NCBI GenBank assembly: GCA_016790425.1
Contig: JAEUPF010000075.1
Coordinates: forward strand, 1-46,613
Length of the DNA: 46,613 nt
Reading direction: 5' to 3'
Origin: Rubrivivax sp.
GTDB lineage: Bacteria; Pseudomonadota; Gammaproteobacteria; Burkholderiales; Burkholderiaceae_C
The stretch's first letter is position 1, and each line of letters opens with the position of its first letter. The notes under the pieces are model-generated. The model did no database searches, was not told the origin of the DNA, and worked only from the letters and a program-made list of their open reading frames with translations. Shown here piece after piece: positions 1-46,613 of this stretch. The position numbers and the translations under genes were made by a program.

Positions 1-795
1 GCCGACGATGATGGCGGCGAGGTAGAAGATCGACAGCTGCAGCGTGAAGTACTCGGGCGTCATCGCGCGGTAGAAGTAGCCGAGCAGCGCCCCGGCCACG
101 CCGGCATAGAACGAGCCGAGCGCGAAGGCCGCGAGCTTGTAGCGCAAGAGGTCGATGCCCAGCACCTCGGCGGAGATGTCCTTGTCGCGGATGGCGATGA
201 AGGCGCGGCCCACGCGCGTGCGGAAGAGGTTGCGCGCGCCCACCAGCATCAGCGCTGCCACCGGCACGATGAGGTAGTACATGCGGTGGTCGTTGAGCAA
301 CTCGAAGCCGAACAGGCTCGCGTTGGGCACGTTGACGCCGCGCACGCCGCCCGTCACTGAATCCCACTCGCGGAACACGTAGACGAGCAGGAACTGCGTG
401 GCGAGCGTGGCCACCGCAAGGTACAGGCCCTTGATGCGCAGGCTCGGCAGGCCGACGACGAGGCCGATGGCCGCCGCCATCAGCCCCGCCAGCGGCAGCG
501 TCAGGAAGAACGGCCAGCCGCGCTGCGCGAACCACGCCGCCGTGTAGCAGCCCACGCCCAGGAACGCGGCGTGGCCGAGCGAGATGAGGCCGGTGTAGCC
601 GGTCATGATGTTGAGCCCGGCGGCGGCGATGCAGTGGATGCCCACCAGGCAGGCCAGGCCGATGACGTAGCCGTTGGCGGCCAGCGGAAACGCCGCCAGC
701 GCCAGCGCCAGTGCGGCCAGCCAGGCGCGCTGCACGCGCGTGGGCCACAGCGACTCGTCGTGCTGGTAGCTGGCGCGGAAGTCGCCGATGCGCAT
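1..795 (-). CDS. livM: Branched-chain amino acid ABC transporter permease LivM (3' end beyond window)
   Basis: Inner-membrane permease of a LivFGHMK-type importer for branched-chain amino acids or related short acids. Reading from an ATG at 795, the frame is open to the window edge for 265 residues with no stop, so the C-terminus is missing. The product is strongly hydrophobic. It contains the LivM-type stretch GLNIMTGYTGLISLGHAAFL near residues 60-80, and further on the segment RVGRAFIAIRDKDISAEVLG, the cytoplasmic loop that contacts the ATPase. It lies 26 bases after livH in the same orientation. Substrate is not readable from sequence. Its place behind an acyl-CoA mutase operon suggests a carboxylic acid or amino acid fed to that pathway, which is inference. 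Confidence 0.93.
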   Translation of the reverse strand, partial: MRIGDFRASYQHDESLWPTRVQRAWLAALALALAAFPLAANGYVIGLACLVGIHCIAAAGLNIMTGYTGLISLGHAAFLGVGCYTAAWFAQRGWPFFLTLPLAGLMAAAIGLVVGLPSLRIKGLYLAVATLATQFLLVYVFREWDSVTGGVRGVNVPNASLFGFELLNDHRMYYLIVPVAALMLVGARNLFRTRVGRAFIAIRDKDISAEVLGIDLLRYKLAAFALGSFYAGVAGALLGYFYRAMTPEYFTLQLSIFYLAAIIVG

Positions 796-821
796 GATGC
801 GTGCCTTCGCCTGCCGCCGGC

Positions 822-1712
822 TCAGAGCCGCTCGATCTGCCGCGTGCCGAACAGGCCGTAGGGCCGGATCAGCAGGATCACGAGGACGATGGCGTAGGGC
901 ACGATGTCGCGCACCTTGCCGCCCAGATACCCCGCGGTGAGGCTCTCGGCCAGGCCGACGACGAGGCCGGCGACGATGGCGCCGGCGATGCTGTCCAGCC
1001 CGCCGAGGATGATGACGGCCAGCACGCCCAGCGCCGTGCCGCCCAGCGCCGGCGACAGGCTCGTCATCGAGGCCACCACGATGCCGGCCACCGCGCCCAC
1101 CATGCCGGCGAACATCCACGTCAGCGCCTGCGTGCGGCGCACGTCGATGCCGAGCACGCAGGCGGTGAGCGGGTCGCTGGCCGCGGCGCGCATCGCCACG
1201 CCGGTCCTGGAGAAGCGGAAGTACAGCGTGAACGCGGCGATCACCGCGGCGGCGAGCACGAAGCTCCACAGCACCTGGCCGGGGATGAGGATCTCGCCCG
1301 GCGTGAACGGCTTGCGCGGCAGCAGCGCCGGCATCTCGTAGTTGCGCCCGCTCCACAGCGCCTCGACGCCACCGTGCAGCGCGCTGGCCAGGCCGATGGT
1401 GGCCATCAGCACCGAGATCACCGGCTGACCGGCCAGCGGCCTGAGCAGCGCGCGCTCGATGACCGCCGCCACCACGGCCACGGCGGCAAGCGTCAGGGCC
1501 AGCGCCAGCCACGCCGGCAGCGCCCACAGCACTCTCGCGGTGTAGAAGAAGTAGGCGCCCAGCATCATGAACTCGCCCATCGCGAAGTTGATGACGCCGG
1601 TGCCCTTGTAGATGAGCACGAAGCCGAGCGCGATGAGCGCCAGGAGGCCGCCGGAGAGCAGCCCGATGGCGGCGTACTCGGCCAGCGCGACCCAGTCGAA
1701 GCCGGCGTTCAT
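822..1712 (-). CDS. livH: Branched-chain amino acid ABC transporter permease LivH
   Basis: Second membrane permease of the Liv-type importer, 296 residues, the usual length for LivH. The start is the ATG at 1712, whose ATGA overlaps the livG stop; the longer open frame upstream is just livG read in another frame. It has LivH-type features: the N-terminal segment ALGFVLIYKGTGVINFAMGE, the cytoplasmic loop FRFSRTGVAMRAAASDPLTA with the coupling helix, and about eight hydrophobic segments. The C-terminal VILLIRPYGLFG is characteristic of the family. The overlap with livG implies translational coupling. The ATP-binding partner LivF and the binding protein are not in the window and may lie beyond the left edge. 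Confidence 0.95.
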   Translation of the reverse strand: MNAGFDWVALAEYAAIGLLSGGLLALIALGFVLIYKGTGVINFAMGEFMMLGAYFFYTARVLWALPAWLALALTLAAVAVVAAVIERALLRPLAGQPVISVLMATIGLASALHGGVEALWSGRNYEMPALLPRKPFTPGEILIPGQVLWSFVLAAAVIAAFTLYFRFSRTGVAMRAAASDPLTACVLGIDVRRTQALTWMFAGMVGAVAGIVVASMTSLSPALGGTALGVLAVIILGGLDSIAGAIVAGLVVGLAESLTAGYLGGKVRDIVPYAIVLVILLIRPYGLFGTRQIERL

Positions 1713-2554
1713 GCTGCCACCGACTGGCCCTGGCCCTGGCCCTGCCGTGCCGCGCCCTGCTCGCCGAGGTAGGCGCGCACCACCTCGGGGTCGTGCCGCA
1801 CCTCGGCCGGCGTGCCGACGCCGATGACCTGGCCGAAGTTCAGCACGACCACGTGGTTGGCGATGTCCATCACCAGGCCCATGTCGTGCTCGATCAGCAG
1901 CACGGTGACGCCGCGTTCTTCCTGGATGTCGAGGATGAAGCGCGCCATGTCCTCGGTCTCTTCGCGGTTCATGCCGGCCACCGGCTCGTCGAGCATCAGC
2001 ACCTGGGGCCGCATCGCCAGCGCGCGCGCCAGCTCGACGCGCTTTTGCAGGCCGTAGGCGAGCGCGGCCACCGGCTGGTGGCGCACGTGGTCGATCTCGA
2101 GGAAGTCGATGACCTCGCGCTCGATCTCGCTCCTGAGCGCCATCTCCTCGCGCCGCGCCGGCCCCAGGTACCACAGCGCCGTGAGCGGGTTGGCCGCCAG
2201 GCGCGTGTGGCCGCCGAGCTTGATGTTGTCGAGCACGCTCATGCCGCGGAAGAGCGCCACGTTCTGGAACGTGCGCGCCAGGCCCAGCGCCGCGCGCCGT
2301 GCCGCACCGGCGCGCGTGATGTCCTGGCCGGCGAAGACGATGCGCCCCTGCTGTGGCCGGTAGAAGCCCGAGATGGTGTTGAACAGGCTCGTCTTGCCGG
2401 CGCCGTTGGGGCCGATGACGGCGGTGATCTGGCCGGCGCGCGCCGTGAGCGACACGCCGCTCAAGGCCTTGATGCCGCCGAAGCCGAGGTGCACGCCCTC
2501 GGCTTGGAGCAGCGGCGCATGCGGTGGCAGGGGCGCGGGCAGGTTCATCGACAA
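1709..2554 (-). CDS. livG: Branched-chain amino acid ABC transporter ATP-binding protein LivG
   Basis: Cytoplasmic ATPase of the Liv importer, 281 residues. Walker A is GPNGAGKT at residues 48-55. The ABC signature is the variant AYGLQKRVELARAL, and Walker B is VLMLDEPVAGM followed by the switch histidine in LLIEHDM. The insert between Walker A and signature (residues about 110-160) is typical of LivG compared with the shorter LivF. The C-terminus has a Gln/Gly repeat (QGQGQGQ) encoded by a GGCCCT-type short repeat, probably unstructured. It follows the MeaB-thioesterase fusion after about 108 bases on the same strand, so it may be cotranscribed with the mutase operon. Start chosen at the first ATG; the one at residue 3 is an alternative. 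Confidence 0.95.
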   Translation of the reverse strand: MSMNLPAPLPPHAPLLQAEGVHLGFGGIKALSGVSLTARAGQITAVIGPNGAGKTSLFNTISGFYRPQQGRIVFAGQDITRAGAARRAALGLARTFQNVALFRGMSVLDNIKLGGHTRLAANPLTALWYLGPARREEMALRSEIEREVIDFLEIDHVRHQPVAALAYGLQKRVELARALAMRPQVLMLDEPVAGMNREETEDMARFILDIQEERGVTVLLIEHDMGLVMDIANHVVVLNFGQVIGVGTPAEVRHDPEVVRAYLGEQGAARQGQGQGQSVAA

Positions 2555-2662
2555 GGCGGCGGCCGGAACAGCGACAGGGCCGGCGGATTGTTCGGTCGCC
2601 CCGGCGCAGCGGCCATCATCGTTAGCCCTGCAACAGCACCGGCCGCCACGGGGGCACCGCCC

Positions 2663-3922
2663 TCAGGCATGGTGCTTGGCCGTGACGTAGACGGTGCCGG
2701 TGAAGCTGGAGACCGGGCGGCCGTCGTCACGCGTCACGTCGACGCGGTAGACCGCCAGCCGGCGCCCGCGCGAGACCTCGTGCGCGCGCGCCAGCAGCGT
2801 CTGGCCGACCTCGGCCGCCTGCTGGAAGGTGATGTGCGCGTCGATGCCGGCGGCCACCATGCCGTGCGAATTGGCCGCCAGCCCGAACGCCGTGTCGGCC
2901 AGCGTGAAGACGACGCCGCCGTGGCAACTGCCGTTGAAGTTCATGTGCTGCGGCCCGAGCGTCACCCGCACCTCGGCTTCGCCGAGGCCGGCGCGCGTGC
3001 AGACGATGCCCAGCGCCCGCAGGCAGGGGTCGGCCGCCGCCAGGTGCGCAACGCGCGCCGCCGCCGCGGCGGCCTTGGGGTCGGTGTGCAGCCGCTGTGC
3101 GTGGCCCGCCGCCGCGGCGTGCGCCAGCACCTGTTCGACGAGCGCCTCGATGCCCTCGCCCCGGCTCGCGCTCACGGGCAGCACCGGCACCTTCCAGGCG
3201 CCGCTGCCGGCCGCGGCCCGGGTGCGCAGATGCAGCATCTCGCGCAGGTCGCGCGCCGTCGCTTCGGCGCCGGGCAGGTCGGCCTTGGTCACCACCAGCA
3301 GGTCGGCGATCTCGAGGATGCCGGCCTTCAGCGCCTGCACCTCGTCGCCCAGCCCCGGCGGGCAGGCGACGATGCGCGTGTCGGCCAAGCGCAGGATCTC
3401 CACCTCGGACTGGCCGGCGCCGACGGTCTCGACGATGACGGTGTCGAAGCCGGCCGCATCGAGCACGTCGACGACGCCCTGTGTGCCGCGCGACAGCCCA
3501 CCCAGATGCCCGCGCGAGGCCAGCGAGCGGATGAACACGTCGGGATGGGCGCCGTGCTCGCCCATGCGCACGCGGTCGCCGAGCACGGCGCCGCCCGAAA
3601 GCGGGCTCGACGGGTCGACCGCGACGACACCGATGCGCCGGCCGCGCGCCAGCAGCGCGCCGAGCAGCGCGTGCACGAGGGTGGACTTGCCCGCGCCCGG
3701 CGCACCGGTGATACCGAGGACATGCGCGCGCCCCAGGTGCGGCGCCAGCGCGGCGCGCAGCGCCGCAGCGTCGGCGGCGCCATGCTCGATGCGGCTGATG
3801 GCGCGCGCCACGGCGCGGCGCTCGCCGTGCAGCAGGCCCGGGGGCAGCACGGCTTCGGCGGGCTTGTGAACGACCGTGCTCGTCACAGGAACCGTCACTG
3901 GAACCGTCACGGGAACCGTCAC
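2663..3922 (-). CDS. MeaB/ArgK-type G3E GTPase fused to a PaaI-type hotdog thioesterase
   Basis: A single 419-residue frame joins two families. Residues about 25-290 are a MeaB-type GTPase, the chaperone that loads and protects B12-dependent acyl-CoA mutases: Walker A GAPGAGKS at 73-80, the VVAVDPSSP box, IVETVGAGQSE, and a TKAD base-recognition motif. Residues about 298-419 are a PaaI-like hotdog acyl-CoA thioesterase with the segment NFNGSCHGGVVFTLADTAFG holding the family's CHGG and LAD residues. Normal MeaB proteins stop near 320-330 residues, so this is a genuine extension with no stop or frameshift between the parts. Start is a GTG at 3922, but each 12-bp repeat at the 5' end carries an in-frame GTG, so the true start is uncertain. 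It begins 15 bases after the mutase stop. Confidence 0.88.
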   Translation of the reverse strand: MTVPVTVPVTVPVTSTVVHKPAEAVLPPGLLHGERRAVARAISRIEHGAADAAALRAALAPHLGRAHVLGITGAPGAGKSTLVHALLGALLARGRRIGVVAVDPSSPLSGGAVLGDRVRMGEHGAHPDVFIRSLASRGHLGGLSRGTQGVVDVLDAAGFDTVIVETVGAGQSEVEILRLADTRIVACPPGLGDEVQALKAGILEIADLLVVTKADLPGAEATARDLREMLHLRTRAAAGSGAWKVPVLPVSASRGEGIEALVEQVLAHAAAAGHAQRLHTDPKAAAAAARVAHLAAADPCLRALGIVCTRAGLGEAEVRVTLGPQHMNFNGSCHGGVVFTLADTAFGLAANSHGMVAAGIDAHITFQQAAEVGQTLLARAHEVSRGRRLAVYRVDVTRDDGRPVSSFTGTVYVTAKHHA

Positions 3923-3929
3923 AGGAAGC
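3882..3929. repeat. 12-bp tandem repeat at the start of the MeaB-thioesterase gene
   Basis: Four head-to-tail 12-bp units of the form GTCACNGGAACC lie at 3882-3893, 3894-3905, 3906-3917 and 3918-3929, with one or two differences between units. They encode the alternating Thr/Val/Pro N-terminus of the fusion protein. Each unit also supplies an in-frame GTG codon on the minus strand, so copy-number change would keep the frame and only add or remove possible start sites. Confidence 0.9.
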
Positions 3930-3937
3930 TCACGGTG

Positions 3938-5626
3938 TCACACGAAGGCCTGCACGTGGCCGAAACCGAGTTCGCGGCGCAGCGTGGCGCAGATCTCGCC
4001 GTGCGTGCAGCCGGCCTCGGCCGCTTCGACGACGCGGCCGAAGACGTTGTCCTGCGCGTCGCCGGCGGCACGCGCCAGCGCGCCGAGGGCGCGCTGCACG
4101 TCGCCTTGCGAACGCGCCGCCTTGAAGGCGCGGAAGTCCTCGAGGTGCGCCTGCATCGTCGCGGGATCGGGCCGCGTGTTGATCGGCCGCGCGCTGCGGT
4201 CTTCCTCGACCTGGTAGGCGTTGACGCCGACCAGCGTCTGCTCGCCGCTGTCGATGCGCGCCTGGAAGCGGCGCGCCGATTCGCCGACCATGCGCTGCAC
4301 GAGGCCCGACTCCACCGCCTTGTACATGCCGCCGGCATCGTCGACCAGGCCCATCACCCGTTCGATCTCGGCCTGCATCGCGTCGGTCAGCGCCTCGACG
4401 TAGTGGCTGCCGCCCAGCGGGTCGATGACGTCGGTGAGCTGCGCTTCCTCGCGCAGGATGTTCTGCGTCGCCACCGCGATGCGCGCGCCGGCCTCGCCCG
4501 GCACCGACAAGGCCTCGTCGTAGGCGTCGGTGTGCAGCGACTGCAGGCCGCCGAAGATGCCGGCCATCGCCTGCACCGCCACGCGCGCGATGTTGTTCAG
4601 CGGCTGCTGGCGCGTCAGGTCGACGCCCGAGGTCTGGCCGTGGAACTTGAAGCGCCAGGACTTCGGGTCCTTCGCGCCCAGGCGCTCCTTCGTCACCCTG
4701 GCCCAGATGCGGCGCGCGGCGCGGAACTTGGCGATCTCCTCGAAGAAGCTGATCGAGATGTCGAAGAAGAACGTGAAGCGCGGCAGGAAGGCGTCGGGGT
4801 CCATGCCGCGCGCGATGCAGTCCTCGGCGTTCTGGATCGCCGTGCTCAGCGTGAACGCCACCGCCTCGGCCGGCGTGGCGCCGGCTTGCTGCATGTGCTG
4901 GCCCACCACCGACATCGGGTTCCACTTCGGCACGAAGCGGTTGCAGAAGGCGATGTGGTCGACGAGGATGCGCCGCGCCCCCGGCAGCGCGATGCGGAAG
5001 AACATGTGGTTGGCGACGTAGTGGCTGAGGTAGTCGCTCTGGTTGCTGGTGCCGCTGACCTGCCGCCAGTCGGTGCCGCGCTTCTTCGCGGTGGCCAGCA
5101 TGAAGGCCAGCAGGGTGAACGGGCTCGGGTCGTTCAGCGCGCATGAAGTCGCGGCGAGGTCCACGCCCTGCAACGCCCGGTCCATGTGCGCAGCGGTGTT
5201 GACCACGGTGCCGCAGGTGCCCAGCAGCTCGAGGTGCGACTCGTCCATGTCGAAGCCGCGGAAGACCGAGTTGCACGGGATCAGCGACACCGCCGTGGCG
5301 CCGGCGCCGAGCACGTCGAGCAGGCGCTCGTTGTATTCGGCCGGCGTGCCGTGGCCGATGAGCTGCCGCTGCGTCCACGTGCGGCCGCGGTGCATCGTCG
5401 CGTAGATGCCGCGGGTGTAGGGCGGCTGGCCGGGCAGGCCGAGCGCGCTCTCGCGCTCGGGGTGCCAGTCGGCGGCGGTGTACAGCGGCTTGATCGGCAC
5501 GCCGCTGCGGTTGCTCAGCGCCGGGTCGGTTCCGATCTGCTCGGCGTAGTCGCGCCGCCAGCGGGCCAGCGCCGGGCCGATGCCGGGCTCCACGTCGGAC
5601 AGCGGGGCGTCGAAGGGCTTGTTCAT
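3938..5626 (-). CDS. Coenzyme B12-dependent acyl-CoA mutase, large subunit, unknown substrate
   Basis: 562 residues, the length of the large subunits of isobutyryl-CoA and 2-hydroxyisobutyryl-CoA mutases, which like this one have a separate B12 subunit. The TIM-barrel signature regions are present: [15 protein letters not shown] (65-78), the histidine segment [55 protein letters not shown], and [14 protein letters not shown]. Substrate-pocket positions differ from known classes. By hand alignment the catalytic Tyr of methylmalonyl-CoA mutase is Leu89 (TQRQLIGHG), and the usual FDLPT motif is replaced by PCNSV (117-121). So it is probably not methylmalonyl-CoA mutase. The ATG at 5626 has a GGAG 6 bases upstream. 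It lies between its B12 subunit and its chaperone in one operon. Confidence 0.87.
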
Positions 5627-5650
5627 GGCGGCTCCGTTGCGCTTGCAGCG

Positions 5651-5680
5651 CTCTCTCTCTGTGTGTGTGCTCTGTGCCTG
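5651..5680. repeat. CT/GT dinucleotide tract between the mutase subunits
   Basis: A run of CT then GT dinucleotides in the 76-base gap between the stop of the B12 subunit and the start of the large subunit. On the coding strand it reads as a purine-rich CA/GA leader just upstream of the large-subunit ribosome site. Length change here would alter the spacer but not a protein. Confidence 0.7.
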
Positions 5681-5702
5681 TCGCCGGCGCTTCGCCCGCC
5701 GC

Positions 5703-6125
5703 TCAGGCGGTGGCGCGGCGCGCGCGCACGCCGGCAGCCAGCTCGCGCACGCTGTGGGCGATGGCGTCGAGCGCGGTGCCGGGGTGGAACACGCGCGCGA
5801 CGCCGGCTTCGATCAGCGCCGGCTCCTCGTCGTCGGGCACGATGCCGCCGACGATCACCGCCACGTCGCCGAGCCCGGCCTCGCGCAGCGCCTGCATGAG
5901 CTTGGGCACGATCAGGTGGTCGGTGGCCAGCGAGCTGATGCCGATGACGTCGACATCCTCCTCGGTCGCCAGCTTCACGACGGCGGCGATGTCCTGCCAC
6001 GGCGGCGTGTAGATCACCTCCATGCCGGCGTCACGCAGCGCCGCGGCCACCACGCGGCTGCCGCGGTCGTGGCCGTCGAAGCCGATCTTCGTGATCAGCA
6101 CCTTGGGGATCAGCGTGTCGTTCAT
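5703..6125 (-). CDS. Cobalamin-binding small subunit of the acyl-CoA mutase
   Basis: 140 residues, the expected size for a free B12-binding mutase subunit. It has the B12 motif DGHDRG at 17-22, with His19 as lower axial ligand, then Ser64-x-Leu66 and Gly93-Gly94. After SSL the usual AGH-type residues are replaced by ATDH, another departure from methylmalonyl-CoA mutase. The start is the ATG at 6125; it overlaps the tetR stop as ATGA, and the longer frame reaching 6899 is a shadow. The pairing with the 562-residue large subunit just downstream is clear, since the large subunit lacks its own B12 domain. Confidence 0.93.
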
Positions 6126-6769
6126 GCGGGGCTCTCCATGCCCTGGCGCAGCAGGGCGGTGAACTGGCGGGCGATGCTGCGGGGCGATTGGGTGCCGTCG
6201 GGCCGGTACCAGTTCTGCGACCAGTTCAAGGCGCCCAGCAGCATCAGGCGCATCGCCTTGCGGTCGCCGCGGCGCTTCTGCGGCAGCGCGTCGACGAGCG
6301 CGGCCCACAGCGCCTCGTAGCGGTCGCGCGCAGCCACCAGGCGCTCGGCGGCGGGGGGCACGTCGGCCGGGCGCACGCGCACGACGACGCGCGCGTAGTC
6401 GTCGTCGCGCAGGATGGCTTCGAGGTGCGCCACGCAGGCTGCCTCGAGCCGCTCCCAGGGGTCGGTGAGCGACGCCACCGCGGCCTCCACCGTCTGGCAG
6501 ATGCGCTCGACGCCGCGCAGGTACACCGCCACGAGCAGGTCTTCCTTGGTGGCGAAGTGGCAGTACAGCGAGCCGGGCAGCATGCCCACGGCGCGCGCGA
6601 TGTCGCGCACCGGCGTGCCCTCGTAGCCCTGGCGGCAGAACAGCGCCGCCGCGGCGTCGAGCACCTGCGGCGCGCGGCTGTCGGCGTGGGTGAGGCGCGG
6701 CACGGCGGCGGCCACGCCGCGGGCGCTGCGCGGCCGGGCGACGGGCATCGGGGCAGGAGAAGCGGGCAT
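6122..6769 (-). CDS. TetR-family transcriptional regulator
   Basis: About 215 residues. The N-terminal helix-turn-helix runs from VLDAAAALFCRQGYEGTPVR to the recognition helix in GSLYCHFATKEDLLVAVY, the TetR signature. The C-terminal half would bind the ligand, probably an acyl-CoA given the neighbours. It is the first gene of the mutase operon and is divergent from the thiolase. The start is unsure: ATG at 6769 is chosen, a GTG at 6784 and an ATG at 6748 are alternatives, and none has a strong ribosome site. A -10-like TATAGT lies at 6788-6783 on this strand, abutting the palindromic operator, which suggests autorepression. Confidence 0.9.
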   Translation of the reverse strand: MPASPAPMPVARPRSARGVAAAVPRLTHADSRAPQVLDAAAALFCRQGYEGTPVRDIARAVGMLPGSLYCHFATKEDLLVAVYLRGVERICQTVEAAVASLTDPWERLEAACVAHLEAILRDDDYARVVVRVRPADVPPAAERLVAARDRYEALWAALVDALPQKRRGDRKAMRLMLLGALNWSQNWYRPDGTQSPRSIARQFTALLRQGMESPA

Positions 6770-6788
6770 GGGGCGGGACCGCACTATA

Positions 6789-6827
6789 CAAACAATTGTT
6801 TGGTAAATGCCGGCGCGCCGCTATAGT
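6789..6827 (+). promoter_or_regulatory. TetR operator palindrome and thiolase promoter
   Basis: CAAACAATTGTTTG at 6789-6802 is a perfect 14-bp palindrome in an otherwise GC-rich region. On the plus strand a -35-like TTGGTA (6800-6805) is followed after 16 bases by TATAGT (6822-6827), a good promoter for the thiolase gene whose -35 overlaps the palindrome. On the minus strand a TATAGT (6788-6783) abuts it and would serve tetR. One bound dimer could therefore control both directions. Confidence 0.75.
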
Positions 6828-6907
6828 CGAAACCCTTCCCCCACCGGCGGCGCGGCGCGGCCTTTCGCCCGCGACGGGCTCGTTCCGTTCGTCGCCCACC
6901 CGCCGTC

Positions 6908-6991
6908 GTCATCCCGTCGTCGTCATCCCGTCCTCGTCATCCCGTCCTCGTCATCCCCTCCTCGACATCCTCTCCTCGACATCCTCTCCCC
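6908..6991. repeat. Six 14-bp tandem repeats abutting the thiolase start codon
   Basis: Six exact-length 14-bp units (GTCATCCCGTCCTC type, drifting to GACATCCTCTCCTC) fill 6908-6991 and end at the base before the ATG at 6992. The units occupy the place where a Shine-Dalgarno site should be, and the coding strand here is pyrimidine-rich with no GGAG-like sequence. Confidence 0.9.
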
Positions 6992-8209
6992 ATGAGCCTC
7001 CCCGAGATCGTCCTCGCCGCCGGCGCGCGCACGCCCTTCGGCGACTTCGGCAAGAGCCTGCGCGACGTGCCGCTGGCGACGCTGGGCGTGCACGCGGTGC
7101 GCGCCAGCCTGGCGCGCGCCGGCCTCGATGCGCGCCAGGCGGACCACCTGGTGTGGGGCAACACCGCGCCGGTGGACCACGAGAGCCTCTTCATGAGCCG
7201 CAAGGTGGCGCTCGCGGCCGGCCTGCCCGAGGACAGCTCGGCGCTCGGCGTGGTGCGTGCCTGCGGCAGCGGTTCGCAGGCCATCGTCAGCGCGGCGCAG
7301 CAGATCATGAGCGGCCACAGCGAGATCGCCATCGCCGCCGGCGGCGAGAACTTCTCGCGCGTGCCCTACCTCGCGCACGAGGTGCGCTGGGGCGCGCAGC
7401 GCGGGCCGTTCGAGTTCGTCGACGGGCTGGACTACATCTACCGCTGCCCGTTCACCAAGGAGCTGATGGGCGACACGGCCGAGAACCTGGCCGCGCGCTT
7501 CGGTTACGGGCGCGAGGCGATGGACGCCTGGGGCCTGATGAGCCAGCAGCGCGCCGCGGCGGCGATGGCGAACGGCTTCCTCGCACGGCAGATCGCACCG
7601 ATCGACGTGCCGCAGGACGTGAAAGGGCAACCGCCCACGCGCCGCTTCGAGCACGACGAGTTCCCGCGGCCGCAGATCACCGCGGCGAAACTGGCGGCCC
7701 TGAAGCCGGCCTTCCGCAAGGACGGCAACGGCACCGTCACCGCGGGCAACTCCAGTGGCGTGACCGACGGTGCCGCAGCGCTGGTGGTGGCCAGCGCCGC
7801 GGCGGCGCGCCGCGCCGGCATCCGCGCCGAAGCGCGCCTGGTCGACTGGGCCGTCGTCGGCGTCGAGCCGGCGATCATGGGCGCCGGCCCCGTGCCGGCC
7901 ATCCGCAAGCTGCTCGAACGCACGCGGCTCACCGTGGGCGACATCGACTACTTCGAGATCAACGAGGCCTTCGCCGTCGTCAACCTGCACGCCGAAGCGC
8001 AGCTGGGCATCGGGCGCGAGCGCACCAACCTCTACGGCGGCGCCATCAGCATCGGCCACCCGCCCGGTGCCACCGGGCTGCGCATGACGATGACCGCGAT
8101 GCACCACCTCGCCGACACCGGCGGCCGCTTCGCGGTGATCAGCATGTGCCTCGGCTCGGGAATGGGGATGGCGACGCTGATCGAGCGCCTGGCCGAGGGC
8201 CTCGCATAA
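6992..8209 (+). CDS. Thiolase-family acetyl-CoA C-acyltransferase
   Basis: 405 residues, a full-length biosynthetic/degradative thiolase. The nucleophilic Cys is in [11 protein letters not shown] near residue 90. The two His-containing loops are [13 protein letters not shown] and [10 protein letters not shown], and the second catalytic Cys is in [10 protein letters not shown] near the C-terminus. The third loop reads GHPPGATG in place of the common GHPIGASG. It probably cleaves a 3-oxoacyl-CoA with CoA, or the reverse; chain-length preference cannot be read. It is divergent from the tetR-mutase operon and shares its operator, so it likely acts in the same pathway, downstream of the mutase. 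The ATG follows the 14-bp repeat array directly. Confidence 0.93.
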
Positions 8210-8256
8210 GGCAGTAAGGCAGCCTGCACCAGGCGGTCCTTCCAGCGCCGGCGCCT

Positions 8257-8295
8257 GCCGCTGCTGCGCTCGGCGAAGGCGGCCTGAGCAGCGGC
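8257..8295. terminator. Possible hairpin terminator between convergent thiolase and acetate kinase genes
   Basis: GCCGCTGCT (8257-8265) pairs exactly with AGCAGCGGC (8287-8295) across a 21-base loop, in the 100-base gap between the two convergent stop codons. There is no U-run on either side, so if it terminates it may do so with Rho or only weakly. Confidence 0.4.
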
Positions 8296-8309
8296 GCCGA
8301 CGGGCGAGG

Positions 8310-9395
8310 TCAGCGCAGCGCCACGCGCTCGGTGTGCCGCGCGATCACCGCTTCCTCGTCGGTGTGCAGCACGCGCACCTCGACGGCGCTGCCCGCGGCC
8401 GCGATCCGTGAATCGCCGCGCCGGTTGGCTTGCGCGTCGAGCTGCAGCCCCATCCACGCCGCGTCGCGCACAACGCGCTCGCGGATCGCGGTGGCGTTCT
8501 CGCCGATGCCGCCGGTGAAGACGAGCATGTCCAGGCCGCGCAGGCTGGCCGCCAGCGCCGCCAGTTCGCGCCCGATGTGCTCGACGAAGTAGTCCAGCGC
8601 CAGCCGCGCCGCCGGCTCGGCGCTGCGCTGCAGCTGGCGCATGTCGCCCGACAGGCCCGAAAGGCCGAGCAGGCCCGACTCGCGGTACAGCAGCTGCGCG
8701 ATCGCCTCGGCGCTTATGCGCTCGTGCTGCAGCAGGTGCAGCACCACCGCGGCGTCGATGCGGCCGCAGCGCGTGCCCATCGGCAGGCCGTCCAGCGGCG
8801 AGAAGCTCATCGTCGTGGCCACCGAGCGGCCTTGCCGCACCGCGCACATCGAGGCTCCGTTGCCCAGGTGCGCGATGACGATGCGGCCCTGCGCGGCGCT
8901 CGCATCCTCGGCCGCGAGCTGCGCGCAGATCGACTCGTAGCTCAGGCCGTGGAAGCCGTAGCGCCGCACGCCCCGGTCCAGCCACGGCCGCGGCAGCGCG
9001 AAGCACTGGTTGACTTCGGGCATCGTGCGGTGGAACGCGGTGTCGAAGCACGCCACCTGCGGCACGCCGGGGAACGCGGCGCGCGCCGCCAGCACGCCTT
9101 CGAGGTTGTGCGGCTGGTGCAGCGGCGCCAGCGGGGCCAGCGCGCCGATCGCTTCGAGCACCGTGTCGTCGATCGGCACCGGCGCGTCGAAACGCGTGCC
9201 GCCGTGCACGATGCGGTGCCCCACCGCCTGCACCGGCGTGCCGGGCAGATCGGCAAGAAGACCGTGCAGCGCCTCGGCGTGCGAAGCGCCGCCGACGCCC
9301 AGACCGTCGACCTGCCCCGACGACAAGCGCCGGCCGGCGTCGAACAACGCGAACTTGATCGACGACGAGCCGGCGTTGAGCGTCAGGATGCTCAG
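8310..9395 (-). CDS. ackA: Acetate kinase
   Basis: Converts acetyl phosphate and ADP to acetate and ATP. Family motifs are in order: NAGSSSIKF at the N-terminus, HRIVHGG, DTAFHRTMP, RRYGFHG, IAHLGNGAS, LDGLPMGTRCGRID, FTGGIGENA. At about 361 residues it is shorter than the usual 400. It follows xsc directly and would harvest ATP from the acetyl phosphate made by Xsc; many known sulfonate clusters carry pta here instead. There is no ATG, GTG or TTG at the conserved N-terminus. The nearest fits are CTG codons at 9395 and 9386, the first overlapping the xsc TGA; the next in-frame GTG is about 25 codons upstream inside xsc. The start given is therefore provisional. Confidence 0.92.
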   Translation of the reverse strand: MSILTLNAGSSSIKFALFDAGRRLSSGQVDGLGVGGASHAEALHGLLADLPGTPVQAVGHRIVHGGTRFDAPVPIDDTVLEAIGALAPLAPLHQPHNLEGVLAARAAFPGVPQVACFDTAFHRTMPEVNQCFALPRPWLDRGVRRYGFHGLSYESICAQLAAEDASAAQGRIVIAHLGNGASMCAVRQGRSVATTMSFSPLDGLPMGTRCGRIDAAVVLHLLQHERISAEAIAQLLYRESGLLGLSGLSGDMRQLQRSAEPAARLALDYFVEHIGRELAALAASLRGLDMLVFTGGIGENATAIRERVVRDAAWMGLQLDAQANRRGDSRIAAAGSAVEVRVLHTDEEAVIARHTERVALR

Positions 9396-11212
9396 ACGAA
9401 GTCCTTGTACTTGGGCAAGAGGCGCTTGGGCTTGCTCAGCGCGTCGCGGCGGAAGGGGTCGCCGAGTTCGCGCGTGCACATGATCTCGACGATGCAGGTC
9501 TTGCGCTGGTTCATCTGCAGATCGATCGCCTTCTTCAGCGCCGGGCCCACGTCTTCGAGCCGGTCGACGACGATGCCTTCGGCGCCCATCGCCCTGGCGA
9601 TGCCGGCGAAGCTCTGGTTCTCCAGTTCGTCGGCGACGAAGCGGCGGTCGTAGAAGTCGACCTGGTTCTTCTTCTCGGCGCCCCACTGGCGGTTGTGGAA
9701 CACCACCGCCGTCACCGGGATGTCGTGGCGCACGCAGGTCATCGTCTCCATCAGGCTCATGCCCCAGGCGCCGTCGCCGGCGTACGAGACAGCCGGCCGG
9801 TGCGGCGCGGCGACCTTGGCACCGATGATCGTGGGGAACGCGTAGCCGCAGTTGCCGTAGCTCATCGCGGCGAAGAAGCTGCGCGGCTTGTCGAAGCGCA
9901 GGTAGCTGTTGGCGATCGAGTTGATGTTGCCGATGTCGGTGGAGACCATCACGTCGGGCGGCATCGCCTTCTCGAGTTCACGCAGCACCTGCCGCGGGTG
10001 CAGGTAGCGGCCGCCCGAGAAAGGCTTCTCGCGCCCGTTCTCCTCGATCATGTCGAGGCTGTAGGGGTCGCGCTCGTGCGTCCACTCGTCGAGCTCCTTT
10101 TCCCAGGCCGCCTTCTCGGCCTTGATCTTCGCGGCGCGCTCGGCCTTCGTCGCGTCGCAGGCGAGCTTGCGCTCGGCCAGGCGCCGCACCAGCGCCGCGG
10201 CGGCCGCCTTGGCGTCGCCGCAGATGCCCACCGAGATCTTCTTCACCAGGCCCAGCATCTTGTGGTCGGCGTCGATCTGGATGACCTTGGCCTCCTTGGG
10301 CCAGTAGTCCAGGCCGTGCTGCGGCAGCGTGCCGAAGGGCCCCAGGCGCGAGCCGAGCGCCACCACCACGTCGGCCTGCGCGATGAGCTTCATCGCCGCC
10401 TTCGAGCCCTGGTAGCCGAGCGGGCCGCACCACAGCGGGTGGCTGGCCGGGAACGAGTCGTTGTGCAGGTAGCTGTTGACCACCGGCGCGCCCAGCCGCT
10501 CGGCCAGCGCCTTGCACTCGCCCACCGCATCGGCGAAGACGACGCCGCCGCCGGAGATGATGACCGGGAACTTCGCGCCGGCCAGCAACTCGGCCGCCTC
10601 GTCCAGGCTCTTCTCGCCGCCGGCACCGCGCTCCAGGCGCTGCGGCTTCGCAATCTCGGCGGTGATCTCGCCGTAGAAGTAGTCGCGCGGGATGTTGAGC
10701 TGCGTCGGCCCCATCTCGGCGAGCGCGCGGTCGAAGCAGCGCGCCGTGAACTCGGCCATGCGCGCCGGGTTCGTGACGTGGCCCTGGTACTTGGTGAACT
10801 CCTGGAACATCGGCAGCTGATCGGCTTCCTGGAAGCCGCCCAGGCCGATGGACATCGTGCCGGTCTGCGGCGTCACGATGACCACCGGCGAATGCGCCCA
10901 GTACGCCGCCGCGATGGCGGTGACGCAGTTGCTGATGCCCGGGCCGTTCTGGCCGATGACCACCCCGTGACGGCCCGAGACGCGCGAATAGCCGTCGGCC
11001 ATGTGGCCGGCGCCCTGCTCGTGAACGACGGGGATCAGGCGGATGCCCGCCGGCGCGAAGATGTCCATCGCGTCCATGAACGCCGAACCCATGATGCCGA
11101 ACATCTCGGTGACGCCCTGGGCCACCATCGTCTCGACGAACGCCTCGCTGGGCGTCATGCGGGTCGGGCCGACCGGCACCTGGCGATCGGCGGGCTGGGG
11201 TTGCGCGGGCAT
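9392..11212 (-). CDS. xsc: Sulfoacetaldehyde acetyltransferase
   Basis: Thiamine-diphosphate enzyme that converts sulfoacetaldehyde and phosphate to acetyl phosphate and sulfite, the common C-S cleavage step for C2 sulfonates. 606 residues. The family hallmark stretch FGIMGSAFMDAMDIFAP is at 38-54, the ThDP-activating Glu is at 65 (VVHEQGAGHMADGY), IGQNGPGISN at 86-95, and the ThDP motif runs from GDG at 479-481 to Asn507 (FHNRQWGAEKKNQ). The C-terminus CTRELGDPFRRDALSKP is Xsc-typical. ATG at 11212 has a GAGGAG 8 bases upstream; the first 17 residues are an extension before the conserved MTPSEAF. It is divergent from cobS and preceded by the candidate TauR site and a -10-like TAACGT. ackA follows with overlapping ends. 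Confidence 0.97.
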   Translation of the reverse strand: MPAQPQPADRQVPVGPTRMTPSEAFVETMVAQGVTEMFGIMGSAFMDAMDIFAPAGIRLIPVVHEQGAGHMADGYSRVSGRHGVVIGQNGPGISNCVTAIAAAYWAHSPVVIVTPQTGTMSIGLGGFQEADQLPMFQEFTKYQGHVTNPARMAEFTARCFDRALAEMGPTQLNIPRDYFYGEITAEIAKPQRLERGAGGEKSLDEAAELLAGAKFPVIISGGGVVFADAVGECKALAERLGAPVVNSYLHNDSFPASHPLWCGPLGYQGSKAAMKLIAQADVVVALGSRLGPFGTLPQHGLDYWPKEAKVIQIDADHKMLGLVKKISVGICGDAKAAAAALVRRLAERKLACDATKAERAAKIKAEKAAWEKELDEWTHERDPYSLDMIEENGREKPFSGGRYLHPRQVLRELEKAMPPDVMVSTDIGNINSIANSYLRFDKPRSFFAAMSYGNCGYAFPTIIGAKVAAPHRPAVSYAGDGAWGMSLMETMTCVRHDIPVTAVVFHNRQWGAEKKNQVDFYDRRFVADELENQSFAGIARAMGAEGIVVDRLEDVGPALKKAIDLQMNQRKTCIVEIMCTRELGDPFRRDALSKPKRLLPKYKDFV

Positions 11213-11270
11213 GGAGGTCTCTCCTCGATTCGGTTCGTGGGGCCGGCCCGAGGGCCGGACGGCTGACAGG

Positions 11271-11298
11271 CAGAAGGGCTGACGCAGAAGGGCTGACG
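11271..11298. repeat. Two 14-bp direct repeats in the xsc leader
   Basis: CAGAAGGGCTGACG occurs twice head to tail at 11271-11284 and 11285-11298, between the predicted xsc -10 (11308-11303) and the start codon. It would lie at the 5' end of the xsc transcript. Function unknown. Confidence 0.85.
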
Positions 11299-11302
11299 GG
11301 CT

Positions 11303-11348
11303 ACGTTATGGGCGCCATCGAGCCGGCCATAGAGCCAGTTGGCGCCAT
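11303..11348 (-). promoter_or_regulatory. xsc promoter with candidate TauR operator
   Basis: On the minus strand GCCAACTGGCTCTATG ends 18 bases before a -10-like TAACGT (11308-11303). The core CTGGC (11338-11334) is separated from the hexamer by exactly 25 bases. The same arrangement is seen at tauX and tauY. The site would cover the -35 region, the usual place for an activator that helps polymerase bind. A second ATGGCGCC copy lies between site and hexamer. Confidence 0.65.
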
Positions 11349-11494
11349 TGTGGTACGCCAGCGGCCGCAGGCCGCGCCCGCCGTCGGCCGCCGCTGGACC
11401 ACTCGATTGTCCGCGCGTGGCCCAGCGCTGCGGCGCCGCGGCCGGTTACCGTAGCGGCCTCGAATCGAACCCGAACAGGAACCATCGCCCCGCC

Positions 11495-12505
11495 GTGCCC
11501 GACCTGACCCAGCTCCTGCCCGAGCGGCGCCTCCCGGTGCGCGAGGTGTTCGGCATCGACAGCGACCTCGTCGTGCCGGCGTTCGCCGAGCGCGATGACC
11601 ATGTGCCCGAGGTCGACAGCGTCTACCGCTTCAACCCCGAGGTGACGCTGGCGCTGCTGGCCGGCTTCGCGCGCAACCGCCGCGTGCTGGTGCAGGGGCT
11701 GCACGGCACCGGCAAGTCCACCCACATCGAGCAGGTGGCCGCGCGCCTGAACTGGCCCTGCGTGCGCGTCAACCTCGACGGCCACATCAGCCGGCTGGAC
11801 CTCGTCGGCAAGGACGCGGTCGTGCTGCGCCAGGGGCAGCAGGTCACCGAGTTCCAGGAAGGCATCGTGCCGTGGGCGCTGCAGTGGCCGGTGGCGCTGG
11901 TGTTCGACGAATACGACGCCGGCCGCCCCGAGGTGATGTTCGTCATCCAGCGCGTGCTCGAACGCGACGGCAAGTTCACGCTGACCGACCAGAACCGCGT
12001 CATCACGCCGCACCCGTCGTTCAGGCTCCTGGCCACCGCCAACACGGTGGGCCTGGGCAACCTGAACGGCCTGTACCACGGCGCGCAGACGCTCAACCAC
12101 GCGCAGATCGACCGCTGGAACATCGTCGCAACGCTCGACTACCTGCCGCGCGCCGAGGAGATCGCCATCGTGCTGGCGCGCGTGCCGCCGATGGCCGCCA
12201 GCGAGGCTGGGCGCCGCCGGGTCGCCGCGATGGTGGAGATGGCCCACCTCACGCGCAAGGGCTTCGCCGCCGGCGACCTCTCGACGCTGATGTCGCCGCG
12301 CAGCGTGATCACCTGGGCCGAGAACTGCGAGATCTTCGGCGACACCGCGCTGGCCTTGCGCTATTCGTTCCTGAACAAGTGCGACGAGGCCGAGCGGCCG
12401 CTCGTCGCCGAGTACTACCAGCGCTGCTTCGACGACGAGATCGACGAGTCGTTCGTGCGCGGCGCGCTCGGTTCGCTCGGTCCTGCGGACGCCGCCGGCC
12501 GATGA
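11495..12505 (+). CDS. cobS: Aerobic cobaltochelatase subunit CobS
   Basis: AAA+ ATPase subunit that, with CobT and CobN, inserts cobalt into hydrogenobyrinate a,c-diamide in the aerobic B12 pathway. From the GTG at 11495 it has 336 residues, close to the 332 I recall for Pseudomonas denitrificans CobS. The family start VREVFGIDSDLVVPAF, Walker A GLHGTGKS (68-75), IEQVAARLNWPCVRVNLD, the Walker B region ALVFDEYDAGRPEVMFVIQR and SPRSVITWAENCEIF all fit CobS. The GTG start is chosen because homology begins there; an AGGA lies about 14 bases upstream, and an in-frame ATG at 11339 would add 52 unlike residues. It is divergent from xsc and followed 10 bases later by cobT. Confidence 0.95.
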   Translation: MPDLTQLLPERRLPVREVFGIDSDLVVPAFAERDDHVPEVDSVYRFNPEVTLALLAGFARNRRVLVQGLHGTGKSTHIEQVAARLNWPCVRVNLDGHISRLDLVGKDAVVLRQGQQVTEFQEGIVPWALQWPVALVFDEYDAGRPEVMFVIQRVLERDGKFTLTDQNRVITPHPSFRLLATANTVGLGNLNGLYHGAQTLNHAQIDRWNIVATLDYLPRAEEIAIVLARVPPMAASEAGRRRVAAMVEMAHLTRKGFAAGDLSTLMSPRSVITWAENCEIFGDTALALRYSFLNKCDEAERPLVAEYYQRCFDDEIDESFVRGALGSLGPADAAGR

Positions 12506-12515
12506 GGAACGCCAG

Positions 12516-14309
12516 GTGAGCGAGGCCCGCACCCGCGCCCGCGCGCAGCAGCAGGCCGAGGAACTGTGCGCGGCGGCGATGCGGGCGCTGGCCGGCCAGG
12601 CCGATCTGCACTGGCGTGGCCAGCGGGTGTATCAGGGCCGCCGCGCCTTGCCGGCCTTCGGACCGCACCTGCAACCTTCGGCCGAGCGCGACGACTTCGC
12701 CTCGCTGCGCGGCGCCACCGACGGCATCGCGCTGCGGCTGGCGCGTTCGAACGCGGCGCTGCACCGAACGCTCGCGCCGGCGGACCCGCTCGAGCGGGCG
12801 ATCTTCGACTTGCTGGAGCAGCTGCGCGTCGAAGCGCTGGCACCGGCGGCGATGCCGGGCCTCGCGCGCAACCTGGCGCACCGCTTCCGGCGCTGGTCGG
12901 AGGCTTTCGTCGGCGCCGGCGGCACCGAGAGCCGGCGCGGCATCGTGCTGTTTGCGCTGGCGCAGACCGTGCGCAGCCGCCTCACCGCACAGCCGCTGCC
13001 CGAGCACATGGCCGACCTGATCGAAACCACGCGCGGCCGGCTCGCCGGGCACATCGGGCATGAACTCGCCGCGCTGCGGCGCCACGGCGCCGACCAGCGC
13101 GCCTTTGCGCCGCACGCGCGCGCCGTGGCGAAGAAGGTCGCTGCGCTGCTCGCGGGCGACGACGACGAGGCGGGCGCGGGCGCCGACCCGCGCGACGAAG
13201 ACGACGCGCGCAGCGGCTTCGCACGTCTGATGGGATTCGGCGGCGAGTGGGACGACGAGGCCGGCAGCGACGAGCCCGACCGCCAGCGCGACGGTCTTGC
13301 GCCCGGCGAGTCGGCAAGCCGCCGCGGGCCGCCAGACGCCGCCGGCGGCTACCGCGTCTACACCCGCGCCCACGACCGCGAGGTGCAAGCGGCGACGCTC
13401 GTTCGCGCCGCCCAGCTCACCGAGTACCGCGAGCGGCTCGACGGCCGCATCGCCGCGCAAGGGCTGAACGCGCAGCGCCTGGCGCGCCAGCTCCAGGCCT
13501 TGCTGGCCACGCCGCGCGCCGACGGTTGGGAAGGCGGGCTGGAAGAAGGGCGCATCGACGGGCGGCGCCTGGCGGCGCTTGTCGCCTCGCCCACCGAGCG
13601 GCGGCTCTTCCGGGCCGAACGCATCGAGCCGTTGCCCGATGCGATCGTCACGTTCCTCATCGACTGCTCGGGCTCGATGAAGGCGTGCATCGAGCCGGTG
13701 GCGATGATCGTCGACGTGTTCGCGCGCGCCCTCGATGCCGCCGGCATCGCGAGCGAAGTGCTCGGCTTCACCACCGGCGCCTGGAGCGGCGGCCGCGCGC
13801 ACGCCGACTGGCTGCGCGCCGGCCGGCCGCCGCGGCCCGGCCGCCTGAGCGAGCTTCGCCACCTCGTCTTCAAGAGCGCCGACACGCCGTGGCGGCGGGC
13901 ACGGCGCGGCATCGCCGCGCTGCTGAAGACCGATCAGTTTCGCGAGGGTGTCGACGGCGAGGCGGTCCAGTGGGCGCTGGCGCGCCTGCAGCGCCGGCCC
14001 GAGCGGCGCCGCATCCTGCTGGTGGTGTCCGACGGCGGGCCGATGGATACCGCGACGCTGCTGGCCAACGACGCGCACATCCTCGACCAGCACCTGCGCG
14101 ACGTGGTGCAGCGGCAGACTGTGTGGGCGAGCGCCCGGAGCGCCGGCAACGCCGAGAGCGCCGCGCTGGCCGAGATCGCCGGCATCGGCGTCGGCCTCGA
14201 CCTCAGCCCCTACTATCCGCGCTGCCAGGCGCTCGACCTCGATGCGCCGCCCGGCAACCGCGTGTTCCAGGAGATCCTCGAACTCATTGCCGGCCGGCAC
14301 CGGCGATGA
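12516..14309 (+). CDS. cobT: Aerobic cobaltochelatase subunit CobT
   Basis: 597 residues, near the 631 I recall for Pseudomonas denitrificans CobT. An N-terminal helical region with KKVAALL is followed by an acidic linker (residues about 210-265, rich in Asp/Glu) and a C-terminal von Willebrand A domain whose metal site is DCSGSMK. The later stretch LLVVSDGGPMDTATLLAND is typical of CobT. It forms the chelatase ring complex with CobS; the large subunit CobN is not in this window. The GTG start at 12516 has GAGGA 7 bases upstream. No further B12 synthesis gene is adjacent. Its product, cobalamin, would be needed by the mutase 6 kb away, but a functional link is inference. Confidence 0.94.
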   Translation: MSEARTRARAQQQAEELCAAAMRALAGQADLHWRGQRVYQGRRALPAFGPHLQPSAERDDFASLRGATDGIALRLARSNAALHRTLAPADPLERAIFDLLEQLRVEALAPAAMPGLARNLAHRFRRWSEAFVGAGGTESRRGIVLFALAQTVRSRLTAQPLPEHMADLIETTRGRLAGHIGHELAALRRHGADQRAFAPHARAVAKKVAALLAGDDDEAGAGADPRDEDDARSGFARLMGFGGEWDDEAGSDEPDRQRDGLAPGESASRRGPPDAAGGYRVYTRAHDREVQAATLVRAAQLTEYRERLDGRIAAQGLNAQRLARQLQALLATPRADGWEGGLEEGRIDGRRLAALVASPTERRLFRAERIEPLPDAIVTFLIDCSGSMKACIEPVAMIVDVFARALDAAGIASEVLGFTTGAWSGGRAHADWLRAGRPPRPGRLSELRHLVFKSADTPWRRARRGIAALLKTDQFREGVDGEAVQWALARLQRRPERRRILLVVSDGGPMDTATLLANDAHILDQHLRDVVQRQTVWASARSAGNAESAALAEIAGIGVGLDLSPYYPRCQALDLDAPPGNRVFQEILELIAGRHRR

Positions 14310-14386
14310 ACCCTGCTCACGAAGGCCAGAAAGAGGGGCGCCAGCGATGCGCCCGTGAACCCTCACACCACAAGGAGACGACCCTC

Positions 14387-15373
14387 ATGACCGGACCCCG
14401 ACTCACGCGCCTTTGGCGGCCGCTGCTCGCTGCGGCCGCCGTCCTCGGCACCGCGCTTGGCGCTGCGGCGCAGGACAACTACCCCGAGCGCGCGGTGCGC
14501 TTCGTCGTGCCCTACCCGCCCGGCGGCGGCACCGACGTCATCGCGCGCATCGTGCAGGGCCGCTTCCAGCAGACGCTCGGCCAGCCGATCGTCATCGACA
14601 ACCGCGGCGGCGGCGGCGGTTCGCTCGGCACCGACGTGGTGGCGAAGTCGGCGGCCGACGGCTACACGGTGCTGTTCACGCTCAGCTCGCACACCATCAA
14701 CCCGGCGATCTACCCGAAGCTGCCGTTCGACACCGCGAAGGACTTCGAGCCGGTCGGCACCATCGCCTCGCTGCCGCAGATCCTGGTGGCGCACCCCGGC
14801 TTCCCGGCCAGCAGCGTGGCCGAGCTGATCAAGGTTGCCAAGGAGCGCCCGGGCGCGCTGCAGTTCGCCTCGGTGGGCAACGGTTCGCCGGGGCACCTGG
14901 CCGGCGAACTGTTCAACCTGCGCACCGGTACGCAGATCACGCATGTGCCTTATCGCGGCGGCGGCCCGGCGGTCAACGACGTGCTCGGCGGCCAGGTGCC
15001 GCTGCTGTGGGTGTCGATCCCGGCGGCGGCGCAGTTCGTCAAGGCCGGGCGGCTGAAAGCGCTGGCAGTGTCCACCGTGAAGCGCAGCGTCGCCTTCCCC
15101 GATGTGCCCACCGCACAGGAAGCCGGCATCGCCGACTTCGAGGTCGACTCGTGGTACGCGATGTTCGTGCCGGCGAAGACGCCGAAGGCCGTCATCGAGA
15201 AGCTGAACCGCGCGCTCAACCAGGTGGTGGCCGACGCCGACATCAAGGACAAGCTGCTCGCGCAGGGCAGCGAAGCGGTGGGCGGCACGCCGCAGGCGCT
15301 GGGCGATGTCGTGGCGAGCGAACTGCCCAAGTGGGCCCGCCTCATCAAGCAGGCCAACATCAAGGCGGACTGA
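14387..15373 (+). CDS. Bug/TctC-family periplasmic solute-binding protein
   Basis: 328 residues with a signal peptide (RLWRPLLAAAAVLGTALGAAAQ, cleaved near residue 28). The Bug-family marks are YPERAVRFVVPYPPGGGTDVIAR, GGGGGSLGTDVVAKSAADGYTV, GSPGHLAGELFN, and VPYRGGGPAVNDVLGGQV. Such proteins bind small carboxylates. Here no TctA/TctB membrane partner is near, as is common for Bug proteins. It lies 5 bases before sauS and has a good AAGGAG ribosome site 10 bases before the ATG, so it heads a bug-sauS-sauT transcription unit. Sulfoacetate capture is the natural guess, but known sulfoacetate clusters use an MFS carrier (SauU), so this is inference. Confidence 0.93.
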   Translation: MTGPRLTRLWRPLLAAAAVLGTALGAAAQDNYPERAVRFVVPYPPGGGTDVIARIVQGRFQQTLGQPIVIDNRGGGGGSLGTDVVAKSAADGYTVLFTLSSHTINPAIYPKLPFDTAKDFEPVGTIASLPQILVAHPGFPASSVAELIKVAKERPGALQFASVGNGSPGHLAGELFNLRTGTQITHVPYRGGGPAVNDVLGGQVPLLWVSIPAAAQFVKAGRLKALAVSTVKRSVAFPDVPTAQEAGIADFEVDSWYAMFVPAKTPKAVIEKLNRALNQVVADADIKDKLLAQGSEAVGGTPQALGDVVASELPKWARLIKQANIKAD

Positions 15374-15378
15374 CGACC

Positions 15379-16854
15379 GTGGCCGGAACAGGGAACGCAG
15401 CGAACGCAGCGAACGCAGCGAACGCAGCGGGCGCAGTGAACGCAGCAGCCGCCGTGCAGGCGATGGTGGCCGAGCTGGTCGGGCGTGCGCGCGCCGCACA
15501 GCGCGTCGCCGAGGGCTACGACCAGGCGCGCGTCGACGAGTTGGTGGCCGCCGCCGGCTGGGCGATCCTCGAGCCGGCGCGCAACCGCGCCCTGGCCGAG
15601 CAGGCGGTGGCCGAGACCGGCATCGGCAACGTCGAGGACAAGGTCCGCAAGAACCACCGCAAGACGCTCGGCCTGCTGCGCGACCTGGCCGGCCGCAAGA
15701 CGGTGGGCGTGATCGCCGAGCAGCCCGAGCTCGGCCTGGTCGAGATCGCACGGCCGGTGGGCGTCGTCTGCGCGGTGACGCCTTCGACCAATCCGGCCGC
15801 GACGCCCGCCAACAAGATCATCAACGCGATGAAGGCGCGCAACGCGGTCATCGTCGCGCCGTCGCCGAAGGGACACGGCACCGCGGCGCGGCTGGCCGCG
15901 TTCATCCACGCCGAGTTCGACCGCATCGGCGCGCCACGCGACCTGGTGCAGGTGCTGCCGGCGCCGGTGAGCAAGGCCTCGACGGCCGAGCTGATGCGCC
16001 GCTCGGACCTGGTCGTCGCCACCGGCTCGCAGGCCAACGTGCGCGCCGCGTACACCTGCGGCACGCCCGCGTTCGGCGTCGGCGCGGGCAACGTGGCCTC
16101 GATCATCGACGAGACGGCCGACGCCGATGCGGCGGTGGCGCTGCTGATGCAGTCCAAGACCTTCGACAACGCGACGAGCTGCTCGTCGGAGAACAGCCTC
16201 GTCGTCGTCGCCGCGGTGCGCGAAGCGGTGCTGGCGGCGCTCGGCCGCCACGGCGCGGTGCTGCTGGACACCGCGCGCAAGGCGGCGCTGCAACGGCTGA
16301 TGTGGGACGGCGAAGGGCATCTGTCGCCGGCGGTGATCGGACAGTCGGCGCGAACGATCGCCGAGCGCGCGGGCATCGACGGCATCGCCAGCCTGGACGA
16401 GCTGCGCGCGCTGGTGGTCGAGGAAAGCGGCTTCGGCGCCGAACACCCGTTCTCGGGCGAGAAGCTGAGCCCGGTGCTGACGCTGTACACCGCGGCCGAC
16501 TTCGACGCGGCGGTGCAGACGGTGCGCCGCCTCTACGACTGGCAAGGCGCCGGCCACTCGGTGGGCCTGCACAGCCGGCGCGAAGAGCGCGCGCTGCGGC
16601 TGGGCCTGACGCTGCCGGTGGCGCGCGTCATCGTCAACCAGGCGCATGCCATCGCCACCGGCGGCAGCTTCGACAACGGCCTGCCCTTCTCCTTGTCGAT
16701 GGGCTGCGGCACCTGGGGCCGCAACAACTTCTCCGACAACATGAACGTGCGGCACTACATGAACGTGACGCGCATCTCGCGCACGGTTGCCGAGCGTGTG
16801 CCCAGCGAGCAGGAGATCTTCGGCGCCTACTTCGCCAGGTACGGGCGCGGCTGA
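15379..16854 (+). CDS. sauS: Sulfoacetaldehyde dehydrogenase, CoA-acylating
   Basis: Reduces sulfoacetyl-CoA to sulfoacetaldehyde, feeding Xsc. From the GTG at 15379 it has 491 residues. Conserved segments match acylating aldehyde dehydrogenases and in particular SauS: GNVEDKVRKNHRKTLGLLRD, VTPSTNPAATPANKIINAMK, VATGSQANVRAAY, GVGAGN, and the catalytic Cys268 in FDNATSCSSENS. The C-terminal ATGGSFDNGLPFSLSMGCG also fits. The first 30 residues are an Asn/Ala repeat encoded by 9-bp tandem repeats, so translation may really start at a later GTG (15437). It begins 5 bases after the Bug gene and ends 2 bases before sauT, so these are coupled. Confidence 0.92.
   Translation: MAGTGNAANAANAANAAGAVNAAAAVQAMVAELVGRARAAQRVAEGYDQARVDELVAAAGWAILEPARNRALAEQAVAETGIGNVEDKVRKNHRKTLGLLRDLAGRKTVGVIAEQPELGLVEIARPVGVVCAVTPSTNPAATPANKIINAMKARNAVIVAPSPKGHGTAARLAAFIHAEFDRIGAPRDLVQVLPAPVSKASTAELMRRSDLVVATGSQANVRAAYTCGTPAFGVGAGNVASIIDETADADAAVALLMQSKTFDNATSCSSENSLVVVAAVREAVLAALGRHGAVLLDTARKAALQRLMWDGEGHLSPAVIGQSARTIAERAGIDGIASLDELRALVVEESGFGAEHPFSGEKLSPVLTLYTAADFDAAVQTVRRLYDWQGAGHSVGLHSRREERALRLGLTLPVARVIVNQAHAIATGGSFDNGLPFSLSMGCGTWGRNNFSDNMNVRHYMNVTRISRTVAERVPSEQEIFGAYFARYGRG
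15394..15447. repeat. 9-bp tandem repeat at the 5' end of sauS
   Basis: AACGCAGCG is repeated four times perfectly at 15394-15429 and continues as two degenerate copies to 15447. It encodes Asn-Ala-Ala units. Unit length is a multiple of three, so copy-number change would lengthen or shorten the protein without a frameshift. Confidence 0.92.
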
Positions 16855-16856
16855 CG

Positions 16857-18425
16857 ATGGACACCGTGCGCAGCCTCGTCGAGCGCGCGGCGGCCGGGCG
16901 GCCGCACGCGACCTACGCGCTCGCCACCGAAAGCCCCGGCAGAACGATCGACTTCCGCGGCCTGGCCGCCTCATGCCGGCGCATCGCGGCGCTGCTCGAA
17001 GCCTACGGGGTCGCGCCCGGCGAGACCGTCTCGCTGGTGATGCCCAACGGCCTGGCCACGCTGCGCCTGCTGCTGGGCGCGATGTGGGCCGGCCGCTGCG
17101 TCAACCCGGTGAACCTGCTGGCACAGGAAGAGCAGATGCGCTACGTGCTCGAGCACTCCGACTGCCGGCTGGTCGTCGCCGCGCCGCAGTGGGAAGAGCG
17201 CGTGCGCTCGATGCTGGCCGGCATCGAGCGGCCCGACGGACGAGCGGTGCGGCTGCTCGTCGTCGACGCCGACGCCGAGCGGCTGCCGGGCGAGGACGGC
17301 GGTCTCGATGCGACCGAGGGTGCCGATGCCGCCGCCGCGACCGCGGCGCCCGACGTCGCGGCGCCTGCTCCCGCGGCCCTCGCGCTGCTGATGTACACCT
17401 CGGGCACCACCGGCCGGCCCAAGGGCGTGATGCTGACGCAGGCCAACCTCGCTGCGAACGCGCAGGCGATCGCCCGCGAGCACGCGCTCGGCCCCGACGA
17501 CCGCGTGCTCGGCGTGCTGCCGCTGTACCACATCAACGCCTTCGCGGTGACGATGCTGGCGCCGCTCGCCTCGATGGGCAGCGTGGCGATGGCGCCGCGC
17601 TTCTCGGCGGCGCGCTTCTGGGCCCAGGCGATCGACGCCCGCTGCACGTGGATCAACGTGGTGCCGACGATCGTCTCGTTCCTGCTCGAAGGCGAGGCGC
17701 CGCCGGCCGCGGCCCTGGCGCGCCTGCGCTTGTGCCGCTCGGCTTCGGCGGCGCTGCCGCCCGAGCACCTGCGCGCCTTCGAGAGCAAGTTCGGCATCGG
17801 CGTCATCGAGACGATGGGCCTCACCGAGACCGTGGCGCCGTCGTTCTCGAATCCGCTCGAACCGAGCCAGCGCAAGGTGGGCGCGGTCGGCCGCGCCTCG
17901 GGCTGCGAGGCACGCGTCGTCGATGCGGCGCTGCAGCCGCTGCCCGACGGCCAGACCGGCGAACTCGTGATCCGCGGCCCCAACGTGATGACGGGCTACT
18001 ACAAGAACCCCGAGGCCACCGCCGCGGCCTTCACGCCGGACCGGTGGCTGCGCACCGGCGACCTCGGCCACCGCGACGGCGACGGCTTCTTCTTCGTCAG
18101 TGGCCGCATCAAGGAGCTCATCATCAAGGGCGGCGAGAACATCGCGCCGCGCGAGATCGACGAAGTGCTGCTGCGGCACCCGGCGGTGCTCGACGCCGCC
18201 GCAGTGGGCATCCCCGACCGCCACTACGGCCAGGAGATCCTCGCCTGCGTCGTGCTGCGCGAAGGCGCGGCGTGCAGCGAACAGGCGTTGCGCGAGTTCT
18301 GCGCGCCGCTGCTCGGCCGCTACAAGACGCCCAAGCTCTTCCGCTTCGTCGCCGAACTGCCGCGCGGACCTTCGGGGAAGGTGCAGCGGCTGAAGCTGGC
18401 CGAAGGATTCGCCGCCGGGCAGTAG
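16857..18425 (+). CDS. sauT: Sulfoacetate-CoA ligase (AMP-forming)
   Basis: Acyl-CoA synthetase of the ANL superfamily, 522 residues. The P-loop is MYTSGTTGRPKGVML, followed by the motif ETMGLTETVAPSF, the hinge region LRTGDLGHRDGDGFFFVSGR, IKELIIKGGENIAPREIDEVL, and the C-terminal catalytic Lys in GPSGKVQRLKL. On its own this would be only an acid-CoA ligase. Its place 2 bases behind sauS, with xsc in the same island, supports sulfoacetate activation to sulfoacetyl-CoA. A loop near residues 140-175 is lengthened by an Ala/Asp-rich low-complexity stretch. The ATG at 16857 lacks a strong ribosome site, suggesting translational coupling to sauS. Confidence 0.87.
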   Translation: MDTVRSLVERAAAGRPHATYALATESPGRTIDFRGLAASCRRIAALLEAYGVAPGETVSLVMPNGLATLRLLLGAMWAGRCVNPVNLLAQEEQMRYVLEHSDCRLVVAAPQWEERVRSMLAGIERPDGRAVRLLVVDADAERLPGEDGGLDATEGADAAAATAAPDVAAPAPAALALLMYTSGTTGRPKGVMLTQANLAANAQAIAREHALGPDDRVLGVLPLYHINAFAVTMLAPLASMGSVAMAPRFSAARFWAQAIDARCTWINVVPTIVSFLLEGEAPPAAALARLRLCRSASAALPPEHLRAFESKFGIGVIETMGLTETVAPSFSNPLEPSQRKVGAVGRASGCEARVVDAALQPLPDGQTGELVIRGPNVMTGYYKNPEATAAAFTPDRWLRTGDLGHRDGDGFFFVSGRIKELIIKGGENIAPREIDEVLLRHPAVLDAAAVGIPDRHYGQEILACVVLREGAACSEQALREFCAPLLGRYKTPKLFRFVAELPRGPSGKVQRLKLAEGFAAGQ

Positions 18426-18503
18426 GCCGGAGGGCCGAAGGGCCGGAGGGCCGGAGGGCCGGAGGGCCGGAGGGCCGGAGGGCCGGAGGGCCGGTGGGCC
18501 GGC
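18425..18503. repeat. 8-bp tandem repeat starting at the sauT stop codon
   Basis: About ten head-to-tail copies of GGGCCGGA (one copy GGGCCGAA, the last two GGGCCGGT and GGGCCGGC) run from the last base of the sauT stop codon. The rest of the gap before the convergent TRAP gene (18504-18749) holds only the nested inverted repeat at 18571-18691; I see no gene in it. Confidence 0.92.
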
Positions 18504-18570
18504 GAGCTTGGCGAGGAGACGTTCGCCCGCATCGCCCCTGCCCCCTCGTCCAGCACAGACGCCGGTGCCC

Positions 18571-18691
18571 GCCAAGGACGCCGGGGGGTGGGCGCAGCGA
18601 GGGTAAGGGGGCATTCGGGCGCCCTGCGAGCGCAGCGAGCCGGGCGCCCGAAAGAGGACACGAGCAGAGCCGACCCCCCGGCGTCCTTGGC
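18571..18691. repeat. Nested inverted repeat, 121 bp, between convergent operons
   Basis: Outer arms GCCAAGGACGCCGGGGGGT (18571-18589) and its exact complement (18673-18691) are 19 bp and perfect. An inner pair, TTCGGGCGCCC (18614-18624) and GGGCGCCCGAA (18642-18652), is 11 bp and perfect. The element sits between sauT and the last TRAP gene, where transcription from both sides meets. It could end transcription in both directions or be a small mobile palindromic element. It has no coding content. Confidence 0.85.
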
Positions 18692-18749
18692 GCGCGCAAA
18701 CCTGGCCACAAGGGCCACGATCAGGCTTCCGATGTCCCTAACGCCCCGA

Positions 18750-20069
18750 CTACGGCGGCCCCGTCACCTTCGGCAGCCACGTGGCCAGCTCGGGGAACAG
18801 CAGCAGGATCGCAACGCCGAGCACCTGCAGCACCATGAACTGCATCATCCCGGCGTAGATCTGCCTCAGCTCCCACTGCGGCACCACACCCTTCAGGAAG
18901 TAGGCCGACAGCGCCACCGGCGGCGACAGCCACGCCGTCTGCAACGTCACCGCCACGAGCGTGCAGAACCAGATGAGGTCGATGCCGGCGGCCTGCACGA
19001 TCGGCAGCACGATGGGCACGATGATCAGCACGATCGGCACCCACTCCAGCGGCCAGCCGAGCACGAAGATCAGCGCCAGGATGACGGTGAGCATCAGCAT
19101 CGGCGGCAACTGCATCCCGGTCAGCAGGTTGGCCAGGAACTCGGCGCTGCCCAGGCGCGAGAACACCGCGCCGAACAGGTTCGACGCGACGACGAGCAGC
19201 AGGATCATGCTCGACACCTCCAGCGTCTGCCAGGCGGCGCGCTTGAGCTTGGCCCAGGTGATGCGGCGCGCGCCGACGGTGAGCAAGAAGGTGGCGAAGC
19301 AGCCGACGGCACCGGCGTCGGTCGGCGTGGCGACGCCGGCGAGGATGACGCCGAGCGTGGACATGATGACGACGATCACCGGCGCCACGCCGAGCACGAG
19401 GTCCTTGAACACCGGCCCCAGCGACTGCGGCCGCTCCGACATCGGCAGCGGCGGGCCGAGGCTCGGGTCGATCCAGCAGCGCACCAGGCACCACAGGGTG
19501 AAGATCGCCGCCAGGAGCAGCCCCGGGATCACCGCCGCGGCGAAGAGGTCGGTGGCCGGCACGCCGACCACCGGCCCCATCACGATCAGCATCACCGATG
19601 GCGGGATCAGGATGCCCAGCGTGCCGCCGGCGGCGATGGCGCCGGCGCTCATCTTCGTGTCGTAGCCGCTCTTGATCATCGAGGGCCCGGCCATCACGCC
19701 CAGCAGCGTCACCGCCGAGCCGACGATGCCGGTGGCGGCAGCGAAGATGGTCGCCGTGATCAGCGTCGCCAGGTACAGGCTGCCGCGCAGGCCGGCCAGC
19801 AACTGCTGGATGCCGCGGAACAAGCGCTCGACCAGCCCCGACTGCTCGAGCAGGAAGCCCATCAGCAGGAAGAACGGCACCGAGGCGAGCACCGTGTCGC
19901 GCATCACCGAGAAGGTCTGCAGCACCGCCAGGTCGAAGATGCGCGGGCCGAGCGCGATCCAGCCGGTGCCGATGGCCACCGCGCCGAGCGTGAAGGCGAT
20001 CGGAAAGCCGATGAAGATGACGACGAAGAGGAAGCCGAGCGCGACCAGGCCGAGGATCGGATCGCTCAT
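18750..20069 (-). CDS. TRAP transporter large permease (DctM type)
   Basis: 439 residues, about twelve hydrophobic segments, the large membrane subunit that drives sodium-linked uptake in TRAP systems. Family features: FFLLMGFLLEQSGLVERLF, GIVGSAVTLLGVMAGPSM, GTLGILIPPSVMLIVMG, and near the end LQTAWLSPPVALSAYFLKG. Resembles the mannitol/chloroaromatic (2-oxoacid) TRAP subfamily. The start at 20069 is preferred over the upstream in-frame ATG at 20111, because GGAGGG lies 6 bases before it and homology starts there. It is the last gene of a four-gene unit with the GMC dehydrogenase. The proposed role is C2-sulfonate (isethionate) uptake, by context only. Confidence 0.93.
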   Translation of the reverse strand: MSDPILGLVALGFLFVVIFIGFPIAFTLGAVAIGTGWIALGPRIFDLAVLQTFSVMRDTVLASVPFFLLMGFLLEQSGLVERLFRGIQQLLAGLRGSLYLATLITATIFAAATGIVGSAVTLLGVMAGPSMIKSGYDTKMSAGAIAAGGTLGILIPPSVMLIVMGPVVGVPATDLFAAAVIPGLLLAAIFTLWCLVRCWIDPSLGPPLPMSERPQSLGPVFKDLVLGVAPVIVVIMSTLGVILAGVATPTDAGAVGCFATFLLTVGARRITWAKLKRAAWQTLEVSSMILLLVVASNLFGAVFSRLGSAEFLANLLTGMQLPPMLMLTVILALIFVLGWPLEWVPIVLIIVPIVLPIVQAAGIDLIWFCTLVAVTLQTAWLSPPVALSAYFLKGVVPQWELRQIYAGMMQFMVLQVLGVAILLLFPELATWLPKVTGPP

Positions 20070-20139
20070 CGGGCCCTCCGGGTGCTGCGCACCGGCCCCC
20101 CGAGGGGGCATGGGCGCCTTCGCAACGGCCGGGCGGCGC

Positions 20140-20691
20140 TCATGCCTGGAACTCCGGGCTGCGCTCGTCGGGCCAGTGGCCCGTGCCGAGCGCGTGCACG
20201 CACTTGCAGACCTCGCTCGTGCCCTGCACCAGCAGCAGCGCGCCGGCCAGCGGCATCGCCAGCCGGAAGGGCCATGTGATCGGCTGCCAGGCGCTGCTGA
20301 CGAAGGTCTCGTTGGTGACGAAGGCCTTCCAGAAGTAGCCCCAGCCGGTGAAGACGAACACCGACACGAAAGGCACGAAGATCAGCGCGTAGCAGGCGAT
20401 GTCGACCGCCGCCTGGCGGCGCGGCGGCCAGCGCTCGTAGTACATGTCGGTGCGCACGTGGCCCTTGCGCTGCAGCGTGAAGGCGCCGCCGAGCATGAAG
20501 AACATGCCGTACAGCATGAACGTCAGGTCGTAGGCCCACTGCGTGGGCGCATTGAAGACGTAGCGGGCCACCACCTCCCACGTCAGGCCCAGCACCAGCG
20601 GCACCAGCATCAGGCAGGCGAGCCGGCCCGACCAGACGGCGATCGGGTCGAGCCGGCGCGCCGTGCGCGCCCAGACGGAATCGGCGCTCAT
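20140..20691 (-). CDS. TRAP transporter small permease (DctQ type)
   Basis: 183 residues with four predicted membrane segments (about 20-40, 55-75, 95-115, 140-160), the size and pattern of DctQ subunits. The motif LTWEVVARYVFNAPTQWAYD at the end of the first helix and FMLGGAFTLQRKGHVRTDMYY are family hallmarks. ATG at 20691 overlaps the DctP stop as ATGA, so it is translationally coupled to the binding protein. It works with the DctM permease 70 bases downstream. Confidence 0.94.
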   Translation of the reverse strand: MSADSVWARTARRLDPIAVWSGRLACLMLVPLVLGLTWEVVARYVFNAPTQWAYDLTFMLYGMFFMLGGAFTLQRKGHVRTDMYYERWPPRRQAAVDIACYALIFVPFVSVFVFTGWGYFWKAFVTNETFVSSAWQPITWPFRLAMPLAGALLLVQGTSEVCKCVHALGTGHWPDERSPEFQA

Positions 20692-21803
20692 CCCGCGGCG
20701 TTCGGCGACGAGGTGCCGAGGTTGAAGTACAGGCCGTTGATCTTGTTCCAGTACGGCACCACGGTCTTGGCGAACGCGCGCTGCGACTCCAGCACCTCCT
20801 TGAACAGCGCGTTGCGCCCGGCCTCGCGGTCGTAGATGGTGTTGGTGGCCTTGATGAAGGCGGGAAAGATGTCGGCCGGCGTGTCGTGGATCGTCACCTT
20901 GAACTCGGTCTTCAGCCGCGCCACCGCCTGCGCGTTGCGCCAGACGTTGTAGGTGTAGGTCTCGGTCATCGAGGCCATCGCCGCGGTCTGCACGATCTCC
21001 TTCAGGTCGGCGGCGAGCTTGTTGTAGGTGCCGCGGTTGAAGATCACCTCGCCCACGTCGCTGCTCTGGTGCAGCCCTTGCAGGTAGTAGTGCTTGAAGA
21101 CGGTGTGGAAGCCGAGCGCCAGGTCGTCGGCCGGGCCGATCCACTCCGCCGCGTCGAGCACGCCGCGCTGCGCCGCCGGCACGATCTCGCCGCCGGGCAT
21201 CGCCACCGCGTTGACGCCGATCTCCTTGAAGATCTCGCCCACCAGGCCGGGCGGGCAGCGGTACTTGAGTTTGCGGAAGTCGGCCAGCGAGGCGATCGGG
21301 TTGCGGAACCAGCCCAGCGGATCCGGGCCCATCGGCTGGATGAACACCGGCTCGATGTCGACCTTCAGCGCCTCCTGGTAGAACTTCCTGAACAGCGCAT
21401 TGCCGCCGCCCTGGAAGATCCAGGCCACGTGCGAGAGCTGGTCCATCCCCGTGCCGCCGCCGGCGGCAGGGTTCGAGAACAGGCCCGCGGCGGTGTTCTT
21501 GCCCGACCAGTAATGCGTCCACGCGTAGCCGGCGTCGACGACGCCCTTGTCCACCGCGTCCATGATCTCGAAGGCGGCGACGACGGCGCCGTCGGGCAGC
21601 ATCTCCAGTTTCAGGCGGCCGTTGGACATGCGGTCGACGCGATCGGCGAAGCGCTTGAGCAGGTCGAAATAGATGCTCGAGCTGGGTACCGCGGTCTGCA
21701 CCTTCAGGCGCGCCGTGGTCTGGGCGCGCGCCGGCACCATCGCGGCGGCGGTGAACGCGGTGGCGCCGGCGCCCAGCGCCAGCCTTCGATTCATTCGGGT
21801 CAT
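20688..21803 (-). CDS. TRAP transporter periplasmic binding protein (DctP, 2-oxoacid/TakP-like)
   Basis: 371 residues. The N-terminus MNRRLALGAGATAFTAAAM carries an arginine pair and an Ala-rich segment ending in ARA, a Sec or Tat-like signal peptide. Conserved segments ADRVDRMSNGRLKLEMLPDGAVV, FDLL, and EWIGPADDLALGFHTVFKHYY place it in the TakP/mannitol-chloroaromatic branch of DctP proteins, which bind carboxylates. ATG at 21803 overlaps the GMC dehydrogenase stop as ATGA. If the neighbouring dehydrogenase is isethionate dehydrogenase, this protein would be the IseK-like isethionate receptor; the ligand cannot be read from sequence. Confidence 0.93.
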   Translation of the reverse strand: MTRMNRRLALGAGATAFTAAAMVPARAQTTARLKVQTAVPSSSIYFDLLKRFADRVDRMSNGRLKLEMLPDGAVVAAFEIMDAVDKGVVDAGYAWTHYWSGKNTAAGLFSNPAAGGGTGMDQLSHVAWIFQGGGNALFRKFYQEALKVDIEPVFIQPMGPDPLGWFRNPIASLADFRKLKYRCPPGLVGEIFKEIGVNAVAMPGGEIVPAAQRGVLDAAEWIGPADDLALGFHTVFKHYYLQGLHQSSDVGEVIFNRGTYNKLAADLKEIVQTAAMASMTETYTYNVWRNAQAVARLKTEFKVTIHDTPADIFPAFIKATNTIYDREAGRNALFKEVLESQRAFAKTVVPYWNKINGLYFNLGTSSPNAAG

Positions 21804-23425
21804 GTCCTTGTCTCCTCGACGTTCGCGGGTTGGAAGGTGGGAGCGCTCGCCCCCCGGGTCGTCGCGGGGCGCGCACGGGCCGCGTCCTCGCGAATCAGTT
21901 CGACGGCCTTCTCGGCGATGGCGACGATCGGCGCGTTGGTGTTGCCCGACACGAGCGTGGGCATCACCGAGGCGTCGACGACGCGCAGGCGCTCGAGACC
22001 GTGCACGCGCAGCCGCTCGTCGACGACGGACAGCGCATCGCGGCCCATCTTGCAGGTGCCGCTGGGGTGGAAGATCGTGGCGCCGTGGTTGCGGCAGAAC
22101 TCGAGCAAGGCCGCGTCGTCGGCGGCACCCGGGCCGGGCTTCACCTCGCGCGCGACCAGCGGCCGCATCGGCGCGCTGGCCGCGACGGCGCGCGCCGCCT
22201 TCACCGCGGCCACTGCGGTGCGCCGGTCGAGTTCGGTGCTGAGGTAGTTCGGTTGCATCCCGGGCGGCTCGGACGGGTCGGCCGAGCGGATGCGCACGTG
22301 GCCGCGCGAAGTGGGTCGAAGCTGGCACACCGACAGCGTGGCGACGTGGAACTGGATGTCGGGCCTGGCGGCGCTCTGCGGCAGCGCGCGCATGAAGCAG
22401 CCGCCCTGGTTGATGCCCACCGCCAGCGGCCCGCGGCGCGACAAGAGCCACTGCGCGCCGATCTTCGCGCGCCCGAACCACGAGTTCAGCTCGTCGTTGG
22501 TGGTGATCGGCCGCGTGCACTCGAAGATCAGGCGGATCTGCAGATGGTCCTGCAGGTTCTCGCCGACGCCCGGCAGCGCGTGGCGCAGCGCGACGCCGTG
22601 GCTCGCCAGCAGCGCCGGCGCGCCGATGCCCGACAGCTGCAGCAACTGCGGCGACTGCAGCGCGCCGGCGCACAGCAGCACTTCGCCGCGGCAGCGCGCT
22701 TCGCGCTCGACGCCGCCTTGCCGATAGCGCACGCCGACCGCGCGCCGGCCTTCGAAGACGATCGAGGTGGCCATCGCTTCGCATTCGATGCCGAGGTTCG
22801 GCCGCCGGCGCGCGGGCTTCAGGTAAGCCACCGCGGTGCTGCAACGCCAGCCGTCGTGCGTGGTGAGCTGGTAGTAGCCGGCGCCTTCCTGCTGCCGGCC
22901 GTTGAAGTCGTCGTTGCGCGGCACGCCCAGCGTGCCGGCGCCGGCGATGAAGGCCTCGATCAACGGGTGGCGCGCGCCGATGTCGGAGACCTTCAGCGGC
23001 CCGTCGCCGCCATGGAATGCATCGGCGCCGCGCTGGTTGCCCTCGCTGCGGCGGAAGTACGGCAGCAGGTCGTCGTAGCCCCAGCCCGGGCAGCCCGCGG
23101 CCGCCCAGGCGTCGTAGTCCTCGCGCTGGCCGCGGATGTAGATGAGGCCGTTGATCGAGCTGGAGCCCCCGAGCGTCTTGCCGCGCGGCCAGTAGATGCG
23201 CCGGCCGTTCATGTTCGGGTCGGGGTCGGTCTCGAAGCACCAGTTCAGGCGCCGGTCCCACATCGTCTTGCCGTAGCCGATCGGCAAGTGGATCCACAAC
23301 GAGCGGTCCGGCGGGCCGGCCTCCAGCAGCAGCACGCGCGTGGCGGGGTCTTCGCTCAGGCGGCCGGCGAGCACGCAGCCCGCCGAGCCGGCGCCGACGA
23401 CGATGTGGTCGAACTCCGCGGTCAT
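21800..23425 (-). CDS. GMC-family FAD-dependent alcohol dehydrogenase, candidate isethionate dehydrogenase
   Basis: 541 residues. The FAD motif is VVGAGSAGCVLAGRLSE at the N-terminus, followed by RGKTLGGSSSINGLIYIRG, and the active-site His segment ATIFHPSGTCKMG, ending SGNTNAPIVAIAEKA. It is choline-dehydrogenase-like. Such enzymes oxidise a primary alcohol to an aldehyde. I recall that the isethionate dehydrogenase IseJ of Cupriavidus is a membrane-linked enzyme of this type and that some bacteria pair it with a TRAP importer. Here it leads an overlapping operon with a complete TRAP transporter in a sulfoacetaldehyde-converging island, so oxidation of isethionate to sulfoacetaldehyde is a strong inference. 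Choline or another alcohol remains possible. Start MTAEFDHI is chosen from homology. Confidence 0.88.
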   Translation of the reverse strand: MTAEFDHIVVGAGSAGCVLAGRLSEDPATRVLLLEAGPPDRSLWIHLPIGYGKTMWDRRLNWCFETDPDPNMNGRRIYWPRGKTLGGSSSINGLIYIRGQREDYDAWAAAGCPGWGYDDLLPYFRRSEGNQRGADAFHGGDGPLKVSDIGARHPLIEAFIAGAGTLGVPRNDDFNGRQQEGAGYYQLTTHDGWRCSTAVAYLKPARRRPNLGIECEAMATSIVFEGRRAVGVRYRQGGVEREARCRGEVLLCAGALQSPQLLQLSGIGAPALLASHGVALRHALPGVGENLQDHLQIRLIFECTRPITTNDELNSWFGRAKIGAQWLLSRRGPLAVGINQGGCFMRALPQSAARPDIQFHVATLSVCQLRPTSRGHVRIRSADPSEPPGMQPNYLSTELDRRTAVAAVKAARAVAASAPMRPLVAREVKPGPGAADDAALLEFCRNHGATIFHPSGTCKMGRDALSVVDERLRVHGLERLRVVDASVMPTLVSGNTNAPIVAIAEKAVELIREDAARARPATTRGASAPTFQPANVEETRT

Positions 23426-23529
23426 CGCGCCATCGGGACAGCCGCAGTCGCCCGGCGGCGCAGTGACGATCGCGCATCGCGACGCCACAATGAAGACCGG
23501 TGCTCGATCATCCGAGGAGGAGAGGGAAC

Positions 23530-23976
23530 ATGAACAGCATCTCGAACAGCCCCGGTTTCCTGCCGTTCGCGCTCGCCGCCGTCGTGCTGTGCATCAACCT
23601 GCTGTGGCTGTGGGCGCACAGCGGCTCGGCGCGCAACACCGCAAAGGCAACGCCGAACGCCGAAGACGCCGCCCTCTTCGGCGGCACGCTGGCCGACATC
23701 GACCCGCCGCCCATCGCGCGCGTGCTGCGCGCGCACGCCAATGCCCAGGCCAGCATCTACCCGTTCCTGGTGCTCGGCGCCCTGTACCTGGCAGCCGAGG
23801 GCGGCCGCCTGCCGGCGCTCATCTACTGCTCGGTCTTCTGCGCCGCCCGGGTGATCCACAGCTTCGCCTACCTCGCGGGCAGGCAGCCCTGGCGAACGAT
23901 CGCGTTCGTCACCGGTTTCGCTGCCACAGGCGTGCTCATGGTTCATGTTCTTTGGCTGCTGCTGGCACCGAAGTGA
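23530..23976 (+). CDS. MAPEG-family membrane protein
   Basis: 148 residues with four hydrophobic segments. It fits the MAPEG family (glutathione transferase-like membrane proteins): NTAKATPNAEDAALFGGTLADIDPPPIARVLRAHANAQ with the characteristic R-x-x-x-A-x-x-N-x-x-E/Q-like helix (RVLRAHANAQASIYPFLVLG), then a YLAGRQPWRT loop. ATG at 23530 has GAGGAG about 10 bases upstream; the longer frame from 23500 is not supported. It is divergent from the GMC dehydrogenase, with about 100 bases between. Substrate unknown; a role in sulfonate metabolism is not indicated. Confidence 0.88.
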   Translation: MNSISNSPGFLPFALAAVVLCINLLWLWAHSGSARNTAKATPNAEDAALFGGTLADIDPPPIARVLRAHANAQASIYPFLVLGALYLAAEGGRLPALIYCSVFCAARVIHSFAYLAGRQPWRTIAFVTGFAATGVLMVHVLWLLLAPK

Positions 23977-24078
23977 CGTGCCCGCGCTACCGCCGCATCG
24001 AGTGGAGTCCATCGTCTCCTGCGAAGGGCGTGGTCCGTTCAGGTAGTTTGCCGTTTCGATCTTCGTGCGCAGAGGGTG

Positions 24079-24879
24079 TCAACCCGCAAGCGCGACGGCT
24101 GCGCGCAACACGGTCAGCGCCGACACCACCATCAGCAGGTCGAGCACGCGGCGGCGGAAAGCCTCGGGCGACACGCGGCCGAAGAGCCGCCGGCCGATCT
24201 CGATGCCCGCCAGCATCGCCGGCGCCAGCCACAGCGCCCAGCGCCAGGTCTGCGGGCCCAGCAGCGCCGTGGCGTCGCTCGCAGCGGCCGTCGACTGCGC
24301 CAGGGCCCACGCCAGCGCGTACAGGTCGGTGAAGAGGAACAGCGCGATCATCGTCGCGCGCATCGCCGCCGGCGGCAGCGCGGAAGCATTGAGCAGCATC
24401 GCCACCGCGATGCCGCCGATGGCCGCCAGGCCGTTGACGAGCCCCGAGACGAGCCCCGTGGCCAGGCGAACCCTGGGCGTCGCTTCGAGGCCGAGCGCGA
24501 AGCCGCGGCGCTGCAGCACCGCTGCGGCCAGCAGCAGCAAGCCCACCAGCAGGCGCAGCGGCGTCTCGGGCAGCCAGGCCAGCAGCGCGATGCCCAGCGG
24601 AATGCACACCGCGTTGCCGAGCACGAGCCAGCCGAGCCAGCGGCGGTCGACGTCGCGCGCGGCAGCGGGGATCTGGCGCAGGCTCGCCAGCACTTCGAGC
24701 ATGAAGATCGCCGGCACCACCTTGGCCGGCGACAGCACGAGCGACAAGCCGGCCACCGAGACGGCCGAGAAGCCGAAGCCGGCGAAGCCGCGCACGATGC
24801 CGGCGGCCAGCACCGTGGCGAGGCTGAACGCCAGCAGCGCCGGCGGCAGCGGTGGCGACAGCAGCCCTTCCCCGTTCAC
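24079..24879 (-). CDS. TauE/SafE-family sulfite/organosulfonate exporter
   Basis: 266 residues with eight hydrophobic segments and the repeated glycine-rich motif of TauE/SafE proteins: GIVRGFAGFGFSAVSVAGL near residue 30 and GLVSGLVNGLAAIGGIAVAM near 150. These carriers export sulfite, sulfoacetate or similar anions. Here it lies 52 bases behind tauY, likely in one transcript, where it could remove the sulfite that Xsc releases. The GTG at 24879 is the predicted start; no strong ribosome site is visible and a slightly later start is possible. Confidence 0.9.
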   Translation of the reverse strand: MNGEGLLSPPLPPALLAFSLATVLAAGIVRGFAGFGFSAVSVAGLSLVLSPAKVVPAIFMLEVLASLRQIPAAARDVDRRWLGWLVLGNAVCIPLGIALLAWLPETPLRLLVGLLLLAAAVLQRRGFALGLEATPRVRLATGLVSGLVNGLAAIGGIAVAMLLNASALPPAAMRATMIALFLFTDLYALAWALAQSTAAASDATALLGPQTWRWALWLAPAMLAGIEIGRRLFGRVSPEAFRRRVLDLLMVVSALTVLRAAVALAG

Positions 24880-24931
24880 GTCGCGGTGCGCGCGCGCGTC
24901 ACGTCCGGCACGAGCCGGCGGCTCGCCTCAT

Positions 24932-26365
24932 TCACAGCACCTCGTCACGCAGGTGGTACCAGCGATAGAGCACGCGCTGCCCGAAGCGGCGAAACGGCGC
25001 CAACGCGCTCGAGCGCACGGCGCCGAGGACGTTCGGGTATTCGAGCGGCGAGTCGTAGATCGGCAGCGCGAACGCGGCCTCGGTGCGGCCGGCGATGCGC
25101 TGGGCCATGCGCCGGCCGGCATGGGCCGAGAACGAGACGCCGTTGCCCCCGTAGCCCAGCGCGTAGAAGACGCTTTGCCGCGGGTCGGGCTGCGCGATGC
25201 GCGGCATCATGTCGTGGCTCACGTCGACCCAGCCCCACCAGGAGTGGTCGATGCCGATGCCCTTCAAGGCCGGGAACTTGCGGTGCAGGCCTTCGACCAG
25301 CACCGCCATGTGGCGCGGGTTGGGCGCGTCGGCGCCGGTGATCGAGCTGCGGCTGCCGATCTGCACGCGGTTGTCGGGCAGCCGGCGGTAGTAAAAGCGC
25401 AGCGTGCGCGTGTCGGTGATGACCTGCGTGGTGACGAAGTTCGTCGCCGCCAGTTCGCCTGCCGTCAGCGGCCGCGTGACGAGCGAGTTCGACAGGATCG
25501 GCATGATCTTCGCGCGCAGGCTCGGGTGCAGGCCGTTGCTCGTGTAGCCGCCGGTGGCGAAGGCCACCGCGCGCGCGCGCACGGTGCCCCCGGGCGTCTT
25601 CAGGCCGTGCACGCCGTTGCGGGTCTCGCAGCCGATGACGGGGCTGGCGGGATGCACCCTCACGCCGAGCCGGCGCGCCGCGCGCAGGTAGCCGAAGGCG
25701 AGCTTCAGCGGGTGCACGCCGATGCCGTCGGGCTCGTGCAGCGCACCGAAGGTCTCGGCGTCGTCGACGTAGCGCTTGCGGACCTCATCGGCCGCGAGGA
25801 TGTGCGTGTCGTAGCCGAACACCTCGCGCATCACCCGCGCCTCGTTGCGCAGGAACGCCATCTTCTTCTCGCGGTGGGCGAGGTAGAGATGGCCGCCGGG
25901 CTGCGGCTCGCACTCGGGGAACTCGGCCACGAGGGCCTTGAAGGTCTCGAAGCCGCTGCGGATCTCGGCGTCGAGCTTCAGCGCCGTGGCCTTGCCCCAG
26001 CGCTGGATCCACTGCGAACGGTACAGCCGCCCGCTCGCGTTCTGGCCCTGGCCGCCATTGCGGCTGGTGCAGCCCCAGGCGCTGCGGTTGGCCTCGAGCA
26101 CCGTGGCGCGGATGCCGTGCTCGCGCGCGAGGAAGAGCGCCGTGGCCAGGCCCGTGAAGCCCGAGCCGACGATGACGACGTCGGCATCGACATCGCCCGT
26201 GATCGGGCCGTCGTCCTCGGGCGGCGTGCCGCCGGTGGCCACCCAGTAGGTGGGCGCGTAGTCGGTGCCGCAGCCGGGGTGCGGCGCGGCGAGCGGGTCG
26301 TACCGGGGGTCGTAGGGCGAGCGGCAAGGCGTGGTCGCGGCGGCGAAGGGCTGCGTCATGTCCAT
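24932..26365 (-). CDS. tauY: Taurine dehydrogenase large subunit (FAD-dependent oxidoreductase)
   Basis: 477 residues of the DAO-type glycine/D-amino-acid oxidase fold. The FAD site is ADVVIVGSGFTGLATALFLA near residues 62-81, followed by SRNGGQGQNASGR, and the C-terminal FAD segment YALGYGGNGVSFSAHAGRRM. Such a fold alone means only an amine-oxidising flavoprotein. Pairing with a SnoaL/NTF2-like gene on the other side of a symmetric promoter, with tauABC, tauR and xsc nearby, identifies it as TauY, which oxidises taurine to sulfoacetaldehyde and ammonia with a cytochrome-type acceptor. Start is ATG 26365 (a second ATG is two codons later); ribosome site is weak. No taurine-pyruvate aminotransferase gene is in the window. 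Confidence 0.83.
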   Translation of the reverse strand: MDMTQPFAAATTPCRSPYDPRYDPLAAPHPGCGTDYAPTYWVATGGTPPEDDGPITGDVDADVVIVGSGFTGLATALFLAREHGIRATVLEANRSAWGCTSRNGGQGQNASGRLYRSQWIQRWGKATALKLDAEIRSGFETFKALVAEFPECEPQPGGHLYLAHREKKMAFLRNEARVMREVFGYDTHILAADEVRKRYVDDAETFGALHEPDGIGVHPLKLAFGYLRAARRLGVRVHPASPVIGCETRNGVHGLKTPGGTVRARAVAFATGGYTSNGLHPSLRAKIMPILSNSLVTRPLTAGELAATNFVTTQVITDTRTLRFYYRRLPDNRVQIGSRSSITGADAPNPRHMAVLVEGLHRKFPALKGIGIDHSWWGWVDVSHDMMPRIAQPDPRQSVFYALGYGGNGVSFSAHAGRRMAQRIAGRTEAAFALPIYDSPLEYPNVLGAVRSSALAPFRRFGQRVLYRWYHLRDEVL

Positions 26366-26417
26366 CGTGCGTCTTTCGCAGTGCATCCGCGTGGGCGCGG
26401 CGTGGCTCGGTGGTGCG

Positions 26418-26461
26418 AGGCTAGGCGGGCGGCCCGCCGCTTCGTAGCGCCAGTTGGCGGC
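26418..26461 (-). promoter_or_regulatory. tauY promoter with candidate TauR operator
   Basis: On the minus strand GCCAACTGGCGCTACG (26459-26444) has its core CTGGC at 26453-26449, then 25 bases, then the -10-like TAGCCT (26423-26418). It mirrors the tauX promoter on the other strand in sequence and spacing. Confidence 0.65.
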
Positions 26462-26598
26462 GATCCTTGAGGCCAGCCGCGCGGCGCCGCGCGCGGCGCC
26501 GCGCGCGGGCCCATTTGCACGCACTGCACAGTGCACGCGCTGGCCCATTCAAATGGCGGCAACTGGCGCTACGCGCCCGGCCGCGGCGCGCCTAGTCT
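26421..26598. repeat. Long dyad in the tauY/tauX divergent control region
   Basis: The 345-base gap between tauY and tauX (26366-26710) has no gene. It is organised as an inverted repeat: CTAGGCG, 15 bases, then CGTAGCGCCAGTTG on the plus strand from 26421, and the same pattern inverted at the right side ending near 26598. Between the arms lie two copies of GCGCGGCGCCGCGC-type palindrome (about 26477-26508) and a perfect 14-bp palindrome GCACTGCACAGTGC (26521-26534). The arms hold the two operator/promoter units. Confidence 0.8.
26552..26598 (+). promoter_or_regulatory. tauX promoter with candidate TauR operator
   Basis: AATGGCGGCAACTGGCGCTA on the plus strand from 26552 resembles the xsc site at 19 of 23 positions over the full stretch to 26574. 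Its core CTGGC (26563-26567) is 25 bases before the -10-like TAGTCT (26593-26598). Confidence 0.65.
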
Positions 26599-26710
26599 TC
26601 GCCGCAACAGGCCGCGCCGACACGCGGCCGGCCACGCTCGCGCAGCGACGGCGAACAGCGACGGCGAAGCGACCGCCTCCAGCGCCAACATCGATGAGGG
26701 AGACCCACCC

Positions 26711-27109
26711 ATGGCAGCGCCACCCAGCGCGGTGACCACCGCCTTCCTGCTCGACTTCGCGGCCGCCTGGAACCGCCACGACATCGAGGCGCTGATGCGC
26801 TTCATGACCGACGACTGCGTCTTCCACGCCGTGGCCGGCCCCGACCTCCACGGCCGCAGCTTCAGCGGCCGCGCCGCGGTGCGCGAAGGCTTTGCGCTCG
26901 CCTGGCAGACCTTCCCCGACGCGGCCTGGCGCGACCCCGAGGCCTTCGTCTGCGGCGACCGCGGCGTCCTGGAGTCCACCTTCACCGGCACCAAGGCCGA
27001 CGGCACGCGCGTCGAGGCGCGCATGGTCGACGTCTTCACCTTCCGCGACGGCAGGATCGCGGTGAAGAACGCCTATCGCAAGGACCGCCCGCCGCTGCCG
27101 CCACGCTGA
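26711..27109 (+). CDS. tauX: Taurine dehydrogenase small subunit (SnoaL/NTF2-like)
   Basis: 132 residues of the SnoaL/NTF2-like fold: FAAAWNRHDIEALMRFMTDDCVFHAVAGP, GRAAVREGFALAWQTFPDAAW, and VDVFTFRDGRIAVKNAYRK. I recall that TauX is a small protein of this class encoded beside TauY. The ATG at 26711 has GAGGGAG 6 bases upstream. It is divergent from tauY across a symmetric control region, with tauA next on the same strand after 165 bases. Its contribution to the enzyme is poorly known. Alone the fold could also be an isomerase-like protein; the identification rests on context. Confidence 0.78.
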   Translation: MAAPPSAVTTAFLLDFAAAWNRHDIEALMRFMTDDCVFHAVAGPDLHGRSFSGRAAVREGFALAWQTFPDAAWRDPEAFVCGDRGVLESTFTGTKADGTRVEARMVDVFTFRDGRIAVKNAYRKDRPPLPPR

Positions 27110-27155
27110 CCCGCCGGCCGCTTCGAGCCGCTGCCGACCTCGGGCAACCCCGCAT

Positions 27156-27193
27156 CGGCTGGCCCCATGGAAGCAGGTGTTTGGATCTATCGT
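27156..27193 (+). promoter_or_regulatory. tauA promoter with a variant of the candidate TauR site
   Basis: CGGCTGGCCCCATGG at 27156-27170 differs from the xsc site CAACTGGCTCTATGG only by transitions. Its CTGGC (27159-27163) is 24 bases from TATCGT (27188-27193), a reasonable -10. The remaining bases up to tauA hold only the ribosome site. Confidence 0.5.
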
Positions 27194-27274
27194 CAACGCG
27201 CAATCGCGCTCACAGTGAGGTTCCACCGAGAGCGGGTGCCTCGACCACCCGCGCCGCAACCCGAGGAGACAACC

Positions 27275-28285
27275 ATGAGCCAGAACAGATCGATCATCGC
27301 GCGCCGCCTGGCCGCAGCAGCGTTCGCCTTCGCCAGCGCGGCGGTGCTGGCGCAGGCGAAGAAGGAAGTGACGTTCGCGCACCAGGACATGCTGGTGCCG
27401 CTGCGCACGGTGATGGAGTCGGGCGCTCTGGAGAAGGCCACCGGCTACAAGATCAACTGGCGCATGTTCGGCGGCGGCGGCGACGTCATCAAGGCCATGG
27501 CCAGCGGCGACGTGCAGATCGGCGAGGCCGGCTCGAGCCCGCTCACCGCGGCGACCAGCCAGGGCCAGGACATCCGGCTGTTCTGGATCCTCGACGACAT
27601 CGCCGACGCCGAGGCGCTGATCGCGCGCAACGGCAGCGGCGTGGCGAGCGTGAAGGACCTCAAGGGCAAGAAGGTCGCCACGCCGTTCGTCAGCACCTCG
27701 CACTACCAGCTCATGGTGCAGCTCAAGCTCGAGGGCGTCGATGCGAAGGCCGTCAACGTGATGAACCTGCGCCCGCCCGAGATCGCCGCCGCCTGGGAGC
27801 GCGGCGACATCGATGCCGCGTTCATCTGGGACCCGGTGCTCAGCAAGATCAAGGGCAACGGCAAGGCGATCGCCAGCTCGAAGTCGATCGGGGCCAAGGG
27901 CTACCCCACCTTCGACGGCCTCGTCGTCAACGCCAAGTGGGCCGCCGAGCACGAAGGCTTCGTCGTCGAACTGGTGCGCCAGCTCATCAAGGCCGACGCC
28001 GCCTACCGCGCCAACAAGGCCAAGTGGACGGCCGACTCGGCCGAGGTGAAGGCGGTGGCCAAGTGGACCAAGGCCGACGCCAAGGACGTGCCCGCGGCGA
28101 TGGCGCTGTACATCTTTCCCTCCGCCGAGGAACAGATGGGCCCGGCGTGGCTGGGCGGCGGCGCCGCCAAGGCGATGACCGACACCGCGGCGTTCCTGAG
28201 GGAGCAGGGCCGCATCCAGGCCGTGAAGCCCGACTACAAGGCCTTCGTCACCGACGCCTACGTGCGCAAGGCGCTGGGCAAGTAG
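27275..28285 (+). CDS. tauA: Taurine ABC transporter substrate-binding protein
   Basis: 336 residues with a signal peptide (RRLAAAAFAFASAAVLAQA, cleavage near 27). The mature part has the NitT/TauT pattern: GGGDVIKAMASGDVQIGEAGSSP, VASVKDLKGKKVATPFVSTSHY, and RPPEIAAAWERGDIDAAFIWDPVLSK, which is close to TauA. It captures taurine in the periplasm for TauBC. GAGGAG lies 9 bases before the ATG at 27275. It is the first gene of tauABC and its promoter carries a variant TauR-type site. Confidence 0.93.
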   Translation: MSQNRSIIARRLAAAAFAFASAAVLAQAKKEVTFAHQDMLVPLRTVMESGALEKATGYKINWRMFGGGGDVIKAMASGDVQIGEAGSSPLTAATSQGQDIRLFWILDDIADAEALIARNGSGVASVKDLKGKKVATPFVSTSHYQLMVQLKLEGVDAKAVNVMNLRPPEIAAAWERGDIDAAFIWDPVLSKIKGNGKAIASSKSIGAKGYPTFDGLVVNAKWAAEHEGFVVELVRQLIKADAAYRANKAKWTADSAEVKAVAKWTKADAKDVPAAMALYIFPSAEEQMGPAWLGGGAAKAMTDTAAFLREQGRIQAVKPDYKAFVTDAYVRKALGK

Positions 28286-28375
28286 TCCCGCCCGCGGCCG
28301 CCTGTTTCGCGACGCCGCGCGCGCAACCGGGGCGGCCGCGGCGTCCGGCGGTGGCGCCAGAAGGAGACCTCGCGC

Positions 28376-29164
28376 ATGCCGACGCTCGACATTCGTGATC
28401 TGACCGTCAACTACGCGGTGAAGGGCGGCACGCTGCAGGCGCTGGCACCGGTGCGGCTGACGATGCACGACGGCGACTTCGTCGTCGCGCTGGGCGCCTC
28501 GGGCTGCGGCAAGACGACGCTGCTGAACTGCATCGCCGGCTTCCTGCCGCCTTCGACCGGCGAGATCTGGCTCGATGGCGCGCCGGTGGCCGGCCCCGGC
28601 GCCGACCGCGGCGTGGTGTTCCAGAAGCACGCGCTGATGCCGTGGCTCTCGGTCGAGGACAACGTGGCCTTCGGGCTGCGCCTGCGCGGCGTGGCGCGCG
28701 GCGAGCGCCAGCGCATCGCGCGCGAGAAGCTGGCGCTGGTGGGCCTGGCGAAGTACGCCGGGCGCGCCGTGTACGAACTCTCGGGCGGCATGCAGCAGCG
28801 CGTGGGCATCGCACGGGCGCTGGCCAACGACCCGGCGGTGCTGCTGATGGACGAACCGATGGGTGCGCTGGACGCGCTCACCCGCGAGCAGGTGCAGGAG
28901 ATCCTGCTGGACGCCTGGTCGACCTCCAACAAGATGGTGTTCTTCATCACCCATTCGGTCGAGGAGGCGCTCTTCCTCGCCACGCGCCTGATCGTGATGA
29001 GCCCGAGCCCGGGGCGCATCACGCATGTCTACGACGACGTGCCGTTCTCGCGCGAGTTCCTCTCGCACCATGACGCACGCCGCGTCAAGTCGGAGCCGGC
29101 CTTCATCCGCATGCGCGAGGAGGTGCTGGCACTGGTCCACCAGAGGGAGCCCGCCCATGCCTGA
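28376..29164 (+). CDS. tauB: Taurine ABC transporter ATP-binding protein
   Basis: 262 residues. Walker A GASGCGKT at 40-47, Q-loop [21 protein letters not shown], signature [15 protein letters not shown], Walker [13 protein letters not shown], and switch His in [14 protein letters not shown]. This is the compact SsuB/TauB-type ATPase. The gap from tauA is 90 bases, with AGGAGA ahead of the ATG. The stop overlaps the tauC start by 8 bases. Confidence 0.95.
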
Positions 29165-30047
29165 GCTCACCGCTCCTGCGGCAGTGGCCGTGGCCGCGCC
29201 GGCTTCGCCGGGCTCGGCCGTCGCCCCCACCGCCGCGGCCCCCGCCGGCGCATTGAAGACCAGCCGCTTCAAGGTGCCGGGGGAAGGCTCCAGCGTCACG
29301 ATCAGCATCGTCACCGTGGCCGTGCTGGTGCTGCTGTGGTTCGGCGTCACCGAGTTCGGGCTCGTCAAGCCGCTGTTCCTGCCCAGCCCGCAGGCCGTGG
29401 CGCAGCAGTTCGTCGAGTACCTCACCGGCCAGGCCAACGACAAGCCGCTGTGGCAGCACTTCCTGGCCAGCATGCTGCGCGTCTTCAGCGCCTTCTTCCT
29501 GGCCGTGCTGACCGCGGTGCCGGTCGGCATCGCGATGGGCATGAGCCGCTTCGCACGCGGCATCTTCGACCCGCCGATCGAGTTCTACCGGCCGCTGCCG
29601 CCGCTGGCCTACCTGCCGCTCATCATCATCTGGTTCGGCATCGAGGAGATGCCCAAGGTGCTGCTGATCTACCTCGCCTGCTTCGCGCCGCTGGCGCTGG
29701 CGGCGCGCGCCGGCATGAAGAGCGCCAGCCAGGAGCAGATCAACGCCGCGTACTCGATGGGCGCGAGCTACGGCCAGGTGGTGCGGCATGTCATCCTGCC
29801 CTCGGCGCTGCCCGAGATCCTGGTGGGCATGCGCATCGCCATCGGCTTCGGCTGGACGACGCTGGTGGCCGCGGAGATGGTCGCTGCCAGCGTCGGCCTC
29901 GGCCAGATGGTGCTCAACGCGTCGAACTTCCTGCGCACCGACATCGTGATCATGGGCATCGTCGTGATCGGCGTCGTCGCCTACCTCTTCGACCTGCTGA
30001 TGCGCAAGGTCGAGCACAAGCTCGTGCCGTGGAAGGGGCGGATGTGA
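29157..30047 (+). CDS. tauC: Taurine ABC transporter permease
   Basis: 296 residues with a long Ala/Pro-rich cytoplasmic N-terminus (about 40 residues) and six hydrophobic segments. The EAA-type coupling loop is [31 protein letters not shown] near residues 195-225. The ATG at 29157 lies within the end of tauB, implying coupled translation. It is followed by the convergent tauR gene after about 70 bases with no clear terminator. Confidence 0.95.
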
Positions 30048-30120
30048 GCGTGCCGGCGCCCGGGGCGCGAGGGCGCAGCGGCGAACAGACCTCGAGAGAA
30101 CCTGACGGCGACGCGGCCCG

Positions 30121-31650
30121 TCAACGGCCGCGCTGCAGCCGCGCGATGATGGCGCCGAGGATGCGGATGCCCGGCTCGATGGCCGGTTCGGCGATCGACT
30201 GGTAGCCCAGCCGCACATGGCCCGCCGGCGGCGGCTCGGCCATGAAGAACACGTCGCCCGGCTCGATCAGCACGCCCTCGGCACCGGCTTGCGCGGCCAG
30301 TTCGGGTGCGCCCACGCCCGGCGGCAGGCGCAGCCAGACCGAGCCGCCGCCGCTGGCCGGCACCACCTCGCACTGCGGCGCATGGCGCGCCAGCGCGTCG
30401 AGCACGATGGCGCTGCGCTGGCGCTGCGCCAGCGCCAGGCGGCGCAGCTGCGCGTCGTAGTGGCCGAGCGAGAGGAACAGGGCGAAGGCGCGCTGAACGA
30501 ACGCCGTCGGGTGGCGCAGCATCAGGCGGCGCAGCGCGCGCAGCTCGGCGATCAGTTCGGGCGCCGCCACCACGTAGCCCATGCGCAGCCCCGGCGCCAC
30601 GCTCTTGGACAAGCTGCCGACGTAGACGACGCGGTTGCTGCGGTCCAGGCTCTTCAGCGCCGGGATCGGCTCGCCGTCGAAGCGGTTCTCGCTTTCGAAG
30701 TCGTCCTCGATGACGACGAGATCGGCGCGCTCGGCGACGGCGAGCAAGGCCTCGCGCCGGTCCAGCGGCATCGTCACGCCAGTGGGGCACTGGTGGCTCG
30801 GGGTCGCATAGACATAGTCGAACGCGGCCAGCGCTTCGGCCTCGATGCGCAGGCCCTGCCCATCCACCGGCAAGGCGACCAGCTGCGACGTGCGGCAGGC
30901 GAAGATGTTGCGCGCGTCGGGGTAGCCGGGTTCCTCGATCGCCACCCGCGTGCCTTCGCGCACCAGCAGGTCGGCCACCATGAACAGCGCGTGCTGCGCG
31001 CCGACGGTGACGATCAGCTCGTTGGCCGAGGCCCACACGCCGCGCCGCGGCAGCACGCGCGTGCGGATCTGCTGCACGAGCTGCTCGTCGTCGCGCGTGA
31101 TGAGGTCGGGCGCCCACTCGCGGATGTCCAGCGCGCTGAGCGCCTTCATGCAGCACTCGCGCCAGTCGGCAGTGGGGAACAGCGTCGAATCGAACTGGCC
31201 GTAGAGAAAGGGGTACGGATACGCCTGCCAATCGGCCGGCTTGACGATGCTGCGCTGCGCCGCCGGGTGCAGGCGCAGGCGTTGCTGCCAGTCCGGACCG
31301 GGCGTGGGGCCGGGGCCCGGGCCGCGCCGCGCTTCGGCGCCCGCGGCGCCCGTGCGTGCAGCCGGCCGCCCCGCGAGCATCTGCGTGTTGACGAAGTGAC
31401 CGCTGCGCTGGCGCGAGACGAGGAAGCCTTCGTCGGCGAGCTGCTGGTAGGCCAGCACCACGGTGTTGCGGGCCACGCCGAGCTGGTCGGCCATGTCGCG
31501 GCTGGAGGGAATCGGCACCCCGGCCGGCAGGTGGCCGTCGAGGATGGCCGAGACCAGCATCTCGCGGATCTGGCCTTGCAGGTTCAGGTTGGCGCGGGCC
31601 GAGCGCTGCAGCAGCTCCTTCCACAGGGCCGGGCTGGGGCGTTGGGACAC
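30121..31650 (-). CDS. tauR: MocR-type (GntR/aminotransferase) transcriptional regulator TauR
   Basis: 509 residues. The N-terminal winged helix of the GntR class is PIPSSRDMADQLGVARNTVVLAYQQLADEGFLVSRQRSGHFV (residues about 45-90). After a Gly/Pro/Ala linker comes an aminotransferase fold I domain with DDFESENRFDGEP and the PLP lysine in YVGSLSKSVAPGLRMGYVV. TauR of this type activates taurine genes with taurine and PLP. Convergent with tauABC. The start is a GTG at 31650 set by homology; no ribosome site precedes it, but a TACACT hexamer lies six bases before it. It may be read as leaderless. Longer frames upstream are shadows. Confidence 0.9.
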   Translation of the reverse strand: MSQRPSPALWKELLQRSARANLNLQGQIREMLVSAILDGHLPAGVPIPSSRDMADQLGVARNTVVLAYQQLADEGFLVSRQRSGHFVNTQMLAGRPAARTGAAGAEARRGPGPGPTPGPDWQQRLRLHPAAQRSIVKPADWQAYPYPFLYGQFDSTLFPTADWRECCMKALSALDIREWAPDLITRDDEQLVQQIRTRVLPRRGVWASANELIVTVGAQHALFMVADLLVREGTRVAIEEPGYPDARNIFACRTSQLVALPVDGQGLRIEAEALAAFDYVYATPSHQCPTGVTMPLDRREALLAVAERADLVVIEDDFESENRFDGEPIPALKSLDRSNRVVYVGSLSKSVAPGLRMGYVVAAPELIAELRALRRLMLRHPTAFVQRAFALFLSLGHYDAQLRRLALAQRQRSAIVLDALARHAPQCEVVPASGGGSVWLRLPPGVGAPELAAQAGAEGVLIEPGDVFFMAEPPPAGHVRLGYQSIAEPAIEPGIRILGAIIARLQRGR

Positions 31651-31800
31651 CGAAGCAGTGTACAGAGGGCCGTATGCAGCTGGCCTCGTTGCGTCTGCGC
31701 ACCGCAGGCACACCGCGCTGCCCTGCCCGGGGCAAGATCCCGTTTCGAGTCGGACGTTTGGACGGCTGAGACCACCCCCATCCACCAGGAGACCTGCGAC

Positions 31801-32583
31801 ATGGAATTCCAAGACATCCTCTACGAGACGCGCAACGGCGTGGCCTGGATCACCATCAACCGGCCCGAGAAGATGAACGCCTTCCGCGGCACCACCTGCG
31901 ACGAGCTGATCAAGGCGCTCAACAAGGCCGGCTACGACCGCAACGTCGGCTGCATCGTGCTGGCCGGCGCCGGCGAGCGGGCCTTCTGCACCGGCGGCGA
32001 CCAGTCGGCGCACGACGGCAACTACGACGGCCGCGGCACCATCGGCCTGCCGATGGAGGAGCTGCACGACACGATCCGCAACGTGCCCAAGCCCGTGATC
32101 GCGCGCGTGCAGGGCTTCGCGATCGGCGGCGGCAACGTGCTGGCCACGATCTGCGACCTGACCATCTGCTCCGAGAAGGCCGTCTTCGGCCAGGTCGGCC
32201 CGAAGATGGGTTCGGTCGATCCCGGCTACGGCACGGCCTTCCTCGCCCGCGTCGTCGGCGAGAAGAAGGCGCGCGAGATCTGGTACCTGAACAAGCGCTA
32301 CTCGGGCGCCGAGGCAGTGGCGATGGGCCTGGCCAACCTCTGCGTGCCGCCCGAGCAGCTCGACGCCACGGTCCAGGAGTGGGCCGAGACGATCGTTGAG
32401 CGCAGCCCCACGGCGATCGCGATCGCCAAGCGCAGCTTCAACGCCGACACCGCGCACCAGGCCGGCATCGCCGGCATGGGGATGTACGCGCTGAAGCTCT
32501 ACTACGACACCGATGAATCGCGCGAAGGCGTTGCGGCGCTGAAGGAGAAGCGCAAGCCCGAGTTCCGCAAGCATGCGAAGTGA
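31801..32583 (+). CDS. badI: 2-ketocyclohexanecarboxyl-CoA hydrolase (BadI-like), crotonase family
   Basis: 260 residues. Near its N-terminus RNGVAWITINRPEKMNAFRG, then AFCTGGDQSAHDGNYDGRGT, GFAIGGGNVLATICDLTICS, and GQVGPKMGSVDPGYGTAFLARVVGEKKARE. From memory this matches BadI of Rhodopseudomonas palustris almost throughout, better than MenB. BadI opens the ring of 2-ketocyclohexanecarboxyl-CoA by hydrolysis to pimelyl-CoA, in cyclohexanecarboxylate and anaerobic benzoate breakdown. AGGAGA precedes the ATG at 31801. No partner gene of that pathway is adjacent. It is divergent from tauR; regulation by TauR is unproven. Confidence 0.85.
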   Translation: MEFQDILYETRNGVAWITINRPEKMNAFRGTTCDELIKALNKAGYDRNVGCIVLAGAGERAFCTGGDQSAHDGNYDGRGTIGLPMEELHDTIRNVPKPVIARVQGFAIGGGNVLATICDLTICSEKAVFGQVGPKMGSVDPGYGTAFLARVVGEKKAREIWYLNKRYSGAEAVAMGLANLCVPPEQLDATVQEWAETIVERSPTAIAIAKRSFNADTAHQAGIAGMGMYALKLYYDTDESREGVAALKEKRKPEFRKHAK

Positions 32584-32808
32584 CCCACGCCGGGACCATC
32601 GCGTGAGCGCGCCGCTGGACCGGTGCAGGAGACACCCGGGCGCCGAGCGATGCCGGGGGCGCGCCCGGCGTCGCGTGCGCCCGAGCCGGCTGCGAACTTG
32701 ACCACCTCGTCCAACGCCGTAGCACGGAAGTCCGGGCCGATCCGCTGCGCATGCTCGGTCGCTCACTCCGCGAGCTTCCCGGCGTTCAAATCATCGTGGT
32801 CGGAGGTT

Positions 32809-33072
32809 GTGAGGACAAAGTCGACCTCCCTGCCAGCCAATGTTTGCAAGGCCGCCTGCTCGGCCGCCCGCTCGAGGGTATCCGAACGCCAGCCCCAGGA
32901 GCAGCTCGGCCTGGAGGCTGGCATCCAGCGGAACTTCGTCTCGTTGCTCGAGCCCGGGCGAAATCCGTCCACGATCGCAACCAACGTCAAGCTTGCCCGG
33001 GCGCTGGATATTCCGGCCTCCGAGCTGGTTGCCGAAGCCGAGCGCCAGGCAAGCCACCGCCGAAGCAGGTAG
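32809..33072 (+). pseudogene. Remnant of an XRE-family helix-turn-helix regulator
   Basis: The C-terminal 50 residues read EQLGLEAGIQRNFVSLLEPG then TIATNVKLARALDIPASELV, a nearly complete Cro/C1-type helix-turn-helix. Upstream, residues lose resemblance after about RVSERQ, and no start codon with a ribosome site is close; GTG 32809 is the nearest plausible one. It may be a decayed control gene of the restriction system behind it, or an intact short gene with a poor start. The rest of 32584-33162 shows no other gene that I can support. Confidence 0.4.
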
Positions 33073-33162
33073 CCGGCCGCGCCGCTGCCAGGCGCCATAC
33101 TTCCCGCCTTGTGATCGGCCGGCCATTCGCGCCCGCCACCGGGAGGGAGCCCGTTTCGGGAC

Positions 33163-35085
33163 ATGAACCAGAACCTTGCCGACTTCATCTGGAACGTCGC
33201 CGACGCGCTGCGCGGCCCGTTCAAGCCGTCGCTCTACGGCCGGATCATCCTGCCCTTCACGGTGCTGCGGCGGCTCGAATGCGTGCTGGAGCCGACTCGG
33301 GACGCCGTGCTCGCCCAGCACGCCAAGCTGGCCGGCACCGGCGTCGATCTCGACCTCGTGCTGCCCAACGTCGCGGCCGCGCCGTTCTACAACACCTCGA
33401 AGTACAGCCTCGCGACGCTGGGCTCGACGAGCACGCGCGCCAACCTGGAGGAGTACGTCTCGCGCTTCTCGGCCAACGCGCGGCAGATCTTCGAGCACTT
33501 CGGGTTCGACAACTGGGTGGTCAAGCTCGAACAGGCCAACCTGCTCTACCTGATCACGCAGAAGTTCGCCGCGATCGACCTGCACCCCAAGGCGCTGTCG
33601 AACCACGAGATGGGGCTCGTCTTCGAGCACCTGATCCGCAAGTTCGCCGAAGCCGCCAACGACGACGCCGGCGAGTACTTCACCCCGCGCGACGTGGTGC
33701 GTCTTGTCACGACCCTCGTCTTCGCCAACGACCACGACGCGCTCACCGGCGAGGGCATCGTGCGCACGGTATACGACTGCGCGGCCGGCACCGGCGGCTT
33801 CCTCTCGTCGGCGATCGAGCAGGTGGCCGAGTGGAACGCCGGCGCACGGCTCGTCCCCTACGCGCAGGAGCTGAACCCCGAGACCTACGCGATCTGCGTG
33901 GCCGACAAGCTCATCCAGGGCTACGACGTTCGCAACCTGAAGCTCGGCAACACGCTCTCGGGCGACCAGCTCCGCCAGGAGCGCTTCGACTACTGCCTCG
34001 CCAACCCGCCCTTCGGCGTCAAGTGGGAGATGGTGCAGAAGGTGGTGGCCGACGAGCACAAGACGCTCGGCTACGCCGGCCGCTTCGGCCCCGGCCTGCC
34101 GCGGGTGGGTGACGGCTCGCTGCTGTTCCTGATGCACCTGCTGTCCAAGCGCAAGCCGGTGGAGCTGGGTGGCACGCGTATCGGCATCATCCTGTCGGGC
34201 TCGCCTCTCTTCAACGGCGGCGCCGGCTCGGGCGAGAGCGAGATCCGGCGCTGGATTCTGGAGAACGACTGGCTCGAGGCGATCATCGCGCTGCCGACCG
34301 ACCTCTTCTACAACACCGGCATCGGCACCTACGTGTGGGTGCTGACGAATCACAAGCCCCAGGCGCGCCGCGGCAAGGTGCAGTTGCTCGACGCCACCAG
34401 CCAGCACAGCCCCATGCGCAAGAGCCTCGGCAGCAAGCGCAAGCTGATCGCGCAGGAGCAGATCGACGCCATCGCGGGCTGGCACGACGCCTTTGCCGAG
34501 TCCGACACCAGCAAGCTGTTCGGCACGGGCGACTTCGGCTACCGGCGCATCACCGTCGAGCGCCCGCTGCGGCTGCGCTTCGAGGTCACCGAGAAGAGCC
34601 TTGCGACCTACGCGGCGACCAAGGGTGCGGAGCACGTGCCGCAGTTCGCCGCGCTGACCGGCAAGGGCACCTTCGCCAACCTCGCCGAGTTCCTCGCCGC
34701 AGCGAAGGTGAAGAAGCTCGCCAAAGGCGCGCGCAAGGCCGTGCTCGACGCCTTCGGCACGCGCGACCCGGCGGCGCAGCCGGTGCCTGACATCGACGGT
34801 GGCACGCTGGCCGATCCCGAGCTGCGCGAGTTCGAGAACGTGCCGTTGAAGCAGGACATCCGCGAGTACTTTCGCCGCGAAGTGCTGCCGCATGTGCCCG
34901 ATGCCTGGATCGACGAGGACAAGCGCGACGAGAAGGATGGCCGCGTGGGCGTCGTCGGCTACGAGATCAACTTCAACCGCTACTTCTACAGGTACGTGCC
35001 GCCGCGCCCGCTGGAAGAGATCGATGCCGAGCTGAAGGCGGTGGAAGCAGAGATCGAGGCATTGCTCGGCGAAGTCGTGCGCTGA
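33163..35085 (+). CDS. hsdM: Type I restriction-modification DNA methyltransferase subunit HsdM
   Basis: 640 residues. N-terminal HsdM helical domain, then the SAM motif I CAAGTGGFL at 206-214 and catalytic NPPF at 281-284, preceded by GEYFTPRDVVRLV (170-182), all typical of N6-adenine methyltransferases. It methylates the recognition site chosen by HsdS. It ends with a helical C-terminus. The start is ATG 33163. An Abi-type gene intervenes before hsdS, so the operon is hsdM-abi-hsdS-hsdR. The codon use and GC level look like the host, so the methylase is not obviously foreign. Confidence 0.95.
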   Translation: MNQNLADFIWNVADALRGPFKPSLYGRIILPFTVLRRLECVLEPTRDAVLAQHAKLAGTGVDLDLVLPNVAAAPFYNTSKYSLATLGSTSTRANLEEYVSRFSANARQIFEHFGFDNWVVKLEQANLLYLITQKFAAIDLHPKALSNHEMGLVFEHLIRKFAEAANDDAGEYFTPRDVVRLVTTLVFANDHDALTGEGIVRTVYDCAAGTGGFLSSAIEQVAEWNAGARLVPYAQELNPETYAICVADKLIQGYDVRNLKLGNTLSGDQLRQERFDYCLANPPFGVKWEMVQKVVADEHKTLGYAGRFGPGLPRVGDGSLLFLMHLLSKRKPVELGGTRIGIILSGSPLFNGGAGSGESEIRRWILENDWLEAIIALPTDLFYNTGIGTYVWVLTNHKPQARRGKVQLLDATSQHSPMRKSLGSKRKLIAQEQIDAIAGWHDAFAESDTSKLFGTGDFGYRRITVERPLRLRFEVTEKSLATYAATKGAEHVPQFAALTGKGTFANLAEFLAAAKVKKLAKGARKAVLDAFGTRDPAAQPVPDIDGGTLADPELREFENVPLKQDIREYFRREVLPHVPDAWIDEDKRDEKDGRVGVVGYEINFNRYFYRYVPPRPLEEIDAELKAVEAEIEALLGEVVR

Positions 35086-35110
35086 AGCGCAAGGCGTCGA
35101 ACGAGGGTTG

Positions 35111-35147
35111 TTCTGTAATACACAGAATGCTCGGGAGCGGGCATAAT
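35111..35147 (+). promoter_or_regulatory. Promoter with palindrome upstream of the abi RNA
   Basis: A -35-like TACACA (35119-35124) and a -10-like CATAAT (35142-35147) are separated by 17 bases. The palindrome TTCTGT-AATAC-ACAGAA (35111-35127) straddles the -35 and could be an operator. The stretch is AT-richer than its surroundings. Predicted transcription start is near 35154. Confidence 0.6.
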
Positions 35148-35153
35148 CATGGC

Positions 35154-35206
35154 CAACAACACCCGCCACGCCTCTCAACGATGCGCACCCCGGCGGGTTT
35201 CTTTTT
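35154..35206 (+). ncRNA. Small terminator-like structured RNA upstream of the Abi gene (abiF-RNA-like)
   Basis: After an A/C-rich 5' end (AACAACACCC), ACCCGCC (35161-35167) pairs exactly with GGCGGGT (35192-35198) across a 24-base loop, followed by TTTCTTTTT (about 35198-35205), a Rho-independent terminator form. A promoter lies directly upstream. I recall a motif called abiF RNA from comparative searches, found upstream of abiF genes with this layout, and later reports of RNA antitoxins for such proteins; I cannot confirm a covariance match here. The RNA would be about 50 nt. Confidence 0.65.
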
Positions 35207-35247
35207 GTCCGCGCGCAACGTGGTCGCCAAGGCGAAGGGGGTGACCG

Positions 35248-36159
35248 ATGAAGTACGCCAAGCCGGCTCTCTCGGTGGCCGAGCAGCTTGCCCTACTCCA
35301 GCGGCGCGGCATGGTGGTCAACCACGAGGCTGACGCAGCGCGCTTGCTTCAGCACGTCAACTACTACCGCCTGCGCGGCTACTGGCTACCCTTCGAGGAG
35401 AGCTACGCGCCAGGCGCCAACCACCGCTTTCGGACTGGCACCACCTTCGAGCAGGTGAGTGGCCGCTACACCTTCGACCGCCAGTTACGCCTGCTGGTGC
35501 TTGATGCGATCGAGCGCATCGAGGTCTCGTTCCGCGCCAACTGGGCGCTCGTCCTCGCGCTGCGCCACGGGCCGCACGCGTTCGAAGACCCGAACCGGTT
35601 CTGGCGGCAGGACAGGCACGCACACTGCCTCAGTGAACTGGACGAAGAGTTGGCCCGGAGCAAGGAGACCTTCGTCGTCCACTACCAGCGGCACTACGAC
35701 GACCCCGCCCGGCCGCCGGTGTGGGCGGTGTGCGAGGTCATGACGCTGGGCCAGCTCTCGAAGTGGCTGGACAACCTCAAGGCGCGCCCGGATCGCCAGG
35801 CCATCGCCGCCGCCTATGGCATTGACGAGCAACTGCTGTGCTCGTTCGCGCACCACCTGAGCTACGTACGCAACCTCTGCGCCCACCACGCGCGCTTGTA
35901 CAACCGCGGCCTCACGCTAACGTTCAAGCTGCCCCGCAGGCCAGCGCCGCTGGCTGCGGCCATGAACCCTCGAGCCGACCGGCGCTTGTACAACACGCTG
36001 GCCACGATGCAGTACCTAATGGCGCGCATCAGCCCTGGACACAGTTGGACGGCCCGGCTCTTCGATCTTCTGGACCAGCATCCCGACGTGTCCGGGTCTG
36101 AGATGGGGTTTCCGGAGGATTGGCGGCAGCGTGAGGTTTGGGCCGAGGGCCGGGCATGA
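35248..36159 (+). CDS. Abi_2/AbiF-family HEPN abortive-infection protein
   Basis: 303 residues of the Abi_2 (AbiD/AbiF) family: LSVAEQLALLQRRGMVV at the N-terminus, HVNYYRLRGYWLPFE (36-50), RYTFDRQLRLLVLDAIERIE (73-92), and LSYVRNLCAHHARLYNR (204-220). The last holds the R-x4-H HEPN ribonuclease motif, Arg208 and His213. It probably kills or arrests infected cells by cutting RNA, held in check by the upstream small RNA. AAGGGGGTGA precedes the ATG at 35248. The hsdS start overlaps its stop (ATGA), so it is built into the restriction operon. RNA target unknown. Confidence 0.88.
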   Translation: MKYAKPALSVAEQLALLQRRGMVVNHEADAARLLQHVNYYRLRGYWLPFEESYAPGANHRFRTGTTFEQVSGRYTFDRQLRLLVLDAIERIEVSFRANWALVLALRHGPHAFEDPNRFWRQDRHAHCLSELDEELARSKETFVVHYQRHYDDPARPPVWAVCEVMTLGQLSKWLDNLKARPDRQAIAAAYGIDEQLLCSFAHHLSYVRNLCAHHARLYNRGLTLTFKLPRRPAPLAAAMNPRADRRLYNTLATMQYLMARISPGHSWTARLFDLLDQHPDVSGSEMGFPEDWRQREVWAEGRA

Positions 36160-37496
36160 AGCAGCAGCACCTCAAGGTTCCCTCGCACTGGAAGGTGCTT
36201 GCGCTGGCGCGCATCTGTCTCTCAAAGTGCGACGGCCCTTTCGGCAGCTCGATCAAGAGCGAGAACTACGTTGCTGCCGGCGTTCGCGTCATTCGACTTC
36301 AGAACATCGGGGCCGGAGAGTTCCGAGATGCTGACGCCGCATACCTGGACGAAGACTATGTGCGCACACGGATCGGCGACGGCCATTGGGTCGAACCGAA
36401 TGACGTGCTGATGGCAGGACTCGGTGACGAAAACAACCCGCTGGGCAGAACTTGCGTTGCGCCTCCGGGATTGGGCCGGGCGATCGTGAAGGCCGATTGC
36501 TATCGACTTCGACTCGACAATACCCGCGCAGAGCCCGCCTTCGTGTCTTTACAGCTCGCGTCCACGTCGGTCGCGGAGTGCGGTGCGATGGCCACGGGTT
36601 CGACCCGTCAGCGCCTGAATCTCGGGTTGGCTACGGCCCGCGTTGTCGCCCTGCCGCCCACGCTTGAGGAGCAGCGCGCCATAGTTGCGTGGAGCGAAAG
36701 AGAGGCGGCGCGCATCGGCGCCCTGATTGAGAAGAAGACCCGCTTCATCGAACTGCTGCGCGAGAAGCGGCAGGCGCAGATCACCAATTGGGTAACACGA
36801 GGTCTGGACGCGCACGCATCGCTGCAACACACCAAACACTCCTACCTCCAAGCTATACCCTCACATTGGACTGTGAAGCGGTTGAAGTACCTTTCAGATG
36901 GCCTGACCGTTGGCATCGTCGTGAACCCCTCCGAATATGTTGCGGACGAAGGGCTGCCGTTTATCTACGGCGGGGACATCTCTGAGGACGGGCTGGACCT
37001 AGTGGGTTGTCGCCGGATCGCAGTCGAGCAAAGCAATGCGAATGCGAAGACACGACTTCGCGCGGGAGATCTCGTCACGGTACGCGTTGGGGAGCCGGGA
37101 GTGACCGCGGTCGTTCCGCCGGAAGGCGAAGGCGGTAATTGCGCGTCGGTGATGCTAATCCGCAAAGGGGAATTCGACTCCGATTGGCTCTGTTTCGTAA
37201 TGAATAGTCGCATCGTCCGCCATCAGGTTGAGGTCGTGCAGTACGGCGCAGCGCAAGAGCAGTTCAACATCGGCCACGCCGTAGATTTCTTCTTGCCGTT
37301 GCCGCCGATTCATGAGCAGCGGCAGATCGCGAACATGAGCAAGGCGTATGTTGCGCGCGTTGGCGCGTTGTGCCGCCAAACCCAACGTAGCATCGACCTC
37401 CTGCGCGAACGTCGCTCCGCCCTCATCACCGCCGCAGTCACCGGCCAGATCGATGTGCGCGCCGAGCATCCAGCCGAGGACTTGGAACCGGCGTGA
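36156..37496 (+). CDS. hsdS: Type I restriction-modification specificity subunit HsdS
   Basis: 446 residues with two target-recognition domains and two conserved helical spacers: LPPTLEEQRAIVAWSEREAARIGALI with ELLREKRQAQITNWVTRGLD, and PPIHEQRQIANMSKAYVARV with DLLRERRSALITAAVTGQID. TRD1 spans about 10-165 and TRD2 about 230-385. It sets the bipartite target site. The ATG at 36156 overlaps the Abi stop; the stop overlaps the hsdR GTG. The DNA here is visibly AT-richer and uses rarer codons than hsdM and hsdR around it, in keeping with the domain exchange common in this subunit. Confidence 0.93.
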   Translation: MKQQHLKVPSHWKVLALARICLSKCDGPFGSSIKSENYVAAGVRVIRLQNIGAGEFRDADAAYLDEDYVRTRIGDGHWVEPNDVLMAGLGDENNPLGRTCVAPPGLGRAIVKADCYRLRLDNTRAEPAFVSLQLASTSVAECGAMATGSTRQRLNLGLATARVVALPPTLEEQRAIVAWSEREAARIGALIEKKTRFIELLREKRQAQITNWVTRGLDAHASLQHTKHSYLQAIPSHWTVKRLKYLSDGLTVGIVVNPSEYVADEGLPFIYGGDISEDGLDLVGCRRIAVEQSNANAKTRLRAGDLVTVRVGEPGVTAVVPPEGEGGNCASVMLIRKGEFDSDWLCFVMNSRIVRHQVEVVQYGAAQEQFNIGHAVDFFLPLPPIHEQRQIANMSKAYVARVGALCRQTQRSIDLLRERRSALITAAVTGQIDVRAEHPAEDLEPA

Positions 37497-40400
37497 GCAA
37501 GATCCACCACGAGTGCGAACTTGAGCGGCACATCGTCGAGCAGCTCGACGCCGCCGACTGGCTGGTCGGCGACTCCACCGGCTATGACCGCGCCCGTGCC
37601 CTTTATCCCGAAGACGTGATCGGCTGGCTGCGCGACAGCCAGCCCCAGGCGTGGGCCAGGCTCGAAGCGCTGAACGGCGCCGGCACCGAAGCTGCCGCGC
37701 TCGACCGCTTGGTGAAGATGCTGGAGAGCAAGGACGGCGGCACCGTGGAGGTCCTGCGGCGCGGCTTCGCGGTGGCCGGCGGCGGCGTGCTGGCGATGAG
37801 CCAGCCGCTGCCCGAGGACGAACGCAACGCCACCGTCATCGCCCGCTACAAGGCGAACCGGCTGCGCGTGGTGCCGCAGCTCGTCTACTCGCTCGACAAG
37901 GCCGACCGCATCGACCTCGCCTTCTTCATCAACGGCATCCCGGTGGCGACGGTGGAGTTGAAGACCGACTTCACGCAATCGGTCGAGATCGCGATGCAGC
38001 AGTACCGGAAGGACCGGCCGCCCCGGAGCGAGACCACCGGCCGCGCCGAGCCGCTGCTCGCCTTCCGCCGCGGTGCGGTGGTGCACTTCGCGATGAGCGA
38101 CAGCGACATCCGCATGAGCACCAAGCTCGCAGGTGACGCGACCTTCTTCCTGCCGTTCAACCGCGGCAACGATGGAGCAGCCGGCAACCCGCCAGGGGCG
38201 AACGGCACCTATGCGGTCGCGTTTCTGTGGGAGCGCGTGCTCCAACGCGACCAATGGCTGCGCATCGTCCACCGCTTCGTGCTGTTCGAGCGCAAGGAGG
38301 AGAAGGACGCGCAGGGGCAGAGCCACTTCCGCGAGACGCTGGTCTTCCCGCGCTTTCACCAGTGGGAGGGCGTCGGCGCGATCGTCGAGGCGGTGCGCAC
38401 CGAAGGCGTGGGCCGGCCCTACCTGATCCTGCACAGCGCGGGCTCGGGCAAGACCAACACGATCTCGTGGACGGCGCACGAGCTGATCCGTATCCGACGG
38501 CCCGACGGCGAGCCCTACTTCCACAGCGTGATCGTCGTCACCGACCGTACCGTGCTCGACAAGCAGTTGCAGGACGCCATCGCGCAGATCGAGCACCAGA
38601 CCGGCGTGGTGCGCGCGATCGACAACGAGTCGTCCAGCCTGCCCAAGAGCCAGCAGCTCGCGCAGGCGATGCTCGCTGGCACGCCGATCATCGTCTGCAC
38701 CTTGCAGACGTTTCCGCACGCGCAGAAGCTGATCCTCGGCGAGCAGAGCCTGCGCGACCGGCGCTTCGCGGTGATCATCGACGAGGCGCACAGCAGCACC
38801 GGCGGCAGCACGGCCGACGACCTGCGCTACGTGCTCACCGGCCAGAGCGAGGAGGAGTGGGCGCGCCTGGGCGCCGACGAGCGGCTGTCACTCTGGCAGG
38901 CCTCGCGCGCCCGACCCGGCAACGCGAGCTACTTCGCCTTCACGGCGACGCCGAAGCACAGCACGCTGAGCCTGTTCGGCCGGCCGCGCGACCCGGCGCT
39001 CCCGCCGAGCAAGGACAACCCGCCGGTGCCCTTCCACCTCTACACGATGCAGCAGGCGATCGAGGAAGGCTTCATCCTCGACGTGCTGGGCAACTACACG
39101 AGCTATGCATCGGCGCTGCGAGTAGGAACCCGGTTCGCCGAATCGGGCGACCGGCGCGTGGACAAGAAGAGCGCCGGGCGGGCGCTGGCGCGCTGGCTCA
39201 GCCTGCATCCGACCAGCGTCGCGCAGAAGGTGCAGCTGATCGTCGAGCACTTCCGCGGCAGCGTCGCGCACCTGCTGGGCGGGCAGGCAAAGGCGATGGT
39301 CGTCACGCCGTCGCGCGCGGCGGCAGTGAAGTACCACCTGGAACTGGGGCGGTACTGCCGCGCCCGCGGCTATGACGACGTGCATGCGATGGTGGCGTTC
39401 TCGGGCGACGTGTCCAACGCCGAGGCCAAGGAAGACGGCTTCCCCGCCAACCACGCCTTCAACGAGACCAACCTGAACCCGACGCTCAACGGCCGCGACA
39501 TGCGCAAGGCGTTCGACACCCAGGAGTACCGGGTGATGATCGTCGCGAACAAGTTCCAGACCGGCTTCGACCAGCCCAAGCTGGTGGCGATGTACCTCGA
39601 CAAGAAGGTTTCGGGCGTGGAGGCCGTGCAGACGCTCTCGCGGCTGAACCGGGTGGTGCCGGGACGCGAGAAGAAGACCTTCGTCATCGACTTCGCCAAC
39701 GATCCCGACGAGGTTCTCAGCGCCTTCAAGGCGTTCTATCGCGACGCGCGGGTGTCCGACGTGCAGGACCCCAACATCGTGTACGACATCAAGCAGATGC
39801 TCGACGCGACGCTGCTGTACGAGACCGCCGAAGTGCGCGCCTTCGCCGAGGCCGTGGTGGACCCTGCCGTGACGCACCAGAAGCTCTACAGCTTGACGCA
39901 GGCGCCGACGGACCGCTTCAACACGAAGCTGAAGGCACTCAGCGAGGCGATCGAAGCCTGGGAGAGGAAGTGGCGTGAGTCGAAGGACATCGGCGACGCG
40001 GCGGCGATGGCGACCGCGGACGCCAACCGCTCGGAGCTGACCAAGGAGCGCGACAAGTTGATCGTCTTCTCCGAAGGACTCGCCAAGTTCGTGCGCACGT
40101 ACGAGTACGTGGCGCAGCTCGTGGACTTCGGCGACCCCGCGTTAGAAGGCTTTGCCAGCTTCGCACGGCTGCTGCGCAAACGGCTCAAGGGCATCACGCT
40201 GGAGCAGGTGGACCTGTCCGACCTGGCGCTGACGCACTTCAAGGTGAAGGAGAAGGCCAGGTTGTCGGGGATCACGCCCGAGGGCAAGTACCCGACGCTC
40301 GACCCGATCACCGACAACGCGCTGCGCGAGGCGCGCGACCGCGAGAAGGCGATGCTGTCGGACCTGGTGAAGCGGCTCAACGACGCGTTGGGCAAGGACA

Positions 40401-40690
40401 TCAGCGACACCGATCAAGTGGCGCTGGCGGTGCACGTGACCGAGAAGCTGCGCGGCGACGCCGTGGTGATGGCGCAGGTGCAGAACAACCGCAAGGAAGA
40501 GGCGATGAAGGCCAACCTGCCGGCGGCGGCGGTGCAGGCGATCTTCGACGCCATGAGCACGCACCAGGCGCTGGCGACGCGGCTGCTGAGCGACCAGGCG
40601 GCGCGGAAGGTGTTCGTGGATGTGGTCTACGAGATGCTGAAGCGCGGCGGCCCTGAGGGCCTGTTTGGCGGGATCGGGAGCCGCAGCTAG
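37493..40690 (+). CDS. hsdR: Type I restriction endonuclease subunit HsdR
   Basis: 1065 residues. The nuclease core is at the N-terminus: Asp141, then Glu155-x-Lys157 (VELKTD). The translocase has Walker A HSAGSGKT (314-321), DEAH at 430-433, FTATPKHS, and helicase motifs FQTGFDQPKLVAMYLDKKVSGVEAVQTLSRLNR. It cuts unmodified DNA at a distance after translocation. GTG at 37493 overlaps the hsdS stop. All catalytic motifs are intact, so the system looks active. It ends 140 bases short of tRNA-Pro. Confidence 0.95.
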   Translation: MSKIHHECELERHIVEQLDAADWLVGDSTGYDRARALYPEDVIGWLRDSQPQAWARLEALNGAGTEAAALDRLVKMLESKDGGTVEVLRRGFAVAGGGVLAMSQPLPEDERNATVIARYKANRLRVVPQLVYSLDKADRIDLAFFINGIPVATVELKTDFTQSVEIAMQQYRKDRPPRSETTGRAEPLLAFRRGAVVHFAMSDSDIRMSTKLAGDATFFLPFNRGNDGAAGNPPGANGTYAVAFLWERVLQRDQWLRIVHRFVLFERKEEKDAQGQSHFRETLVFPRFHQWEGVGAIVEAVRTEGVGRPYLILHSAGSGKTNTISWTAHELIRIRRPDGEPYFHSVIVVTDRTVLDKQLQDAIAQIEHQTGVVRAIDNESSSLPKSQQLAQAMLAGTPIIVCTLQTFPHAQKLILGEQSLRDRRFAVIIDEAHSSTGGSTADDLRYVLTGQSEEEWARLGADERLSLWQASRARPGNASYFAFTATPKHSTLSLFGRPRDPALPPSKDNPPVPFHLYTMQQAIEEGFILDVLGNYTSYASALRVGTRFAESGDRRVDKKSAGRALARWLSLHPTSVAQKVQLIVEHFRGSVAHLLGGQAKAMVVTPSRAAAVKYHLELGRYCRARGYDDVHAMVAFSGDVSNAEAKEDGFPANHAFNETNLNPTLNGRDMRKAFDTQEYRVMIVANKFQTGFDQPKLVAMYLDKKVSGVEAVQTLSRLNRVVPGREKKTFVIDFANDPDEVLSAFKAFYRDARVSDVQDPNIVYDIKQMLDATLLYETAEVRAFAEAVVDPAVTHQKLYSLTQAPTDRFNTKLKALSEAIEAWERKWRESKDIGDAAAMATADANRSELTKERDKLIVFSEGLAKFVRTYEYVAQLVDFGDPALEGFASFARLLRKRLKGITLEQVDLSDLALTHFKVKEKARLSGITPEGKYPTLDPITDNALREARDREKAMLSDLVKRLNDALGKDISDTDQVALAVHVTEKLRGDAVVMAQVQNNRKEEAMKANLPAAAVQAIFDAMSTHQALATRLLSDQAARKVFVDVVYEMLKRGGPEGLFGGIGSRS

Positions 40691-40786
40691 GGCACGAATG
40701 GCTGGCTCGAACCTAACCTTATGGGCGAGCCACAGAAGCACGCCGAATTCCGTCGCAGACTCCGTCACACGCGGCCACCCAAGCAA

Positions 40787-40819
40787 AACGGGTTAGCTCC
40801 TTGCGAGAGCTAACCCGTT
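40787..40819 (-). terminator. Rho-independent terminator downstream of tRNA-Pro
   Basis: A perfect 13-bp stem: AACGGGTTAGCTC (40787-40799) and GAGCTAACCCGTT (40807-40819) with a 7-base loop. Read on the minus strand it continues into TTTTGC, giving a short U-run, and lies 8 bases past the tRNA CCA end. On the plus strand it may also stop hsdR transcripts. Confidence 0.85.
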
Positions 40820-40827
40820 GTCATCAT

Positions 40828-40904
40828 TGGTCGGGGTGGCGGGATTCGAACTCGCGACCCCTTGCACCCCATGCAAGTGCGCTACCAGGCTGCGCTACAC
40901 CCCG
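40828..40904 (-). tRNA. tRNA-Pro (anticodon GGG)
   Basis: On the minus strand: acceptor arm CGGGGTG pairing with CACCCCG, D arm TAGCGCAGCCTGGTAGCGCA, anticodon stem CTTGC/GCAAG with loop ATGGGGT (anticodon GGG), T arm GAGTTCGAATCCC, discriminator A, and an encoded CCA (40830-40828). 77 bases, cloverleaf complete, no intron. The terminator follows at 40819-40787. It decodes CCC/CCU proline codons. Confidence 0.97.
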
Positions 40905-40988
40905 ACGAAGCGCCGGATTATACGGAGCCGGCCGCGCCGCTCTGCGCCGGCAGCGCGGTCGGCAGCGCCGCAAGCACGCGCAGCGGCT

Positions 40989-41384
40989 TCAGGGCTCGAG
41001 CAGGTCGCGGATCGACATCAGTTCGCTGCGCAGCCGCTGCACGTCGATGCCGGCCGCTTCGTCGCTCACTTCCTCGGGCAGCACGAGGGGCACTTCCACC
41101 GACGCCGAGGCGGTGCTGCGGTCGAGCAGCGCTGCATCGGCCAGCCGGTTGCGCGCACCGCTGATCGTGAAGCCCTGGTCGTACAGCAGCTCGCGGATGC
41201 GCCGCACGAGCAGCACCTCGTGGTGCTGGTAGTAGCGCCGGTTGCCGCGGCGCTTCATCGGCTTGAGCTGGCTGAACTCCTGCTCCCAGTAGCGCAGCAC
41301 ATACGGCTTGACGCCGCACAGCTCGCTGACTTCACCGATGGTGAAGTAGCGTTTGGCTGGAATGGCAGGGAGCGCTTTCTCCAT
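40989..41384 (-). CDS. MerR-family transcriptional regulator
   Basis: 131 residues. The MerR DNA-binding domain is YFTIGEVSELCGVKPYVLRYWEQEFSQLKPMKRRGNRRYYQHHEV (residues about 12-56), followed by an effector helix ILRIRELLYDQGFT-type. The C-terminus is short and lacks the metal-binding cysteines of MerR/CueR. This MerR gene beside ihfA is a common arrangement in Betaproteobacteria; its target is unknown. Start ATG 41384 is chosen; a TTG at 41393 would add three residues. It follows ihfA after 34 bases on the same strand. Confidence 0.9.
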   Translation of the reverse strand: MEKALPAIPAKRYFTIGEVSELCGVKPYVLRYWEQEFSQLKPMKRRGNRRYYQHHEVLLVRRIRELLYDQGFTISGARNRLADAALLDRSTASASVEVPLVLPEEVSDEAAGIDVQRLRSELMSIRDLLEP

Positions 41385-41418
41385 TGAAATCAATGGGATC
41401 CAACGGGAAAGCTAGACT

Positions 41419-41805
41419 CTACTCGAACTCCCCTTCTAGGGGGGTGTCTCCCTGCACCATCGCCTTCAGTTTGTGACTGGCGTGGAAAGTGACCACGTTG
41501 CGGGCCTTGATCGGGATCGACTCGCCGGTGCGCGGGTTGCGGCCCGGGCGCGGCGCCTTGCGGCGGATGTTGAAGTTGCCGAACCCGGAGAGCTTCACGT
41601 CCTGCCCGGCCACCAGCGTGGCGTGGACGATGTCGAAGAACGCCTCGACCATGTCCTTGCTCTCGCGCTTGTTGAGCCCGAGGCGGTCGAACAGCAGCCC
41701 GGCCAGCTCTGCCTTGGTGAGCGTGGGCGTCTCCAGGGTCGGCAGCAGCGCCGGCTTGCCGCCGCTGCCGCCCGCGGAAGAAACGGCTGGGATGTCTTCG
41801 GCCAT
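41419..41805 (-). CDS. ihfA: Integration host factor alpha subunit
   Basis: 128 residues, a DNA-bending histone-like protein of the HU/IHF family acting with Ihf[54 protein letters not shown], and [23 protein letters not shown] place it with the alpha subunit. It has about 28 extra residues at the N-terminus (Ser/Gly/Pro-rich) not found in E. coli IhfA. ATG 41805 with GGGGAG 8 bases upstream was chosen over the longer open frame from 41913. It is preceded by pheT after 124 bases, as in many proteobacteria. Confidence 0.95.
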
Positions 41806-41929
41806 GCGGTGATTCTCCCCTGCCCTCGGGCGCGCGCCCATGCCGCCGAAGGCCGTTTTGGGTCGCGCGCAACGCTCCGGCGGGTCTTTGCGCCGTCGCC
41901 CTGCGCGGAACACAAGCCTCGGCAGGCCC

Positions 41930-44389
41930 TCAGGCGCGCAAACGGGCGCCGAACGCCTGCGCGGCGCGGGCCACGGCGGCGGCTACGGCGGCATCGATGC
42001 GCTCGTCGGTCAGCGTCGCGGCGTCGTCGCGCAGCTCCAGCCGGTAGGCCATGCTGCGCTCGCCCGCTTCCAGGCCGCCCCCTGCGGCACCCGCGGCCGG
42101 GCGGTAGATGTCGAACAGGGTCGCCGAGCGCACCAGGCCCGCGGGGTCGGCGCGCAGGCAGGCCTCTAGCGCTGCGTGAGTGGCCTCGTCGTGGCCCGCG
42201 GCGGCGCTACCGCCGCCACCCAGCACCAGCGCCACGTCGCGCCACGCCGACTGCTGCCGCGGCACGCCTTCGAACACCGGCAGCGGCGCGCGCTGCACCT
42301 CGGCCAGGTCGAGCTCGAACAGCACCGGCGCCGCCGGCAGTTCGTAGGCCTGGCGCCAGCGCGGATGCAGCTCGCCGACGAAGCCCACGGCACGGCCCTC
42401 CAGCAGCACGCGCGCGCAGCGTCCGGGGTGCAGCGCCGGGTGCCCGGCGCGCTCGAAGCTCGGCTGCCGCGGCGCCAGCAGCGCTTCGAGGTCGCCCTTG
42501 GCGTCGAAGAAGTCGGCGGCGCGTTCGCGCACGCCCCACTGCGGCCTCTCGCTGGCGCCATAGGCCAGCGCGGCAACGCGCGGCGGCTGGTCGACCCCGG
42601 CCACGGTGAGCTCGCCGTCGCGCACGCCGCTGTCGCGGCGGTAGACGCGGCCGACCTCGAACAGGCGAACGCGCGCGGCCTTGTGCGCCAGGTTGCGCTT
42701 GAGCGCGTCGACGAGGCTGCCCATCAGGCTGGAGCGCATCACCGCCAGCGGCGCGGCGATCGGGTTCAGCACCCTGATCGGATCGGTGTTGCCGGCCAGC
42801 TCGCGCTCCCAGCGCTCCTCGACGAACGAGTAGCCGATCGTCTCCTGGTAGCCGAGCCCGGCCAGCGCATGGCGCAGCGCGTTCGCCGCCCGCCTGCCTT
42901 CGCTGCGCGGCCGCGGCGCCACCGGCGCCTGCGGGTCGGTGGTGGGCAGCTTGTCGTAGCCGACGACGCGGATCACCTCCTCGATCAGGTCTTCCTCGAT
43001 CGCAAGGTCGAAGCGCCAGGTCGGCGGCGTCACGCGCAGCACCCCCGGCTCCTCGGTGAACGCGAGGCCCAGGCGCGAGAAGACATCGGCGCATTGCGCC
43101 TGCGTCAACGGCAAGCCGATGACCTTGGCCGCGCGGGCCACGCGCATCGCCACCGGCTTGCGCTCGGGCAGCGCCAGCACCTGGTCGTCCATCGGGCCGG
43201 GTTCGCCGCCGCAGATCTCGAGGACCAGCGCGGTGATGCGCTCGATGTGCTCCACCGTCAGGGCCGGGTCGACGCCGCGCTCGAAGCGGTGGCCGGCGTC
43301 GGTGGTGAAATTGAAGCGGCGCGAGCGGCCCTGCACCGCCTCGGGCCACCAGAAGGCGGCCTCGACATAGACGTTGCGCGTGTCGTCGGACACCGCGGTC
43401 GCGTCGCCACCCATGATGCCGGCCAGCGACTCGACCGAGCGCGCGTCGGCGATGACGCCGACCTGCCCGTCGACTTCGATGGTGCTGCCGTTGAGCAGCT
43501 TCAGCGTCTCGCCGGTGCGGCCCCAGCGCACGACGAGCCTGTCGTGGATCTTGTCGAGGTCGAAGATGTGCGAGGGGCGGCCGAATTCGAACATCACGTA
43601 GTTGGAGATGTCCACCAGCGCGCTGACGCTGCGCTGGCCGCAGCGCGCCAGGCGCTGCACCATCCACGCGGGCGTGCGCGCCTTCGTGTCGACGTTGCGG
43701 ATGATGCGGCCCGAGAAGCGGCCGCACAGGTCCTTGGCCAGCACCTGCACCGGCAGCCGCTGGTCGTGCACCGGGCGGACCGGCGCGATGTGCGGCGTCT
43801 TCAGCGGCGCGCCGGTCAGTGCCGACACCTCGCGCGCGATGCCGAACACCGACAACGCATGCGCGAGGTTGGGCGTGAGCTTGAGCGTGAAGAGCGTGTC
43901 GTCCAGGTGCAGGTGCTCGCGCAGCGGCGCGCCCAGCGTCGCGTCGGCGGCGAGTTCGAGCAGGCCGGCGTGGTCATCGGCGATGCCCAGCTCCTTGGCC
44001 GAGCACAGCATGCCAGCGCTGTCGACACCGCGCAGCTTGCTGGCGCCGATGACGAACGGCGGCTGTCCTTCGGCGCTCGCGGCCGCGGGCGGAAGCCGTG
44101 CGCCCACCATCGCCAGCGGCGCGCGCAGGCCGGCGCGCGCGTTCGGCGCGCCGCAGACGATCTGCAGCAGCTCGCCGCGGCCGGCGTCGACCTTGCACAC
44201 GCGCAGGCGGTCGGCCTGCGGGTGCGGCACCGCTTCGACGATCTCGGCAACGACGACGCCGGAGAACGGCGGCGCCACCGGGCGCAACTCTTCGACCTCC
44301 ATCCCGCTCATGGTCAGGAGGTCGGCCAGCTGGCGCGTCGACAGCGGCGGATCGCAGAACTCGCGCAGCCAGGATTCGGGGAACTGCAT
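41930..44389 (-). CDS. pheT: Phenylalanine-tRNA ligase beta subunit
   Basis: 819 residues, usual length near 800. N-terminal [34 protein letters not shown], tRNA-binding domain (about 40-150: [24 protein letters not shown]), B3/B4 editing region, B5 domain, and C-terminal anticodon-binding domain ([25 protein letters not shown]). Forms the (alpha-beta)2 enzyme with PheS. The ATG at 44389 lies 48 bases after the pheS stop on the same strand. Confidence 0.97.
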
Positions 44390-44437
44390 GGGACGCTTTC
44401 AGGGAACTGGGAAGGAGCGCGCGGCGCGCCGCCGCCG

Positions 44438-45493
44438 TCAGCGGAACTGCGACAGGAAGCGCAGGTCGCCGTCGAACATCAGCCTCAGGTCGTCGATGCC
44501 ATAGCGCAGCATCGCCAGGCGGTCGCCGCCCATGCCGAACGCGAAGCCGATGTGGTGCTCGGGGTCGAGCCCGAAGTTGCGCACGACGTTCGGGTGCACC
44601 TGGCCCGAGCCGGCCACCTCCAGCCAGCGGCCGGCCAGCGGCCCGGTGCGGAATGCGATGTCGATCTCGGCGCTCGGCTCGGTGAACGGGAAGAAGCTCG
44701 GCCGGAAGCGCACGTCGAAGTCGCTGGTCTCGAAGAACTCGCGCACGAAGCCGGTGAAGACGACTTTCAGGTCCTTGAAGCTGACGTTCTCGCCGATCCA
44801 CAGCCCCTCGACCTGATGGAACATCGGCGAGTGCGTCGCGTCGCTGTCGACGCGGTAGACGCGCCCGGGCGCGATGACGCGGATCTCGGGCACCGGCAGC
44901 CCTTGCGCCTCGGCGGCGGCATACCGCGCCGCGTGCGCGCGGGCGTAGCGAACCTGCATCGGGCTCGTGTGCGGGCGCAGGTTCAGCCAGCGGCCCTCGG
45001 CGTCCTTCATGTCGACGTAGAAGGTGTCCTGCATCGAGCGCGCCGGATGGTTCTCGGGATTGTTCAGCGCCGTGAAGCTCATCCAGTCGGTCTCGATCTC
45101 GGGGCCCTCGGCGACGTCGAAGCCCATGCTGGCGAAGATGGCCTCGATGCGCTCGAGCGTGCGCGTCACCGGGTGCAGGCCGCCGGCGCCGCGCCGGCGG
45201 CCGGGCAGCGTGACATCCAGCGCCTGCGCCTCGAGCTGCGCCTGCAGTTCGGCCTCGGCCAGCGCGTCGCGGCGCGCCTGCAGGGCCGCCTCGATGCGCG
45301 CCTTGACCTGGTTGATCTCGGCGCCGCGCGTCTTCTTCTGCTCGACCGAGGCCCCGGCAAGCGCCTTCAGCAACTCGGTGACGCGGCCGCCCTTGCCGAG
45401 GAAGCGCGCCTTGGCGTTCTCCAGTTCGGCCGGCGTGGGCGCGGCTTCGAACTCGGCACAGGCCGCGTTCACGAGGGTGTCGAGATCACTCAT
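44438..45493 (-). CDS. pheS: Phenylalanine-tRNA ligase alpha subunit
   Basis: 351 residues. N-terminal coiled coil (about 1-85), then the class II catalytic core: [50 protein letters not shown] (motif 2), and the C-terminal [43 protein letters not shown] (motif 3). ATG 45493 was chosen by homology; the longer frame to 45802 runs into rplT on another frame. A hairpin terminator/attenuator lies between rplT and pheS. Confidence 0.97.
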
Positions 45494-45549
45494 CGGTGTT
45501 GTCTTCGGACTGCTGCGTTGCGCGGCGAGGCTCGCGGCGCAGAAAGACG

Positions 45550-45576
45550 AAAGGCCGCCCCGAGGTGACGGCCTTT
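45550..45576 (-). terminator. Hairpin between rplT and pheS (attenuator or terminator)
   Basis: AAAGGCCG (45550-45557) and CGGCCTTT (45569-45576) pair exactly, loop 11. On the minus strand the stem runs into TTTCGTCTTTC, a broken U-run. No Phe-rich leader peptide can be seen upstream, so if it regulates pheST it is unlike the E. coli leader. Confidence 0.65.
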
Positions 45577-45624
45577 CCTGTTGCTCGAGCGGGCCGCCGT
45601 CGGTTCGAAGGCGGCCGCGGGGAC

Positions 45625-45981
45625 TCAAGCGAGCTGGGCCTTCACCTTCGCGACGATGCTGCCGAAGGCGGCCGGGTCGTTGACGGCGAGATCGGCCAGG
45701 ACCTTGCGGTCGATGTCGATCTGCGCCTTCTTCAGGCCGGCCATGAACTTGCTGTAGCTCACGCCCAGCTCGCGGCTGGCGGCGTTGATGCGCGCGATCC
45801 ACAGCTGGCGGAAGACGCGCTTGCGGGTCCGGCGGTCGCGGTAGGCGTACTGCCCCGCCTTCATCACCGCTTCCTTGGCGATGCGGAAGACGTTCTTGCG
45901 GCGGCCGCGGAAGCCCTTGGCCAGGGCGAGGACCTTCTTGTGGCGGGCGTGCGCGGTGACACCACGTTTGACGCGAGGCAT
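45625..45981 (-). CDS. rplT: 50S ribosomal protein L20
   Basis: 118 residues, the standard length. [55 protein letters not shown] is the conserved basic N-terminal helix, followed by [21 protein letters not shown]. It binds 23S rRNA early in 50S assembly, and in enteric bacteria represses its own operon. AAGGAGCACAC precedes the ATG at 45981. rpmI lies 35 bases upstream. Confidence 0.98.
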
Positions 45982-46016
45982 GTGTGTGCTCCTTCGTAGA
46001 CGTCAGTGGTGGCGGG

Positions 46017-46220
46017 TCACAGGCCGGCGAACGGCAGCATCGCCGCCATGTGGCCCATGTTGGTCTCGTGCACGTTGGCCGCGCCGCGCAGGTGGCGCTT
46101 GCGGGTGGTGCTCTTCTTGGTGAGGATGTGGCGCTTGAAGGCCTGACCTCGCTTCACGGTGCCGCCGGGGCGCACGCGGAAGCGCTTCTTCGCGCTGCTC
46201 TTGGTCTTCATCTTGGGCAT
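46017..46220 (-). CDS. rpmI: 50S ribosomal protein L35
   Basis: 67 residues: [44 protein letters not shown], and [14 protein letters not shown]. The ATG at 46220 follows AAGGAGCAGTC. The longer open frame upstream (to 46313) is the leader between infC and rpmI. Confidence 0.98.
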
Positions 46221-46298
46221 GACTGCTCCTTCTAGGTTGCCCCTGCAGGCGGCACCGGTGCGGTGCGCTTGGTCGGCCTGCAACGGCTTGGATGCTCG

Positions 46299-46322
46299 GG
46301 CGGGGGTGACCAAACCCCCGCC
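46299..46322 (-). promoter_or_regulatory. GC-rich hairpin between infC and rpmI
   Basis: GGCGGGGGT (46299-46307) and ACCCCCGCC (46314-46322) form a perfect 9-bp stem with a 6-base loop. No U-run follows on the minus strand, so it is not a classic terminator. It may relate to L20 control of this operon, as known in E. coli, but no matching structure is proven here. Confidence 0.45.
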
Positions 46323-46343
46323 TTCGCGAACAACTCTTTTCAG

Positions 46344-46613
46344 CTACTTCCTCTTGGGGGCCAGCACCATGATCATCTGGCGCCCTTCGAGCTTGGGCAT
46401 GTGCTCGACCACCGCCACGTCGGCCAGTTCGTCGCGGATGCGCTCGAGCATGCGCATGCCGATGTCCTGGTGGGTGATCTCGCGGCCCCGGAACCGCAGC
46501 GTCACCTTGCCCTTGTCGCCGTCCTCGGCGATGAAGCGGCGAAGGTTCCGCATCTTGATGTTGTAGTCGCCGTCGTCGGTGCCGGGCCGGAACTTCACTT
46601 CCTTGACCTCGAT
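46344..46613 (-). CDS. infC: Translation initiation factor IF-3, C-terminal part (5' end beyond window)
   Basis: 89 residues readable, open to the right edge of the window. They are the IF-3 C-terminal domain: [43 protein letters not shown], and [14 protein letters not shown] at the end. It binds the 30S subunit and checks initiator tRNA. It heads the rpmI-rplT-pheST block; the AUU start typical of infC is outside the window. Confidence 0.96.

Follow-up and report, generated by a model that had tools for sequence, protein, structure and literature searches.

TauR operators of Rhodobacter capsulatus are direct repeats of CTGGACYTAA (Wiethaus 2008, via PMC5320631), and the predicted betaproteobacterial TauR regulons are described as mostly resembling the alphaproteobacterial ones, which include tauABC, tauXY, xsc, and tauE (Suvorova & Rodionov 2016, PMC5320631). 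The tauA promoter PtauA of Sinorhizobium meliloti needs TauR and is induced by taurine (PMC4254191), and the boxes of rhizopine MocR are 11-bp direct repeats with 13 bp between them, thus with a period of 24 bp (PMC10107442). The DNA analyzed here (46,613 nucleotides of Rubrivivax sp. contig JAEUPF010000075.1, hereafter the window) shares with R. capsulatus CTGG..YTA direct repeats, taurine genes, and a MocR regulator; it differs in its proximal boxes (CTGGCKCTA), its diverged distal boxes, and its period of 23 bp, and the cited passages of PMC5320631 state no period for R. capsulatus. Sinorhizobium, for which S. medicae pSMED01 (L140; genes placed by tblastn) was used in place of S. meliloti, likewise has tauA, tauB, tauX, and tauY homologues beside the regulator gene, and the best box pair upstream of its tauA homologue is followed by a −10-like TATTTC at +30; it differs from the window in a period of 22 bp and in a regulator 43% identical to that of the window, and the cited passages of PMC4254191 give no operator sequence. 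Rhizopine MocR resembles the window system as a MocR-type regulator on direct repeats but differs in box sequence (AAAGYGGYTCT) and pathway (PMC10107442).

With a probability of roughly 0.93, the motif shared by the xsc, tauY, and tauX promoters is predicted from sequence to be the promoter-proximal half of a two-box TauR operator. The locus plainly adds one more case to a known system and is not a new kind of switch. Support comes from the sites, their period, the fixed distance to the −10 element, recurrence at taurine genes of relatives, near-absence elsewhere in the genome, and the presence in the window of a MocR gene that belongs to the fitting clade. The features of the three promoters and their genes are as follows.

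9392-11212, minus strand: xsc, sulfoacetaldehyde acetyltransferase (TIGR03457, 1067.8 bits)
11303-11308, minus strand: putative xsc −10 element TAACGT, at +30 from the proximal box
11330-11338, minus strand: predicted xsc proximal TauR box CTGGCTCTA, box score 15.9
11353-11361, minus strand: predicted xsc distal TauR box CTGGCGTAC, diverged, its CTGG preceding that of the proximal box by exactly 23 bp; score 2.4, weak
24079-24879, minus strand: tauE-type sulfite exporter (Pfam PF01925 TauE), downstream of tauY on the same strand
24932-26359, minus strand: tauY, FAD-dependent large subunit of taurine dehydrogenase (Pfam DAO; named by homology and context)
26418-26423, minus strand: putative tauY −10 element TAGCCT, at +30 from the proximal box
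26445-26453, minus strand: predicted tauY proximal TauR box CTGGCGCTA, by exact motif and matrix score
26468-26476, minus strand: predicted tauY distal TauR box CTGGCCTCA, CTGG 23 bp upstream of the proximal box, by matrix score
26540-26548, plus strand: predicted tauX distal TauR box CTGGCCCAT, CTGG 23 bp upstream of the proximal box, by matrix score
26563-26571, plus strand: predicted tauX proximal TauR box CTGGCGCTA, by exact motif and matrix score
26593-26598, plus strand: putative tauX −10 element TAGTCT, at +30 from the proximal box
26711-27109, plus strand: tauX, SnoaL-like small subunit (Pfam SnoaL_2; named by homology and context)

The preliminary description of this DNA had placed the motif G(C/G)CAACTGGC(G/T)CTA(C/T)G at xsc, tauY, and tauX, and it is indeed found at all three, with no further exact match in the 4.31-Mb genome (178 contigs, 82% complete). 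Exact matches to GSCAACTGGCKCTAYG lie at 11328-11343 (minus), 26443-26458 (minus), and 26558-26573 (plus), the sole three genome-wide; the exact form is therefore not common away from these promoters. Allowing one mismatch yields three genome matches and two mismatches 44, and the total of 50 at up to two mismatches falls below the 74 of a backward-pattern control, so that only the exact form is special. The reported spacing also holds at 3/3 sites: 25 bases intervene between CTGGC and TAnnnT, which begins 30 bases from the start of CTGG. The three promoters had been called independent and 15 kb apart; there are three, but tauX and tauY are divergent neighbors with cores 110 bp apart, and thus only two places are involved.

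Could common CTGG words in a GC-rich genome have produced this arrangement by coincidence? CTGG is frequent (691 anchors in the window, both strands), and looser patterns match about as often as their controls do, or little more often. The exact motif, however, recurs nowhere else in the genome, and of four genome matches to CTGGNNCTA-N21/22-TANNNT (backward control, 2) three are the xsc, tauY, and tauX sites, the other, on C172, sitting in a long open frame. Among 200,000 triples drawn at random from the 691 words, none shared a TAnnnT offset, in line with the earlier judgment that the common spacing is unlikely by chance, and a common CTGG offset arose at a frequency of 9.5e-5. With recurrence of the motif at tau genes of relatives, these counts already refute coincidence.

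At each of the three sites a second CTGG stands exactly 23 bp upstream of the proximal one, giving the form CTGG...CTGGnnCTA with distal boxes diverged at YTA; the xsc, tauY, and tauX sites are therefore TauR direct repeats. CTGGACYTAA-like boxes are thus directly repeated at 3/3 sites, the xsc distal box being weak, and the distance between boxes is near-constant and amounts to one or several helical turns, 23 bp at three sites and 22 bp at tauA. The sites lie upstream of genes of taurine uptake and dissimilation, those at tauX and tauY being strong, that at xsc intermediate, and that at tauA weak. A matrix built from relatives only scores tauY at 35.6, tauX at 34.1, and xsc at 13.9, followed by 5.8 for the next window position, and finds no further match above 8 in the own-genome loci scanned (146,821 bases; the loci overlap and had been selected by pattern). 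The view of a site unlike the Rhodobacter direct repeat is not sustained: it had overlooked the upstream CTGG, and it is also contradicted by near-canonical CTGGACYTAA repeats of the same period in some relatives. A 12-bp tandem repeat seen by eye downstream of the xsc box was rejected as a shared element; by eye it is absent at tauX and tauY.

The comparison with relatives that had been suggested as a check shows that the repeat precedes many tauX, tauY, and tauA genes and a few xsc genes. The comparison covered 80 loci with tauY homologues 69 to 86% identical, most with a tauX homologue near tauY. The matrix was trained on 32 sites (effective number 15.6 after down-weighting of near-copies) chosen by a CTGG-pair seed of period 23, so that it favors that form. 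At a threshold of 14, sites precede tauY in 38/78, tauX in 37/74, tauA in 18/24, and xsc in 5/49 cases, where tauA and xsc were not in the training set, many loci are near-copies (Pandoraea, Comamonas, Caballeronia), and the denominators omit genes whose match starts after residue 40 or that have <250 bases upstream. Ten column-shuffled matrices gave 0 to 1 upstream matches each. With the period left free from 14 to 32 bp, the best pair falls at 23 bp in 102/136 and at 22 bp in 23/136 cases. The tauY distal box CTGGCCTCA is identical at tauY in L021, L022, L024, L025, L028, and L031. TAnnnT lies at +30 in 44/82 and at +31 in 15/82 nonredundant sites (59/82 together), with 0 to 1 at each other offset from 20 to 44; the proximal box thus abuts or overlaps the −35 position, in agreement with the original suggestion that it covers the −35. 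Neither the fixed −10 distance nor the 22/23 split is stated in sections 9 and 14 of PMC5320631.

A search of 148 genomes, with the window's own rows L142 and L167 excluded, L177 too short to score, and L152 and L195 unreliable where a contig end cuts the gene, found that 5/24 tauA homologues reach 14, three of them already among the 80 loci; several tauA homologues 82 to 84% identical carry no site. For xsc, 2/28 scored loci have a site, one being the same locus as L023. Four rows, L146, L154, L156, and L171, repeat DNA already present as L051, L022, L031, and L023, so that only L143 and L153 (tauA) and L179 (xsc) are new. L141, a Caballeronia plasmid locus with a 54% identical MocR near xsc, has no good box pair.

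The tauA site calls for a different parse from that first given. The CTGGC at 27159-27163 with TATCGT 24 bases on is present as described, but this core is best read as the distal box: as a proximal box it was rejected, the position 23 bp upstream scoring −36.4. Read as a distal box it reaches 13.3, and at 22 bp downstream of it lies TTGGATCTATCG, a candidate proximal box that takes in bases 1 to 5 of the supposed −10 hexamer TATCGT.

27159-27167, plus strand: predicted tauA distal TauR box CTGGCCCCA, 17-column box score 13.3
27181-27189, plus strand: candidate tauA proximal TauR box TTGGATCTA, 22-bp period; score 3.9, weak
27211-27216, plus strand: tentative tauA −10 element CACAGT, at +30 from the proximal box
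27275-28285, plus strand: tauA, taurine-binding protein (TIGR01729, 353.7 bits versus a cut-off of 304)
28376-29164, plus strand: tauB, taurine ABC transporter ATPase (best match NF008421, 320.3 bits, below the cut-off of 357)
29103-30047, plus strand: tauC, taurine ABC permease, start not defined (best match NF007545, 305.9 bits, below the cut-off of 342)

A score of 13.3 is reached by five window positions on both strands, the tauA distal box included, and the proximal box scores 3.9 at 22 bp versus −14.6 at 23 bp. The candidate −10 lacks its first T; at about +31 the tauA promoters of some relatives read CACACT or GACACT. We consider it unlikely that only tauX and tauY have functional sites, the xsc and tauA matches being decayed or fortuitous. 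The weak boxes (2.4 for xsc distal, 3.9 for tauA proximal) and the few relatives with an xsc site fit that account, but xsc combines the exact 16-mer, CTGG at −23, and TAACGT at +30, similar xsc sites with like distal boxes occur in L021 and L023, and the tauA pair scores 14.2, six shuffles having given at most 3.8.

Further regulon members elsewhere in the genome were sought with the 23-bp-period pattern CTGGNCYNANNGAWNG-N7-CTGGNNCTA and rejected: at up to three mismatches it matches seven places (control, 2), three of them the window's, and three of the four others (L131, L132, and L133; the fourth is L113) were inspected, each falling in a stretch that carries long open frames. CTGGN19CTGGNNCTA matches eight genome places without mismatch, three in the window, and at up to one mismatch is too loose (125 versus 85 for its control).

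The candidate regulator gene lies downstream of tauABC.

30121-31650, minus strand: tauR candidate, MocR-type regulator, start codon uncertain (Pfam GntR and Aminotran_1_2)

Its product fuses a GntR DNA-binding domain to an aminotransferase-like domain (PF00392, PF00155), as expected of a MocR regulator, and its nearest match in the same genome is 31% identical. In a tree of 50/56 rows kept after removal of near-copies (with a long-branch warning for L140, L074, and L049), it groups with MocRs near tauXY, at 99/96 with that of the Rubrivivax MAG L051, in a 26-row clade whose members all have 23-bp sites, the TauRs of R. capsulatus and S. meliloti being outside the sampling. Its nearest NCBIfam model is PdxR (338.9 versus a cut-off of 320); a TauR-clade protein above that cut-off is a naming hazard. 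Alternatively, the operators might belong to another regulator of sulfonate genes, for instance, a regulator linked to the sulfoacetate-like genes that separate xsc from tauXY, with the MocR serving something else, such as the divergent BadI-like enoyl-CoA hydratase gene (31801-32583) that it adjoins; none of the 14 best-scoring window positions of the relatives-only matrix is a site of the MocR gene itself. We regard this as very improbable in view of the agreement of the motif with the published TauR direct repeat, the same-clade MocR homologues within loci holding these sites, and an operator period that follows the MocR tree. The single-activator regulon envisaged at the outset is supported, with TauR as its most likely activator.

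Each operator would then be a direct repeat CTGG...CTGGnnCTA with a period of 23 bp (22 bp at tauA), and the −10 element after it would begin 30 bases from where the proximal box starts. On the assumption that TAnnnT is this −10 element (−12 to −7), the boxes would span about −65/−57 and −42/−34, and the proximal box would therefore replace or overlap a poor −35. By analogy with TauR/MocR work, a TauR dimer may bind both boxes head to tail, be switched by taurine with PLP, and then, at xsc, tauX, and tauY, recruit or activate sigma-70 RNA polymerase; the same may apply, with weaker support, at tauA. The betaproteobacterial regulons in PMC5320631 lack ackA; in the window a frame of the acetate kinase family overlaps xsc at the end of that gene.

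Operator period, 22 versus 23 bp, clusters on the TauR tree, where S. medicae is scored as "none" for spacing because TATTTC does not end in the T that the −10 rule requires. We tentatively propose, at somewhat less than even odds, that TauR promoters have a rigid geometry (proximal box to −10 fixed at 30 to 31 bases in Burkholderiales and Aeromonadaceae), with registers of 22 and 23 bp that follow TauR phylogeny. If so, the box register of the head-to-tail MocR dimer would be specific to the clade, and register switching could be tested directly for a MocR activator; the tauA promoter of the window, with its 22 bp amid a clade of 23 bp, would be a naturally mis-registered one. The analysis assigns a taurine regulon to a Burkholderiales-like genome and provides a sharper TauR operator model (two boxes, a 22/23-bp period, and a −10 element at +30/31) from which both promoters and sites can be predicted.

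Judged from sequence, the window clearly carries a set of TauR operators, switches of a known kind, from which we infer TauR binding, a taurine response, and the start sites at these promoters. The TauR regulon proposed in the preliminary description stands, and two of its details, a site unlike that of Rhodobacter and the parse of the tauA promoter, are revised. As described there, exact copies of one 16-mer lie at xsc, tauY, and tauX, with a gap of 25 bases from CTGGC to a TAnnnT hexamer in all three; each also has a previously overlooked CTGG exactly 23 bases upstream of the motif CTGG:

11328–11343, minus strand, xsc copy of GSCAACTGGCKCTAYG, zero mismatches; distal CTGG at 11361
26443–26458, minus strand, tauY copy of GSCAACTGGCKCTAYG, zero mismatches; distal CTGG at 26476
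26558–26573, plus strand, tauX copy of GSCAACTGGCKCTAYG, zero mismatches; distal CTGG at 26540

A whole-genome scan finds no exact copy beyond these three (4,313,487 bases, 178 contigs, 82% complete). With two or fewer mismatches allowed, the 16-mer occurs at 50 places versus 74 for a backward control, so its exact form is special and its loose form is not. The claim that the shared spacing is unlikely by chance is borne out, since none of 200,000 random triples drawn from the window's 691 CTGG words had a common TAnnnT offset; any common CTGG offset arose in 9.5e-5 of such draws.

The CTGG at −23 in all three cases indicates that the site is a direct repeat in which the distal box is conserved at CTGG and diverged beyond it. 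According to PMC5320631, Rhodobacter capsulatus TauR binds direct repeats of CTGGACYTAA, and betaproteobacterial TauR regulons mostly resemble alphaproteobacterial ones, the list for which includes tauABC, tauXY, xsc, and tauE. In the window, the proximal box CTGGCKCTA differs from CTGGACYTA solely at the two positions after CTGG and, with the second box, makes the site Rhodobacter-like after all. Between the distal boxes of the divergent tauY and tauX genes lie 63 bp (26477–26539) consisting of a GC-rich repeat and an inverted repeat around TGCACAGTGCA, whereas this gap is 8 to 28 bp in eight divergent relatives.

From a scan for TauY homologues that gave 186 loci, we took the best 80; most are named Burkholderiales, five are from Oceanimonas, Zobellella, or Oceanisphaera, and several are MAGs named to phylum only. 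The direct repeat recurs before many tauX and tauY genes in this set, near-canonical in Comamonas and Delftia (e.g., CTGGACCTAACGATTG-N7-CTGGTTCTAACG). A matrix for box pairs trained on 32 relatives' sites, with the window excluded and tauA and xsc sites not in the training set, gives scores in the window of 35.6 for tauY, 34.1 for tauX, and 13.9 for xsc, with the next-best position at 5.8; the distal box scores 2.4 at xsc (weak) versus 15.5 at tauY and 17.0 at tauX. At a threshold of 14 and up to 400 bases upstream, sites are called for tauY in 38/78, tauX in 37/74, tauA in 18/24, and xsc in 5/49 scorable loci among these best 80 of 186, many of which are near-copies of each other; the tauY count is lowered because the tauY start is internal to tandem tauX-tauY pairs. 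Ten column-shuffled matrices gave 0 to 1 upstream matches each, and 44 of the 145 matches in total are not upstream of tauY, tauX, tauA, or xsc. A stricter pattern with at most one mismatch occurs at 12 places in 8 genomes versus 3 for its backward control (148 genomes, the window's own included). In the 148 genomes, 5/24 tauA loci (L143, L146, L153, L154, and L156) and 2/28 scored xsc loci (L171 and L179) reach at least 14, four of these seven being the same DNA as loci among the 80, and several tauA homologues 82 to 84% identical (L147–L151 and L165) have no site in the matrix scan. The presence of tauA or xsc therefore does not by itself imply the operator, and near relatives seldom have a TauR-type site at xsc.

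Measured from the proximal CTGG, the start of TAnnnT falls at +30 in 44 of 82 non-redundant sites from relatives and at +31 in 15, with 0 or 1 at every other offset from 20 to 44; all three window sites have it at +30. With this hexamer as the −10, the proximal box would span about −42 to −34 and the hexamers at 17-bp spacing (TATGGC, TACGAA, and TACGCG) would be poor −35 elements, which is the predicted geometry of an activator substituting for the −35, in agreement with the earlier suggestion that an activator covers it.

At tauA, 27159 had been taken as the core and TATCGT as the −10, a parse that does not hold. As a distal box 27159 scores 13.3, a value reached at 5 window positions, and as a proximal box it has no distal partner (−36.4); most of TATCGT lies inside a candidate proximal box:

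27181, candidate proximal box TTGGATCTATCG of tauA, period 22 from 27159
+30 from this box, candidate −10 of tauA, CACAGT

This pair scores 14.2 versus a maximum of 3.8 in six shuffles, and some relatives' tauA promoters carry CACACT or GACACT at about +30. tauA is probably a regulon member, a weak one.

The candidate regulator and its divergent neighbor are as follows:

30121–31650, minus strand, candidate tauR (MocR-type), GntR and aminotransferase domains
31801–32583, divergent from the MocR gene, enoyl-CoA hydratase gene (Pfam ECH_1), which we take to be BadI-like

No TauR-type site at the latter is found among the window's top 14 matrix matches. The MocR is 58 to 76% identical to those of many tauXY loci, and its next match within its own genome is 31% identical. 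On the TauR tree, it is nearest to a Rubrivivax MAG (99/96), in a 26-row clade in which all rows have 23-bp sites. A Sinorhizobium medicae homologue, 43% identical to it, is encoded next to tauA, tauB, tauX, and tauY homologues; upstream of the tauA homologue, the top-scoring pair shows a period of 22 and TATTTC at +30. In Sinorhizobium meliloti, taurine use is reported to require TauR, whose role as activator of PtauA is supported (PMC4254191). The best NCBIfam model for the window's MocR is PdxR (338.9 versus a cut-off of 320), and automatic annotation may label TauR-clade proteins PdxR.

When any period from 14 to 32 is allowed, best pairs have 23 in 102/136 cases and 22 in 23/136. Mapped onto the TauR tree, a period of 22 (8 rows) requires 2 changes (shuffled mean 7.6; 0/500 as low) and a period of 23 (33 rows) requires 4 (shuffled mean 14.4; 0/500 as low), a clustering helped by near-copies on a tree with some long branches, 6 rows without a call, and 3 mixed. 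TauR-like operators of 22-bp period are found at L040, L049, L069, L074, L157, L162–L164, L166, and the S. medicae locus L140 (pSMED01), with MocRs 42 to 49% identical to the window's. Loci L092 and L094–L099 have a period of 23 though their MocRs are 49 to 51% identical, so the period is not set by distance alone. In one genus, Pandoraea (L053, L054, L059–L061, L066, and L068), the tauA operator is 23-bp and the tauY operator weaker and 22-bp. Box distance is generally constant within an orthologous group and may vary slightly (PMC5320631); in section 9 of that paper and in passages of related literature, we found no statement of a clade split in box period.

Three further reading frames in the window are as follows:

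8310–9395, acetate kinase-family gene, conserved frame starting at the xsc stop codon
15400–16854, aldehyde dehydrogenase (Pfam Aldedh)
about 16857–18425, AMP-forming-ligase-like reading frame by appearance, following the aldehyde dehydrogenase

PMC5320631 describes betaproteobacterial TauR regulons as lacking ackA. Given where its frame starts, the acetate kinase-family gene may form one operon with xsc. The other two together presumably resemble the sauS/sauT pair of the sulfoacetate pathway, and if they are sauS/sauT, that pathway would use Xsc in common with taurine.
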